From NCBI GenBank assembly GCA_037349105.1, contig JAYJMM010000099.1:744001-808000 (forward strand): a stretch of 64,000 bases of DNA, in the 5' to 3' direction. The stretch comes from Limnomonas spitsbergensis (Eukaryota; Chlorophyta; Chlorophyceae; Chlamydomonadales). How positions within the stretch are numbered: position 1 is the first letter of the stretch; every line of letters begins with the position of its first letter. The notes under the pieces were generated by a model, which saw only the letters and a list, made by a program, of their open reading frames with translations, did no database searches and was not told the origin of the DNA. The position numbers and the translations under genes are program-made. Of the stretch, positions 1-64,000 are shown in pieces.

Positions 1-3000
1 GTATCATCTAATAATCCAGCACGCTTCCCTCCCCTTGGTATCATCTAATAATCCAGCACGCTTTCCTCCCCTTGGTATCATCTAATAATCCAGCACGCTT
101 TCCTCCCCTCGGTATCATCTAATAATCCAGCAAGCTTTCCTCCCCTCGGTATCATCTAATAATCCAGCACGCTTCTCTCCCGTCTACGTCATCTAATAAT
201 CCAGCACGCTTTCCTCCCCTTGGTATCATCTAATAATCCAGCACGCTTTCCTCCCCTCGGTATCATCTAATAATCCAGCACGCTTTCCTCCCCTTGGTAT
301 CATCTAATAATCCAGCACGCTTTCCTCCCCTCGGTATCATCTAATAATCCAGCACGCTTCTCTCCCGTCTGCGTCATCTAATAATCCAGCACGCTTCCCT
401 CCCCTTGGTATCATCTAATAATCCAGCACGCTTCTCTCCCCTCGGTATCATCTAATAATCCAGCACGCTTCCCTCCCGTCTGCGTCATCTAATAATCCAG
501 CACGCTTTCCTCCCCTCGGTATCATCTAATAATCCAGCACGCTTCCCTCCCCTTGGTATCATCTAATAATCCAGCACGCTTTCCTCCCCTCGGTATCATC
601 TAATAATCCAGCACGCTTCTCTCCCGTCTGCGTCATCTAATAATCCAGCACGCTTCCCTCCCCTTGGTATCATCTAATAATCCAGCACGCTTTCCTCCCC
701 TTGGTATCATCTAATAATCCAGCAATCTTCCCTCCCCTCGGTATCATCTAATAATCCAGCACGCTTTCCTCCCCTCGGTATCATCTAATAATCCAGCACG
801 CTTCCCTCCCCTTGGTATCATCTAATAATCCAGCACGCTTTCCTCCCCTCGGTATCATCTAATAATCCAGCACGCTTCCCTCCCCTTGGTATCATCTAAT
901 AATCCAGCACGCTTCTCTCCCGTCTGCGTCATCTAATAATCCAGCACGCTTCCCTCCCCTTGGTATCATCTAATAATCCAGCACGCTTCCCTCCCCTTGG
1001 TATCATCTAATAATCCAGCACGCTTCCCTCCGCTCGGTATCATCTAATTATCCAGCACGCTTCAGTCCCTCCCCTTGGTATCATCTAATAATCCAGCACG
1101 CTTTCCTCCCCTTGGTATCATCTAATAATCCAGCACGCTTTCCTCCCCTCGGTATCATCTAATAATCCAGCACGCTTCCCTCCCCTTGGTATCATCTAAT
1201 AATCCAGCACGCTTCCCTCCCTTTGGTATCATCTAATAATCCAGCACGCTTTCCTCCCCTCGGTATCATCTAATAATCCAGCACGCTTTCCTCCCCTCGG
1301 TATCATCTGATAATCCAGCACGCTTCCCTCCCCTTGGTATCATCTAATAATCCAGCACGCTTCTCTCCCGTCTGCGTCATCTAATAATCCAGCACGCTTC
1401 CCTCCCCTTGGTATCATCTAATAATCCAGCACGCTTCCCTCCCCTTGGTATCATCTAATAATCCAGCACGCTTCCCTCCCCTCGGTATCATCTAATAATC
1501 CAGCACGCTTCCCTCCCCTTGGTATCATCTAATAATCCAGCACGCTTTCCTCCCCTCGGTATCATCTAATAATCCAGCACGCTTTCCTCCCCTCGGTATC
1601 ATCTAATAATCCAGCACGCTTTCCTCCCCTTGGTATCATCTAATAATCCAGCACGCTTTCCTCCCCTCGGTATCATCTAATAATCCAGCACGCTTTCCTC
1701 CCTTTGGTATCATCTAATAATCCAGCACGCTTTCCTCCCCTCGGTATCATCTAATAATCCAGCACGCTTTCCTCCCCTCGGTATCATCTAATAATCCAGC
1801 ATGCTTCCCTCCCCTTGGTATCATCTAATAATCCAGCACGTTTTTCTCCCCTTGGTATCATCTAATTATCCAGCACGCTTCCCTCCCCTTGGTATCATCT
1901 AATAATCCAGCACGCTTCCCTCCCCTTGGTATCATCTAATAATCCAGCACGCTTCCCTCCCCTTGGTATCATCTAATAATCCAGCACGCTTCCCTCCCCT
2001 TCGTATCATCTAATAATCCAGCACGCTTCTCTCCCGTCTGCGTCATCTAATAATCCAGCACGCTTCCCTCCCCTCGGTATCATCTAATAATCCAGCACGC
2101 TTTCCTCCCCTTAGTATCATCTAATAAACCAGCACGCTTCCCTCCCCTTGGTATCATCTAATAATCCAGCACGCTTCCCTCCCCTTGGTATCATCTAATA
2201 ATCCAGCACGCTTCTCTCCCCTCGGTATCATCTAATAATCCAGCACGCTTCCCTCCCCTTGGTATCATCTAATAATCCAGCACGCTTCCCTCCCCTTGGT
2301 ATCATCTAATAATCCAGCACGCTTCCCTCCCCTTGGTATCATCTAATAATCCAGCACGCTTTCCTCCCCTCGGTATCATCTGATAATCCAGCACGCTTTC
2401 CTCCCCTTGGTATCATCTAATAATCCAGCACGCTTCTCTCCCGTCTGCGTCATCTAATAATCCAGCACACTTCCCCCCCCTTGGTATCATCTAATAATCC
2501 AGCACGCTTCCCTCCCCTTGGTATCATCTAATAATCCAGCACGCTTCCCTCCCCTCGGTATCATCTAATAATCCAGCACGCTTCCCTCCCCTTGGTATCA
2601 TCTAATAATCCAGCACGCTTTCCTCCCCTCGGTATCATCTAATAATCCAGCACGCTTTCCTCCCCTCGGTATCATCTAATAATCCAGCACGCTTTCCTCC
2701 CCTTGGTATCATCTAATAATCCAGCACGCTTTCCTCCCCTCGGTATCATCTAATAATCCAGCACGCTTTCCTCCCCTTGGTATCATCTAATAATCCAGCA
2801 CGCTTTCCTCCCCTCGGTATCATCTAATAATCCAGCACGCTTTCCTCCCCTTGGTATCATCTAATAATCCAGCACGCTTTCCTCCCCTCGGTATCATCTA
2901 ATAATCCAGCATGCTTCCCTCCCCTTGGTATCATCTAATAATCCAGCACGTTTTCCTCCCCTTGGTATCATCTAATTATCCAGCACGCTTCCCTCCCCTT

Positions 3001-4741
3001 GGTATCATCTAATAATCCAGCACGCTTCCCTCCCCTTGGTATCATCTAATAATCCAGCACGCTTCCCTCCCCTTGGTATCATCTAATAATCCAGCACGCT
3101 TCCCTCCCCTTCGTATCATCTAATAATCCAGCACGCTTCTCTCCCGTCTGCGTCATCTAATAATCCAGCACGCTTCCCTCCCTTCGGTATCATCTAATAA
3201 TCCAGCACGCTTCCCTCCCCTTAGTATCATCTAATAATCCAGCACGCTTCCCTCCCCTTGGTATCATCTAATAATCCAGCACGCTTCCCTCCCCTTGGTA
3301 TCATCTAATAATCCAGCACGCTTCTCTCCCCTTGGTATCATCTAATAATCCAGCACGCTTCCCTCCCCTTGGTATCATCTAATAATCCAGCACGCTTCCC
3401 TCCCCTTGGTATCATCTAATAATCCAGCACGCTTCCCTCCCCTTGGTATCATCTAATAATCCAGCACGCTTTCCTCCCCTCGGTATCATCTAATAATCCA
3501 GCACGCTTTCCTCCCCTTGGTATCATCTAATAATCCAGCACGCTTTCCTCCCCTTGGTATCATCTAATAATCCAGCACGCTTCTCTCCCGTCTGCGTCAT
3601 CTAATAATCCAGCACGCTTCCCTCCCCTTGGTATCATCTAATAATCCAGCACGCTTCTCTCCCGTCTACGTCATCTAATAATCCAGCACGCTTCCCTCCC
3701 CTTGGTATCATCTAATAATCCAGCACGCTTTCCTCCCCTCGGTATCATCTAATAATCCAGCACGCTTTCCTCCCCTCGGTATCATCTAATAATCCAGCAC
3801 GCTTTCCTCCCCTTGGTATCATCTAATAATCCAGCACGCTTCCCTCCCCTCGGTATCATCTAATAATCCAGCACGCTTTCCTCCCCTCGGTATCATCTAA
3901 TAATCCAGCACGCTTCCCTCCCCTCGGTATCATCTAATAATCCAGCACGCTTCCCTCCCCTTGGTATCATCTAATAATCCAGCACGCTTCTCTCCCGTCT
4001 GCGTCATCTAATAATCCAGCACGCTTCCCTCCCCTTGGTATCATCTAATAATCCAGCACGCTTCCCTCCCCTTGGTATCATCTAATAATCCAGCACGCTT
4101 CCCTCCCCTCGGTATCATCTAATAATCCAGCACGCTTCCCTCCCCTTGGTATCATCTAATAATCCAGCACGCTTTCCTCCCCTTGGTATCATCTAATAAT
4201 CCAGCACGCTTTCCTCCCCTCGGTATCATCTAATAATCCAGCACGCTTACCTCCCCTTGGTATCATCTAATAATCCAGCACGCTTTCCTCCCCTCGGTAT
4301 CATCTAATAATCCAGCACGCTTTCCTCCCCTCGGTATCATCTGATAATCCAGCACGCTTCCCTCCCCTTGGTATCATCTAATAATCCAGCACGCTTCTCT
4401 CCCGTCTGCGTCATCTAATAATCCAGCACGCTTTCCTCCCCTTGGTAGCATCTAATAATCCAGTACGCTTCCCTCCCCTTGGTATCATCTAATAATCCAG
4501 CACGCTTCTCTCCCGTCTGCGTCATCTAATAATCCAGCACGCTTCCCTCCCCTTGGTATCATCTAATAATCCAGCACGCTTCCCTCCCCTTGGTATCATC
4601 TAATAATCCAGCACGCTTCCCTCCCCTTGGTATCATCTAATAATCCAGCACGCTTTCCTCCCCTCGGTATCATCTAATAATCCAGCACGCTTTCCTCCCC
4701 TCGGTATCATCTAATAATCCAGCACGCTTTCCTCCCCTTGG
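1..4741. repeat. 37-bp satellite array, block 1 (about 128 units)
   Basis: Uninterrupted head-to-tail copies of a 37-bp unit. It starts GGTATCATCTAATAATCCAG and continues CACGCTTYCCTCCCCTY. A second unit type of the same length has CTTCTCTCCCGTCTGCGTC in place of the CCTCCCCTYGGTATC part. The array is already running at base 1, so it extends to the left of the window. A variant cluster (CATGCTTCC, then CACGTTTTT/CACGTTTTC, then TAATTATCC) recurs at 1801 and 2911, and a TTCGTATC variant at 2001 and 3111. Both are 1110 bp apart, or 30 units, so the block has a higher-order repeat. No coding potential. Confidence 0.98.
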
Positions 4742-4743
4742 TT

Positions 4744-4758
4744 GCCCCGGTCTATTAT
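4744..4758 (+). repeat. Left asymmetric terminal inverted repeat of the element
   Basis: GCCCCGGTCTATTAT at the left edge of the insertion. Its inverse complement, with one extra T, is at 9320-9334. It starts within 2 bases of the satellite junction. Confidence 0.6.
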
Positions 4759-4760
4759 TC

Positions 4761-4833
4761 AAGAGCCCATTTTGATGTACAATTCTTTCGCGTACGGCAC
4801 CATATTAGATTAAAGAGCCCATTTTGATGTACA
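4761..4833 (+). repeat. Direct repeat near the left transposon end
   Basis: AAGAGCCCATTTTGATGTAC occurs at 4761-4780 and again at 4813-4832, each preceded by an AT-rich ATTATT/ATTAGATT tract. Period 52 bp. It may be a duplicated terminus or a Rep-binding iteron; the function is inferred only from position. Confidence 0.6.
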
Positions 4834-5302
4834 AACCGACAGCAACCAACGCGTTGTCAGCCAGTCATCGCTGGCCAACGCTCGTCACCACGACCTCGTA
4901 TGAATACGAACATCAACATCGCTGGTGTGTTTAGCTACTGTTAGGTATCACATCATATCGAGTGGAACAACGAGAGGAAACCGTGAGCCAGAGAGTGAAC
5001 AGCGATGACTGCCAGGATGCGACGAATGTGAAGTCGAAACGTCGGGATGCGACGAATGTGAAGTCGAATCGTCGTCGTCATCAGGCGTTGCAGCTCCCGT
5101 CAAATTTGAATCAGTTTGATATCTCCCGCCACGCGAGGCGCATAAATACCAGCTATTCATCGCAGAGGACCAAGACGTGCTAATTAAGCGCAACGCGTAG
5201 TTCCCCACTGGGCCAGTCTACCCCCCGCCTGCTTATCCGCTCAGTTCTCTGTATAGGCCTCCTTCACTCCTCTAGCCTCCCGCTCGGTAGCCCCGTCCTC
5301 CA

Positions 5303-8074
5303 TTGCTCCCTTCTGCCCATGTCAACCCCTCCAGTCGGCGGCTCCAGGAAGATGCGTTTTTGCTAGGTTCGTACATGGCCGAGGTGTTCGACCTGGCACA
5401 TATGTGTCCCGTTTGCGGTTTAGTTTATCTCGGTCACGAAGTCAGCGAAGATCGCATGAAACACGTACCGTATTCAATTATCAAATCGCCGAAGGTCCGC
5501 TTGATGATTACCCCGCTGTCCGAGAGTTCCCGTGGAACAAAAAATGGGTTAGAACTAAAATTATTCGTGGAGCGTCCTCTGTCTTTTTGTGCACTGATTG
5601 TCATGCTAAAAACAATAAATGGTCCCAGTTTATCACTGGAATAGAGCATGCCATGACATCTCTGCTGTCGAAACTCGAGTTTAGTCAGCTTGCCCAGTTG
5701 GGCTTCCTAGCACTCCACATAAACTTCGGTACACAAACTGCAGCATGGGCGTATGCTCGATCTGTGGGACCCACCTTTGCCTAATCTCTAGACAGCGGCT
5801 TCCTTGGCCCCTTTGTTAATATGAACACACCAATTGTTGACCAAAATGCTGTCCAAGCCCTGCATGCGTACTTGAAGCTGAACCAGCCTTTGTATTCCAA
5901 GTTTAGAACCTTGTATGAAACCAGCCAATCTGCTCACCCCAATATCTTGGCTGCAGTTGTCCCAGCTATTGCACTTGCCCGTGACCGAGCTGTAGTTGAT
6001 GTTGCTGTAGACGGAATCCAGTATGGCAATGGCCATTAATCATAATGTGCACTTGATGGTAGTGATCCCAGGTACAACAGGAACTACGTTCGTCCCAGTT
6101 CCTGTCATGGGTAGTGTCATAGCTTCTGATGGTACTTCTTCCCATGTGCATCTATACTCTGATGATCCTTCTGACCTCCCGATAGAGGCCTGTCTGTTTC
6201 CTTACCTGTTCCCCATAATTGCAGGCCACACCCTGGGCAAAGGTGCGTGGCGAGTTGCACTGCTCTCTGTGTTAACATCTAAAATCAAAGTTGATTACAT
6301 CAGTTACCTTGCCCACTGCAGGGCAATGGCTGTCACAGTTTACACTAAATCCTGGTTGGACACTTTTGTCTTGTCAAATGAAGATGACTGAGGCACATCC
6401 GGCATAAAGAACAAAATTCTTTTAACCTGTCTAAAAATGTCAAGGATACATTGAAGCTGTCTTCTGATGATGCTGCAGGGATAAAGAAGGCTATGCCTGC
6501 TGATATTCCCGGATATGCTGGATATTTTTTTGACTGGCTGCAGAAATGTAAGGCTCTTGTTGAGTACTTTGATTGCCTGCCTGATTTCTTCTGTACCCTT
6601 ACCACCAACGAGTTCGACTGGAAAGAGGTCAGTGAGCTAAATAAAATGATAGCTGCCTCAGTGAGCTGCAGCCCAGAGTTAAATGGACATATCGTAGCTT
6701 AAAAAATAAACCTGTTTACTAAAGCTCCATCTGAAGTCAATAGGTTGTTTGCCTTGCGACTTCAGTGGTTTCTCAATCGACACCTTGGCAAGCGAGACAG
6801 TTCCATCTTCGAGAAGGTAAAGTACTGGGTTTGTAAGATCGAGTTCCAGTCTCGAGGCTCAGCCCATACACATTGCTATATGGATGACTGAACGTGATGA
6901 TGTTGAGCTGTTAAACAATGAAATCACTGCTGTTGTGCCTGACCTGAACATGTACCCTGAGTGCGCTAAGCCATTCTGGAAGCGTGTGTATCATTTGGTT
7001 ATGACCTGTATGCTGCACGATTGTAAGAAGCACAATGGAGCTTGCAAGAATGACCAAGGTATGTGCACCAAAGGTTTCCCTGAACCCATAACTAAAAAAG
7101 CCTTCCTTTGCCCTATTATGGATCGCTGGCGCTACCCTCGCCGCTCCAAGGCTGACCAGTTCATTGTGAACTACCACCCTGGCCTGCTTCTCCAGTGGGG
7201 TGGACACTGCCACCTCCAGAGAGCTAGTGCAACTGTCTGGATAAAATACCTAATGAAATACTTGGTGAAGGTTGATACACATGGTAAGTGCAACCTCACT
7301 GTTGATAACAAGGCAGCCTTTGGACTCCCTGAAGAGGTAAGTGCTGGAGTGGTGGCTGCATCTGCTGCTTGTGTCCACACTCGTATCATAACAACTCCTG
7401 AAGCTGCCTGGAACCTACAAAAATTTGACTTTGTCCTTCACCCTGGCACACACAAGTTTGTGCATTTCAACATTAAATCCCCAACTGCCCAGTTTTTTAA
7501 ACGAGCCATGCAAAGAGCTGATACAACTCCCATGGTGGAGAAGTATTTTGCTCGGCCCGCTGCCATGGCAGATCTAAAACTTGAAGAATATTTCCGCAAA
7601 TATGAGGTTCACACTGCCTCATCTGCCAAAGCCTTAGGTAAGGACCGTGTTAGGCACATTGATAAAAATGGCATGACTGTTGTATTGGTTTCCTCACCCA
7701 CTGTCCCTGTCATCTGTACCTACTTCCCCCAAGCAGGTGAAAACTTCTGGTACAACGAGTTGTTCCGAGCTAAACCCCAGTCCTCACACCATGAAATGTT
7801 AAACCCTGTGATTGATGGTGTGCGAAAAATAAATAAAACTAAGGGTTGGCAGGAGTCTGCAGTCCTGCATAATGTGTAGAGCACAGACGCAGAGCTGCAG
7901 ACCTATGTCAAGGAAGGTAGGAGATTTCAGTGGGAGGATTGGCAAGTAAAAAATGCTGTGTCTTTCATTGAGAGTGAGGGCCCCATTCAAGCCTCCAAGA
8001 ATATCATAGCTGACCCTGCAACTGCAATGGAAGGTGATGATATTGCCCCATCAATGAATTCTGATGCCCCCTAA
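5303..8074 (+). pseudogene. Helitron-like Rep protein (HUH endonuclease), broken
   Basis: Read across frames, the segments line up in the order of a Helitron Rep. First is a cysteine-rich N-terminus (CPVCG near 5407, CTDC near 5590). Next is an LFPYLFP motif near 6200, typical of the Helitron_like_N region, and a PDFFCTLTTN segment near 6585. The HUH motif sits in EFQSRGSAHTHC at 6841-6876 (His-Thr-His 6865-6873). A CTKGFP motif is near 7060, and the two-tyrosine motif KYLMKYLVK is near 7242-7268. The post-Rep EAAWNLQKF and GENFWYNELF segments complete it. The frame is lost near 6388 (frameshift) and 6890 (+1 frameshift). In-frame stops occur at 6700-6702 (TAA) and 7877-7879 (TAG), with coherent sequence on both sides. 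The gene is therefore inactive as assembled. No Walker A/B helicase motifs follow. Confidence 0.8.
6884..7879 (+). pseudogene. Largest intact piece of the Rep reading frame (331 codons)
   Basis: This open stretch holds the catalytic tyrosine pair (Y-x3-Y in KYLMKYLVK) and the conserved region downstream, but not the HUH histidines, which lie just upstream in another frame. The reading frame continues coherently after the TAG at 7877-7879 to a TAA at 8072-8074. The TAG therefore looks like a point mutation rather than the natural end. A predicted gene here would be only the C-terminal half of Rep. Confidence 0.7.
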
Positions 8075-8232
8075 TTTAGCTGTCCCTTATTTTCCTGCCT
8101 GCGCATACGTGTCAATTTCCTGTCAATTTACCAAACCTCATTATTTGCCTCCTTATTCACCCTGCCTTATTTATCTGTGATTTACCTACTTATTCACCAT
8201 GCCCCTTGATTTACCTGTCCATTCATGCTCAG

Positions 8233-8962
8233 GCTGTACAATTTTGGAGGCCAAGGAGATGATAAGTGACCACATCGTGGAGCAGGGTGTGCAGAACAAG
8301 CCTCTCAACCTCTTACGAAGGCGGCTGGGTGATAAGTTTGTTATGCCTGCAAGCAAGGCTGCAGCCTCAGCCCTTATTTCGAGTATGACAGTCTCAGCTG
8401 CCTCCGTTGCACAGGACAAGCTTGCAACTGCAGCCCAGCTGAAGTACATCCTCGGTCTCCTCCAAGGCTTAAACAAAGGTACAGCTCAGGTCAGGCATGC
8501 CCTTTGTGACTCACACATTGCAATTGAGCTACAATTAGCTAAGAGGCTAGGCCTATCATGCTTATGCAGCACATATAGGTCAAGCATTTTCAAATTGCTT
8601 CTCATTCGTGCAGCCCACTATGTTGCTCCCGCCTTTGCCCCCTTTGATGCACTTGCAAGCATGATCTTTTGCACTTTCATCTCCATTTTCATGTTTTGGC
8701 CTGTTGTGGTCTTTGCTCTCACATGCCTGTTAGGTGCACTCCACTTTTCAATTTTCTTTTTCCAGATTGTAATATATCTCCTTCCCACAAACCCACGTCC
8801 ATTTTTGATCATGTGATTCTGTTAATTACGACATTTACATCAATGCAGGCCGTGTACGACAGCTTTGTGGACAGTGATCCAACCACCGCCCAAGCACAGC
8901 AGCTGATTACACAGTTGAAGCAAAAGGCTGATAAGAACAAAGCTGCTAGGAACCGTAGCTAG
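8233..8962 (+). CDS. C-terminal exons of the transposon gene, or a small second gene
   Basis: Two coding segments, 8233-8489 and 8849-8962, join in phase across a 359-bp intron (CAG/GTCAGG ... ATGCAG/GCC). They give a hydrophilic, partly helical tail rich in Q and K that ends KAARNRS-stop. The first segment is preceded by a pyrimidine-rich tract and a CTCAG acceptor. It can be joined in phase to a GAAG/GTGATG donor at 8033/8034 at the end of the Rep reading frame, so this may be the C-terminus of Rep. An ATG at 8199 would instead make it a separate protein of about 134 residues. I recognise no domain. Confidence 0.4.
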
Positions 8963-9005
8963 GGTCAGAGATGTTTTTTAGTCTAGCTGTTACATTCTGA
9001 CATGT

Positions 9006-9205
9006 TTCGCAGTAAACCTTGGCAGTGAACTAGTGTTTGGCAGTGAACCTTAACAGTGAACTAGTGTTTGACAGTGAACCTTAACAGTGAACTAGTGTTT
9101 GACAGTGAACCTTGGCAGTGAACTAGTGTTTGGCAGTAAACCTTGGCAGTGAACTAGTGCTTCACAGTGAACCTTGGCTGTGAACTTGTGTCTGACAGTG
9201 ATCTT
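9006..9205. repeat. 31-bp minisatellite near the right transposon end
   Basis: About six imperfect copies of a unit built from GGCAGTGAACTAGTGTTTG and ACAGTGAACCTT. Subterminal minisatellites are a known habit of Helentron-type elements. Noncoding. Confidence 0.8.
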
Positions 9206-9319
9206 GCAGTCTCCTTTTGTAATCGTCATGAATGCAGCCAAACACCTGTATCACCACATCTTCCAGTCCACACAAAGTCAGATTCCCATACAAAGGTTTA
9301 TACCCATTTGCACTAGCTG

Positions 9320-9334
9320 TAATAGAACCGGGGC
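9320..9334 (-). repeat. Right asymmetric terminal inverted repeat of the element
   Basis: TAATAGAACCGGGGC is the inverse complement of the left motif at 4744-4757, apart from one inserted base. It lies about 26 bp inside the right junction rather than at it. This asymmetry is the Helentron/Helitron2 pattern. Confidence 0.6.
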
Positions 9335-9360
9335 CTATAACCACTCACTACACGTTGTGA

Positions 9361-12300
9361 TATCATCTAATAATCCAGCACGCTTCCCTCCCCTCGGTAT
9401 CATCTAATAATCCAGCACGCTTTCCTCCCCTCGGTATCATCTAATAATCCAGCACGCTTCCCTCCCCTCGGTATCATCTAATAATCCAGCACGCTTCCCT
9501 CCCCTTGGTATCATCTAATAATCCAGCACGCTTCTCTCCCGTCTGCGTCATCTAATAATCCAGCACGCTTCCCTCCCCTTGGTATCATCTAAAAATCCAG
9601 CACGCTTCCCTCCCCTTGGTATCATCTAATAATCCAGCACGCTTCCCTCCCCTCGGTATCATCTAATAATCCAGCACGCTTCCCTCCCCTTGGTATCATC
9701 TAATAATCCAGCACGCTTTCCTCCCCTTGGTATCATCTAATAATCCAGCACGCTTTCCTCCCCTCGGTATCATCTAATAATCCAGCACGCTTCCCTCCCC
9801 TTGGTATCATCTAATAATCCAGCACGCTTTCCTCCCCTCGGTATCATCTAATAATCCAGCACGCTTTCCTCCCCTCGGTATCATCTGATAATCCAGCACG
9901 CTTCCCTCCCCTTGGTATCATCTAATAATCCAGCACGCTTCTCTCCCGTCTGCGTCATCTAATAATCCAGCACGCTTCCCTCCCCTTGGTAGCATCTAAT
10001 AATCCAGCACGCTTCCCTCCCCTTGGTATCATCTAATAATCCAGCACGCTTCCCTCCCCTCGGTATCATCTAATAATCCAGCACGCTTCCCTCCCCTTGG
10101 TATCATCTAATAATCCAGCACGCTTTCCTCCCCTCGGTATCATCTAATAATCCAGCACGCTTCTCTCCCGTCTGCGTCATCTAATAATCCAGCACGCTTC
10201 CCTCCCCTGGTATCATCTAATAATCCAGCACGCTTCTCTCCCGTCTGCGTCATCTAATAATCCAGCACGCTTCCCTCCCCTTGGTATCATCTAATAATCC
10301 AGCACGCTTTCCTCCCCTCGGTATCATCTAATAATCCAGCACGCTTCCCTCCCCTTGGTATCATCTAATAATCCAGCATGCTTTCCTCCCCTCGGTATCA
10401 TCTAATAATCCAGCACGCTTCTCTCCCGTCTGCGTCATCTAATAATCCAGCACGCTTCCCTCCCCTTGGTATCATCTAATAATCCAGCACGCTTTCCTCC
10501 CCTTGGTATCATCTAATAATCCAGCACGCTTCCCTCCCCTCGGTATCATCTAATAATCCAGCACGCTTCCCTCCCCTTGGTATCATCTAATAATCCAGCA
10601 CGCTTCTCTCCCGTCTGCGTCATCTAATAATCCAGCACGCTTCCCTCCCCTTGGTATCATCTAATAATCCAGCACGCTTCCCTCCCCTTGGTATCATCTA
10701 ATAATCCAGCACGCTTCCCTCCCCTCGGTATCATCTAATAATCCAGCACGCTTCCCTCCCCTTGGTATCATCTAATAATCCAGCACGCTTCCCTCCCCTT
10801 GGTATCATCTAATAATCCAGCACGCTTTCCTCCCCTCGGTATCATCTAATAATCCAGCACGCTTCCCTCCCCTTGGTATCATCTAATAATCCAGCACGCT
10901 TTCCTCCCCTCGGTATCATCTAATAATCCAGCACGCTTTCCTCCCCTCGGTATCATCTGATAATCCAGCACGCTTCCCTCCCCTTGGTATCATCTAATAA
11001 TCCAGCACGCTTCTCTCCCGTCTGCGTCATCTAATAATCCAGCACGCTTCCCTCCCCTTGGTATCATCTAATAATCCAGCACGCTTCCCTCCCCTTGGTA
11101 TCATCTAATAATCCAGCACGCTTCCCTCCCCTCGGTATCATCTAATAATCCAGCACGCTTCCCTCCCCTTGGTATCATCTAATAATCCAGCACGCTTTCC
11201 TCCCCTCGGTATCATCTAATAATCCAGCACGCTTCTCTCCCGTCTGCGTCATCTAATAATCCAGCACGCTTCCCTCCCCTGGTATCATCTAATAATCCAG
11301 CACGCTTCTCTCCCGTCTGCGTCATCTAATAATCCAGCACGCTTCCCTCCCCTTGGTATCATCTAATAATCCAGCACGCTTTCCTCCCCTCGGTATCATC
11401 TAATAATCCAGCACGCTTCCCTCCCCTTGGTATCATCTAATAATCCAGCATGCTTTCCTCCCCTCGGTATCATCTAATAATCCAGCACGCTTCTCTCCCG
11501 TCTGCGTCATCTAATAATCCAGCACGCTTCCCTCCCCTTGGTATCATCTAATAATCCAGCACGCTTTCCTCCCCTTGGTATCATCTAATAATCCAGCACG
11601 CTTCCCTCCCCTCGGTATCATCTAATAATCCAGCACGCTTCCCTCCCCTTGGTATCATCTAATAATCCAGCACGCTTCTCTCCCGTCTGCGTCATCTAAT
11701 AATCCAGCACGCTTCCCTCCCCTTGGTATCATCTAATAATCCAGCACGCTTCCCTCCCCTTGGTATCATCTAATAATCCAGCACGCTTCCCTCCCCTCGG
11801 TATCATCTAATAATCCAGCACGCTTCCCTCCCCTTGGTATCATCTAATAATCCAGCACGCTTTCCTCCCCTTGGTATCATCTAATAATCCAGCACGCTTT
11901 CCTCCCCTCGGTATCATCTAATAATCCAGCACGCTTCCCTCCCCTTGGTATCATCTAATAATCCAGCACGCTTTCCTCCCCTCGGTATCATCTAATAATC
12001 CAGCACGCTTTCCTCCCCTCGGTATCATCTAATAATCCAGCACGCTTCCCTCCCCTTGGTATCATCTAATAATCCAGCATGCTTTCCTCCCCTCGGTATC
12101 ATCTAATAATCCAGCACGCTTCTCTCCCGTCTGCGTCATCTAATAATCCAGCACGCTTCCCTCCCCTTGGTATCATCTAATAATCCAGCACGCTTTCCTC
12201 CCCTCGGTATCATCTAATAATCCAGCACGCTTCCCTCCCCTTGGTATCATCTAATAATCCAGCATGCTTTCCTCCCCTCGGTATCATCTAATAATCCAGC

Positions 12301-15300
12301 ACGCTTCTCTCCCGTCTGCGTCATCTAATAATCCAGCACGCTTCCCTCCCCTTGGTATCATCTAATAATCCAGCACGCTTTCCTCCCCTTGGTATCATCT
12401 AATAATCCAGCACGCTTCCCTCCCCTCGGTATCATCTAATAATCCAGCACGCTTCCCTCCCCTTGGTATCATCTAATAATCCAGCACGCTTCTCTCCCGT
12501 CTGCGTCATCTAATAATCCAGCACGCTTCCCTCCCCTTGGTATCATCTAATAATCCAGCACGCTTCCCTCCCCTTGGTATCATCTAATAATCCAGCACGC
12601 TTCCCTCCCCTCGGTATCATCTAATAATCCAGCACGCTTCCCTCCCCTTGGTATCATCTAATAATCCAGCACGCTTCCCTCCCCTTGGTATCATCTAATA
12701 ATCCAGCACGCTTTCCTCCCCTCGGTATCATCTAATAATCCAGCACGCTTCCCTCCCCTTGGTATCATCTAATAATCCAGCACGCTTTCCTCCCCTCGGT
12801 ATCATCTAATAATCCAGCACGCTTTCCTCCCCTCGGTATCATCTGATAATCCAGCACGCTTCCCTCCCCTTGGTATCATCTAATAATCCAGCACGCTTCT
12901 CTCCCGTCTGCGTCATCTAATAATCCAGCACGCTTCCCTCCCCTTGGTATCATCTAATAATCCAGCACGCTTCCCTCCCCTTGGTATCATCTAATAATCC
13001 AGCACGCTTCCCTCCCCTCGGTATCATCTAATAATCCAGCACGCTTCCCTCCCCTTGGTATCATCTAATAATCCAGCACGCTTTCCTCCCCTCGGTATCA
13101 TCTAATAATCCAGCACGCTTCTCTCCCGTCTGCGTCATCTAATAATCCAGCACGCTTCCCTCCCCTGGTATCATCTAATAATCCAGCACGCTTCTCTCCC
13201 GTCTGCGTCATCTAATAATCCAGCACGCTTCCCTCCCCTTGGTATCATCTAATAATCCAGCACGCTTTCCTCCCCTCGGTATCATCTAATAATCCAGCAC
13301 GCTTCCCTCCCCTTGGTATCATCTAATAATCCAGCATGCTTTCCTCCCCTCGGTATCATCTAATAATCCAGCACGCTTCTCTCCCGTCTGCGTCATCTAA
13401 TAATCCAGCACGCTTCCCTCCCCTTGGTATCATCTAATAATCCAGCACGCTTTCCTCCCCTTGGTATCATCTAATAATCCAGCACGCTTCCCTCCCCTCG
13501 GTATCATCTAATAATCCAGCACGCTTCCCTCCCCTTGGTATCATCTAATAATCCAGCACGCTTCTCTCCCGTCTGCGTCATCTAATAATCCAGCACGCTT
13601 CCCTCCCCTTGGTATCATCTAATAATCCAGCACGCTTCCCTCCCCTTGGTATCATCTAATAATCCAGCACGCTTCCCTCCCCTCGGTATCATCTAATAAT
13701 CCAGCACGCTTCCCTCCCCTTGGTATCATCTAATAATCCAGCACGCTTTCCTCCCCTTGGTATCATCTAATAATCCAGCACGCTTTCCTCCCCTCGGTAT
13801 CATCTAATAATCCAGCACGCTTCCCTCCCCTTGGTATCATCTAATAATCCAGCACGCTTTCCTCCCCTCGGTATCATCTAATAATCCAGCACGCTTTCCT
13901 CCCCTCGGTATCATCTGATAATCCAGCACGCTTCCCTCCCCTTGGTATCATCTAATAATCCAGCATGCTTCTCTCCCGTCTGCGTCATCTAATAATCCAG
14001 CACGCTTCCCTCCCCTTGGTAGCATCTAATAATCCAGCACGCTTCCCTCCCCTTGGTATCATCTAATAATCCAGCACGCTTCCCTCCCCTCGGTATCATC
14101 TAATAATCCAGCACGCTTCCCTCCCCTTGGTATCATCTAATAATCCAGCACGCTTTCCTCCCCTCGGTATCATCTAATAATCCAGCACGCTTCTCTCCCG
14201 TCTGCGTCATCTAATAATCCAGCACGCTTCCCTCCCCTGGTATCATCTAATAATCCAGCACGCTTCTCTCCCGTCTGCGTCATCTAATAATCCAGCACGC
14301 TTCCCTCCCCTTGGTATCATCTAATAATCCAGCACGCTTTCCTCCCCTCGGTATCATCTAATAATCCAGCACGCTTCCCTCCCCTTGGTATCATCTAATA
14401 ATCCAGCATGCTTTCCTCCCCTCGGTATCATCTAATAATCCAGCACGCTTCTCTCCCGTCTGCGTCATCTAATAATCCAGCACGCTTTCCTCCCCTTGGT
14501 ATCATCTAATAATCCAGCACGCTTTCCTCCCCTTGGTATCATCTAATAATCCAGCACGCTTCCCTCCCCTCGGTATCATCTAATAATCCAGCACGCTTCC
14601 CTCCCCTTGGTATCATCTAATAATCCAGCACGCTTTCCTCCCCTCGGTATCATCTAATAATCCAGCACGCTTCTCTCCCGTCTGCGTCATCTAATAATCC
14701 AGCACGCTTCCCTCCCCTGGTATCATCTAATAATCCAGCACGCTTCTCTCCCGTCTGCGTCATCTGATAATCCAGCACGCTTCCCTCCCCTTGGTATCAT
14801 CTAATAATCCAGCACGCTTCTCTCCCGTCTGCGTCATCTAATAATCCAGCACGCTTTCCTCCCCTCGGTATCATCTAATAATCCAGCACGCTTCCCTCCC
14901 CTTGGTATCATCTAATAATCCAGCACGCTTCCCTCCCTTTGGTATCATCTAATAATCCAGCACGCTTTCCTCCCCTCGGTATCATCTAATAATCCAGCAC
15001 GCTTTCCTCCCCTCGGTATCATCTGATAATCCAGCACGCTTCCCTCTCCTTGGTATCATCTAATAATCCAGCACGCTTCTCTCCCGTCTGCGTCATCTAA
15101 TAATCCAGCACGCTTTCCTCCCCTTGGTAGCATCTAATAATCCAGCACGCTTCCCTCCCCTTGGTATCATCTAATAATCCAGCACGCTTCCCTCCCCTCG
15201 GTATCATCTAATAATCCAGCACGCTTCCCTCCCCTTGGTATCATCTAATAATCCAGCACGCTTTCCTCCCCTCGGTATCATCTAATAATCCAGCACGCTT

Positions 15301-18300
15301 CTCTCCCGTCTGCGTCATCTAATAATCCAGCACGCTTCCCTCCCCTTGGTATCATCTAATAATCCAGCACGCTTCTCTCCCGTCTGCGTCATCTAATAAT
15401 CCAGCACGCTTCCCTCCCCTTGGTATCATCTAATAATCCAGCACGCTTTCCTCCCCTCGGTATCATCTAATAATCCAGCACGCTTCCCTCCCCTTGGTAT
15501 CATCTAATAATCCAGCATGCTTTCCTCCCCTCGGTATCATCTAATAATCCAGCACGCTTCTCTCCCGTCTGCGTCATCTAATAATCCAGCACGCTTCCCT
15601 CCCCTTGGTATCATCTAATAATCCAGCACGCTTTCCTCCCCTTGGTATCATCTAATAATCCAGCACGCTTCCCTCCCCTCGGTATCATCTAATAATCCAG
15701 CACGCTTTCCTCCCCTCGGTATCATCTAATAATCCAGCACGCTTCCCTCCCCTCGGTATCATCTAATAATCCAGCACGCTTCCCTCCCCTTGGTATCATC
15801 TAATAATCCAGCACGCTTCTCTCCCGTCTGCGTCATCTAATAATCCAGCACACTTCCCCCCCCTTGGTATCATCTAATAATCCAGCACGCTTCCCTCCCC
15901 TTGGTATCATCTAATAATCCAGCACGCTTCCCTCCCCTCGGTATCATCTAATAATCCAGCACGCTTCCCTCCCCTTGGTATCATCTAATAATCCAGCACG
16001 CTTTCCTCCCCTTGGTATCATCTAATAATCCAGCACGCTTCCCTCCCCTTGGTATCATCTAATAATCCAACACGCTTTCCTCCCCTCGGTATCATCTAAT
16101 AATCCAGCACGCTTCCCTCCCCTTGGTATCATCTAATAATCCAGCACGCTTTCCTCCCCTCGGTATCATCTAATAATCCAGCACGCTTCTCTCCCGTCTG
16201 CGTCATCTAATAATCCAGCACGCTTCCCTCCCCTTGGTATCATCTAATAATCCAGCACGCGTCTCTCCCGTCAGCGTCATCTAATAATCCAGCACGCTTC
16301 CCTCCCCTTGGTATCATCTAATAATCCAGCACGCTTTCCTCCCATCGGTATCATCTAATAATCCAGCACGCTTCCCTCCCCTTGGTATCATCTAATAATC
16401 CAGCACGCTTTCCTCCCCTCGGTATCATCTAATAATCCAGCACGCTTCTCTCCTGTCTGCGTCATCTAATAATCCAGCACGCTTTCCTCCCCTCGGTATC
16501 ATCTAATAATCCAGCACGCTTTCCTCCCCTTGGTATCATCTAATAATCCAGCACGCTTCCCTCCCCTCGGTATCATCTAATAATCCAGCACGCTTTCCTC
16601 CCCTCGGTATCATCTAATAATCCAGCACGCTTCCCTCCCCTTGGTATCATCTAATAATCCAGCACACTTTCCTCCCCTCGGTATCATCTAATAATCCAGC
16701 ACGCTTTCCTCCCCTTGGTATCATCTAATAATCCAGCACGCTTCTCTCCCGTCTGCGTCATCTAATAATCCAGCACGCTTCCCTCCCCTTGGTATCATCT
16801 AATAATCCAGCACGCTTCCCTCCCCTTGGTATCATCTAATAATCCAGCACGCTTCTCTCCCGTCTGCGTCATCTAATTATCCAGCACGCTTCCCTCCCCT
16901 TGGTATCATCTAATAATCCAGCACGCTTTCCTCCCCTTGGTATCATCTAACAATCCAGCACGCTTTCCTCCCCTCGGTATCATCTAATAATCCAGCACGC
17001 TTCCCTCCCCTTGGTATCATCTAATAATCCAGCACGCTTCCCTCCCTTTGGTATCATCTAATAATCCAGCACGCTTTCCTCCCCTCGGTATCATCTAATA
17101 ATCCAGCACGCTTTCCTCCCCTCGGTATCATCTGATAATCCAGCACGCTTCCCTCCCCTTGGTATCATCTAATAATCCAGCACGCTTCTCTCCCGTCTGC
17201 GTCATCTAATAATCCAGCACGCTTTCCTCCCCTTGGTATCATCTAATAATCCAGCACGCTTCCCTCCCCTTGGTATTATCTAATAATCCAGCACGCTTCC
17301 CTCCCCTCGGTATCATCTAATAATCCAGCACGCTTCCCTCCCCTTGGTATCATCTAATAATCCAGCACGCTTTCCTCCCCTCGGTATCATCTAATAATCC
17401 AGCACGCTTTCCTCCCCTCGGTATCATCTGATAATCCAGCACGCTTTCCTCCCCTTGGTATCATCTAATAATCCAGCACGCTTTCCTCCCCTCGGTATCA
17501 CCTAATAATCCAGCACGCTTCCCTCCCTTTGGTATCATCTAATAATCCAGCACGCTTTCCTCCCCTCGGTATCATCTAATAATCCAGCACGCTTTCCTCC
17601 CCTTGGTATCATCTAATAAACCAGCACGCTTTCCTCCCCTCGGTATCATCTAATAATCCAGCATGCTTCCCTCCCCTTGGTATCATCTAATAATCCAGCA
17701 CGCTTCCCTCCCCTTGGTATCATCTAATAATCCAGCACGCTTCCCTCCCCTTGGTATCATCTAATAATCCAGCACGCTTTCCTCCCCTTGGTATCATCTA
17801 ATAATCCAGCACGCTTCCCTCCCCTTGGTATCATCTAATAATCCAGCACGCTTCCCTCCCCTTCGTATCATCTAATAATCCAGCACGCTTCTCTCCCGTC
17901 TGCGTCATCTAATAATCCAGCACGCTTCCCTCCCCTCGGTATCATCTAATAATCCAGCACGCTTTCCTCCCCTTGGTATCATCTAATAATCCAGCACGCT
18001 TCCCTCCCCTTGGTATCATCTAATAATCCAGCACGCTTCCCTCCCCTTGGTATCATCTAATAATCCAGCACGCTTCCCTCCCCTTGGTATCATCTAATAA
18101 TCCAGCACGCTTCCCTCCCCTTGGTATCATCTAATAATCCAGCACGCTTCCCTCCCCTTGGTATCATCTAATAATCCAGCACGCTTCCCTCCCCTTGGTA
18201 TCATCTAATAATCCAGCACGCTTTCCTCCCCTCGGTATCATCTAATAATCCAGCACGCTTTCCTCCCCTTGGTATCATCTAATAATCCAGCACGCTTCCC

Positions 18301-21300
18301 TCCCCTTGGTATCATCTAATAATCCAGCACGCTTTCCTCCCGTCTGCGTCATCTAATAATCCAGCACGCTTCCCTCCCCTTGGTATCATCTAATAATCCA
18401 GCACGCTTCTCTCCCGTCTGCGTCATCTAATAATCCAGCACGCTTCCCTCCCCTTGGTATCATCTAATAATCCAGCACGCTTTCCTCCCCTCGGTATCAT
18501 CTAATAATCCAGCACGCTTTCCTCCCCTCGGTATCATCTAATAATCCAGCACGCTTTCCTCCCTTTGGTATCATCTAATAATCCAACACACTTTCCTCCC
18601 CTCGGTATCATCTAATAATCCAGCACGCTTTCCTCCCCTCGGTATCATCTAATAATCCAGCACGCTTCCCTCCCCTCGGTATCATCTAATAATCCAGCAC
18701 GCTTCCCTCCCCTTGGTATCATCTAATAATCCAGCACGCTTCTCTCCCGTCTGCGTCATCTAATAATCCAGCACGCTTCCCTCCCCTTGGTATCATCTAA
18801 TAATCCAGCACGCTTTCCTCCCCTTGGTATCATCTAATAATCCAGCACGCTTCCCTCCCCTCGGTATCATCTAATAATCCAGCACGCTTTCCTCCCCTCG
18901 GTATCATCTAATAATCCAGCACGCTTCCCTCCCCTCGGTATCATCTAATAATCCAGCACGCTTCCCTCCCCTTGGTATCATCTAATAATCCAGCACGCTT
19001 CTCTCCCGTCTGCGTCATCTAATAATCCAGCACACTTCCCCCCCCTTGGTATCATCTAATAATCCAGCACGCTTCCCTCCCCTTGGTATCATCTAATAAT
19101 CCAGCACGCTTCCCTCCCCTCGGTATCATCTAATAATCCAGCACGCTTCCCTCCCCTTGGTATCATCTAATAATCCAGCACGCTTTCCTCCCCTTGGTAT
19201 CATCTAATAATCCAGCACGCTTCCCTCCCCTTGGTATCATCTAATAATCCAGCACGCTTTCCTCCCCTCGGTATCATCTAATAATCCAGCACGCTTCCCT
19301 CCCCTTGGTATCATCTAATAATCCAGCACGCTTTCCTCCCCTCGGTATCATCTAATAATCCAGCACGCTTCTCTCCCGTCTGCGTCATCTTATAATCCAG
19401 CACGCTTCCCTCCCCTTGGTATCATCTAATAATCCAGCACGCGTCTCTCCCGTCAGCGTCATCTAATAATCCAGCACGCTTCCCTCCCCTTGGTATCATC
19501 TAATAATCCAGCACGCTTTCCTCCCATCGGTATCATCTAATAATCCAGCACGCTTCCCTCCCCTTGGTATCATCTAATAATCCAGCACGCTTTCCTCCCC
19601 TCGGTATCATCTAATAATCCAGCACGCTTCTCTCCCGTCTGCGTCATCTAATAATCCAGCACGCTTTCCTCCCCTCGGTATCATCTAATAATCCAGCACG
19701 CTTTCCTCCCCTTGGTATCATCTAATAATCCAGCACGCTTCCCTCCCCTCGGTATCATCTAATAATCCAGCACGCTTTCCTCCCCTCGGTATCATCTAAT
19801 AATCCAGCACGCTTCCCTCCCCTTGGTATCATCTAATAATCCAGCACACTTTCCTCCCCTCGGTATCATCTAATAATCCAGCACGCTTTCCTCCCCTTGG
19901 TATCATCTAATAATCCAGCACGCTTCTCTCCCGTCTGCGTCATCTAATAATCCAGCACGCTTCCCTCCCCTTGGTATCATCTAATAATCCAGCACGCTTC
20001 CCTCCCCTTGGTATCATCTAATAATCCAGCACGCTTCCCTCCCCTCGGTATCATCTAATTATCCAGCACGCTTCCCTCCCCTTGGTATCATCTAATAATC
20101 CAGCACGCTTTCCTCCCCTTGGTATCATCTAATAATCCAGCACGCTTTCCTCCCCTCGGTATCATCTAATAATCCAGCACGCTTCCCTCCCCTTGGTATC
20201 ATCTAATAATCCAGCACGCTTCCCTCCCTTTGGTATCATCTAATAATCCAGCACGCTTTCCTCCCCTCGGTATCATCTAATAATCCAGCACGCTTTCCTC
20301 CACTCGGTATCATCTGATAATCCAGCACGCTTCCCTCCCCTTGGTATCATCTAATAATCCAGCACGCTTCTCTCCCGTCTGCGTCATCTAATAATCCAGC
20401 ACGCTTCCCTCCCCTTGGTATCATCTAATAATCCAGCACGCTTCCCTCCCCTTGGTATTATCTAATAATCCAGCACGCTTCCCTCCCCTCGGTATCATCT
20501 AATAATCCAGCACGCTTCCCTCCCCTTGGTATCATCTAATAATCCAGCACGCTTTCCTCCCCTCGGTATCATCTAATAATCCAGCACGCTTTCCTCCCCT
20601 CGGTATCATCTGATAATCCAGCACGCTTTCCTCCCCTTGGTATCATCTAATAATCCAGCACGCTTTCCTCCCCTCGGTATCACCTAATAATCCAGCACGC
20701 TTTCCTCCCTTTGGTATCATCTAATAATCCAGCACGCTTTCCTCCCCTCGGTATCATCTAATAATCCAGCACGCTTTCCTCCCCTTGGTATCATCTAATA
20801 AACCAGCACGCTTTCCTCCCCTCGGTATCATCTAATAATCCAGCATGCTTCCCTCCCCTTGGTATCATCTAATAATCCAGCACGCTTCCCTCCCCTTGGT
20901 ATCATCTAATAATCCAGCACGCTTCCCTCCCCTTGGTATCATCTAATAATCCAGCACGCTTTCCTCCCCTTGGTATCATCTAATAATCCAGCACGCTTCC
21001 CTCCCCTTGGTATCATCTAATAATCCAGCACGCTTCCCTCCCCTTCGTATTATCTAATAATCCAGCACGCTTCTCTCCCGTCTGCGTCATCTAATAATCC
21101 AGCACGCTTCCCTCCCCTCGGTATCATCTAATAATCCAGCACGCTTTCCTCCCCTTAGTATCATCTAATAATCCAGCACGCTTCCCTCCCCTTGGTATCA
21201 TCTAATAATCCAGCACGCTTCCCTCCCCTTGGTATCATCTAATAATCCAGCACGCTTCTCTCCCCTTGGTATCATCTAATAATCCAGCACGCTTCCCTCC

Positions 21301-23598
21301 CCTTGGTATCATCTAATAATCCAGCACGCTTCCCTCCCCTTGGTATCATCTAATAATCCAGCACGCTTCCCTCCCCTTGGTATCATCTAATAATCCAGCA
21401 CGCTTTCCTCCCCTCGGTATCATCTAATAATCCAGCACGCTTTCCTCCCCTTGGTATCATCTAATAATCCAGCACGCTTCCCTCCCCTTGGTATCATCTA
21501 ATAATCCAGCACGCTTCCCTCCCGTCTGCGTCATCTAATAATCCAGCACGCTTCCCTCCCCTTGGTATCATCTAATAATCCAGCACGCTTCTCTCCCGTC
21601 TGCGTCATCTAATAATCCAGCACGCTTCCCTCCCCTTGGTATCATCTAATAATCCAGCACGCTTTCCTCCCCTCGGTATCATCTAATAATCCAGCACGCT
21701 TTCCTCCCCTCGGTATCATCTAATAATCCAGCACGCTTTCCTCCCTTTGGTATCATCTAATAATCCAACACACTTTCCTCCCCTCGGTATCATCTAATAA
21801 TCCAGCACGCTTTCCTCCCCTCGGTATCATCTAATAATCCAGCACGCTTCCCTCCCCTCGGTATCATCTAATAATCCAGCACGCTTCCCTCCCCTTGGTA
21901 TCATCTAATAATCCAGCACGCTTCCCTCCCGTCTGCGTCATCTAATAATCCAGCACGCTTCCCTCCCCTTGGTATCATCTAATAATCCAGCACGCTTCCC
22001 TCCCCTTGGTATCATCTAATAATCCAGCACGCTTCCCTCCCCTCGGTATCATCTAATAATCCAGCACGCTTCCCTCCCCTTGGTATCATCTAATAATCCA
22101 GCACGCTTTCCTCCCCTTGGTATCATCTAATAATCCAGCACGCTTTCCTCCCCTCGGTATCATCTAATAATCCAGCACGCTTCCCTCCCCTTGGAATCAT
22201 CTAATAATCCAGCACGCTTCCCTCCCTTTGGTATCATCTAATAATCCAGCACGCTTTCCTCCCCTCGGTATCATCTAATAATCCAGCACGCTTTCCTCCC
22301 CTCGGTATCATCTGATAATCCAGCACGCTTCCCTCCCCTTGGTATCATCTAATAATCCAGCACGCTTCTCTCCCGTTTGCGTCATCTAATAATCCAGCAC
22401 GCTTTCCTCCCCTTGGTAGCATCTAATAATCCAGCACGCTTCCCTCCCCTTGGTATCATCTAATAATCCAGCACGCTTCCCTCCCCTCGGTATCATCTAA
22501 TAATCCAGCACGCTTCCCTCCCCTTGGTATCATCTAATAATCCAGCACGCTTTCCTCCCCTCGGTATCATCTAATAATCCAGCACGCTTTCCTCCCCTCG
22601 GTATCATCTAATAATCCAGCACGCTTTCCTCCCCTTGGTATCATCTAATAATCCAGCACGCTTTCCTCCCCTCGGTATCATCTAATAATCCAGCACGCTT
22701 TCCTCCCCTTGGTATCATCTAATAATCCAGCACGCTTCCCTCCCCTCGGTATCATCTAATAATCCAGCACGCTTCCCTCCCCTTGGTATCATCTAATAAT
22801 CCAGCACGCTTTCCTCCCCTTGGTATCATCTAATAATCCAGCACGCTTCCCTCCCCTTGGTATCATCTAATAATCCAGCACGCTTCCCTCCCCTTGGTAT
22901 CATCTAATAATCCAGCACGCTTCTCTCTAGTCTGCGTCATCTAATAATCCAGCACGCTTCCCTCCCCTCGGTATCATATAATAATCCAGCACGCTTTCCT
23001 CCCCTTAGTATCATCTAATAATCCAGCACGCTTCCCTCCCCTTGGTATCATCTAATAATCCAGCACGCTTCCCTCCCCTTGGTATCATCTAATAATCCAG
23101 CACGCTTTCCTCCCCTTGGTATCATCTAATAATCCAGCACGCTTCCCTCCTCTTGGTATCATCTTATAATCCAGCACGCTTCCCTCCCCTTGGTATCATC
23201 TAATAATCCAGCACGCTTTCCTCCCCTCGGTATCATCTAATAATCCAGCACGCTTTCCTCCCCTTGGTATCATCTAATAATCCAGCACGCTTTCCTCCCC
23301 TTGGTATCATCTAATAATCCAGCACGCTTCTCTCCCGTCTGCGTCATCTAATAATCCAGCACGCTTCCCTCCCCTTGGTATCATCTAATAATCCAGCACG
23401 CTTCTCTCCCGTCTGCGTCATCTAATAATCCAGCACGCTTCCCTCCCCTTGGTATCATCTAATAATCCAGCACGCTTTCCTCCCCTCGGTATCATCCAAT
23501 AATCCAGCACGCTTTCCTCCCCTCGGTATCATCTAATAATCCAGCACGCTTCCCTCCCCTTGGTATCATCTAATAATCCAGCACGCTTCCCTCCCTTC
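9361..23598. repeat. 37-bp satellite array, block 2 (about 385 units)
   Basis: The same 37-bp unit and the same two unit types as block 1, continuous for 14.2 kb. A 36-bp variant lacking one T (CCTCCCCTGGTATC) occurs at 10209, 11281, 13167, 14239 and 14719. The spacings 10209-11281 and 13167-14239 are both 1072 bp, that is 29 units minus one base. A CCTTGGTAGCATC variant recurs at 9991 and 14021, 4030 bp apart, as expected for 109 units carrying three one-base deletions. The array decays over the last unit (CCTCCCTTCCGTAGG) near 23598. No gene is embedded in it. Confidence 0.98.
15660..22020. repeat. 3182-bp tandem segmental duplication inside the satellite (86 units per copy)
   Basis: Rare variants recur exactly 3182 bp apart (86 x 37): CACTTCCCCCCC at 15851 and 19033; GTCTCTCCCGTCAGCG at 16261 and 19443; TTCGTAT at 17862 and 21044; CCAACACAC at 18583 and 21765. 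The copies abut near 18840. Edges are approximate because the units are so alike. Confidence 0.85.
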
Positions 23599-23847
23599 CG
23601 TAGGTTTGTGGGGGGTCGTGGCGTCTGCAGACAATGAAGTGACCGTCCGCAAGTAAGTTTTAACAGGTGTTGGTGGTTGGTCGGTATCACTGAGTTACGC
23701 AGCTAAAAGCCAGCTGTTATTCAGCTACAATTTAGGTAGATTACAACATGTGCAGTAGTACAATTCCATAAGTGAGTTATGATTGTCGAACTGTATACTG
23801 GTATATTTTAGCGCAACTCAGCATTCATTTAGCTACATCCCATCGCA

Positions 23848-24066
23848 GGGTAACGGCCATGACGGCAGCCAGCATGCAGGTTCTGAATGTCGATCTGATC
23901 CCCTCACACTTATTGCATCACCCTTGTGGCATCACCCTTGTCTCCTCTTCCTTGTTGCTTGCACAGGGTGACGACCATGACGGCAGCCAGCGGGAAGGCG
24001 CTGAACGTCAAGTCTGTCCTGAGTGCAGCGCTCAACCCTTGTATCACCATTGCGACACTCATCAAG
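23848..24066 (+). repeat. Duplicated acceptor/exon start of the first placed kinase-gene exon
   Basis: The segment GCAGGGTAACGGCCATGACG, running on into GGCAGCCAGC, at about 23846-23880 is a decayed copy of GGTGACGACCATGACGGCAG at 23967-23986. Each copy has its own pyrimidine stretch and AG. It belongs to the class of splice-junction copies seen throughout this gene. Confidence 0.6.
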
Positions 24067-26125
24067 TAGGGAACATGGGAATCAATGAAGGGGTGCCTGA
24101 GGAAAGCAATGAGGAGGGGCTGCGAAAATCAATAAGGTGCAGACTTGAGAAATCAATTGATTGAGCCAGTCCTTGGTGGTGCTCCTGGAAATGCATGGCG
24201 TGGTGGCTGAGGAAATCAAGGAGGTGGTGGCTGGGGAAATGAATTATTTGCAGATTGGAGGAATCAATTGATCGAGCCCGTCCTTGGTGGTGCTCGTGAA
24301 AATGAATGGCGTGGTGGCTGAGGAAATCAATGGGGTGGTGGCTGCGGAAATCAATGAGGTGCAGAACAAGGAGATTATTGAGTTGCAGACCGAGGACAGC
24401 AATTGCTTGAACCTAGTTTTTGTAGGAATCGGAAGGTTTCACCCTGTTGTCCTTATCGCTTCCACTTTTCACACTCCACACCTCGCACTTCCAGCCCTCG
24501 AACCCTTTCACCTTCCACCCTTTCATCCCTCACTGTCCTGCTAAATGTACACTCAGCCCCCCTCCCCCCCCCCTCTGCACCCGTATTGGACGTGTCCTCC
24601 TTCTGGCAAGCACCCCTCTTGATACTTATGTATTCACTCTTGTACACTCTTGTCCACCCTTGCAGACAGGACCCCTTCAACTGGACTTCCTTAAACGACA
24701 CCTTTTACCGCGTGGCCTACGACGTGTTTCAGCAGTCAGAGGCAATCTTCAACGTGCAGCTTGTTCCGAACGGCATCGTTATGAGCGTCATACCCATAGC
24801 AGGTGGGTGCATTGTCAATATGTGCTTGTTTGTTGAAATCTGTGAGAAGTTGATGGATTGTGAATTTGTGATCCTCTCTTGCTTCCTGTATCAAGCTTGT
24901 GGAGTGATCGTTTCTTAATTCCTATAACAAGTCTGTGAACTGGAATTTGTGATCATCTATTGATGCCTGAAATAAGTCTGTGAAAGTTGAATTTATGATC
25001 ATCTATTGATTCCTGTAACTACTGTTACAAGATTGTGGATTTTGAATTTCGGACCGCCTCTTGATTCCTGTGACAAGTTTGTGGATTTTGAATTTCGGAC
25101 CGCCTCTTGATTCCTGTGACAAGATTGTGGATTTTGAATTTCGGACCGCCTCTTGATTCCTGTGACAAGTTTGTGGATTTTGAATTTGTGTTTTCTCGTG
25201 ATTCCTTTAACAGTTTGTAGATTGTCAATGTGTGCTTGTTTGTTGATACCCGTGAGAAGTGTGAATTTTGAATTTGTGATACGGGAGTCTCTTGATCTTT
25301 TTTTGACCGTTGGTTGATTTCCATGTCATGATATCAAATTGGTGGGGTTTCATCATCTATTGAGACCACACACCCTCTCAGCGTCTGTCGAAGCTGTAGA
25401 GGGGGGGTGGATGGTTATCATTATTTCCAATGTGCAGCTGGTCCCAACGCCCTGGTGAAGAGCCTCGTACCCATATCCAGTCCATGCATTGTTTGATTGT
25501 CAGCTAGTAGCTGTAACACGTTTTTGTATGATGTGATCGTTGTTTGATTCCGATATCATTGTATCAGGTTTGTGGGTTTTGATCATCTATTGAGATCCCA
25601 CACCCTCGCAGCTCCCGTCGCAGCTGTGCATCAGCTGTGCAGTGGGTGGATGGATATAATAATTCCCAATGAACAGCTGGTCCCCAATGCCACTATGATG
25701 CATGAGCCTCATACCTAAAGCAGTTCTTAGCGTTTGTTTTTGTTTGCAGGGGGGTATCCAGGTTACCTCCATTATGGCGCCCTGTTCATACTGATAGCAC
25801 CCAAATAAATAAAAGATCACGGCTAGCTGCTGTTTCAGGAGTGTGTTTGGTGTGTCAAGGAAGACAGCCGCAGTTTCAGATATGTGGGTTGCAGTATGTG
25901 GATTGCCTGCAACTCACCCACTGGGGTTGCATGCGCTCTCTGATGAAGCTTACTGGTGGGCCCAAGAACCCGGGGGGTATGCGGGACCTTGTACCATAAA
26001 TTTGCTCTTCCTTCCCTCATAGCTTATGTTGTTTGGGGTTGAGGGATCCCTGAATTTACTGATGATTGATTGTCGACGCCAGTTTACATTCAGAAATTAA
26101 GAGTTTTTGTCGACAGTGTGCACTG

Positions 26126-26175
<50 letters not shown>

Positions 26176-29100
26176 ATTTGAGAGCCCGCGCCTTCGATGC
26201 CCAAGGGAAGGCAAATCAAATGTACGATACTGTCCATCGCCTCATTGTTTGCTGTAAATTTGTGTGTGCGCACATTCTGCGATGAGGGGTTTCATCAAGT
26301 CGGTTTACAACGCTTCCCTAGAGTGCGATGGCGCGGTCTTGCTGGACCTGCTTAAACGCTCGGGTTCTGAGTCTGTGTTTGTGCACACTCTGAGGGGTTT
26401 CATTGAGTCGGTCTCGAATGCCTCCTCAGGCATCAAGTGGGTCTTTAATGCCTCTCTAGACTTCAAAGAAACGATCTCGCTGGATTCGCTTAACAGCTCA
26501 GTGGTGTGTGTGCGTGTTTGCAAATTCCTAATTCCGAATGCCTCCCCGGGCTTCAAAGGCGCGGGCTCTCTGGATCTGCTTAACGGTTCAGTATTTTGTG
26601 AGCTGAACGGTTGTAGCAAGCCTGCTTCTAATACCTTCCCAGGCTTTGAAAGCGCGGTCTCTCTGGACCTGCTCAACGGCTGAGTTTGTGTGTGTGTGTG
26701 TTCAAATTCTGTGCTGAAGGGTTGCAACGACCCTGTTTCTGATGCATTTTCAGGTTTTGAAGGAGTGGTCTCGCTGGATCTGCTGACCAAGCTGAAGTGG
26801 CGGCCCAGTATCCTCGCCACTATCCAGGCAGACTCAATCCTCATGCAGGGGCCGACCATGCTCCAAATAGTGAGTGTGTCAAAATTCATCTGAGTGTGCT
26901 CGAGTTACAATTCAGCCACACTTCTGCTATACTTCAGCTACAACTATGCTTTTAGTCAGTCACAATTACAGCTGCGGTCCAGCTTTAATTCAGATACCGT
27001 CCAGCTATAATTCAGATACGTCACGGCCTGTGTTGCCATGGAGGACCTGGTGCAGCTGGCCCTGCTGCTTGAGCCACCCGATGGTAGCCGGACGAGGTCC
27101 GTTCTCATTCAGCCCAGTGGTGGCTGCTGGCAGAGCTTTCCGCATGTATTCCTGTGTGCAGGATGGCAAACATGAAAATGAAAGGGATACCCGCACCAGT
27201 AGAGGGACGGCGAACTTGCTCCCTGATCTGATCCCCTCTCTCCTCTCCTCCTGCTATCATGTTGTCAAGGGTGCTTATGCCCTGATTGTGCAAATGACAT
27301 TAACAACATTAATTTGAGGACCAGTAGAGCAAATGCATCAACTAGCTCCCTCATCTGACCCCCCCTCCCCCTTCTCCTCCCCCTGCTCCGCTGCGAAGGG
27401 TGTTTATGGTCTGGTTGGGCGGATCCCCGTGTTCATCGACGGTGTGGACGTCAATGAGACATTTGGGTTCCAGAGCATGCTGACAGGTCCCCCCACATGG
27501 GGGCTGTACCGGAATGGCACGTACAACAACGGGACATTTGACAGTGAGTCAGCAGGGGGGAGGGAGGGGTGCCGCCTTTTGTTTTAAATGCCCTGGAGAG
27601 CATTCTGACAGGTCCTCCCACATGGGGGTTGTATCAGAATTGAACATATGACAACTGGACATTTGACAGTGAGTCAGCAGCGGGGCAGCAGTGATGTTTT
27701 TGAAAAAATATATTGTCTGACGCAACGAAACTCTGCTATCTGTGATTTGTCACTTCTGGTGTCTTTGCCTAAGTTAACAGGGTTTGCATTAAAATGCTGC
27801 TGATTTACACAAATCTCAAGTCTAGGGGGCTAGACAAGGGGGGATTTGGGTGGGCTGCGATGTCTGTCTTTCAAACAATCTTGTAAATATGCAGTTTTGG
27901 TCCACGGACAATTTGAACCCTAAACCTTTTAAACCCTACACTAATGACTACATTCGGCAGGCCCATGCAAAGTCATTATTCTGCGGATTAAGACCAAACC
28001 TTGACCGGCCGAAGGCCATAGGCCTGCGCAGCAGGGCTTGTTGCGCCCGTCCCCCGTGGATAGAGGTGTAGCAAAGGGCCTGTCACTTACAGGTCGGACG
28101 AGTCCCTCGACACCCGCCGTCGACCCTTGGGATGGGGTCTTTCCCCGAAAAAAGTTACACTGGCGTCCAGGACTGAAGTTTTTATTACGGAAGGAAAATT
28201 TGTTTTCTTTCCCTGCCAAAATTGTAGGGTGCTAAGGCTCCACCCCAACCGAAAACCCTTGTTTGGGCGGACTCATCCGACCCCGAAAGTGACAGGCCCC
28301 CTGGTGCGTAGCTAATCTTCAGCTAAATTGTAGCATTAGCGCCCTGTATTTAACAGAGGCGTGACCGTGTCACTCACAATCTCATGTCATTTATTTATGT
28401 CCTGCCTCTCTTCTAAGCCAAAGCTTGCTCCCTCACTGTACGGCCGCAATCGTCATTGTACCGCCAACATCAACAATGTATTACTGCCGCCAGCATCACT
28501 GTACCGCCGCACCTCCACTGTACTGCAGGGGATCTCTACGCGCCGGATAAAGGCAATTGTGGAAAGAGCTTATGCTACCGGAATGCAACACGGTCCAAGG
28601 TAGGGATCTGGATCTGGAGGGCCGTTTAACTGTGGTATATCCGGGGACGCGATCCAAGGTACAGATCTATATCTGGAGGGCCTGAGCTAGGATTTTCCCA
28701 ATCTCATTTAGGGTTCAGGGTTTCCTCCACCTTAAACCTTTAATCCTAAGCACTAAACCCTAAGTGATTCACCCTTACCCCTCCTCCTGAGCTCATTGTG
28801 ACCTGATCTAGAGGGCTGTGTGCCTTGTGATCATTCCTACCAAGGCACCGAATGGGAGACCACATTTCATCGCATTCATTCGCGCACAGCCTGCTGAGTG
28901 CGTCAGCAGTTGCATGTAGGCAGGCAACACACAGAAGGGAAGGAAAGCGCGCCCCACAGGGCGTAAGTGTTAAGGAAATAGTGCGTCATGGGCCGTGGCC
29001 GCGCCTGCGCCGTTACCGTTTACAGCACACAGCATGTGTCCCTCTCTCTCAAAGCGCTCCTCTTTGAGATGAATTTGCGACTTTCCTTCCTTCCTCCCCA

Positions 29101-32100
29101 TCCTCTGACCTAAAGTTTTCAATACTGAATTTCCCCCTGCCTCCCCATTTGTCCTTTCTGCTCCAGTTCTGGGGCCTTGCTGGTGCTGTTGTCGGCTGGG
29201 AGAAGGCGAAGGAGCTAGCCGGGCTGTATGACCTCTGCAGCCAATACGGTGAGAGAGGGGTGGGCTGGGGTCAGGGGCGTGAGGCACCAAAGCAGATAAT
29301 TCAAAATCTTGGAAAGTTTTTTAAATCTTTGCTTCACAGCCAAATAAAACAGAAATATTGCAGGTGCAAAGGCAGTACGGTGAGGGCTGGGCGGGCAGGG
29401 GGGTGAGGCGGTACGGTCGAGGTGGGCGGGGCATGTGTGTGTGTGGCAGTACTGCCAGGTTGGTGGAGAGGGGGGGGCACTACAGGAAACAGACGAGAAT
29501 GATACAGACTTCCTGGATATCCCCATTGCCGGATGCAGGGTGACATCCACCCTAAATACCACTTATTCCTGTCGTCACACTATCACCCCCCTCGTCGCCA
29601 CTCTTTCCGCCTGTGGTCACACAATTGACCCACTCATCGTCACTCTTTCTGCTTCTGGTCCCACAGACTTCATCATGACCTACACGGACCAGAACGGCGT
29701 CCCGGACGTTCCGATTGCCGGGTGTGGTGACGAGCGGAATATCCCAACAAGCCTCGTTTCATCCCGGGGCGGCGTTATCTACAACGGACGATCGCCCCAA
29801 TGACGCTGGCGGAGTACAAACACAGGTGTGGGTCAGACAAACACTCTTTATCTAGGTTTCAGCTGCACTTCAGCTACATCCCGGGACGATGTAATCTACA
29901 ATGGTACAATCACCCTGATGACGCAAGTGGAGTTCAAAAAAAGTGGTTCAGCTGTGCTTCAGCTACTTCCCTGGTTGGACATGTTCTAGGAGGGCATGAT
30001 CGCACTGGTTGATCATCCCCAGCCATGCCTGATGAGTGCCAGTTAAGGTCAAGGGGTGCCTGGGGGCAGGGTGAGTGCTGTTCGTTCCAGGGTGCTTCAG
30101 ACCTTCTGCTACAATACAGCTATATTACAGCCTATGGCTGGAGAGGCCTGGTTCAGCAAATCCTGCTGCTTGGGCTGCCTGCCATAGGCCTGTCCCCATC
30201 GTCCCTGTGGTGGCTGCCCGGCAGCCTGCTGAAGAGGGTCTGATGCCTGGTGGAATGTACACTGCGGAAGAGGGGGCAGAGGAGGCGGGAGATAAGGAGG
30301 CACATCACATTATGGGGAAGCAGCCGGCACAGGAGGGGGTAGTTAAGGAGGCACTTGAGGAATCAGACATAAGTGCCGCTGGCACACGAGGGGCACATGA
30401 GGCGGGAGATGAGGCCTTACATGGGGATGTAGACAGAGGTGCTGCTGGCGATGTGGGGACAGATGAGGGGGCTCATATGGGGGCGGACAAGGGTGCAGCT
30501 GGCAGATGCGAATGCATGTGTGAGGGCAACACTTCAGTCATCTGGGGTGGTGATGCCCTAACACACAGGAACTGATGTCTGCGTTGCCTCCCCCCTGTCA
30601 GTGTTCCTGCGGGGATCCGGTCAAGGTGGATATCTTCGCCTTGACATAACATGCAAATATCTGACACATATCAACTGCCATCTGCCCCCCCCCCTATATA
30701 TCCGCAGGGATCCGGTCAAGGTGGACATCTTTGCCTTGACATAACATGCAAATATCTGACATATCAACTGCCATCTGCCCCCCCCTATATATCCGCAGGG
30801 ATCCGGTCAAGGTGGACATCTTTGCCTTGACATAACATGCAAATATCTGACATATCAACTGCTATCTGCCCCCCCCCTCTCTCTTTCCCCGCAGGGATCC
30901 GGTCAAGGTGGACATCTTTGCCTTGACATAACATGCAAATATCTGACATATCAACTGCTATCTGCCCCCCCCCCCCTATATATCCGCAGGGATCCGGTCA
31001 AGGTGGACATCTTTGCCTTGACATAACATGCAAATATCTGACACATATCAACTGCTATCTGCCCCCCCCCCTATATATCCGCAGGGATCCGGTCAAGGTG
31101 GACATCTTTGCCCTGCATTCAAATATCTGACATATCAACTGCTATCTGCCCCCCCCCTCTCTCTTTCCCCGCAGGGATCCGGTCAAGGTGGACATCTTTG
31201 CCCTGCATTCAAATATCTGACATATCAACTGCTATTTGCCCCCCCCCCCTTACTTTCCCCGCAGGGATCCGGTCAAGGTGGATATCTTCGCCCTGAACAA
31301 TCAGTGGACGTTGTGGGTGGTGGACTCGCGGGGATGGGTGCCAAGCTGGAGGAGCCCACTGATTGCGGTGGTGGTCATCGCATCCCTCATTTTCACATTC
31401 ATGGTATGAAGGGGGACGAGAGGGGGGGAGAGAGGTAGAAGGTGTGAGAGGAGGAGGAGGGGAAGGAGGGAGAGGGGGAGGGGATGGGGTGCCAAGCTTA
31501 AAGAGCCCGCTCATTGCAGTGCTTGTCATCGCCTCCCTTATTTCCACATTAATGGTATTGGGGGGCGGAAGGGTAGGGGGAGGGGTGTGAGAGGTGGAGG
31601 GGATTGAGTGTACAGGTGTGAGAGGAGGAAGTGGATGGGTGCACAGCTGGAACAGACCGCTCATGACTGTGGTGGTCATTGCCTCCCTTATTTCCACATT
31701 TGTGGTATGTGGGGGGAGAGAGGAGGAAGGGAATGGGTGCACAGCTGGAACAGACCGCTCATGACTGTGGTGGTCATTGCCTCCCTTATTTCCACATTTG
31801 TGGTATGTGGGGGGAGAGAGGAGGAAGGGAATGGGTGCACAGCTGGAACAGACCGCTCATGACTGTGGTGGTCATTGCCTCCCTTATTTCCACATTTGTG
31901 GTATGTGGGGGGAGAGAGGAGGAAGGGAATGGGTGCACAGCTGGAACAGACCGCTCATGACTGTGGTGGTCATTGCCTCCCTTATTTCCACATTTGTGCT
32001 ATGTGGGGGGAGAGAGGAGGAAGGGAATGGGTGCACAGCTGGAACAGACCGCTCATGACTGTGGTGGTCATTGCCTCCCTTATTTCCACATTTGTGCTAT

Positions 32101-35100
32101 GTGGGGGGAGAGAGGAGGAAGGGAATGAGTGCACAGCTGGAACAGACCGCTCATGACTGTGTTGGTCATTGCCTCCAGTAGACGCCTGCTTTTGAATTCA
32201 AATTCAAATACACAGATCATGTTGGTCATGGCATCGCACATGGAGGCACACCTGATGATTGAGGAACATATTGCCACCATTGCACACCTGCTTTTGAATT
32301 CAAATTATAATCCACAGATCATGCTGGTCATGGCATCACATATAGAGGCGCACCTGCTGCCTGAGGAGCTGATGGCCACCATTGCGCGCCTGATTTGAAT
32401 TTGAATTCGAATCCGCAGATCATGCTGGTCATGGCATCGCATATGGAGGCACACATGCTGCTTGAGGAGCAGATTGCCACCAACGCGCGCCTGAAGGAGA
32501 CAAAAGCTGTCCTTGTAAAAGAAAAGAACCACACAGATGCGCTGATCAAGCGGCAGCTCAACCTGATCTCGTGTTTCGCCGGTGGGTGGAAAAGGCTTTG
32601 TCTAGGGGGGGCAAATGCATCCTGGCCAGTTGTTGTTGGCAAACCGTATTTATTTTCCGTCACTCAGCTACATGCCAGCTACACTCCGGCCTCTGGCCGG
32701 GTGTCGCTTGTGGCCAGCCATGCTGGTTTTGGCCACCAGTTGTAGGCCGGTCCAGGGCTGGTCCCAGTGGGGCGGCCTGCTGAAGGCAGACTTGCAGCCG
32801 AAAAAAAGACAACATTGACAGAACAGTATCCTGGCTCAACCATCCTGTCCCCACCCCCCCCGGCCCTTAACTTACCCCTGCCGCCTCATCAGGTGCCAAG
32901 GGCATGAATGCAGCCCAAGCAAAGCTAGCCGCACCTGGCTACCCTGGCGGCAGCCTGTTATACCCATGCCCGATGAGCCTGGGCATAACATATTGTTAAT
33001 GCGCCCTTACTGTCTGGGACCCAAATGGAGCGGGTTTGTTACCCTTCAAGCGGCTGGCCCGGTTCAATACGCGTAGCCAATAGGACCGTGGCGGGTCTTG
33101 CTTTGCGGCTATTTGGGTCCCAGACATAGGGCCTGGGCATAACAGGCTGTGAATGGGCATTCCCTCTGGAGGCAGACTGCAATGTAGCCCACTTGCATCA
33201 CATGAGTCAACAGTCCTGACCCTGACCCTGACCCTGAACTTGAACCTGAACCTGAACCACAACCTGAACCACAACTCGACCCCGAACCTGACCTGGCATC
33301 AGGCTGTAATGTGCTCGACTTGCAGCACTCGTGTAAGTGAGTGCTGTCCCTCCCCCTCCTCCCTACTTCAGGCGCGTCAGGCAAGAAGAATGATTCACCT
33401 TCCTCCATGGAGGCGTCCACCCTGGGTAAGGGATCTGCTTAGGTAGAACGACCCATGGTTATCTATATAGACAGTCTCGCTCTGGGCAAAATATCTGCTT
33501 AGGTGAAGGGTTCAGGTTTCTGTACGTAAGATTTCGCTCCGGCCGAGGAATCTGCGGTGGTTCAGGGTTCAGGGCCATATATTTAGATTCTTGGTCTGTA
33601 CGAGGAATCTGCTTAGTTAAAGGATATCGCTTTGCTAAGGGAACTGCGTAAATGTGCATTAACGTGCATGGGGTCGGTGTGCACCATGCAGGCATCTGTT
33701 GAAGGCCTGAACAAGACCCTCTGCCTAAGGCCAAAACACATCCCTCAACCCTCAATGCTCGACCCTTGTTTCCCCGCAGACCGCATCGAGGCGGTACGCC
33801 GGCATCTGGCCACGGCAGAGCGGGACAGCGAGGATATTCTAATCATAGATCTGCTGGGGGTCGGATCTTTTGGAAAAGTGTACAGAGGGCTGTGGCGGGG
33901 ATCTGAGGTGGCGGTCAAGACGGTGAGATGGCAGTGAGGGGGGGGGGCGAGTGGGACGAGGGCATGAACATCAGAGATCTGATGGGGGGGGGGGTCTCAT
34001 AAAGAATTGTATCGAGGGCTGTGGCGGGATACTTATGTAACTCAATCCTCTGAATGTTACCTCTCCCCGTGAATATGTTCTTAACCCTTAAATGTAACTC
34101 CTACGAACACAAATGTAATTTGTAAGTGACCCCCTCATCCGTATGGCTGTATGCACATGAACAGATTGTGCTCCCTGCCAACATGGGTGCCTCTGCTAAG
34201 CGTGAGAAGATGGCCATCATGGAGGCGGCCATCAGCTCCTCCCTGACACACCCAAACATTGTTCAGGTAAACAGAAAGGATAATCAAACCCTAAGCCATA
34301 AACCCTAAACTCTGAACCCAAACATTGTCCAGGTAAGCAGCAAGTATAATCAAGCCCTTGAATCCTGGACGCAAGCCCCTGAATCCTGGACCCAACGTCC
34401 AAGTAAACAGCAACGTGTATCTAACACTGAACACTTTCACTCTTAACCCTGAACCCTATGAGGTACGCAGCAAGTTCTTTCAAACCTCTCCCCTGAATCT
34501 CGGACCCAAAGCCTTGAATCCTGGTCCCAAACCCTGAAACCCGAACCCTGAAACCCTGGTCCCAAACCTTGAAAACCCAAACCCCTTCATCTTTGTCCCA
34601 AACCCTAAAACCCCAAAACATTGAATCCTGGCCCCCAGCCCTCAAAACCCCAATCCTCCCCCCTCAGCCCAGGTTAGGAACAGAGTGGTATGCAGTATCC
34701 AAATTGTGTCATCACGGAATAAATATGCAGACCAGCACCTGGCTTGAAGAAGACACCCATTTTGGATAAAGCATGGGACATGGGCTCATGGCTACCGCAT
34801 AGTGTGCAGACCAGTAGCAGGCGGCCCTCAGGGCCTATTCCCTGAACCCAACCACCGAACCCTAATATTAGCCAGGTTGACAGCTGATGGCCAGCATGGC
34901 CTGAACCCTGGACCGCGGCCCTGAACCCTAAAACCCACAAACCCTTAAACCTATAACCCTTAACCAGGTCAGCAGCAGATCCCTCAGGCTACTACCTGTT
35001 CCCCACTAATTCCGCTTGTCGTACGTCGCTGCCAGTAGCCACTCCCCTCCCACCCACCCTACACACACACACACACACACACACACCTACCCCATATCTC

Positions 35101-38100
35101 CCATCTTCTCTCCCCCCTCCCCTCACACACCTCCTGCCCCCCTTCCTCCCTCCTCTCTTGTTGTGCAGACGTACACCTACTCCATCAAGCCCATCAAGGA
35201 CTCCGTGGAGTTGGTGGCAGAAACCCTAGGATCCCTGGCACAGTGAGTCCCCTGAACCCTAGGATCCTTGGCACAGTGAGTCCCCTGAACCCTAGGATCC
35301 TTGGTACAGTGAGTCCCCTGAACCCTAGGATCCCTGACACAGTGAGTCCCCTGAACCCTAGGATCCTTGGTACAGTGAGTCCCCTGAACCCTAGGATCCC
35401 TGGCACAGTGAGTCCCCTGAACCCTAGGATCCCTGGCACAGTGAGTCCCCTGAACCCTAGGATCCCTGGCACAGTGAGTCCCCTGAACCCTAGGATCCCT
35501 GGCACAGTGAGTCCCCTGAACCCTAGGATCCCTGGCACAGTGAGTCCCCTGAACCCTAGGATCCCTGGCACAGTGAGTCCCCTGAACCCTAGGATCCCTG
35601 GCACAGTGAGTCCCCTGAACCCTAGGATCCCTGGCACAGTGAGTCCCCTGAACCCTACGCTCAGCTCTGAATTCTCATGTTAACAAATGGAAACATGGTG
35701 GGCTTTGTGGCTGAAACCCTAGGGTCCTGGGTGCTGTGATGACATAAATCCTTCAACCTCAAACCCTTTTGTTTATGTCAGATATAGCGGTGGACTGGGT
35801 CACAGCCTTTGGTGGGATCCCGGGAGCAGTGAGTACCCTGACCTTTGAACCAAAAACTCCAAACCTTTTACCCCTAACCTTGAACTCTAAACCTTGAACC
35901 CCAAATCCCAAACCTTGAACCCCGCACCCTGCTCTTTGCAACAGAGACATTGGTGGGTCTTGTAGTAAATGCACTAGGGTCCCTGGCTTAGTCCCGGGTC
36001 GAACATGTTGAAGACTTTGGGGGGGTCCCTGCTTTCCCCCCTGCGCCTGATTGATGCTTTCCTCCCTGCGCCTGACTGACTGTTGTTGCCCTCACCCTCC
36101 CCTCCTAGCATTTGATGTTCTAGAATGTCCTTCCCAACCATTGTTTCCCTCCCTGCGTCTGACAGGCTTTTGCCCCCCCCCTTTCCCCCTCCCCCCCCCT
36201 CTTCCTTGCACTCGATGTTCCAGAATGTCCTCCCCAACCATTGTTTCCTCCCTGCGCGTGACTTTTGCCCCCTCCCCCCTCCTTGCGTTTGATGCTCCTG
36301 AATGACCTCCTCAACCATTGTTCCCTCTCCCTTCTTCTGACCGATGTCCCCTCCCTACCTCCCTCCTTGCCTTAGATGTTCCAGAATGTTCTTTCCAACC
36401 ATTGTCTCGTCTCCCTGTGTCTGACTGACTCCCCCCCCCCCCCCTCCACCCCCTCCTTGCATTTTATGTTCCAGAATGTCCTGCCCAACCATTGTCTCGT
36501 CTCCCTGTGTCTGACTGACTTCCCCCCCCCTCCACCCCCTCCTGGCATTTGATGCTCCAGAATGTCCTCCCCAACCATTGTTTCCTCCCTGTGTCTGACT
36601 GACTCCCCCCCCCCCCCTCCACTTACTCTTTGCACTCGATGTTCCAGAATGTCCCACGTGTCATACATGAGCAGCCAGTCCAGCATGCGGCTGCAGAACA
36701 GCGTCATGTCGGAACAACAGGAGAAGCAGGAGGCGCAGGTCTTCTCTTATGAGGTGAGGGGCAGGTCATCTCTTAATGAGGTGAGGGACTGGTCTTCTCT
36801 TACGGGGTGAGGGGCAGGTCATCTCTGAACGAGGTGAGGGACTCGCGATCTCTGAAAGAGGAGCAGGGCAGGTCATCTCTTAACGGGGTGAGGGACTCGT
36901 GATCCCTGAAAGAGGAGCTCCTCCTCCTCCAACACCTCCCTCCCTCCCCGTTATCCTCCTTCTACTCTTGTGTGCATTTCCCCCCTCTCACAACCCCCCT
37001 CGGCTCTTCCTATGTTTGCAGGTGCGTCTGGTCCTGGTGTTCTGCAACGTAAGCTGCTCCCCCCTCCTCCCCCATCCCCCCCATCTCATCACCCCACACC
37101 CTCTCGCACGCACGCCCCCCCCTCCCTTGCTCTGCAGGTGCGTCTTGCCCCTTCACCCCCCACCTTCCTTCCCCCCTTAATCTGCAGGTGCGTCTGGTTC
37201 TGGAGTTCTGCAATCTTGGTTGCCTGCGTAGCGCGTTGGATGTTGGCATATTCTTCCAAGACTACGGATTCAACTTCGGGTGAGGGCCCTTGACATAAGA
37301 TAGACAGATCGGATCACTGAACCTTAACTCTACACCCAAGACAGATGACAACATCGCTCATATATAAACCTTCACCCTGCATCCTCAACCCTACTGGGGA
37401 TGGACTCCACATCTCCTTATAGTGCATAAGTCTGTCATGGGCTTGTCCTGGTGCTGGTCTCCATTGAAGTCCTGCCCTGTCCTGAACTGAACTGAACTGA
37501 ACTGAACTGAACTGAACTGAACTGAACTGAACTGAACTGAACTGAACTGAACTGAACTGAACTGAACTGAACTGAACTGAACTGAACTGAACTGAACTGA
37601 ACTGAACTGAACTGAACTGAACTGAACTGAACTGAACTGAACTGAACTGAACTGAACTGAACTGAACTGAACTGAACTGAACTGAACTGAACTGAACTGA
37701 ACTGAACTGAACTGAACTGAACTGAACTGAACTGAACTGAACTGAACTGAACTGAACTGAACTGAACTGAACTGAACTGAACTGAACTGAACTGAACTGA
37801 ACTGAACTGAACTGAACTGAACTGAACTGAACTGAACTGAACTGAACTGAACTGAACTGAACTGAACTGAACTGAACTGAACTGAACTGAACTGAACTGA
37901 ACTGAACTGAACTGAACTGAACTGAACTGAACTGAACTGAACTGAACTGAACTGAACTGAACTGAACTGAACTGAACTGAACTGAACTGAACTGAACTGA
38001 ACTGAACTGAACTGAACTGAACTGAACTGAACTGAACTGAACTGAACTGAACTGAACTGAACTGAACTGAACTGAACTGAACTGAACTGAACTGCTCCCC

Positions 38101-41100
38101 CTCTCTCTCTGTCGTAACTCCCTCATCCCCCACACTCCCCAGTCTCTCCCTCCTGAACCCTCTCCCATATATCTTCCCCATCCTCTCCCTTACCCTCTCT
38201 TTGCCCTTTCCCTTTATTTAGGGCGGTGCTGGACACAGCCTCAGACATTGCCCGGGCCATGCTGCATCTCCATCGAGGCAACGTGCTCCACATGGACCTC
38301 AAGTCGCAGAATGTCATGTGAGGGTCTAGGACAGGGGTTAAGCAGTGAATCCTTAATGTCATGTGAGGGCCTAGGACAGGGGTTCAGACTACACCCTTAA
38401 TAGCATGTCAGGGTATAGGACAGGGGTTAAGCAGTGGATCCTCAATGTCATGTGAGGGTCTAGGGCTGGGGTTCATTACTGGACCCTTCACACGTCAGCA
38501 CACAGGGCTCTGTGTTTCATCTCAAATATCTTGATGTCATGTGCGTGTGGGCAGGGGGCAGGCGCACATACTTTTGCACATGCAGATGAGTCGTTTGCTG
38601 ACCATTGCTGAGCTGTGACCTGGACCTAGCCCTGAGACCTGTCCCTAGGACCCTGAACCCTGAAATACCCCCCTGAACCCTCACCCTATCCCTGGCCCAC
38701 CCTCCCTTTTGGCAGTCTGACAAGGATGCACTCTCAAGGTTCCCAGTACCATGAACCCTGAACCATAACCCTGGACTACACCCATAACCCTAGTTCCCTG
38801 AACCCTGAAGAAACCCTGGACCAACCCCTTGAACCCCTGAACTCTAATCCTATCCCTGACCCACCCCTCCCTCCTTTCAGGCTGACTAAGACGCACTCTC
38901 AAGGTCCCGGTGGTGGTCGTGGCTTGGTCGCCAAGGTGGCCGACTTTGGGCTCTCCGTCTCTCTGGAAGCCACCCAGTCACACATGTCCAGTCTGTTCCA
39001 GGGCACGCTGACACACATGGCGCCCGAGGTGCGCCAGATTTGAATTCAAATTGTTTGAATTCGACATTTTACTGGTATGTGCTGAGGTTGGGGCAGAAGG
39101 CTCTTCTTCTGCTAGCCATGTCTGCAGCAGGGTGCGCTCACGCACAGGGCTCCCGAGGTGCGTCATATTTGAATTTGAGTGTCTGGATTTTAAAATTGGC
39201 CGGGTATGCGCTAGGTTTGAGGGTGAGGATTCTTCTAGCTGTGTCAGCATTAGGGCACGTTAAGGGCACTTGGCCCAGGGAGTTCACGCTCCTGATGCTC
39301 AACATGAGTCTCAAATTGTTGTTTCCGCCTATTATCCACCCTACTGCGTGCTGCCTGCTCCTATCGCTCCTCAGACTTTGCTCCTCATACTTTGCTCCTC
39401 GTACTAAGCTCCTCATATTCACCTCCTCATACTTGGCTCCGGAATCGCTTGTCATACCTCAAGGGAATCAGAAGTCCATGTTTCCCCAGCAGAGGATCTC
39501 ACAGCCCCTCGTCAAGAATCTCTCAGCCCCTACCCTGGCCACCCAAGGCGGAATTTCCCCCTACGATACCCCTCCCTGCGCCTGACTGATGCTTCCCACA
39601 CTGATATATATATATGTGTTGTTCAGTTACTGAGGGATGAGCTTGTGCCCACTTATTGCAATATCTTTCCCTAGTGATATTGAGAAAGGCAGGAACCCCT
39701 CAACCACACTTCATCACGGATCACCAACTGGTGCCACCCCCATGGCCACCCTAGGCCTCATTGCCCACCCATTGAACGCGTCATGGCCCGGCGGCCCGCC
39801 CCCCTGAACCCTTTCACGACAGTTCATCATAGAGGCTGTTGCCCTGCCTGATTCACATTCCATCAGCAGACTTGTGGATATCAAACTCCCTTGACCCTCT
39901 ACCCTCGTGTCTTATCATGGAATGACCTGCCTTTCCAGAATGTACTATCTACTATGATCTGATCTTTCTACTACGATAATCTGATTATGTACTATCTTCC
40001 TGATTCATATCTTTCTACTATGAGGCAGGCATGTGACTGTAAAACGTGTGTTTCACTTCAAAACCGTCTTCCCCACGCCTAACCCGTTCCTCCTGCCCCC
40101 TCCCCATGCACCCCTCTGCCTCTCAGGTGATCATGATGGGTACAGCGAGCAAGGCGGCCGATGTCTACGCATTCGGCATCACGGTGAGAGGCAGTGGGGC
40201 AGGCTGCTACAGATGTTGAACTGCTGACTAGACGGCTGAACTTTACACCCTATACCCCGCCCTCGGATGTGTGAACTGCTGACTGGACGGCTGAACCCTA
40301 CACCCACCGCCATCCCCAAAACCCCACCCATCCCATGTGGCAGCTACTTGCTAGACAGCTTCTCTTCTCCACCATCCGGAGACCGCACCTAGGTCAACAG
40401 CACCTTAACCCCATAAGCCTAATCCCTCCCCAGATGTGTGAACTGCTGACTGGCCAGCCCCCCTTGACCCCCCCCAGCATTGTGTCTGTTTTGCACCAAG
40501 TCCTCTTTGGTAAGCAGTCTTTGGTAAGCAGTCTTTGGGAAGCATCTGTGGGAAGCATCTGTGGGAAACGGCCACCCCTGGGTGGATTGGGAGCCTTGAC
40601 CGGCCGGTGGCTGAAGCATCAGGCCTTGCAGCACCAGCCCCTGGAGGTCGTGCGCCCCTGGAGGTCGTGCGCCAGCCCAGTTGCCTACCAGCGCCTGGCC
40701 GAGGAATGTTGGCAGGAGAATGTGGAGAGCAGGTGAGAGGAATTTTGAGAGGTAGCACTGTTCATTCAGGTCTGTCAGCTACTATTTAGCCACATCACCA
40801 GCAGGGGGATGTGGAGAGCGGGTGAGAGGTGGCGCTGTGGTTTTAAGTGTTGGGTTAAGGGTAAAGTGGAGGCTAGGAGAAATGCAGAACTGTTCATTTC
40901 AGGTGATTCAGCTACAAATCAGCTACAAATCAGCTACAAATCAGCTACACCTCCAGCTGGGAAGCCGGTGACCTCCTGCTTCCCTTCAGCCCCGCAGCCT
41001 GACAGCTCCTGGCTAAGGGATGCTGGCAATCGAGAGTGTGGAGGTCAGGTAAGGGGTAGCAATATGCCCATATGAGGGCGTTTCAGCTACAATTCAGCTA

Positions 41101-44100
41101 CATCAAGATGTTTGTTATGCATCAGCTGCATCAATGTTTCTGCTCCATCAGGAGGGGGCAGAAGGCTGCTGGCAGGAGCATGTGGACGTGAGGCAGGAAG
41201 CTACACCCTCCATTTGAGGGTGGTAAAATTTGGAATGGAAATGAAATGGTACAAGAAGCCCAGTTGAACGCCCCTAGTACCCTGAACCCGGAATCCTTAA
41301 TCCCCGTCAAACCCTTGTTGCCCGCCAGCTCACACCCTTAACCCTGAGCCCCCGCAGAAACCCTAGTTGCCTGCCTGCTCACACCTTCACCTTTACTCCT
41401 CTTGCCCACCTGATCATACCCGTACCCCTGAACCCCCTAGTACCCTGAACCCCCTACTAGTACCCTGAACCCCTACTAGTACCCTGAACCCCCTAGTACC
41501 CTGAACCCCCTAGTACCCTGAACCCCCTAGTACCCTGAACCCCCTACTAGTACCCTGAGCCCCCTAGTACCCTGAACCCCCTACTAGTACCCTGAACCCC
41601 CTAGTACCCTGAACCCCCTAGTACCCTGAACCCCCTACTAGTACCCTGAACCCCTACTAGTACCCTGAACCCCGTAGTACCCTGAACCCCCTAGTACCCT
41701 GAACCCCGTAGTACCCTGAACCCCCTAGTACCCTGAAGTCCTGAACCCCGTAGTACCCTGAACCCCGTAGTACCCTGAACCCCCTAGTACCCTGAACCCC
41801 GTAGTACCCTGAACCCCCTAGTACCCTGAAGTCCTGAACCCCGTAGTACCCTGAGCCCCCTAGCACCCTGAGCCCCCTAGCACCCTGAGCCCCCTAGCAC
41901 CCTGAGCCCCCTAGCACCCTGAGCCCCCTAGCACCCTGAACCCTGTAGTACCCTGAGCCCCCTAGCACCCTGATCCCCCTAGCACCCTGATCCCCCTAGC
42001 ACCCTGAGCCCCCTAGCACCCTGAGCCCCCTAGCACCCTGAGCCCCCTAGCACCCTGAGCCCCCTAGCACCCTGATCCCCCTAGCACCCTGAGCCCCCTA
42101 GCACCCGTATCCCTGAATCCTCAGCCCCTCTTTCCTGCTCCCTGCTCGAAGGCCAACGTTTGAGACGGTGCTGAAGCGACTCATCGCTATGCGCAAGGAG
42201 CTGCTGGGCGACACGCCCACACTGGACACACACAAGCTGTCAGCCAAGGAGTCCCTGGGCTACAAGAAAGTGCCCGGCCAGCCAGTGGGCCTGCCTTTCC
42301 TCGCAGAGGTATGGGATGCGAAACAAATGGGGGAAACTGTCCAGCCCGCCTGTGGGCCTGCCTTCACTCGCAGAGGTATGGAACGAAATAATGTCAGGTA
42401 GTGGGAGAAAAATGTCCAGCTCGCCACTGGGTCTCCCCTTTCCTCGGACAGATACAAAATGAAAAAATAAAGAAAAGTGTCGAGACAAACAGTGTGCCGG
42501 TCTGACCTTGAAAGAGGCACGGAATGCGCAACAAAAATGAAAGATTATGTATCCAGCCAAACTGAGGGCCTGCCTGAGCTCTCAGTTGGTACGGAATGCG
42601 AAATATGGGGTTTGAATTAGTTTCGAGCCATTCACTGAGCCTGCCGTCACTTGCATACCGGTAGATTACCACTGCAAAAGTTTAACACCCTCCCGGTTTC
42701 TCAATCCTCGCCCTGTCCTGGCGGCTGACCAGTATTTGCCCTTTCATGGCTGCTGCTCAATTCTCGCCCTTTCAACCCCCCTTCCGGTTGATTAGGTGTC
42801 GCATGAACAGGAGGCCAACAGCCAGACGCCCCTCCCAGTCATTGTGGAGACAAGCGGCCCCAATGGATCCATACCTGATTCAAACAGGTGGGCGGAGAAG
42901 TGTGGACTGAGATGTGTGGACTGGGACATATATGACAAGAGGGGTATGGAATGAAAGTGTGGATCATGTCCTTACTGCCGTGCTCTGGTGTTGAACATGC
43001 AGCCGCTCCGGCACCTGACGCACACCTCTTTTGTCCGCCTCATCTCAGCCCTTACCCCCAAAGACCCCCCCCCCCAAACGATACTGCCCTTCCTCCTGCT
43101 GACCTGGCCATCCTTGAGTTGACCATGGAAGTGCTTTGGAGCCATGCGAGCAGGTCCTTCTGCATCAGACTCCTGCGCACAACTCCGAACTATAAAAACG
43201 TCACCAGGGAAAAGTGTTTTCCTCCATGTGACCTGAATGTACTCTGGGGTGAATGCAGCGGCTCCGGAGTCGTACCATGGCACAATGGTACACGCACCTC
43301 CTGGTTCAGACCGAGCCAAGGCCTGAACCCTGAGTGATGAGCTCGATACATCATCACCCAACATCCCTCGTGCAACTGACTTTGACTTGCTCTAGATGGA
43401 ATGTGGGGAAGCACACACACCTCCTTGGTCAGCCTGGGCCAAAGCCCCAAGCCGAATATTGTCCACTCACATCATCATCCCTCGGGCAACTGACTTTGAT
43501 ATGTCTTGTTGTTGATTGCAGCCGCTCAGGAGTTATGCGAGCACCTCCTTTATCAGCCTCAGCCCAAGCTAGGAGGTCAGGCTGAGTGGGATGAGGGAGA
43601 GGGTGGGCTAGGTGTGATGAGGGGAAGGGTGGGCTAGGTGTGATGGATGGAAGGGTGAGTTAGATGTGATGAGGGAAAGGGTGGGCTAGGTGTGATGATG
43701 GGAAGGGTGGGCTAGGTGTGATGAGTGAAAGGGTGGGCTAGGTGTGATGAGGGGAAGGGTGGGCTAGGTGTGATGATGGGAAAGGTGGACTAGGTGTGCT
43801 GATGTGAAGGGTGGGCTAGGTGTGATGAGGGGAAGGGTGGGTTGGGTGTGATGAGGGGAAGGGTGGGCTAGGTGTGATGATGGGAAAGGTGGACTAGGTG
43901 TGCTGATGTGAAGGGTGGGCTAGGTGTGATGAGGGGAAGGGTGGGTTGGGTGTGATGAGGGGAAGGGTGGGTTAGGTGTGATGATGGGAAGGGTGGGTTG
44001 GGTGTGATGAGGGGAAGGGTGGGCTAGGTGTGATGAGGGAAAGGGTTGGCTAGGTGTGACGAGGGGAAGGGTGGGCTAGGTGTGATGAGGGGAAGGCCTG

Positions 44101-46327
44101 GGGCTCTCGACCCTGGAGATGAGCATAGCCACTAGGCACCCCTGCCAGCAGCAAAATCGAAACCTGAACCTATCCCCAAGCTATGACATGGCCAGGACTC
44201 TTCCAAGGCATGCCCGTTTGACGTGACGCTCACGTTTGCGCATTGACAACTGTAATCTAACTCTGTATTGGCGGTGATGGACCAAAATCAGGAAGAAAAC
44301 CAAACCCCAGGCCATTATGTGACCTTGGGGGTGTTGCATTCCCCTCTCCCTGTGTGGTGATGCACCCCCCTTTCCCTGTGTGGTGATGCACCCCCCTCTC
44401 CCTGCGTGGTGATGCACCCCCCTCTCCCTGTGTGGTGATGCATTCCCCTCTCCCTGTGTGGTGATGCACCCCCCTTTCCCTGTGTGGTGATGCACCCCCC
44501 TCTCCCTGCGTGGTGATGCACCCCCCTCTCCCTGTGTGGTGATGCACCCCCCTCTCCCTGTGTAGTGATGCACCCCCCTCTCCCTGCGTGGTGATGCACC
44601 CCCCCTCCCTGCGTGGTGATGCACCTCCCTCTCCCTGCGTGGTGATGCACCCCCCTCTCCCTGCGTGGTGATGCACCCCCCCCTCCCTGTGTGGTGATGC
44701 ACCCCCCTCTCCCTGTGTGGTGATGCACCCCCCTCTCCCTGTGTGGTGATGCACCCCCCTCTACCTGTGTGGTGATGCATCCCCCTCTCCCTGCGTGGTG
44801 ATGCTCCTCCCTCTCCGTGTGGGGTGATGCACCCCCCCTCCCTGTGTGGTGATGCACCCCCCTCTCCCTGTGTGGTGATGCACCCCCCTCTCCCTGTGTG
44901 TCGCAGATCTATTAAGAGCATGGGGTCCATGGAGGGAATCATCATTGGATCCACCCAAGCAGAGATTGAGGAGAGTGACGTTGGCGTGGATCTGCTGGGC
45001 ATGCCGCTGGAGAAGGTCCTGGAAGCCAACAGGTAAAAGCTCCGGAACCTGGTCGTCCACACAGTGCATTTGTAAATCGTAATTGCTCGTACCTGTCGTT
45101 TGTTTTGGAGGGTTGCGGTGGGATTTTATTTGAAGGGAAGCGCAGCCCATCGCCTGCCTCGGGAAGCTGCTGAGAAGCTGATGTGGCTGATTGTGTTGAT
45201 GTTGGAAGCTAATGAAAAGGTGCTATGTGTCGGATTGAGCTGTTGCTGGTAGCTGATGAAAAGATGATGTGGATGATTGATCTGAGGTTGGAAGCTGCTG
45301 AGAAGGTGCTGTATCCTCGATCTTTGGAAGATCCTGAGGTGGTGCTCTGGAAAGCCAGGTTTTAGCTGCAGCATAGATGAGAAGCTCCGAAATCAAATAG
45401 TGTTGCAAGTGTGACCTGGTGTGACCAATTTTGAGTAATTTGCGCTGAACCCTGAAGGCATGGGTCCTAAAACCTGATCCCAATCGTGGCAGGGAAACTA
45501 TAAGCTTGCTAACCCTTTTGACTCGTGTTGCATCACACACACTTCAACCTCAGCCATGGGGACAGGTCTGCTGACCAAAGGAGAGGCGGCTGAAGCACGC
45601 TCTTTGGCTTTGTTAAATTAAACGCTGGATTTGGGTTTGGCCCTGGCCCCGGAGAAGTGTGTTGATGTGTCCCTGTTTGCTTCCTCAGCGGGGACGGGAC
45701 CTCTGGTGTTTATTTTCTCGTGAGACTCAGCTACATGTCAGCCACACTCTGGACGCTGGCCGAGGCCCTATTTGTGGCCAGCCTTGCTGCTTTGGCTACC
45801 AGTTGCAGGCCGGTCCACCTTTGGTCTCCATGGGGCCTCTGGCGGCCGCTGGGCGGCCTGCCGAAGTTGGACGGATGGCCGAAAAAATAAGCACTGCCTC
45901 TGGCCTGCAGTGGATGATCCGGACAGGCCCTAGACCTTATATTCTAGCTGGACGGGAAGTATTACTGACCGTTTTCGCGTTGAGGGCAAAGCGCCTCTAG
46001 CCGGCATGGTATGGTATGAAGCGGTATGGCCCTAGAATATAAATGCTGGCCAGGCGGGTTCATCCAGCTGACCCTGAATTGACGTCTCTCTTTTCGATTC
46101 CGCAACCAATGCGGGGCCTCTAGCCGGCAGATCATGAACTGATTTAGCCCTAGAGCCTGACGACCAGGGGAGAGGGGAGATATTTGTCTGGCCTTGTATT
46201 GACGTGTCCCCCGTTTTGTTTCTGTAGCGAGGGTGAAGCCTCTGGCCGTCAGAGTGAGGATCAACCTGGGCAGGACGTTGCGGAAGAGCCCAGGCGATCG
46301 GCAGCCCGAGGCATGAGCATCGGCTAG
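23977..46327 (+). CDS. Receptor-like protein kinase: CHASE-like sensor, one TM helix, TKL kinase
   Basis: Exons with mutually compatible phases: 23977-24065, 24666-24802, 26754-26869, 27399-27543, 28529-28599, 29167-29248, 29667-29825, 31265-31403, 32419-32581, 33372-33425, 33780-33922, 34165-34266, 35169-35242, 36648-36753, 37188-37279, 38222-38317, 38881-39028, 40127-40183, 40434-40509, 40681-40732, 42152-42308, 42796-42887, 44907-45032, 46228-46327 (TAG stop). The product is about 858 residues from the ATG at 23977. Residues 1-267 are a CHASE-like ectodomain, about 298-317 a membrane helix, then a coiled coil, and about 410-720 a Ser/Thr/Tyr kinase of TKL type (GVGSFGKVYRG, VAVKT, HMDLKSQN, ADFGLS, THMAPE, RPTF). 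A short acidic tail follows. The role is presumably to sense an external ligand and phosphorylate intracellular targets; the ligand is unknown. The first placed exon starts at a CACAG acceptor (23966), so an upstream exon with a signal or first TM segment is probably missing. Exon 7 carries a one-base apparent deletion at 29787/29788. Two acceptors end in AAG (27398, 42151). Exon 10 and the start are the least certain parts. Confidence 0.8.
24905..25320. repeat. 48-bp intronic minisatellite
   Basis: About seven imperfect copies. Three near-identical ones contain GTGGATTTTGAATTTCGGAC and CGCCTCTTGATTCCTGTGAC (25033, 25081, 25127). It lies in the long intron between exons 2 and 3 of the kinase gene. 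Confidence 0.85.
25421..25724 (+). repeat. Two decayed copies of the 3' part of kinase-gene exon 2
   Basis: Segments 25421-25482 and 25660-25724 resemble the end of exon 2 (24740-24802). They keep words such as GTGCAGCTGGTCCC and GAGCCTCGTACCCATA, but the frames are broken. They lie in the intron after exon 2 and are not expected to code. Confidence 0.65.
26129..26173. repeat. (TA)n microsatellite
   Basis: About 22 perfect TA dinucleotides in the intron before kinase-gene exon 3. Confidence 0.98.
26290..26790 (+). repeat. Acceptor-junction repeats before kinase-gene exon 3
   Basis: Four decayed copies of the intron end plus exon start, roughly 100 bp apart. They are recognised by GCGGTCTTGCTGGACCTGCT at 26332, ACGATCTCGCTGGATTCGCT near 26471, GGGCTCTCTGGATCTGCTTA near 26563 and GCGGTCTCTCTGGACCTGCT near 26653. 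The functional copy is GTGGTCTCGCTGGATCTGCT at 26764-26783. Several copies keep a usable AG. Confidence 0.8.
26890..27140. repeat. Dispersed 'TTCAGCTACA' repeat, decayed copy
   Basis: Alternating TTACAATTCAG, ACTTCAGCTACAA and CAGCTATAATTCAG words lead into a GC-rich block ending near GGTGGCTGCTGGCAG. The same two-part organisation recurs in many introns of this window. Confidence 0.6.
27594..27690 (+). repeat. Copy of the donor junction of kinase-gene exon 4
   Basis: The exon end at about 27474-27560 (CTGACAGGTCCCCCCACATG through ACAGTGAGTCAGCAG) is repeated at 27603-27682 with the GTGAGTCAGCAG donor intact. The exon part of the copy has a shifted frame. Confidence 0.85.
28076..28299. mobile_element. 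Short inverted-repeat element (MITE-like)
   Basis: It begins GGGCCTGTCACTTACAGGTC and ends with the inverse complement of GGGCCTGTCACTTTCGGGGT. The match extends about 31 bp (through GGACGAGTCC / GGATGAGTCC) with a few mismatches. Total length is about 224 bp and there is no coding capacity. I see no clear target-site duplication. It lies in the intron between exons 4 and 5 of the kinase gene. Confidence 0.6.
28600..28685 (+). repeat. Copy of the donor junction of kinase-gene exon 5
   Basis: GGTCCAAGGTAGGGATCTGG at the exon 5 end (28592) is echoed by GATCCAAGGTACAGATCTAT at about 28650, each followed by ATCTGGAGGGCC. The copy keeps a GT donor. Confidence 0.7.
29340..29430 (+). repeat. Copies of the donor junction of kinase-gene exon 6
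   Basis: The exon end AGCCAATACGGTGAGAGAGG (29239-29258) is echoed by AGGCAGTACGGTGAGGGCTG near 29371 and GAGGCGGTACGGTCGAGG near 29406. A GGCAGTACTGCC echo follows. Confidence 0.6.
29500..29950 (+). repeat. Copies of parts of kinase-gene exon 7
   Basis: CCCCATTGCCGGATGCAGGG near 29521 echoes the middle of exon 7 (TTCCGATTGCCGGGTGTGGT, 29710). The exon end (29762-29825) is repeated at 29877-29942, where ATCTACAATGGTACAATCAC is in an open frame. The exonic copy at 29777-29796 lacks one base of that stretch, which is how the apparent frameshift in exon 7 was found. Confidence 0.7.
30085..30245. repeat. Dispersed 'TTCAGCTACA' repeat copy
   Basis: The word TACAATACAGCTATATTACA is followed by a GC-rich block (CCTGCTGCTTGGGCTGCCTG and GGTGGCTGCCCGGCAGCCTG). 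Same family as the copies at 32655 and 45715. Confidence 0.6.
30598..31275 (+). repeat. Eight-copy acceptor-junction array before kinase-gene exon 8
   Basis: Unit of about 93-97 bp: a C-rich pyrimidine tract, CCGCAG, then the exon start GGATCCGGTCAAGGTGGACA (running on into TCTTTGCC), then ATAACATGCAAATATCTGAC. Exon-start copies lie near 30613, 30706, 30797, 30894, 30988, 31084, 31174 and 31265; only the last continues into the full exon. Seven of the eight keep a canonical acceptor, so decoy 3' splice sites outnumber the real one. The unit is close to 95 bp with no fixed multiple of three. Confidence 0.93.
31487..32175 (+). repeat. 98-bp tandem array copying the membrane-helix exon end and its donor
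   Basis: After one diverged copy (31499-31570) come five to six near-identical 98-bp units. Each contains CCGCTCATGACTGTGGTGGT, CATTGCCTCCCTTATTTCCA and TTTGTGGTATGTGGGGGGAG, so each holds the exon 8 3' half plus a GTATGTGG donor. Every unit could still encode a short hydrophobic helix and offers a 5' splice site. Confidence 0.93.
32180..32440 (+). repeat. Three-copy acceptor-junction repeat before kinase-gene exon 9
   Basis: Copies start at 32216, 32318 and 32419 (spacing 102 and 101 bp). Each is TTGAATTCAAATT, then CACAG/CGCAG, then ATCATGCTGGTCATGGCATC. Only the third leads into the full coiled-coil exon. Confidence 0.9.
32655..32815. repeat. Dispersed 'TTCAGCTACA' repeat copy
   Basis: CACTCAGCTACATGCCAGCT leads into GTGGCCAGCCATGCTGGTTT and GCCGGTCCAGGGCTGGTCCC. 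It is closely similar to 45725-45880, which marks the two as one repeat family. Confidence 0.7.
33420..33640 (+). repeat. Donor-junction repeats after kinase-gene exon 10
   Basis: The donor region GGGTAAGGGATCTGCTTAGG (33424) is echoed by GGGCAAAATATCTGCTTAGG near 33485 and twice more as GAGGAATCTGC(G/TTAG) near 33545 and 33600. The later copies have lost the GT. Confidence 0.65.
34255..34475 (+). repeat. Donor-junction repeats after kinase-gene exon 12
   Basis: The exon end CCAAACATTGTTCAGGTAAA (34251) recurs as CCAAACATTGTCCAGGTAAG at about 34318 and as the weaker CCCAACGTCCAAGTAAACAG at 34391. Each is followed by GCAGCAAG/TATAATCAA and telomere-like CCCTGAA filler. Confidence 0.75.
34290..34990. 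repeat. Degenerate CCCTAAA/CCCTGAA intron filler
   Basis: The intron between exons 12 and 13 is largely irregular AACCCTGAA, AACCCTAAA and AACCTTGAA words. They resemble plant/algal telomere repeats but are never in a perfect long run. The same filler appears near 28700, 35700-35930, 38630-38860, 41270-41450 and 55920-56170. Confidence 0.7.
35061..35087. repeat. (CA)n microsatellite
   Basis: Thirteen CA dinucleotides in the pyrimidine-rich intron end before kinase-gene exon 13. Confidence 0.97.
35222..35660 (+). repeat. 33-bp donor-junction array at kinase-gene exon 13 (about 13 copies)
   Basis: The last codons of exon 13 plus its donor (CTAGGATCCCTGGCACAGTG, then AGTCCCCTGAACC) are repeated about 13 times head to tail. 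Each copy contains CACAGTGAGT, an intact 5' splice site. Because 33 is a multiple of three, the array is open in two frames and on both strands. Use of a downstream donor would extend the protein by multiples of 11 residues. Confidence 0.95.
36040..36650 (+). repeat. Acceptor-junction repeats before kinase-gene exon 14
   Basis: About seven copies of a 75-100-bp unit: a C-rich pyrimidine tract, then GATGTTCCAGAATGTCC, then AACCATTGTTTCCTCCCTG and GTCTGACTGAC. Junction copies lie near 36116, 36217, 36291, 36376, 36467, 36551 and 36639. The last is the true acceptor (CCAG/AATGTCCCACG at 36647/36648). Confidence 0.9.
36745..36905 (+). repeat. Donor-junction repeats after kinase-gene exon 14
   Basis: The exon end and donor (CTTCTCTTATGAGGTGAGGG) is followed by at least four variants of ATCTCTTAATGAGGTGAGGG at 30-35-bp spacing. 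Most keep a GAGGTGAGGG donor. Confidence 0.85.
37010..37200 (+). repeat. Acceptor-junction repeats before kinase-gene exon 15
   Basis: Three copies of TTTGCAG/TCTGCAG followed by GTGCGTCTGGTCCTGGTGTT or its variants, at 37015, 37131 and 37181. The first copy even keeps TTCTGCAACGTAAG, a mini-exon with its own donor. The third is the functional exon. Confidence 0.88.
37482..38094. repeat. (ACTGA)n pentanucleotide microsatellite, about 122 copies
   Basis: 613 bp of essentially perfect ACTGA repeats in the intron between the kinase hinge exon and the catalytic-loop exon. Reading frames through it on the minus strand (repeating SSVQF) are artefacts. The purity suggests recent expansion. Confidence 0.99.
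38305..38500 (+). repeat. Donor-junction repeats after the catalytic-loop exon
   Basis: AATGTCATGTGAGGGTCTAG at the exon 16 end (38310) recurs near 38356, 38400 (AGCATGTCAGGG) and 38444. Each is followed by GACAGGGGTT(A/C)AG and a CCTTAAT spacer. Confidence 0.88.
38690..38900 (+). repeat. Acceptor-junction copy before kinase-gene exon 17
   Basis: CCCTCCCTTTTGGCAGTCTGACAAGGATGC at 38699, followed by ACTCTCAAGG, parallels the true intron end and exon start (TTTCAGGCTGACTAAGACGC, then ACTCTCAAGG, at 38875-38904). About 180 bp of CCCTGAACC filler separates them. Confidence 0.8.
39015..39220 (+). repeat. Donor-junction copy after kinase-gene exon 17
   Basis: The exon end GCGCCCGAGGTGCGCCAGAT, then TTGAATTCAAATT, is repeated as GCTCCCGAGGTGCGTCATAT, then TTGAATTTGAG, about 125 bp downstream. 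Both keep CCGAGGTGCG. Confidence 0.75.
40205..40450 (+). repeat. Acceptor-junction copies before kinase-gene exon 19
   Basis: GTTGAACTGCTGACTAGACG (40215) and GTGTGAACTGCTGACTGGAC (40269) copy the exon start ATGTGTGAACTGCTGACTGG (40434). A weaker third copy is at about 40336. Confidence 0.75.
40495..40572 (+). repeat. Donor-junction repeats after kinase-gene exon 19
   Basis: CTCTTTGGTAAGCAGTCTTT gives way to a second GGTAAGCAGTC and then to GGGAAGCATCTGT twice. Period 13-15 bp; two copies keep a GTAAGC donor. Confidence 0.85.
40720..41180 (+). repeat. Donor-junction copies after kinase-gene exon 20, with dispersed repeats
   Basis: GAATGTGGAGAGCAGGTGAG (40718) recurs as GGATGTGGAGAGCGGGTGAG (40808), and more distantly near 41035 (GAGTGTGGAGGTCAGGTAAG) and 41175 (GCATGTGGACGTGAGGCA). 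Between the copies are TCAGCTACAAATCAGCTACA tracts of the dispersed family. Confidence 0.75.
41400..42115. repeat. 17-20-bp minisatellite ending at the acceptor of exon 21
   Basis: Some 40 units of ACCCTGAACCCCCTAGT or ACCCTGAGCCCCCTAGC, with CTACTAGT insert variants. The array ends about 36 bp before the CGAAG acceptor of kinase-gene exon 21. Confidence 0.95.
42270..42640 (+). repeat. Donor-junction repeats after kinase-gene exon 21
   Basis: The exon end GGCCTGCCTTTCCTCGCAGA plus donor GGTATGGGATGCGAAA (42288) recurs at about 42354 (GCCTGCCTTCACTCGCAGAG, then GTATGGAACGAAA), and more weakly near 42429, 42500 and 42568. Unit about 70 bp. The second copy has both a potential acceptor (CGCAG) and donor. 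Confidence 0.85.
42990..43600. repeat. Imperfect long repeats in the intron after exon 22
   Basis: Three loosely similar blocks each begin near CAGCCGCTCCGGCACC / CAGCGGCTCCGGAGTC / CAGCCGCTCAGGAGTT (43000, 43257, 43520) and include ACGCACCTC / GAGCACCTC words. No coding frame persists. Confidence 0.55.
43580..44095. repeat. 26-bp intronic minisatellite
   Basis: About 20 units of GGGTGGGCTAGGTGTGATGA followed by GGGGAA, in the intron before kinase-gene exon 23. Confidence 0.95.
44340..44907 (+). repeat. 26-bp array supplying the acceptor of kinase-gene exon 23 (about 21 copies)
   Basis: Units of CCCCCCTCTCCCTGTGTGGT followed by GATGCA run right up to the exon. The last unit reads CTCTCCCTGTGTGTCGCAG, so the final copy itself has become the pyrimidine tract and AG of the 3' splice site at 44906/44907. 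Confidence 0.93.
45650..46250 (+). repeat. Acceptor-junction copies before the last kinase-gene exon
   Basis: TTGATGTGTCCCTGTTTGCT, then TCCTCAGCGGGGACGGGACC (45662), and TTGACGTCTCTCTTTTCGAT, then TCCGCAA...GGGGCCTCTAGCC (46078), parallel the functional junction TTGACGTGTCCCCCGTTTTG, then TTTCTGTAGCGAGGGTGAAG (46199). The first copy retains a good acceptor. Confidence 0.75.
45715..45890. repeat. Dispersed 'TTCAGCTACA' repeat copy
   Basis: GACTCAGCTACATGTCAGCC leads to GTGGCCAGCCTTGCTGCTTT, GCAGGCCGGTCCACCTTTGG and GGGCGGCCTGCCGAAG. Highly similar to 32665-32805. Confidence 0.75.
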
Positions 46328-46375
46328 CGCCCGGGGTTTGAGGGTTTGAAGTTTAGTGCTTAATGGATTTGTGTG

Positions 46376-46675
46376 GAAGTGTGGAACTCGAGACTGTGAA
46401 TGAGGCAGAGAGGGCCGGTCACGGCTCATAGAATGGATCTGCATGGCGAGAGAAAGAGAAGTCCCCCAACAAGCCATTCCAGGTCTTTGGTGATCCAGAT
46501 CTTGGTAGATCCAAATATTGAGTGTGGAAGTGTGGAAACCGGGCAGTGGATGAGGCAGAGAGGGTTGTTGACGGCTCGTCCAGGAATGGATATGCATAGC
46601 GAGAGAGAGAAAGAAAGAGCTGCCCATCAAGCCATTCAAGATCTTTGATGATCCAGATCTTGATAGGTCCAGATA
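46376..46675. repeat. About 155-bp direct duplication downstream of the kinase gene
   Basis: Two copies (46376-46520 and 46530-46675) share GTGTGGAAGTGTGGAA, GAATGAGGCAGAGAGGG, GAGAGAAAGAGA, AGCCATTC and GATGATCCAGATCTTG words. The segment lies 3' of the stop codon and may be 3' UTR or intergenic. Confidence 0.75.
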
Positions 46676-46839
46676 TGGTGCGAGTATCTGTCCAGCACTG
46701 CACCCGGTGACACCTCTGGCCCTGCAAATGTCGAGAATTGATGAGGGGCGTCAAGTTTGACTGTGGCTGTGCTCCTCTGCCCCGGGGGGGAGGGTTGTGG
46801 GAGTGGAAGGAGGGGGGGGTGCATTGTGCAATGCATGAC

Positions 46840-47105
46840 GTGAACTTGTTGTCGATTGTCTATTGTTGATGAATGGCACCGCGAGGATTATGGGAGTGGG
46901 AGGAGGGGTATTGTGCAATGTGCAATGTACAACGTGAACTTCGTCATTGATCGTTGATGAGTTGTCGATTGTCTGTTGTTGATGAATTGCACCACGAGCA
47001 TTTGAGCTGTCCTATTGTTTGACGTGAAATCAGTTGTTGATCGTTGATAAGTTGCACCGCGCGGATTCGAGGTTTCCGTGTTTCCTGCCAGGGCTTTTGT
47101 TGAAG
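46840..47105. repeat. Imperfect repeats, intergenic
   Basis: GTCGATTGTCTATTGTTGAT, GAATTGCACCGCGAGGATT and CGTGAACTTCGTC words recur three to four times at irregular spacing. I see no gene in 46328-47250. Confidence 0.65.
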
Positions 47106-47249
47106 CCCCAGAAATAGTTGAGCAGTATGAATGGTATGACCGGTACATCACTATCGATTGTGTATGCTAATACATGTGCCTTGCTCAGCATGTGGCAAGT
47201 GTTTGCTCGGACCTGTGCCGTGTTTGGATTGTTGCTGACATCAGTTCAG

Positions 47250-47715
47250 GCCTGTGTCTAGGTCGGACTGTGGCATGTGTGTGTGCTTAAACATGTGCCT
47301 GGCTCAGCACGTCGCACGAGTGTGCTTGGATGGTTGCCAATGTGTGCTCAGGCTTGTGCCTTCTTCCGCATGTGGCATGCCTGTGCCTTCTTCCGCATGT
47401 GGCATCCCTGTGCCTTCTTCCGCATGTGCGCAGGCCTGTGCCTTCTTCCGCATGTGGCATGCCTGTGCGCAGGCCTGTGCCTTCTTCCGCATGTGGCATG
47501 CCTGTGCCTTCTGCCGCATGTGGCATCCCTGTGCGCAGGCCTGTGCCTTCTTCCGCATGTGCGCAGGCCTGTGCCTTCTTCCGCATGTGCGCAGGCCTGT
47601 GCGCAGGCCTGTGCCTTGGTCGGATTAGACGTACGTGTGCTGACACATTTGTCTTGTCCAGCGTGCAGCATACGTGCTTCCGCATGTGGCATGCGTATGC
47701 CCAGGCTTGTGCCTT
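47250..47715. repeat. Intergenic 27-bp minisatellite
   Basis: Units combine CCTGTGCCTTCTTCCGCATG with TGGCATG or TGCGCAGG, about 12 copies, with decayed forms on both sides. Cysteine-rich frames across it on both strands are repeat artefacts. Confidence 0.9.
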
Positions 47716-47885
47716 GTTTGGTATATTAGTTGATAACATGCGGCTGGCAACCGGAGTCTCTGCTGGATCATGCCCTCTGACCTAGGGTTTCTGATGTATA
47801 CCCTTTCCTGGTGGTCATATAATATAGCATGCGCCAGCGTGGCGTAGACTAGAATTATTTTCCTCTGGATGTTTTTTTTCCCCAG

Positions 47886-47924
47886 CTGTTTTATGAATTA
47901 TGCGCCGCCGCCGCTGCCGCGGAA
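47886..47924 (+). other. Possible orphan exon
   Basis: A strong pyrimidine tract (GTTTTTTTTCCCCAG) precedes CTGTTTTATGAATTATGCGC, a GCC-rich run and GCGGAAGTAAGG. This looks like a 39-40-bp exon between acceptor and donor. Nothing nearby joins to it, and the rest of 47730-49110 shows no gene. Confidence 0.2.
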
Positions 47925-49117
47925 GTAAGGCTGTCTAGACTTTTACATTGTGGTTTGTGGGGTTGTCAAATCCGGCAGAGCGCCTGTGAGGTGCGTTGCA
48001 TTTAACGACCTCTGCTTTAATGGCATCCGGGTTGAGGTCCATATCCTCTTTTCCTGGCATGTGCTCGGAATGCATTCCCTTTGTATTCTCCCTGTTGATG
48101 ATATACCGGTGAGGTGTCCATATCATAGCTTCTAATTGTATGGGCCCTTCTCGACTTCGTAATTTTTTTCTATTGGATGTGAGCGTGGATGTTTATTTGT
48201 GACCTGCCATGAGCTTTACCTAGCGCATGTTGCGGATTTTAAATGTAGCGATTATGTTGCTGGTGGGGTTACAGCACATATATGACCTGTCCATTGGGCC
48301 GTTGCCAGCTGATTTAGATCGCAGCACATCATGCCAGGGCATATATGAGCCTCCCCCAGTTGGAATACCCATAAGAGGTACTGGTGAATGAGTGCCTCAT
48401 TTGCCATCATGGCACCAGACTGGTGGATGCCGATGGGGCTAGGCTTTTTGTAGCAAGACTCAGATGTGTGACGTCGTTGATTTTGTATGCATACTGTTAA
48501 GTGTGGAATTTTTTCATACACCGTGCAGTTGGTCTACTGGCCGTGACAAGTCCTCTGCATTGTGCGTCCCTGCGTTGCGGTACAGAACATTATTTACAGG
48601 CGTTGCTGTAAGTTGCGTTGCTATGGTTGGTCACCCAATTGGCAAAAATGTAATGCCAAGAGTATGTCAAAGCCTTTTTGAGGAAGGTCTATAGGTGTCA
48701 TGTCCTCGGTTATGTCTTTGACTTGACACATTAACAGCCTATAGCGTGACAACTGACAAATTATCTTCACGAAACCAGGGGATACGAGCAGCGGAAGAGC
48801 TGGGGATCAATAGCGTACCGGTATGACCTGAAAATGCTGACAGCGGAGTAACCTGGAGTATCGTCATGACGTTTGAATGCACAGTACGTTATGGTGCGTT
48901 GGTCATATTTTACTGATGTTAAGGTATGACCTGGGGATGGGGCCTAGGTATAACCTGGGGATGTGAACCCTGATGAAGCAGGGCTTTTACCTAATTCCAA
49001 CATGGCAAGAATGCTGGCGCTGGTAGTGCCATTGACTATGTCATACGGTATCAATCCCGACCCATCATTCTGATATGACAGGGGGCATCAAGCCTGGATG
49101 CGATGTGCAGGTCAAAA

Positions 49118-50585
49118 ACGTTACACCTCTGGGCCCGCTCAAAGCCCGGCCGCGTGGGCGCCCAACTGTTCAGAAGGGAGAAAAGAAGGAACTAAAAGGA
49201 GGAGGGGGGGGAAGGAACAAAAGGTGATGTGCAGGTATCTCGATGTGCCAGTACCCCTACACGTGCTTATGGGGTTAGGTTTGACCATTTTCCTATTTAC
49301 CTCACTGTTAGCCGGCTCTCCTTGGAGCCAACCGTGTTCACCAGGAGGGAAAAAGGACCCCTGCGGGGAAACGATGTGATTGCGAAGCAGGCTCGTTACG
49401 TAGGGTTCAGATAGAAACCGGATAATAGGGACCTTAACGTTACAAATTTATGTATGTCTGCCACGGTGGCAGAACATTAGGAACCATGTATTTCTGATTA
49501 TGTGCATAAAGTATCCCAAAACTTAAGCCGGGCTATTGAGAGTGCCCTTATGGATGTACATACAACGCAAGGTTAAGTCGCTTGCTATCCCAAGTTATCA
49601 AACAGGATAGGCCTTGTAATACTTGGCTAATAACGTTACAACTCTGGGCCATGCTGAAATGAAGCTCGGCCACTTCGGCAAACAAAAAGACAGCTAGGAA
49701 AGTCAAGAGTGAAGGCACAAAAGGGAAGAAAGGATAGCAAGTTCACCCACCATACAAGAAGAACACAAAGGTCGGGCAAGCTGTATCCCCTGCCCATGAA
49801 GAGAATAGCCCTCAAAAAGCTCAACTACAAGTTGCACAAAACCCGGGACTGTGCTGTGGGCATTGTTGAGGGTTAGTCTCTAGTGGATTCTGAGGCGCCG
49901 GTGTCGTTTGCCTTTCCGGCCTTCCCCTTGGTCCTTATTTTTGCCCCCTTTTTTAGTTTCTTCTCTTCTCCCTTCTGATCAGTGGGGCGCCCTCGCGGCC
50001 AAGCAGGGGTGGGATACGCTTGCTTTTGTGGACTTTCTTTTTTTGGAGGCTTTGTTGAGGGCTAGTCTCTAGTGGAACACAGGTGTCGGACTTGGTCTTC
50101 TTTGCCTTCCCGGCCTTGCCTTTCGTTCCTTTCCCCCCCTCTTCCTTTTAGTTTCTTCTTTTCTTCCTTCTGCACAGTTGAGCGCCCACGCAGCCGAGCT
50201 TTGAGCGGGCCCAGAGGTGTCACATTGTTGACAAAACCCGGGAGAAGCTTAACGAGAGAGGTTGGACAGGCCCCCCGGAGGGCGCCAAAGACTTTCAACA
50301 GGTGTGCGGGGGCAGGCTTGGATGGGAGGCTCTGACATTTGTCGAGGACGTTGTACGCTTTGTTGAGGCCAAGATTTGTTGCCTTTCTTTGCCTTCTTGG
50401 GGAATAGGCTTGATAGGGGCAAAGATACTTCGGGCTGCCTTTTCCTCTTGAAGGGGGTATTTCTTTCTCCTTTGTGTTCATCTACTTGTTTCCCTGTTAC
50501 CTTAAGTTTCTTTTCTTCCAACAGGACAGTTGGGCGCCCACGCGGCCGAGCCTTTTTTGAGCAGGGCCCAGAGGTGTAATGTCAC
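49118..50585. mobile_element. Inverted-repeat element of unknown family
   Basis: 49118-49205 (CGTTACACCTCTGGGCCCGC, TCAAAGCCCGGCCGCGTGGG, CGCCCAACTGTTCAGAAGGG, AAAAGAAGGAACTAAAAGGA) has its inverse complement at 50145-50228. Another inverse copy is at 50500-50583, and degenerate copies lie near 49632 (direct) and 49950-50010 (inverse). The inverted repeats are about 85 bp and bound a 1.1-1.5-kb region. Read outward-in, each encodes a similar basic peptide (NVTPLGPLKAR, then RGRPTVQK), which includes an AT-hook-like RGRP. I recognise no transposase in the interior. Confidence 0.5.
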
Positions 50586-51910
50586 TGACACAGGTGGCAA
50601 CCAGGCGGGGCAACCAGAAGTATAACTATAAACCAGTGGGTGAGGTGATAAATGAACAAACCACTTGGGACGACTACGGTACGGTGTGCCATGCAGAAAG
50701 CAAATCCAGTCGTGCATTTGAGTTTAGGGTAGGTGGGCTGATTCACTGCTTTTGCCAGTTTCTAGATGATTTATTATCACAAGCACTCCTGCGCAGAGTG
50801 AAAAGGCTGCAACTTCAGGAGAATGACCGGTCAGGTAAACCGGTGGCAATCCGGACGGTGGGCATGTCCCGCTGTAGTGGCCTTCACATGATTATACCAT
50901 CCGATCAGCCATCCCATCCTGACATAGGCATGTCTCGGTCTGCAATCTATTTGCACGCCGAATAAGCATGACTGTGCAGCGTTTTTCGACTGTCGCAACA
51001 GAGTATCCAATTACCGTGAAGGAAATAGCTAGGGGCCCAGAGGGAATACGGCTGTGTGTTAGGGTGGGGTGGGGATGACGACATTTGATCTCCAACGTAT
51101 TTGTTGAATAAAGAGGGGATTTCTAAACAGTAACGATGCAAGGTAGCCATTCAGGAGGGAAACAAGATCGCAAAAGTATGGAGTGAAATACGGCTTATGT
51201 CTCCACGCACGACTGCTCCCAGTAGAGTCGATCCCTATTTTAGAAGTAGAATTTTGCAGACAGGCATACAAATCAAACTGATAAATGTTCGACAGCTTGC
51301 ATATCAGAAGGACCCGGTCTGAGAACGTCGACCGAATTGAATGAAAATTCCGCTGGTGAGATGCAGTGCATAGTGCAGCTGGATTTTAAACATTGACTGA
51401 GAGTGCAAGACTGCACGGGGCTCGACAATCAAACTGACATTTTGAGCGATAGGAAAATCCATTAGCTTCTCAATCGATGCTCTATGCCCGATATGAACGA
51501 GCACCATAGGCGCGCTGGGCTCTACAAATCTATGTTTGCCACTAGGTATGACCTGTTGAGACCCCTGCCTCCCCCCTCCTGGCATGCAGGTTCAACAGAG
51601 TAAAGCAAGATCGGTTATTCGGAGGTCTCACCAGCCTCACCTGCTGGTTGAGGGTGAGGAAGCATGGAAGCCCTAAGGGTCTGGCTAGCTGGACGCATAG
51701 CTCACCAGTCTGGAACGCAAGTAGGCACTGGACCAATGCCAGACCAGGCTACCCTCATGAGCAAAGCTGGGACCATGCATGCAATTGCTAAATAATGGTT
51801 GAGGTTCTTTAAATGAGGCCTGTGTCTGAGACCAAGTTCGCTGCATTTAAGCTGAACCTGATGAAGAGCGCCGGAAGCAAGGGGGATTCACTCTGACCCA
51901 TTGGTGTTCA
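50586..51910. other. Intergenic stretch with no recognisable gene
   Basis: Short frames exist on both strands but none shows a domain, codon bias or splice pattern. The last 70 bases before the polyglutamine exon end in GCTGTCTTGCAG at about 51924, which looks like a splice acceptor. A noncoding 5' exon of the next gene may therefore lie here. Confidence 0.5.
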
Positions 51911-51925
51911 ATGCTGTCTTGCAGC

Positions 51926-54900
51926 ATGTCAGGCCAAGAAGGCTCTTTCAGAGGGCATCGAAGCCCGCAGCCGCAGCAGCAGCTTGAGGCTGCTTGGAGC
52001 GCTTTCCATAGCCGCACAAATCAAGATGCTGCAAGTAGCGGGCCGCGAGTACCTGAGCAGCAGCAGCAGCAGCAGCAGCAACCTTTCCCGACGCATGCTT
52101 TGAATCCCCAGCAGCAGCAACAGCAGCAGCAGCAAGCATTTCCAGCAGCTGGGCTGCAGCAGCAGCCGCAGCAGATGCCAGGTCAGGCGTCTGAGCAGAC
52201 ACCGGGCCTGCCTCAAGGCACCCTTCCCCACTGGTCGCAACAGGTTCCGCAGCAGTACCAGCAGCAGCAGTCCCACATAGCCATGCGGCTGCAGCAAGCG
52301 CAGGAGCAGTATGCTAGGACAGCGTTGCAGCAACAGCAACAGCAGCCTCAGAGTGCTGCTGGTGTGACTGGGAACTCAAGTGGCCAGCACCAGCGTTTCA
52401 GTGCTGAAATGCAGCGCCAGTATGGAGCTAACCTGCAGCCACAACAGCAGCTGCAGCAGCAGCAGTTCAATACCGGCCTGCAGCCTCAGCAGACACTGGG
52501 CATGCAGTCTCCATTCAGCTCGGGTGTTGTTCCGCAGCAGAGCGGGGGACAGAGCGGTGGCATGCAGCCTACCTTTCCTGAGCAGCCCAGCGCCAGCAGC
52601 GGCGCCAGCTTCAACGCAAACGGGCCTGGCGAAATGCGGCAGGCGCTGATGCAGCAGCTCAGGCAGAGTGTGCTGCAGAAAATGGGTTTCGGTGGCGGGG
52701 ACGAGGTACAGCACCACCAGATTGGCCGCCTACAGGGCCCCCCACTCAACACTATCCAACGCCAGCAGAGAGCGGCCGCCGCCGCTGCAGCAGCCTCCCC
52801 CGCGTTCCCGCCCCTGGCTGCGCAGACGCAGCCGCAGCTGTCCCCGTCTCCTGCGGCCAGCTTGCAGGTGGGCTTGGGAAAGCGGCTGTTGAGCGGGGAG
52901 CTCGTGGCGAGCGCGGAGGACCCCCGCTTGGCATCATCCCCCGCGCTGTCTCAGCCACTGATCCAGCAACAGGCCCTGGCCATGCACAAGCAGGCCCAGA
53001 GGAGGTTGCAGCTGCAGCTGCAGCAACAGCAGATGCAGCAGCAGATGCAACAGCAGCAGATGCAGCAGCAACAACAGCAGCAGCAGCAGATGCAGCAGCT
53101 GTTTCAGCAGCAGCAGCAAATAGTGCAGCAGCAGCTAGCTCAGCAGCAGCACCAAGTACCGAGTAAGCCGACGAGTTCTGGTGCAGATGCCCTGGGCTTT
53201 AGCTTGGACCTCTCAAATTCCTCGGGGCAGCCGTCGGTTCAAGAGGAAAGCCCCTTCGCCAAGGGTCAGAAGCAGCAGCAGCAGCAGCAGCAGTTGCAAC
53301 AGGGCAGCACTGCCTCAATGCAAATGCTGTCGCAGCCTGGCTTAAACCCTCGCAACCCTCCACAGCTGACTCAGCAGCAGCAGCAGTTGAACGCTCCTGT
53401 CCTCCCACCACAGCAGCTGGGGGGCCTGGCGCAACATCAACTGCATCAGCCAAGCTTCATAGGCATGACACAGCAGCAGCAGCAGCAGCAGGAGCAGCGG
53501 CAGCAGCAGCAGCAGCGGCAGCAGCAGCTTAACTTCTCTGGCCACCAGCAGCAACCGCAACTGCCGCAACAGCTGCAGCAGCAGCAGCTTGGGGGACGCA
53601 TCCTGCAGCAACTGCAGCATAAGCTAGGAGCTAGGTCCACATCGTTTTCTGACTCGCCGCAGCAGGTGAGCTCCCTCTTTGACCCGCTGCGACCCTCGCT
53701 GCCACCGCCGCAGCAGCAGCAGCAACAGATTGAGGATCCGTTTCAGCAGCAGCAGAGACAGCGGGACTCCCCGGCCTCGAGCTCAGCCCTACCGTCCCGC
53801 TCGCCGGGTATCGGGGACATGCCTGACATGCCGGTTGGTGCCCTCAAGCAGCAGCAGCAGCGGCTACAGCAGCAGCAGCAGGGGCAGCAGCAGCAGCAGC
53901 TCTCTGTCGATTTGTCTGCAGCACCTCGTCAGGCAGGCCAGCTGCCCGGCAGCGGCAGCAGCATGGGATCTGGCTCGTTGCTTCCCTGGTCTCCAGAGAT
54001 GCTGGCTGGCACGTCATCCCGAGCACCTAGCCTTCCCCGGCAGCAGCAGCAGCAGCAGGAGCAGCAGCGGTTGCTGGGTCGCCCGGCCTGGAACCCGCTT
54101 CAGGTGCAACAGATGCTGGCTTTGTTGCAGCAGCAGCAGCAGCGCTCCGGGGCTCCCATGGTGGCTGCAGGGGGCGCCCAGGCTTCCCCCAATGTGATGC
54201 CTGCTTGGCCCCTGCCCGCCGGCCTACTTCAGCCCCAGAGTCCCCAGGTGCTTGACGCTGTTTTGAAGAAGCAGAAGCTGGCGCAACCCCCGCAGCAGCA
54301 ACAGCCGCAGCAACAACAGCCGCAGCATCAGCAACAGCCGATGGTGCCCGGCAGCCACCTGGGCAGTGGAAGCGGCTGGCTGACGAGGCCTCCCGGGGCA
54401 ACTGTGCAGCAGATACAAATGATGGCAGCTCAGACGGCAGGGCAGCAGCAGCAGCAGCAGCAGACGCCTCAGCAGTTGCAGCAGCAGCCGATGTCTTCTC
54501 TGCAGCAGCAGCAGCAGCAGCAACAGCATTTGCCGCAGCAGCAACAGCATTTGCCGCAGCAGCAACCGAATATGATGTCTCTGCTGCCGCAACAGCAGCA
54601 ACAACAGATGCTGCAACAGCAGATGCCACAGCAGGTGCCGTTGCTGCTGCAACAGCAGCAACAGCTGTTGCAGCAGATGCCTTTGCTGCCGCAACAGCCG
54701 CACCAGCAGATACAACCGCTGCAGCGCTTGCCCCAGCAGATGCCGCAACAGCAGATGCTGCCTCAAATGCCCCCGCCGCCGCAGCTGCAACATCAGATGC
54801 AGCAACAGCAGCAACAGCTGCTGCCGCAACAACATATGCCGCAACAGCAGCTGCCCGCGCCGGAGGCGGTGCCTCAGGATTCCTCATCTCCTGCTCCGAA

Positions 54901-54983
54901 GCCCGCCGTTCCTTCGCAATTTCCTCCCGGTTCCCTGTCCGGTTTCGGCCCCGGGCCCTCAGGATTGCAGTGGACCGTGCCAG
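51926..54983 (+). other. Polyglutamine exon
   Basis: A 3058-bp open exon with dozens of Q runs of 3-9 residues. They are coded mainly by CAG with interspersed CAA, and by many CAGCAGATG (QQM) units near 53010-53100 and 54590-54850. It ends VPG at donor CCAG/GTGAGG (54983/54984). The antisense frames rich in alanine or leucine across the same DNA are shadows of the CAG repeats. Confidence 0.85.
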
Positions 54984-57900
54984 GTGAGGGGGACTTCGCA
55001 CACCATTGTTTCGTTTTCCCCGAGGCTGTACAACCATCCAGCTTTATTTCAGCTACATTTCAGCTACCTTCCGTCCCCCTTTGTCCGAGGCCACTACATG
55101 GCTTGTCATTCTGCTATGGCCGCCAGCCGTAGATCGGCCCGTGTTTGGTCCCAATCAGGTATTTTTTAGGCTGAGGAGAGGCCTGCTGAAGATGGCCTTG
55201 AAGCTGGATTTATTTACTAATTGTTTGGAAACCTTTATGGACACCGATTGAGAGTAACGTTAGCGTATATGCCATACCGGTATATGTCATTTGCATCAGA
55301 CTCCACTCCCCCCCGCCATATTTTCTTATTTTTTGCTAGCAGTACTGGTAGCGGTACACGTAGCAGTCTAATTACTGCACAGGGCCGCAACTGATGGGAA
55401 CTCCTTTCTCCCCATCCTCGCATCGCTTTTACATGCTGGTACTAAACGGGTACGAACCTGCCGTTACAGCGTGCAACCACAATGTTTTTTGTATATGGTA
55501 CCGGTAGTCTGGTCCTGTTCCACGTGCAACTACCGGTGCTGGATATTACTAAGTTCACACCTCGCAGCAACTCAGTGCAGGCTTAACATACCTAACTATG
55601 AGCGGAGGCTAATGCGAATAATATGTAATGCCGAAACGTTAATCGAGGCATACGGCACCATCAACCGAGGTGTATGGGGAGGGTGGGGTTCAAAATTTCA
55701 AACTGGGTGGGTCCCCATCCTCCGGGATAGCCTACCGTATGTTTGCGGCGTTCGCTTCTGAACGCTTTGTTGCTGGAGGTAAATAAGGATGGCGACCTTT
55801 TCACATTTCTCTTTGTTGCGTCATCGCATGAAAGCATCTCGCCTCGACCCGCCTTGTTCTCTTATTTGTCAGTGCCTGCCTGGCTGCCTGTAACCTGGCC
55901 AGGAACAGGAAGCTCTCCAACAAAAAACCTAAACCCTGACCAGGAAGCTCTCCAACAAAAACCTAAACCCTGGCCAGGAAGCTCTCCAACAAAAAACCTA
56001 AACCCTGACCAGGAAGCTCTCCAACATAAACCCTAAACCCTTGCCAGGAAGCTCTCCAACAAAAAAACCTAAACCCTGGCCAGGACCAGGAAGCTCTCAA
56101 AAAAACTGAACCCTAAACCCTCACCAGGACCAGGACGATCTTTAACAAAAACCCTAAACCCTAAACCCTGACCAGGACCAGGACCAGGAAGCTCTCCAGC
56201 AACATCGCTGCCCAGATCTACTTCGCTACCCAAACCCGCGGCGTCGCCCGCGGCCGTGCCTCAGATAGCCCAGCCCGCAGCGCCAATCAAGCCTCCAGCG
56301 GCCACGCCCAAGCCCCCGGCGGCTCCCAAAGGGTCGTCCAAAAAGAAAGCGCTCAGTTCTGCAGTGCCATTGGCACATACACCAGCGGTGAGTGCGTCTC
56401 CGCGTTTCTCAATCGGGCTGCACGGCTTATACTTTAGCGGGCTGCCCCTCGGCCAAATTGGGACCAAAGCTGGACTGGCCTACTGCTGTCGCCCAAGTTG
56501 CATAGCAGGCCATGCATGAGGCCTGCTATGGCCATTAGTAGACAGCTGAACTGCCGCTGTATGCGCAGTTTAGGGTGATTCAGCATGGAGCATAACCGCC
56601 TGTTAAGCATGGAGCATTACAGGCGATTCTGCTCCATGCTTTGACCTTTTCATTTCCTAAAACCCGTTGTTGGTTGCCTGTCCCTGCTCAGGCTGCGCCG
56701 GATGAGTCAACGCTCACTGTGGCCGTGCATCCCGCCAAACCGCTGCAGCCGGCGCCATGGCGCGCCAATGAGCGCGACACGCTGAGGAAGGGCCTGGTCA
56801 TGTTTGGCGTTGGAAGGTGGAAGGAGGTGCGGCATGTGCCTGTCAGCATTTATTTTAGTGGGTACTAAACCACCTTTGCTGGGCCGCCCCGCGGCCACCC
56901 CTGGGCCGATTCCCACCAAACCGGGACTGGCCTCCGGCCGGTGGCTTAAGCAGCAAGACTGGCCGCACTAGGGGCTTGTGGCCGGGGGCCACAGTGTAGC
57001 TGAACTGTAGCTGATAGTGGTATACCAGTCACTAAAAAAACACTGGTGTCTGGCAGCGTTCATTTTTTGTATACCTACTAATTCAAGCAGGCAAGCAGTC
57101 CACGCAGCCCGTTTTGTTAATTATTTGTCGCAAGACGGAAAACGTACCTCGGGTCCAGTTCGGCGATGTCTCAGTAACCACTCGGCCTTCGGTTGGAGTC
57201 CGCACGGGTCCGTATGGTATGCGTTCCTAAGGGTGCCTCTGCAGCCTATTTTTTCCCGAGTAGGTTTCAGGAGGGGTTCCAGGGTTTCGCCCCGATCGGG
57301 CGCTCGGCGGCTGCTGAACGGCCTTTGTCAGGTGGACTTGTTGCCGATAGAAGAAGAAGCGCTGGGGGCTGCAAGGGCTGCGCTAGGCAGACGGGCTGCA
57401 GTGTTGCGTACAGGGCTGTTCCCCAGATCAGCTTTGGGGGCCACCGGGCGGCAGCCACAGACCGAGGTGTGACTGGCCGCCGGTCACAGCCCAAGCAGCA
57501 GGGGCATGCTGCAGCCGGGAATGCGCCTGGCGGGCGAGGGGAGACTACCGTAGTTGAGGGTTGAGGGTGTAGATGCTGGACTTGCCATCCTCGTATATAT
57601 AGCGGTGTCCTGATCTGGGCCAGTATAATACCGGCGGTCGGACGCCGTAGAGCCGTCAAGCCACCAAGTGCTCTGGCAGTGCGTACGGTACTGTATCTAT
57701 ATTATGCAGTACACATGCGGTCATTCCCCTGCTCCAAAACCACGAATATGCTATGAGACCGTTGTCTTACTGGAGGCAGTGAGCAGCGGAATCTGTGGCC
57801 CGAGCTGCGGGATTAGCATGGGTCTGTGCATGGGTTCTGCGTCCCGCTGAATTGACAGCCGAATATACCCTGTTCGCTTAAGCGAGCCGCCCATGCAGCC

Positions 57901-60900
57901 GATGAAGGCCCGATTGGGACTAAACCCGGGCCGGCCCACAGCCGGCAGCCCAAGCAGCATGGCTGAGCACTCACGGGACCTCGGTCCCGAGCCCGGAGTG
58001 AAGGTGAAAGTTGTAGCTGAGGCACGAAAAGAAATAAAGAACACCGCCCGCCCGCCTGCAGATCCGCGCCTGGCTCACCTCCCAGCACCCGGCGCTGACC
58101 GTCCACGATGAAGGGGACGTGCGGACGGCGAGCATGCTGCTGGTTCAGCAGCTGCTGCCGCACATCAAGGAGAAGGAGGAGCTGGACGCAGTGCACGGCA
58201 TGCTGGGCAGGATGGTGGCCGAGGAGGAGGGCGGCGGGGTCCGGGAAGCGGCGGACGGTGGCCCTTGCAACTCGGTGGCCTTGGCGCCTTTCAAGGTGAG
58301 GGCATGACAGCGCACCGGTATCTCACTTTTCTTGGCACAGCAACTGTGCAGCTGCGTGTCACCTACCCACCAAGCAGAGGCCTCGTGCATGACCGATTGA
58401 CCTGCTATGCTGGTTTCGGCTGCCGGCCGTCGGCCCAGGAATGGTATTCTCTTCTCTTTGCTCCCTAAAGGCGCAGACCTGACAGCGACACTGCGTGCAT
58501 CTTTTAGTGGCTCAGCTATTGTGCTGGCTAGGCCTCTTGACCTATTAACCTGCTATGCTGGTTTCAGCTGCGATAGGCCGTGACCGACTGCCGCTGACTA
58601 GGCCGTTTGTCCAGGATCTGTATTCCATGGTCCTGGATTGGTCTTCTTAGGTCCAGGACTGGTACTTCATCTTGTCTCTCGTGGGAGTTATTGCCAGGAG
58701 GTGGCCCGCGGGAGGTGGTCTCGTAGCTGGAGCCACCTTGCTAGTGAAGCGGCTCCCATGTTTCTTTTTCCGGCTACAACACCACCTTCAGCGGGCCGCA
58801 CAAGGCCTGATGGGGACCAAATCGGGACCAGGTCGGCAGCGAGCAGCCCAAGCAGCGTGGCTGCCCACACACCTGGGGCCACAGTCCAGAGCCCTGATTG
58901 TAGCCAAGTTGTAGGCGAGTCACAATAGAGCAAGCAGCGCTGGAGCCTGATGTGTATGTCTGGGGGAGGGGGTGGCTGATGAGACATGCGGTTTGACCTG
59001 GGTCCTGCCTTTGTTGAATTTCTCCCCTGCGAGGCCACGGCTGGCGGCCAGGGGCCCAAGCAGCGAGGCTAGCCAGTGGCCACTCTTGGGACCCCTCGCC
59101 GGAAATCAAACAGTGGCTCAGAGTTCAGGGGCATCATGCAGGGTTCAAGGACAGGGTTCAGGGACAGCATGCAGGGTTTAAGGACAGGGTTCAGGGACAT
59201 CATGCAGGGTTTAAGGACAGGGTTCAGGGACATCATGCAGGGTTTAAGGACAGGGTTCAGAGACATCATGCAGGGTTCAAGGACAGGGTTCAGGGACAAC
59301 ATGCAGGGTTCAAGGACAGGGTTCAGGGACAACATGCAGGGTTCAAGGACAGGTTTTGGGGACAACATGCAGGGTTCAAGGACAGGGTTCAAGGACAGCA
59401 TGCAGGGTTCAAGGACAGGGTTCAAGGACAGGGTTCAGGGACATCATGCAGGGTTCAAGGACAGGGTTCAGGGGCAGCATGCAGGGTTCAAGGACAGGGT
59501 TCAGGGACATCATGCAGGGTTCAAGGACATGGTTCAGGGACATCATGCAGGGTTCAAGGACATGGTTCAGGGACATCATGCAGGGTTCAAGGACAGGGTT
59601 CAAGGACAGGGTTCAGGGACATCATGCAGGGTTCAAGGACAGGGTTCAGGGACATCATGAAGGGTTCAAGGACAGGGTTCAGGGGCAGCATGCAGGGTTC
59701 AAGGACAAGGTTCAAGGACAGCATGCAGGATTCAAGGACAGGGATCAGGGACAACATGCAGGGTTCAAGGACAGGGTTCAGGGACAACATGCAGGGTTCA
59801 AGGACAGGGTTCAGGGACATTGTTTATGGTTCAGGGACTGTACAGGGTTCAGGGACAGCATGCAGGGTTTAGGGTTAAAAGACTGTGTACAGGGTTCAAG
59901 GACAGTGTTTGTGATTCAGGGACAGTATGCAGGGTTTAGGGTACAGGGACATCTTCAGGGGTCAGGGACAGCATGCAGGGTTCAGGGACAGCGTCCAGGT
60001 TAATGGCTTTTGGATAAAGGACATGCCGCAGTCTACAAGGGCCCTTGAGGCATCCCTTACCCCCCCCCCCCTATCTGATCAACATTGAAACCTCAACCCC
60101 GACTGTGCCGTGACCTCACCCATACACTTTGCATCCACACACCGAGTGTGGTGGTCACACGATGAAACTGGTTAGGGGCCTGCTATGCTGCCTGATTAGC
60201 ACTGACCCCAAGTTTTAAGGGTTTCTTTCAACCTTGATGGCACACCCTAACATGATCCCCCCCACACACACTTTGCATCCACACACAGAGTGAGGTAGTC
60301 ATGGTGAAGCTGGCTAGGAGCCTTCCGCGCCGTCTGATGCTGCTTGACCAGCTGTCGGCCGCAGTTCAAGCCATGCAGCTGCAGGCCGGCGCAAAGGAAG
60401 CCTTCCTGGACCTAGTCAAGGGCTTGCCGGAGTGGCAAAAGCCTGCCAGGTGCGCATAAGAGGGCCTGCCAGAGTGGCAAAAGCCTGCCAGGTGTGCATC
60501 AGAGGGCTTGCCGGAGTGGCAAAAGCCTGCCACAAGCGCATTCGCGCATGAAAGGGCTTTCCAGAGTGGTTTAAGCCTGCCAGGTGTGCATGGAAGGGCC
60601 TGCCAGAGTGGCAACAGCCAGCCAGGTGCGCATGAAAGGGCCTCCCATAGTGGTGAACGCCGTCAAAAATGTTAGATCCGCACATGGCCAGTGGTTAGGA
60701 TTAACAGGCATCAGGCATCAGGCCTTCTTTGGCTGTCAGCTGGCCGGTGTCCGCTTGAATCCTGTTTGAATCCAGTTTGAATCCAGTTTGAATCCTGTTT
60801 GAATCATGTTTGAATCCAGTTTGAATCCTGTTTGAATCATGTTCGAATCCTGTTTGAATCATGTTCGAATCCTGTTTGAATCATGTTTGAATCCTGTTTG

Positions 60901-62517
60901 AATCCAGTTTGAATCATGTTTGAATCCAGTTTGAATCCTGTTTGAATCCTGTGTGTCTGTTCGCAGTTGGTGGACCCACGCGTCTGACGAGGCGCTTCTG
61001 TTGGGCGTGTACCGCCACGGGTACTGCAACTACGTGCCGGTACGCACCGACCCTGAGTACATGTCGGTGCTGACGCCGCTGACCGGTGACGCCGAGGTGG
61101 TTCCGGAGCCTGTGGGCCCGGGGGGAGCAAGAGGCGCCTCGGCTGCCCAGGTCGGTGGTACCTCTCAGCAGCAGGTCTCTGCGGGCAGCAAGGATGCGGG
61201 TACAGTCGTGCGCAGCCGTGCCGCAGGGGAGGCAAAGGAGCAGGAGGCCGACACGGGAGGGGGCAACGCTGCCTCCTCCTCTATCGTGATGGGCGCGGCG
61301 GCTATGGGGGTCCTTGCGGGAAAGGCGGCAGCCAACGCCGCTTACTGTCTGCGGGAGGTTGATCGTGCGAGCCCGGCTCTAGCCGCAGGCGGCAGCGATG
61401 GACCGCTGCTTCTGGAAGGATCTTCAGCGGCTGTGCCAGCGGCCAGCGCCCACGCGACAGACGATGGCGGCGCCGATGACGATGAGGATGGCGGCGGCGG
61501 CGGCGCCCGGATGGCGTCAACTACCCCGCAGAAGGGTGGGAAGGCCGGGCGGGCGCGCCTGTGCGGGGCCCGTCAACCGCTGACCGACGGCTGGCCAACC
61601 AACGAGGCGCTGACCAAGCGGGTTCAGCGTTTGCTTACCATGGCTGAGAGGGCGGTCAAGGCAGCGGTTGCTTCAGCAGCCGCGGCAGCGGCCGCGGCAG
61701 CGGCCGCGGCAGCTGCCGCGGCAGCGGTGCCGGCCATTGCCGGCGAAGATGTGGCACAGCCGCTTCCTGTGCTTACGTTGCAGGGCAAGGGCCGCGGGTT
61801 GCTGAAGGACAAGGCACTTCGAAAGGTGGGAGGAAGCCTCTAAACTCCTTAAGCCCTCTCCTCCCCAGCTGCTTCTGAGCCAGCCTCTGTGCTGTGTTGC
61901 GGAAATGTAGCTGTAGCACTAAGCAATGAACACTTGCCATGCTGCAGCTGAACACTTCAGCGCAAGCCTTTTCCCCCAAAAGCTTGGAAGGCGCAGCCAT
62001 GTGCTGCAGGGTGCAAGACCCCAAACCTGATATCTTGCTCCCCTCCTCAACATTCACCACCTGTCTGTTTGTCCACCTGTTTTCTCCCCAAACACTCTGT
62101 GGGTTGAGGGTTTGGCTAAACCCTAAATCCTACTCCCTACCTCACCACCCTTTTCCCCACTTCACCACCCAATTGCTGACACCCCTTTCCTCGCCCCCAC
62201 AGTCTACCGTCTGGTCTAGGAAAGACAAGCTCGAGCTGCTCAAGGCGCTCATGGCATGGGGCCTGCCGCTGAGCATGGCGGATATTTCGGCCATGGCAGC
62301 AACCGCGGCGCGCGAGCCGGAAGCGATGTACTCGCTGGAGCAGGGCGAGCGCCGGCGGGCGGCACCTAAGGGGATGCTGGGACCGGAGTTCTGCGCCCTG
62401 CTTCGCGGTCGCTGCCCAGGGCTGACCGGGAAGAGTGACGAGACAATGCTCAAGACGGTCGTGGAGATGGTTTCGGAGATGGAGGGCACGCACAGAGCCG
62501 CCTCGACAGGTGCTTAA
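51926..62517 (+). CDS. Polyglutamine protein with CHD-like SANT/SLIDE segments
   Basis: Exons that join in phase: 51926-54983, 56200-56387, 56692-56826, 58062-58295, 60289-60449, 60967-61825, 62203-62517. The product is about 1650 residues if it ends at the TAA at 62515. Exon 1 (about 1020 residues) is a low-complexity activation-domain-like region of Q with P, M, L and S. Later exons encode a proline/alanine linker with KGSSKKK, then WRANERDTLRKGLVMFGVGRW (split here: WRANERDTLRKG and LVMFGVGRWKE), a SANT-like start. A helical segment (residues of 58062-58295 and 60289-60449) follows, then WWTHASDEALLLGVYRHGY, and a third Trp-led segment VWSRKDKLELLKALMAWG. The WW-x5-LLxGVxxHGY block is characteristic of the C-terminal DNA-binding part of CHD6-9/Kismet remodelers. 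No ATPase exons are present. The likely role is in the nucleus, in chromatin or transcription. The start is uncertain because a CAG acceptor abuts the ATG. The 3' end is also uncertain because GACAG/GTGCTT at 62509/62510 could be a donor leading out of the window. Confidence 0.65.
55030..55190. repeat. Dispersed 'TTCAGCTACA' repeat copy
   Basis: TTTATTTCAGCTACATTTCAGCTACC leads into GGCCACTACATGGCTTGTCA, CAGCCGTAGATCGGCCCGTG and GAGGCCTGCTGAAGATGGCC. It lies directly after the donor of the polyglutamine exon. Confidence 0.75.
55905..56200 (+). repeat. Acceptor-junction array before the second exon of the polyglutamine gene
   Basis: Seven copies of CAGGAAGCTCTCCAACA, then AAAACCTAAACCCTGACC, about 34-45 bp apart (55909, 55940, 55974, 56008, 56044, 56084, 56130). 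The functional copy reads CAGGAAGCTCTCCAGCAACATC (split: CAGGAAGCTCTCCAG / CAACATC), where the AG is intact. In the copies the AG has become AA. Confidence 0.85.
56395..57010. repeat. Two dispersed GC-rich repeats around exon 3 of the polyglutamine gene
   Basis: Copies at about 56400-56560 and 56855-57010 share GGGCCGCCCCGCGGCCACC-like, GGGACCAAAGCTGGACTGG / CAAACCGGGACTGGCCTCC and GCC(CA/TTA)AGCAGCAAG words. The second ends GTGTAGCTGAACTGTAGCTG, the inverse of the TTCAGCTACA start. The family therefore has an inverted-end (MITE-like) layout. Confidence 0.7.
57200..58060. repeat. Further dispersed repeat copies in the long intron
   Basis: 57200-57370, 57410-57530 and 57875-57990 carry GGCCGATTGGGACTAAACCC-type blocks and CCCAAGCAGCATGGCTG words of the same family. 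No exon is seen in 56827-58061. Confidence 0.6.
58310..59085. repeat. Dispersed repeat copies in the intron after exon 4
   Basis: 58320-58470, 58500-58650, 58750-58930 and 58990-59080 each combine CTACAAC / CAGCTA words with GGGACCAAATCGGGACCAGG or GGCCACGGCTGGCGGCCAGG and CCCAAGCAGCG(T/A)GGCTG. The 58750 copy ends in inverse-type GTAGCCAAGTTGTAG. Confidence 0.65.
59120..60000. repeat. 33-bp intronic minisatellite
   Basis: About 22 regular copies of CATGCAGGGTTCAAGGACAG followed by GGTTCAGGGACAT, then a degenerate tail from 59830. The unit is a multiple of three, so long open frames occur on both strands; they are not genes. Confidence 0.96.
60130..60300 (+). repeat. Acceptor-junction copy before exon 5 of the polyglutamine gene
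   Basis: TTTGCATCCACACACCGAGT, then GTGGTGGTCACACGATGAAA (60128), parallels the functional TTTGCATCCACACACAGAGT, then GAGGTAGTCATGGTGAAG (60272). The functional acceptor is CACAG at 60288. Confidence 0.85.
60415..60672 (+). repeat. Donor-junction array after exon 5 of the polyglutamine gene
   Basis: GGGCTTGCCGGAGTGGCAAA, then AGCCTGCCAGGTGCGCAT, recurs six times at 43-55-bp spacing (60420 to 60650). Four copies keep a CCAGGTG(C/T)GCA donor. The first is the exon itself. Confidence 0.92.
60753..60952. repeat. 11-bp minisatellite before exon 6
   Basis: About 18 units of TTTGAATCCTG, TTTGAATCCAG or TTTGAATCATG. The array ends 14 bp before the TTCGCAG acceptor at 60966. Confidence 0.97.
61662..61735 (+). 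repeat. Polyalanine tract inside exon 6
   Basis: GCAGCGGCCGCGGCAGC-type codons encode about 18-20 alanines between a lysine-containing helix and PAIAGEDVAQ. It is in frame with the SANT-containing exon. Confidence 0.9.
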
Positions 62518-62544
62518 GCAGGGCGGATGGGCTGGGAGCGGATG

Positions 62545-63570
62545 GGTAGGAAGCAGGCTTGGCATGGGACGGATGGGCAGGGAGTAGGCAGGGAGAAGGG
62601 AGAAGGACGGGAGTAGAGGGGAGTAGGCAGGGAGAAGGGAGCAGGACGGGAGTAGGGGGGAGTAGGCAGGGAGTAGGCAGGGAGAAGGGAGCAGGACAGG
62701 AGTGGAGGGGAGCAGGCAGGGAGTAGGCAGGGAGAAGAGAGCAGGACGGGAGTGGAGGGGAGTAGGCAGGGAGAAGGGAGCAGAACGGGAGCAGAGGGGA
62801 GCAGGCAGGGAGTAGGCAGGGAGAAGGGAGCAGGACGAGAGTTGAGGGGAGCAGGCAGGGAGTAGGCAGGGAGGTGGGAGCAGGACGGGAGTAGAGGGGA
62901 GTAGGCAGGGAGAAGGGAGCAGGATGGGAGTAGTGGGAGTTGGCAGGGAGTAGGCAGGGAGAAGGGAGCAAGACGGGAGTAGAGGGGAGTAGAGGGGAGT
63001 AGGTAGGGAGGTGGGAGCAGGACAGGAGTGGAGGGGAGTAGGCAGGGAGTAGGCAGGGAGAAGGGAGCAGGACAGGAGTGGAGGGGAGTAGGTAGGGAGT
63101 AGGCAGGGAGGTGGGAGCAGGACAGGAGTGGAGGGGAGTAGGCAGGGAGTAGGCAGGGAGGTGGGAGCAGGACGGGAGTAGAGGGGAGTAGGCAGGGAGT
63201 AGGCAGGGAGGTGGGTGCAGGGCGGGAGTAGAGGGGAGTAGGCAGGGAGTAGGCAGGGAGAAGGGAGCAGGACGGGAGTTGAGGGGAGTAGAGGGGAGTA
63301 GGCAGGGAGAAGGGAGCAGGACAGGTGTGGAGGGGAGAAGGCAGGGAGTAGGAAGGGAGCAGGAAGGGAGTAGGCAGGGAGTAGGCAGGGAGCAGGACAG
63401 GAGTGGTGGGGAGTAGGCAGGGAGTAGGACGGGAGTAGAGGGGAGTAGGCAGGGAGTAGGCAGGGAGCAGGACAGGAGTGGAGGGGAGTAGGAAGGGAGT
63501 AGGAAGGGAGTAGGCAGGGAGTAGGCAGGGAGTAGGCAGGGAGCAGGACGGGAATGGAGGAGAGTGGGAT
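62545..63570. repeat. GGGAG-rich minisatellite after the last visible exon
   Basis: About 1 kb of composite units (GGAGTAGGCAGGGAGAAGGG, AGCAGGACGGGAGTAGAGGG) in variable order. It starts right after the possible donor at 62510 and is probably intronic or 3' flanking. Proline/leucine-rich antisense frames of up to 451 codons are repeat artefacts. Confidence 0.95.
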
Positions 63571-63879
63571 AGGAGTGAGGCGGTACGGGGGCGTGTGGAG
63601 CGGGACCGACGGGGGCGGGACAAAAGGGGAGCAGTACAGTCAGGGCGGGACAGGTGGGGAGCGATACACGCAAGGAGCGGGGGGAAGTGGGATGAATGAG
63701 GGTATGACAGGCGGGCACCGGGACAGACGGGGTGCGGGACATGCAGGCAAGGAGAGGGTCAGACGGGGCGCGGGATGAGTGCTGGTTTTGTTTTCTGTGA
63801 TTCACACTGCGGACGCTGGGGGTGCGGGCAACCGTCCCTCAGCTCCAATGCTCGTGAGGTCTCCGTCAGGCGTTCGTTT

Positions 63880-64000
63880 TCTTTTTCTGGGCTGGGGTGG
63901 GGCAGAAGCCTTCCCCAAGATATAAGTCCTAAGGCCTAAGAGAGGCCTTAGCTTGACAGGCCGCACTCCAGACACAGGCCTAAGCGGCATGGCTGGCTGC
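63880..64000. repeat. Dispersed GC-rich repeat at the window edge
   Basis: AGAGGCCTTAGCTTGACAGG, then CCTAAGCGGCATGGCTGGC, resembles the GGCCxGxGGCCCAAGCAGCATGGCTG end of the dispersed family. It is truncated by the end of the window. Confidence 0.45.

What the first reader, a model, noticed from the sequence alone, without database searches (positions are those of the whole stretch)
23846..46250. Splice junctions are tandemly copied into introns throughout the kinase gene
About 20 of the 24 exons have at least one copied boundary next to them. Each copy spans the exon edge plus the splice site (donor or acceptor), and copy number runs from 2 to about 22. Strongest cases: exon 8 acceptor x8 (30598-31275), exon 8 end/donor x6 (31487-32175), exon 9 acceptor x3, exon 13 donor x13 (33-bp units), exon 14 acceptor x7 and donor x5, exon 15 acceptor x3, exon 16 donor x4, exon 21 donor x5, and the exon 23 pyrimidine tract/acceptor x21. 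Introns seem to grow by repeated duplication of their own ends. Many copies keep working GT or AG, so real sites compete with decoys. I know of tandem duplication as one proposed route of intron gain. A gene in which nearly every junction is a minisatellite seed is, to my knowledge, not a described pattern.
Basis: seen in the sequence. Interest (0 to 1): 0.92.

Follow-up and report, generated by a model that had tools for sequence, protein, structure and literature searches.

The report
Exon-edge copies filling algal introns
In a green alga (likely the snow alga Limnomonas spitsbergensis), the ends of predicted exons together with their splice sites have been copied, sometimes many times over, into the neighbouring introns, in this gene and in other sampled genes; this likely lengthens introns, and the cell's splicing machinery would have to ignore the copies.

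Summary
In a 24-exon model of this kinase gene, 19-20 of 46 junctions (16-17 of 24 exons) have a direct copy spanning exon edge plus splice site in the adjoining intron; most have one copy, a few form long arrays. It is not special to this gene: in 139 introns of 31 sampled kinase and MCM-family genes, 37 donors, 19-20 acceptors and 50 introns show it. Controls: 0 of 139 on the reverse strand, 0-0.5% in length-matched introns of other genes. Copies usually keep GT (87 of 97) or AG (32 of 36). Close paralogues differ in copy number and unit.

"Junctions are seeds" is only partly supported. Raw, interiors of this gene's introns are as repeat-covered as junctions (47% against 41%). Counting first instances only, donors exceed deep intron about threefold, but not clearly for near-identical copies; acceptors do not clearly exceed it. 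Most likely this is local tandem duplication, tolerated because splicing would keep the exon-proximal site; no RNA was available.

The pattern is already described: amphioxus "mirages". New here, as far as my searches show, are the lineage, the scale, and an exon apparently rewritten by fusion with an intronic copy.

The parts
23968..46327 (+). predicted 24-exon gene: sensor-like extracellular part, apparent membrane helix (exon 8), protein kinase of the PK_Tyr_Ser-Thr type
   Evidence: gene model; Pfam PF07714 E 2e-40 on the joined model; homologue P0001 63% identity over 87%, exon by exon; sensor part and membrane helix are read from sequence and homologues only
26280..26753 (+). copies of exon 3 acceptor and exon start in intron 2 (one passes the strict test, others seen by eye and diverged)
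   Evidence: sequence; strict copy
27566..27690 (+). copy of exon 4 end plus donor in intron 4
   Evidence: tblastn 27566-27667 to P0001; score 31
30612..31296 (+). exon 8 acceptor array, about 95-bp unit, 7 copies plus real acceptor
   Evidence: TRF
31492..32176 (+). exon 8 end plus donor array, 98-bp unit, 6 copies
   Evidence: TRF
32183..32493 (+). exon 9 acceptor array, about 102-bp unit, 2 copies plus real
   Evidence: TRF
34310..34335 (+). copy of exon 12 end plus donor
   Evidence: sequence; score 29
35222..35657 (+). exon 13 donor array, 33-bp unit x13.2
   Evidence: TRF; no copy at the same junction of paralogue C120, one scored copy in C36
36184..36654 (+). exon 14 acceptor array, 84-90-bp units; only about 7 exon bases shared, fails strict test
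   Evidence: TRF (score -25 = not spanning)
36738..36918 (+). exon 14 donor array, 27/53-bp units, 2 strict copies
   Evidence: TRF; score 32
36983..37187 (+). copies of exon 15 acceptor and exon start
   Evidence: tblastn 36983-37057; 1 strict copy, not spanning
38310..38473 (+). exon 16 donor array, 45-bp unit, 3 copies plus real
   Evidence: TRF
39028..39160 (+). intron 17 start with one copy of exon 17 end plus donor
   Evidence: tblastn reaches 39160; score 26
40434..40732 (+). chimeric exon 19/20: front half matches an intronic exon copy of paralogue C99b, rear part matches its genuine exon
42309..42600 (+). exon 21 donor copies, 3 strict
44330..44900 (+). 26-bp x22 pyrimidine-tract array before exon 23; unit holds no AG and no exon sequence
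   Evidence: TRF; sequence
37482..38094 (+). non-junction array (CTGAA)x122 inside intron 15, for contrast
   Evidence: TRF
41426..42106 (+). non-junction 17-bp x40 array inside intron 20, for contrast
   Evidence: TRF

Best explanation
The introns of this predicted kinase gene, and of other genes in the same algal genome, carry direct copies, some in long tandem arrays, of their own exon edges plus splice sites, of the kind called 'mirages' in amphioxus, and these likely arise by ordinary local tandem duplication that is tolerated because splicing would keep using the site next to the real exon. Shown: the copies, their direction, their confinement to the same intron, their presence in 17 of 31 sampled genes, the survival of most GT/AG pairs, and different copy numbers and units in close paralogues. 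Inferred: duplication by replication slippage or unequal exchange; that the first donor and the last acceptor are the ones used; that a duplication over a junction leaves the protein unchanged while one inside an exon is removed by selection, so junctions behave roughly like any other piece of intron. The excess of donors over acceptors would follow if an extra acceptor upstream of the real one does more harm than an extra donor downstream. The copies can probably also recombine with the gene: exon 19 here looks like a fusion of an intronic exon copy with the rear part of the true exon.
For: - Own intron, forward: donors 37 of 139, acceptors 19 of 139. Own intron, reverse strand: 0 of 139 each. 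Length-matched introns of other genes: 0.5% and 0%.
- Present in 5 of 7 MCM-family genes and 9 of 20 other kinase genes; each case outside the paralogue group is printed.
- Raw junction rates bracket the intron midpoint (donor 27%, acceptor 14%, midpoint 22%), as expected if junctions are not strongly privileged.
- Change between paralogues: exon 13 donor has 13 copies here, 28-29 in C99b, none in C120, one scored in C36. Exon 8 donor has 98-bp x6 here and 110-bp x16 in C99b. Exon 16 donor has a 45-bp unit here and a differently built single copy in C36.
- Over the sample, introns with a copy are longer: median 780 against 348 bp.
- Copies keep GT 87 of 97 and AG 32 of 36, within error of a neutral expectation with one free lineage.
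Against: Counting first instances only, donors are copied more often than deep intron: 34% against 12% at score >=16, 20% against 7% at >=24, gene-bootstrap p 0.001 or below. The excess is not significant at >=30 over all genes (9.4% against 5.2%, p 0.07) but is p 0.03 without the window family. One constrained partner makes junction duplicates detectable for longer, which may explain part of this but perhaps not all. The stretch 24-72 bases upstream of acceptors is also rich in copies (35% against 10%), which a flat process does not predict. Within this gene, introns with a copy are not longer than those without (735 against 790 bp), and a longer intron has more room for a copy, so the length link may run the other way. 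No RNA evidence exists here, so use of exon-proximal sites is assumed. The sample is two protein families, not a random draw.
Confidence: 0.72

Rival explanations
1. Junctions, donors above all, are preferred birth places of tandem duplications (a mutational hotspot at intron ends), so introns grow mainly from their own ends.
For: First-instance rates at donors 34% against 12% in deep intron, at the exon edge before donors 27% against 12%, and 35% against 10% just upstream of acceptors (score >=16). In the window gene donors reach 13 of 23.
Against: In this gene the raw rate at junctions (41%) is not above interiors (47%). The donor excess shrinks for near-identical copies (score >=30: 9.4% against 5.2%, p 0.07 over all genes). 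The acceptor junction shows no clear excess (17% against 10% at score >=16, p 0.04; not significant at >=20). Fully intronic windows 24-72 bases past donors lose significance outside the window family (p 0.10 or more).
Confidence: 0.2
2. The copies are kept as working or regulatory decoy splice sites.
For: GT/AG in copies is better conserved than its neighbours (0.94 and 0.93 against 0.81 and 0.80) and than interior GT/AG in repeats (0.79 and 0.76); the contrast is significant before allowing for the constrained partner.
Against: If only the copy is free to mutate, 0.88-0.89 is expected; the excess of 0.04-0.05 has a confidence interval including zero. Copy number differs widely between close paralogues.
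Confidence: 0.05
3. These are newborn introns made by tandem duplication of exonic AGGT-type segments, or inserted introner elements.
For: Tandem genomic duplication is an accepted route of intron gain (PMC3443670, passages). Exon 19 is interrupted here and continuous in two paralogues.
Against: Junction windows match almost nothing in introns of other genes (0-0.5%), so there is no dispersed introner family. The duplicated units span existing junctions. Exon 19 fits fusion with an intronic copy better than insertion of a new intron.
Confidence: 0.05
4. Assembly artefact: noisy long reads inflated or created tandem copies.
For: The likely source assembly is from PacBio continuous long reads polished with short reads (PMC11228838, passages); exon 7 has a 1-base difference from its paralogue.
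Against: Units within arrays differ by substitutions, paralogues have different units, and the same pattern recurs in unrelated genes.
Confidence: 0.03

Closest known systems
[quoted passage not shown] PMC3087553 and PMC3902484, passages read; the original Adh paper was not held
   Same: Duplicated units spanning exon edge and splice site, at both 5' and 3' boundaries, many with intact AG/GT, units of about 10 to 160 bp, copy number differing between haplotypes (there) or paralogues (here).
   Different: Green alga instead of cephalochordate; 50 of 139 sampled introns in 17 of 31 genes, MCM-family genes included, where the passages name a handful of genes; many junctions here have only one copy. 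Normal splicing was reported for amphioxus and is untested here.
Intron gain by tandem genomic duplication (reviewed in PMC3443670, passages; potato case PMC4974935, search listing; Drosophila PMC2891723, passages)
   Same: Local tandem duplication involving splice-site sequence.
   Different: There an exonic segment duplicates and a new intron results; here existing junctions are copied into existing introns.
Introner elements (PMC9860276, search listing only)
   Same: Repeated sequence tied to introns.
   Different: Introners are dispersed among genes; these copies are confined to their own intron.
Stwintrons in Hypoxylaceae (PMC8469720, passages)
   Same: Extra splice signals inside an intron.
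   Different: Nested introns spliced in succession and dispersed to new gene positions; not exon-edge copies beside their own junction.

Membership tests
Mirage (tandem duplication of intron-exon boundary) | tandem direct copies spanning an exon-intron boundary | tested here: met
   37 of 139 donors and 19-20 of 139 acceptors have direct copies; 0 of 139 on the reverse strand. Long arrays at some junctions; others have a single copy that need not abut the junction
Mirage (tandem duplication of intron-exon boundary) | both 5' and 3' boundaries affected | tested here: met
Mirage (tandem duplication of intron-exon boundary) | many copies keep AG/GT signals | tested here: met
   87 of 97 GT, 32 of 36 AG
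Mirage (tandem duplication of intron-exon boundary) | length instability | tested here: inconclusive
   paralogues differ in copy number and unit; alleles or reads could not be compared
Mirage (tandem duplication of intron-exon boundary) | regular splicing undisturbed | not testable with these tools
Intron gain by tandem genomic duplication | a new intron in a formerly continuous exon, bounded by the duplicated segment | tested here: inconclusive
   only exon 19 was found interrupted relative to paralogues, and it fits fusion with an intronic copy; other introns were not dated
Introner elements | the same element in introns of many genes | tested here: not met
   junction windows in length-matched introns of other sampled genes: 0-0.5%

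The most novel reading that the evidence does not exclude
In this algal lineage exon-intron junctions, donors above all, are preferred birth sites of minisatellites: introns grow outward from their own splice sites across the whole genome, the spliceosome works amid thousands of intact decoys, and the copies recombine back into genes and rewrite exons, as in exon 19 here. Mirages would then be a general engine of intron lengthening and exon change, not a cephalochordate curiosity.
Probability: 0.2. Interest if true: 0.82.

Novelty: new member of a known kind. Interest (0 to 1): 0.6.

Why it matters
If the rate in my sample (introns of at least 150 bp in kinase and MCM-family genes) holds more widely, about a third of introns in this genome carry a copy of one of their own ends, mostly with intact splice dinucleotides. 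That would offer a natural test of how a spliceosome chooses among near-identical sites, of how introns lengthen, and of whether boundary duplications feed intron gain, a model put forward for amphioxus from a few genes. The genome paper for the likely species describes full-length transcripts and long DNA reads, so the key test may need no new sequencing.

Tried and rejected
- Raw comparison of junctions with intron interiors first suggested no junction effect at all. Weighting each array once and counting only first instances brought out a donor excess, so both views are reported.
- Selection on decoys: the first comparisons looked like selective retention of GT/AG. A one-lineage expectation removed the significance, so it was rejected.
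- Introner family: rejected by the cross-intron control.
- I thought of Haematococcus as the organism; the genome paper I looked at (PMC7617258, passages: 151 Mb) did not match. Limnomonas spitsbergensis fits by assembly size and contig number (260,248,090 against 260,226,709 bases; 124 contigs in both). This is an inference; the small difference in bases is unexplained.
- Comparison with related algae was not possible: the genome search states that this genome has no relatives there, and the other collections hold prokaryotes, viruses, phages and plasmids.
- I took the ORFs at 5257-8816 for Helitron-like from memory. Pfam gave no match for the three pieces scanned (5257-5781, 6011-6388, 6821-7876) and I dropped it.
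- Rows dropped before counts: in genes other than the window's (where all 23 manual introns were used), introns called by fewer than 2 homologous proteins or under 150 bp; for all introns under 300 bp. Loci overlapping others or lying in the window gene and its three paralogues (L010, L012, L013, L014, L016, L017, L029, L033) and L004 and L009, which matched in one long stretch, were left out. Five loci gave no intron call (C17, C39, C14, C118b, C63) and one gave only an intron below the cut-offs (C86). The group 'other kinases' still includes C32, a more distant member of the window gene's own family.

Full report
What was checked. The window lies on contig C99 (744001-808000) of a 260.2 Mb genome in 124 contigs. 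Assembly size and contig number fit the snow alga Limnomonas spitsbergensis (PMC11228838; abstract, passages and sections 19-20 read), so that is the likely source; this is an inference. That paper gives a mean of 6.7 exons per coding sequence and a mean intron of 788 bp. In the parts I saw (12 of 25 places found, two sections) it does not mention copied junctions.

The gene. I read the sequence and built a 24-exon model at 23968-46327. A database search found a C. eustigma homologue, 63% identical over 87% of the query (P0001). tblastn with it matches exons 1-9 and 11-21, exon 14 and exon 19/20 only weakly. Pfam finds a kinase domain (PF07714, E 2e-40). Exons 10 and 22-24 rest on splice signals and open frame only. 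A simple spliced aligner given six homologues called 16 of the 23 introns; 14 agreed with my manual introns, two (at exon 7 and exon 19) differed.

The copies in this gene. With a strict test (score >=16 of 40, alignment spanning the junction by 8 bases on each side) 19 of 46 junctions have a copy in their own intron: donors 13 of 23, acceptors 6 of 23. With a slightly different search the figure is 20 of 46. That is 16 or 17 of 24 exons. On dinucleotide-shuffled introns the 99th percentile is 15.5 and the maximum 19 in 184 tests, and no junction passes on the reverse strand. Most copied junctions have one strict copy: 8 of 13 donors and 5 of 7 acceptors.

Is it this gene only? No. I used loci of other kinase genes, three close paralogues and seven MCM-family loci, and called introns by spliced alignment to homologous proteins. 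Of 139 introns in 31 genes, 37 donors have a copy and 19 or 20 acceptors, depending on masking (19; 20 together). Fifty introns in 17 genes have at least one. Cases outside the paralogue group are printed. Controls: own intron on the reverse strand 0 of 139; length-matched introns of other genes 0.5% for donors and 0% for acceptors. In 14 of the 31 genes no sampled junction had a copy.

Are junctions privileged? Raw, no. In this gene interiors score 47% (805 of 1706) against 41% for junctions; in the whole sample the donor is 27%, the acceptor 14% and the intron midpoint 22%. Raw interior rates are inflated because every copy of an array counts. Weighting each array once, interiors are 17% (this gene), 13% (paralogues), 11% (other kinases) and 11% (MCM). 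Counting only first instances from the exon side in 96 introns of 28 genes, windows centred at the donor junction or 8 bases before it are 34% against 12% deep in the intron at score >=16, 20% against 7% at >=24, and 9.4% against 5.2% at >=30 (bootstrap p 0.07; p 0.03 without the window family). Acceptor junctions are 17% against 10% (p 0.04) and not significant at higher cut-offs. The stretch 24-72 bases before the acceptor is 35% against 10%. A junction copy is compared with a partner that can hardly change, so such copies stay detectable longer; I judge that this explains part of the donor excess.

Change between paralogues. Paralogue C99b (protein pieces up to 94% identical, same contig) has 28-29 copies at the exon 13 donor against 13 here, a 110-bp x16 array at the exon 8 donor against 98-bp x6, nine copies at the exon 6 donor against one, and no strict copy at the exon 16 and 21 donors against three each, though a shorter partial copy is visible at its exon 16 donor. 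The exon 13 donor has no copy in paralogue C120 and one scored copy in C36; C36 also has its own, differently built single copy at the exon 16 donor. So the arrays have changed since the paralogues parted, and repeated birth at the same junctions is likely; loss in some lineages cannot be excluded.

Do copies matter to splicing? Copies keep GT in 87 of 97 and AG in 32 of 36 cases. This is more than interior GT/AG in repeats (0.94 against 0.79, 0.93 against 0.76), but the excess over the expectation with only one free lineage is 0.04-0.05 with an interval including zero. So I see neither purging nor selective keeping. Which sites are used is untested.

Intron growth. Junction-seeded tracts cover 22% of intron bases in this gene, 19% in the paralogues and 10-11% in the others. 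Over the sample, introns with a copy have median length 780 bp against 348 bp without (p 8e-8); within this gene there is no such difference (735 against 790 bp). With those tracts removed the median is still 477 bp (p 0.02). So long introns also offer more room for copies or have grown by other arrays, such as (CTGAA)x122 in intron 15.

An exon rewritten. In C99b and C120 the region of exon 19/20 is one continuous open stretch, and the C. eustigma protein reads straight through. Here its front part (40431-40490) and the stretch 40571-40656 match an intronic exon copy and the following intron of C99b, and only 40671-40732 matches the true exon. About 200 bases, including the genuine acceptor and exon front, appear to be missing. 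The simplest reading is a deletion that fused an intronic copy to the rear part of the exon. Together with the one-base difference in exon 7 (159 against 160 bases in C99b) this copy of the gene may be decaying; C99b has the canonical exon 19 and long arrays too.

What is known. [quoted passage not shown] PMC3902484, passages). I found no report in an alga or at this scale in searches; the library holds open-licence papers only.

Verdict. Real, widespread in the sample and already a known kind of structure; the lineage, the scale and the rewritten exon are new as far as my searches show. The mechanism I favour is ordinary local tandem duplication hidden by splicing; a preference for donors is possible and testable.

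Noticed in passing
window 40434-40732: Exon 19/20 looks like a fusion of an intronic exon copy with the rear part of the true exon; paralogues C99b and C120 have one continuous stretch. Another diverged exon 19 copy lies at 40322-40396.
   Followed up: partly
window 29667-29825: Exon 7 is one base shorter than in paralogue C99b and the frame breaks there; a degenerate copy of the exon end lies just downstream. Assembly error or decay cannot be told apart.
   Followed up: partly
window 1-4742 and 9361-23595: Two large arrays of a 37-bp satellite (about 128 and 385 units); matches go on along contig C99 from at least 720090. The listed matches all lie on C99, but the list is cut and the first look passed only 5 candidates.
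   Followed up: partly
window 5257-8816: Open frames between the two satellite arrays; Pfam gave no match for the three pieces scanned.
   Followed up: partly
window 37482-38094: A perfect (CTGAA)x122 microsatellite in intron 15.
   Followed up: no
G000 C75:557000-599000: Several similar MCM-like gene copies in a row, and a relative at C112:1167000-1171000; their identity was not measured.
   Followed up: no
window 51851-55132: A 1093-residue open frame very rich in glutamine with CAG-type repeats; no Pfam match.
   Followed up: no
introns of the kinase gene, e.g. window 34270-34960 and 41426-42106: Introns are littered with CCCTGAA/CCCTAAA-like motifs resembling telomere repeats (resemblance recalled), which might help slippage; seen by eye only.
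   Followed up: no
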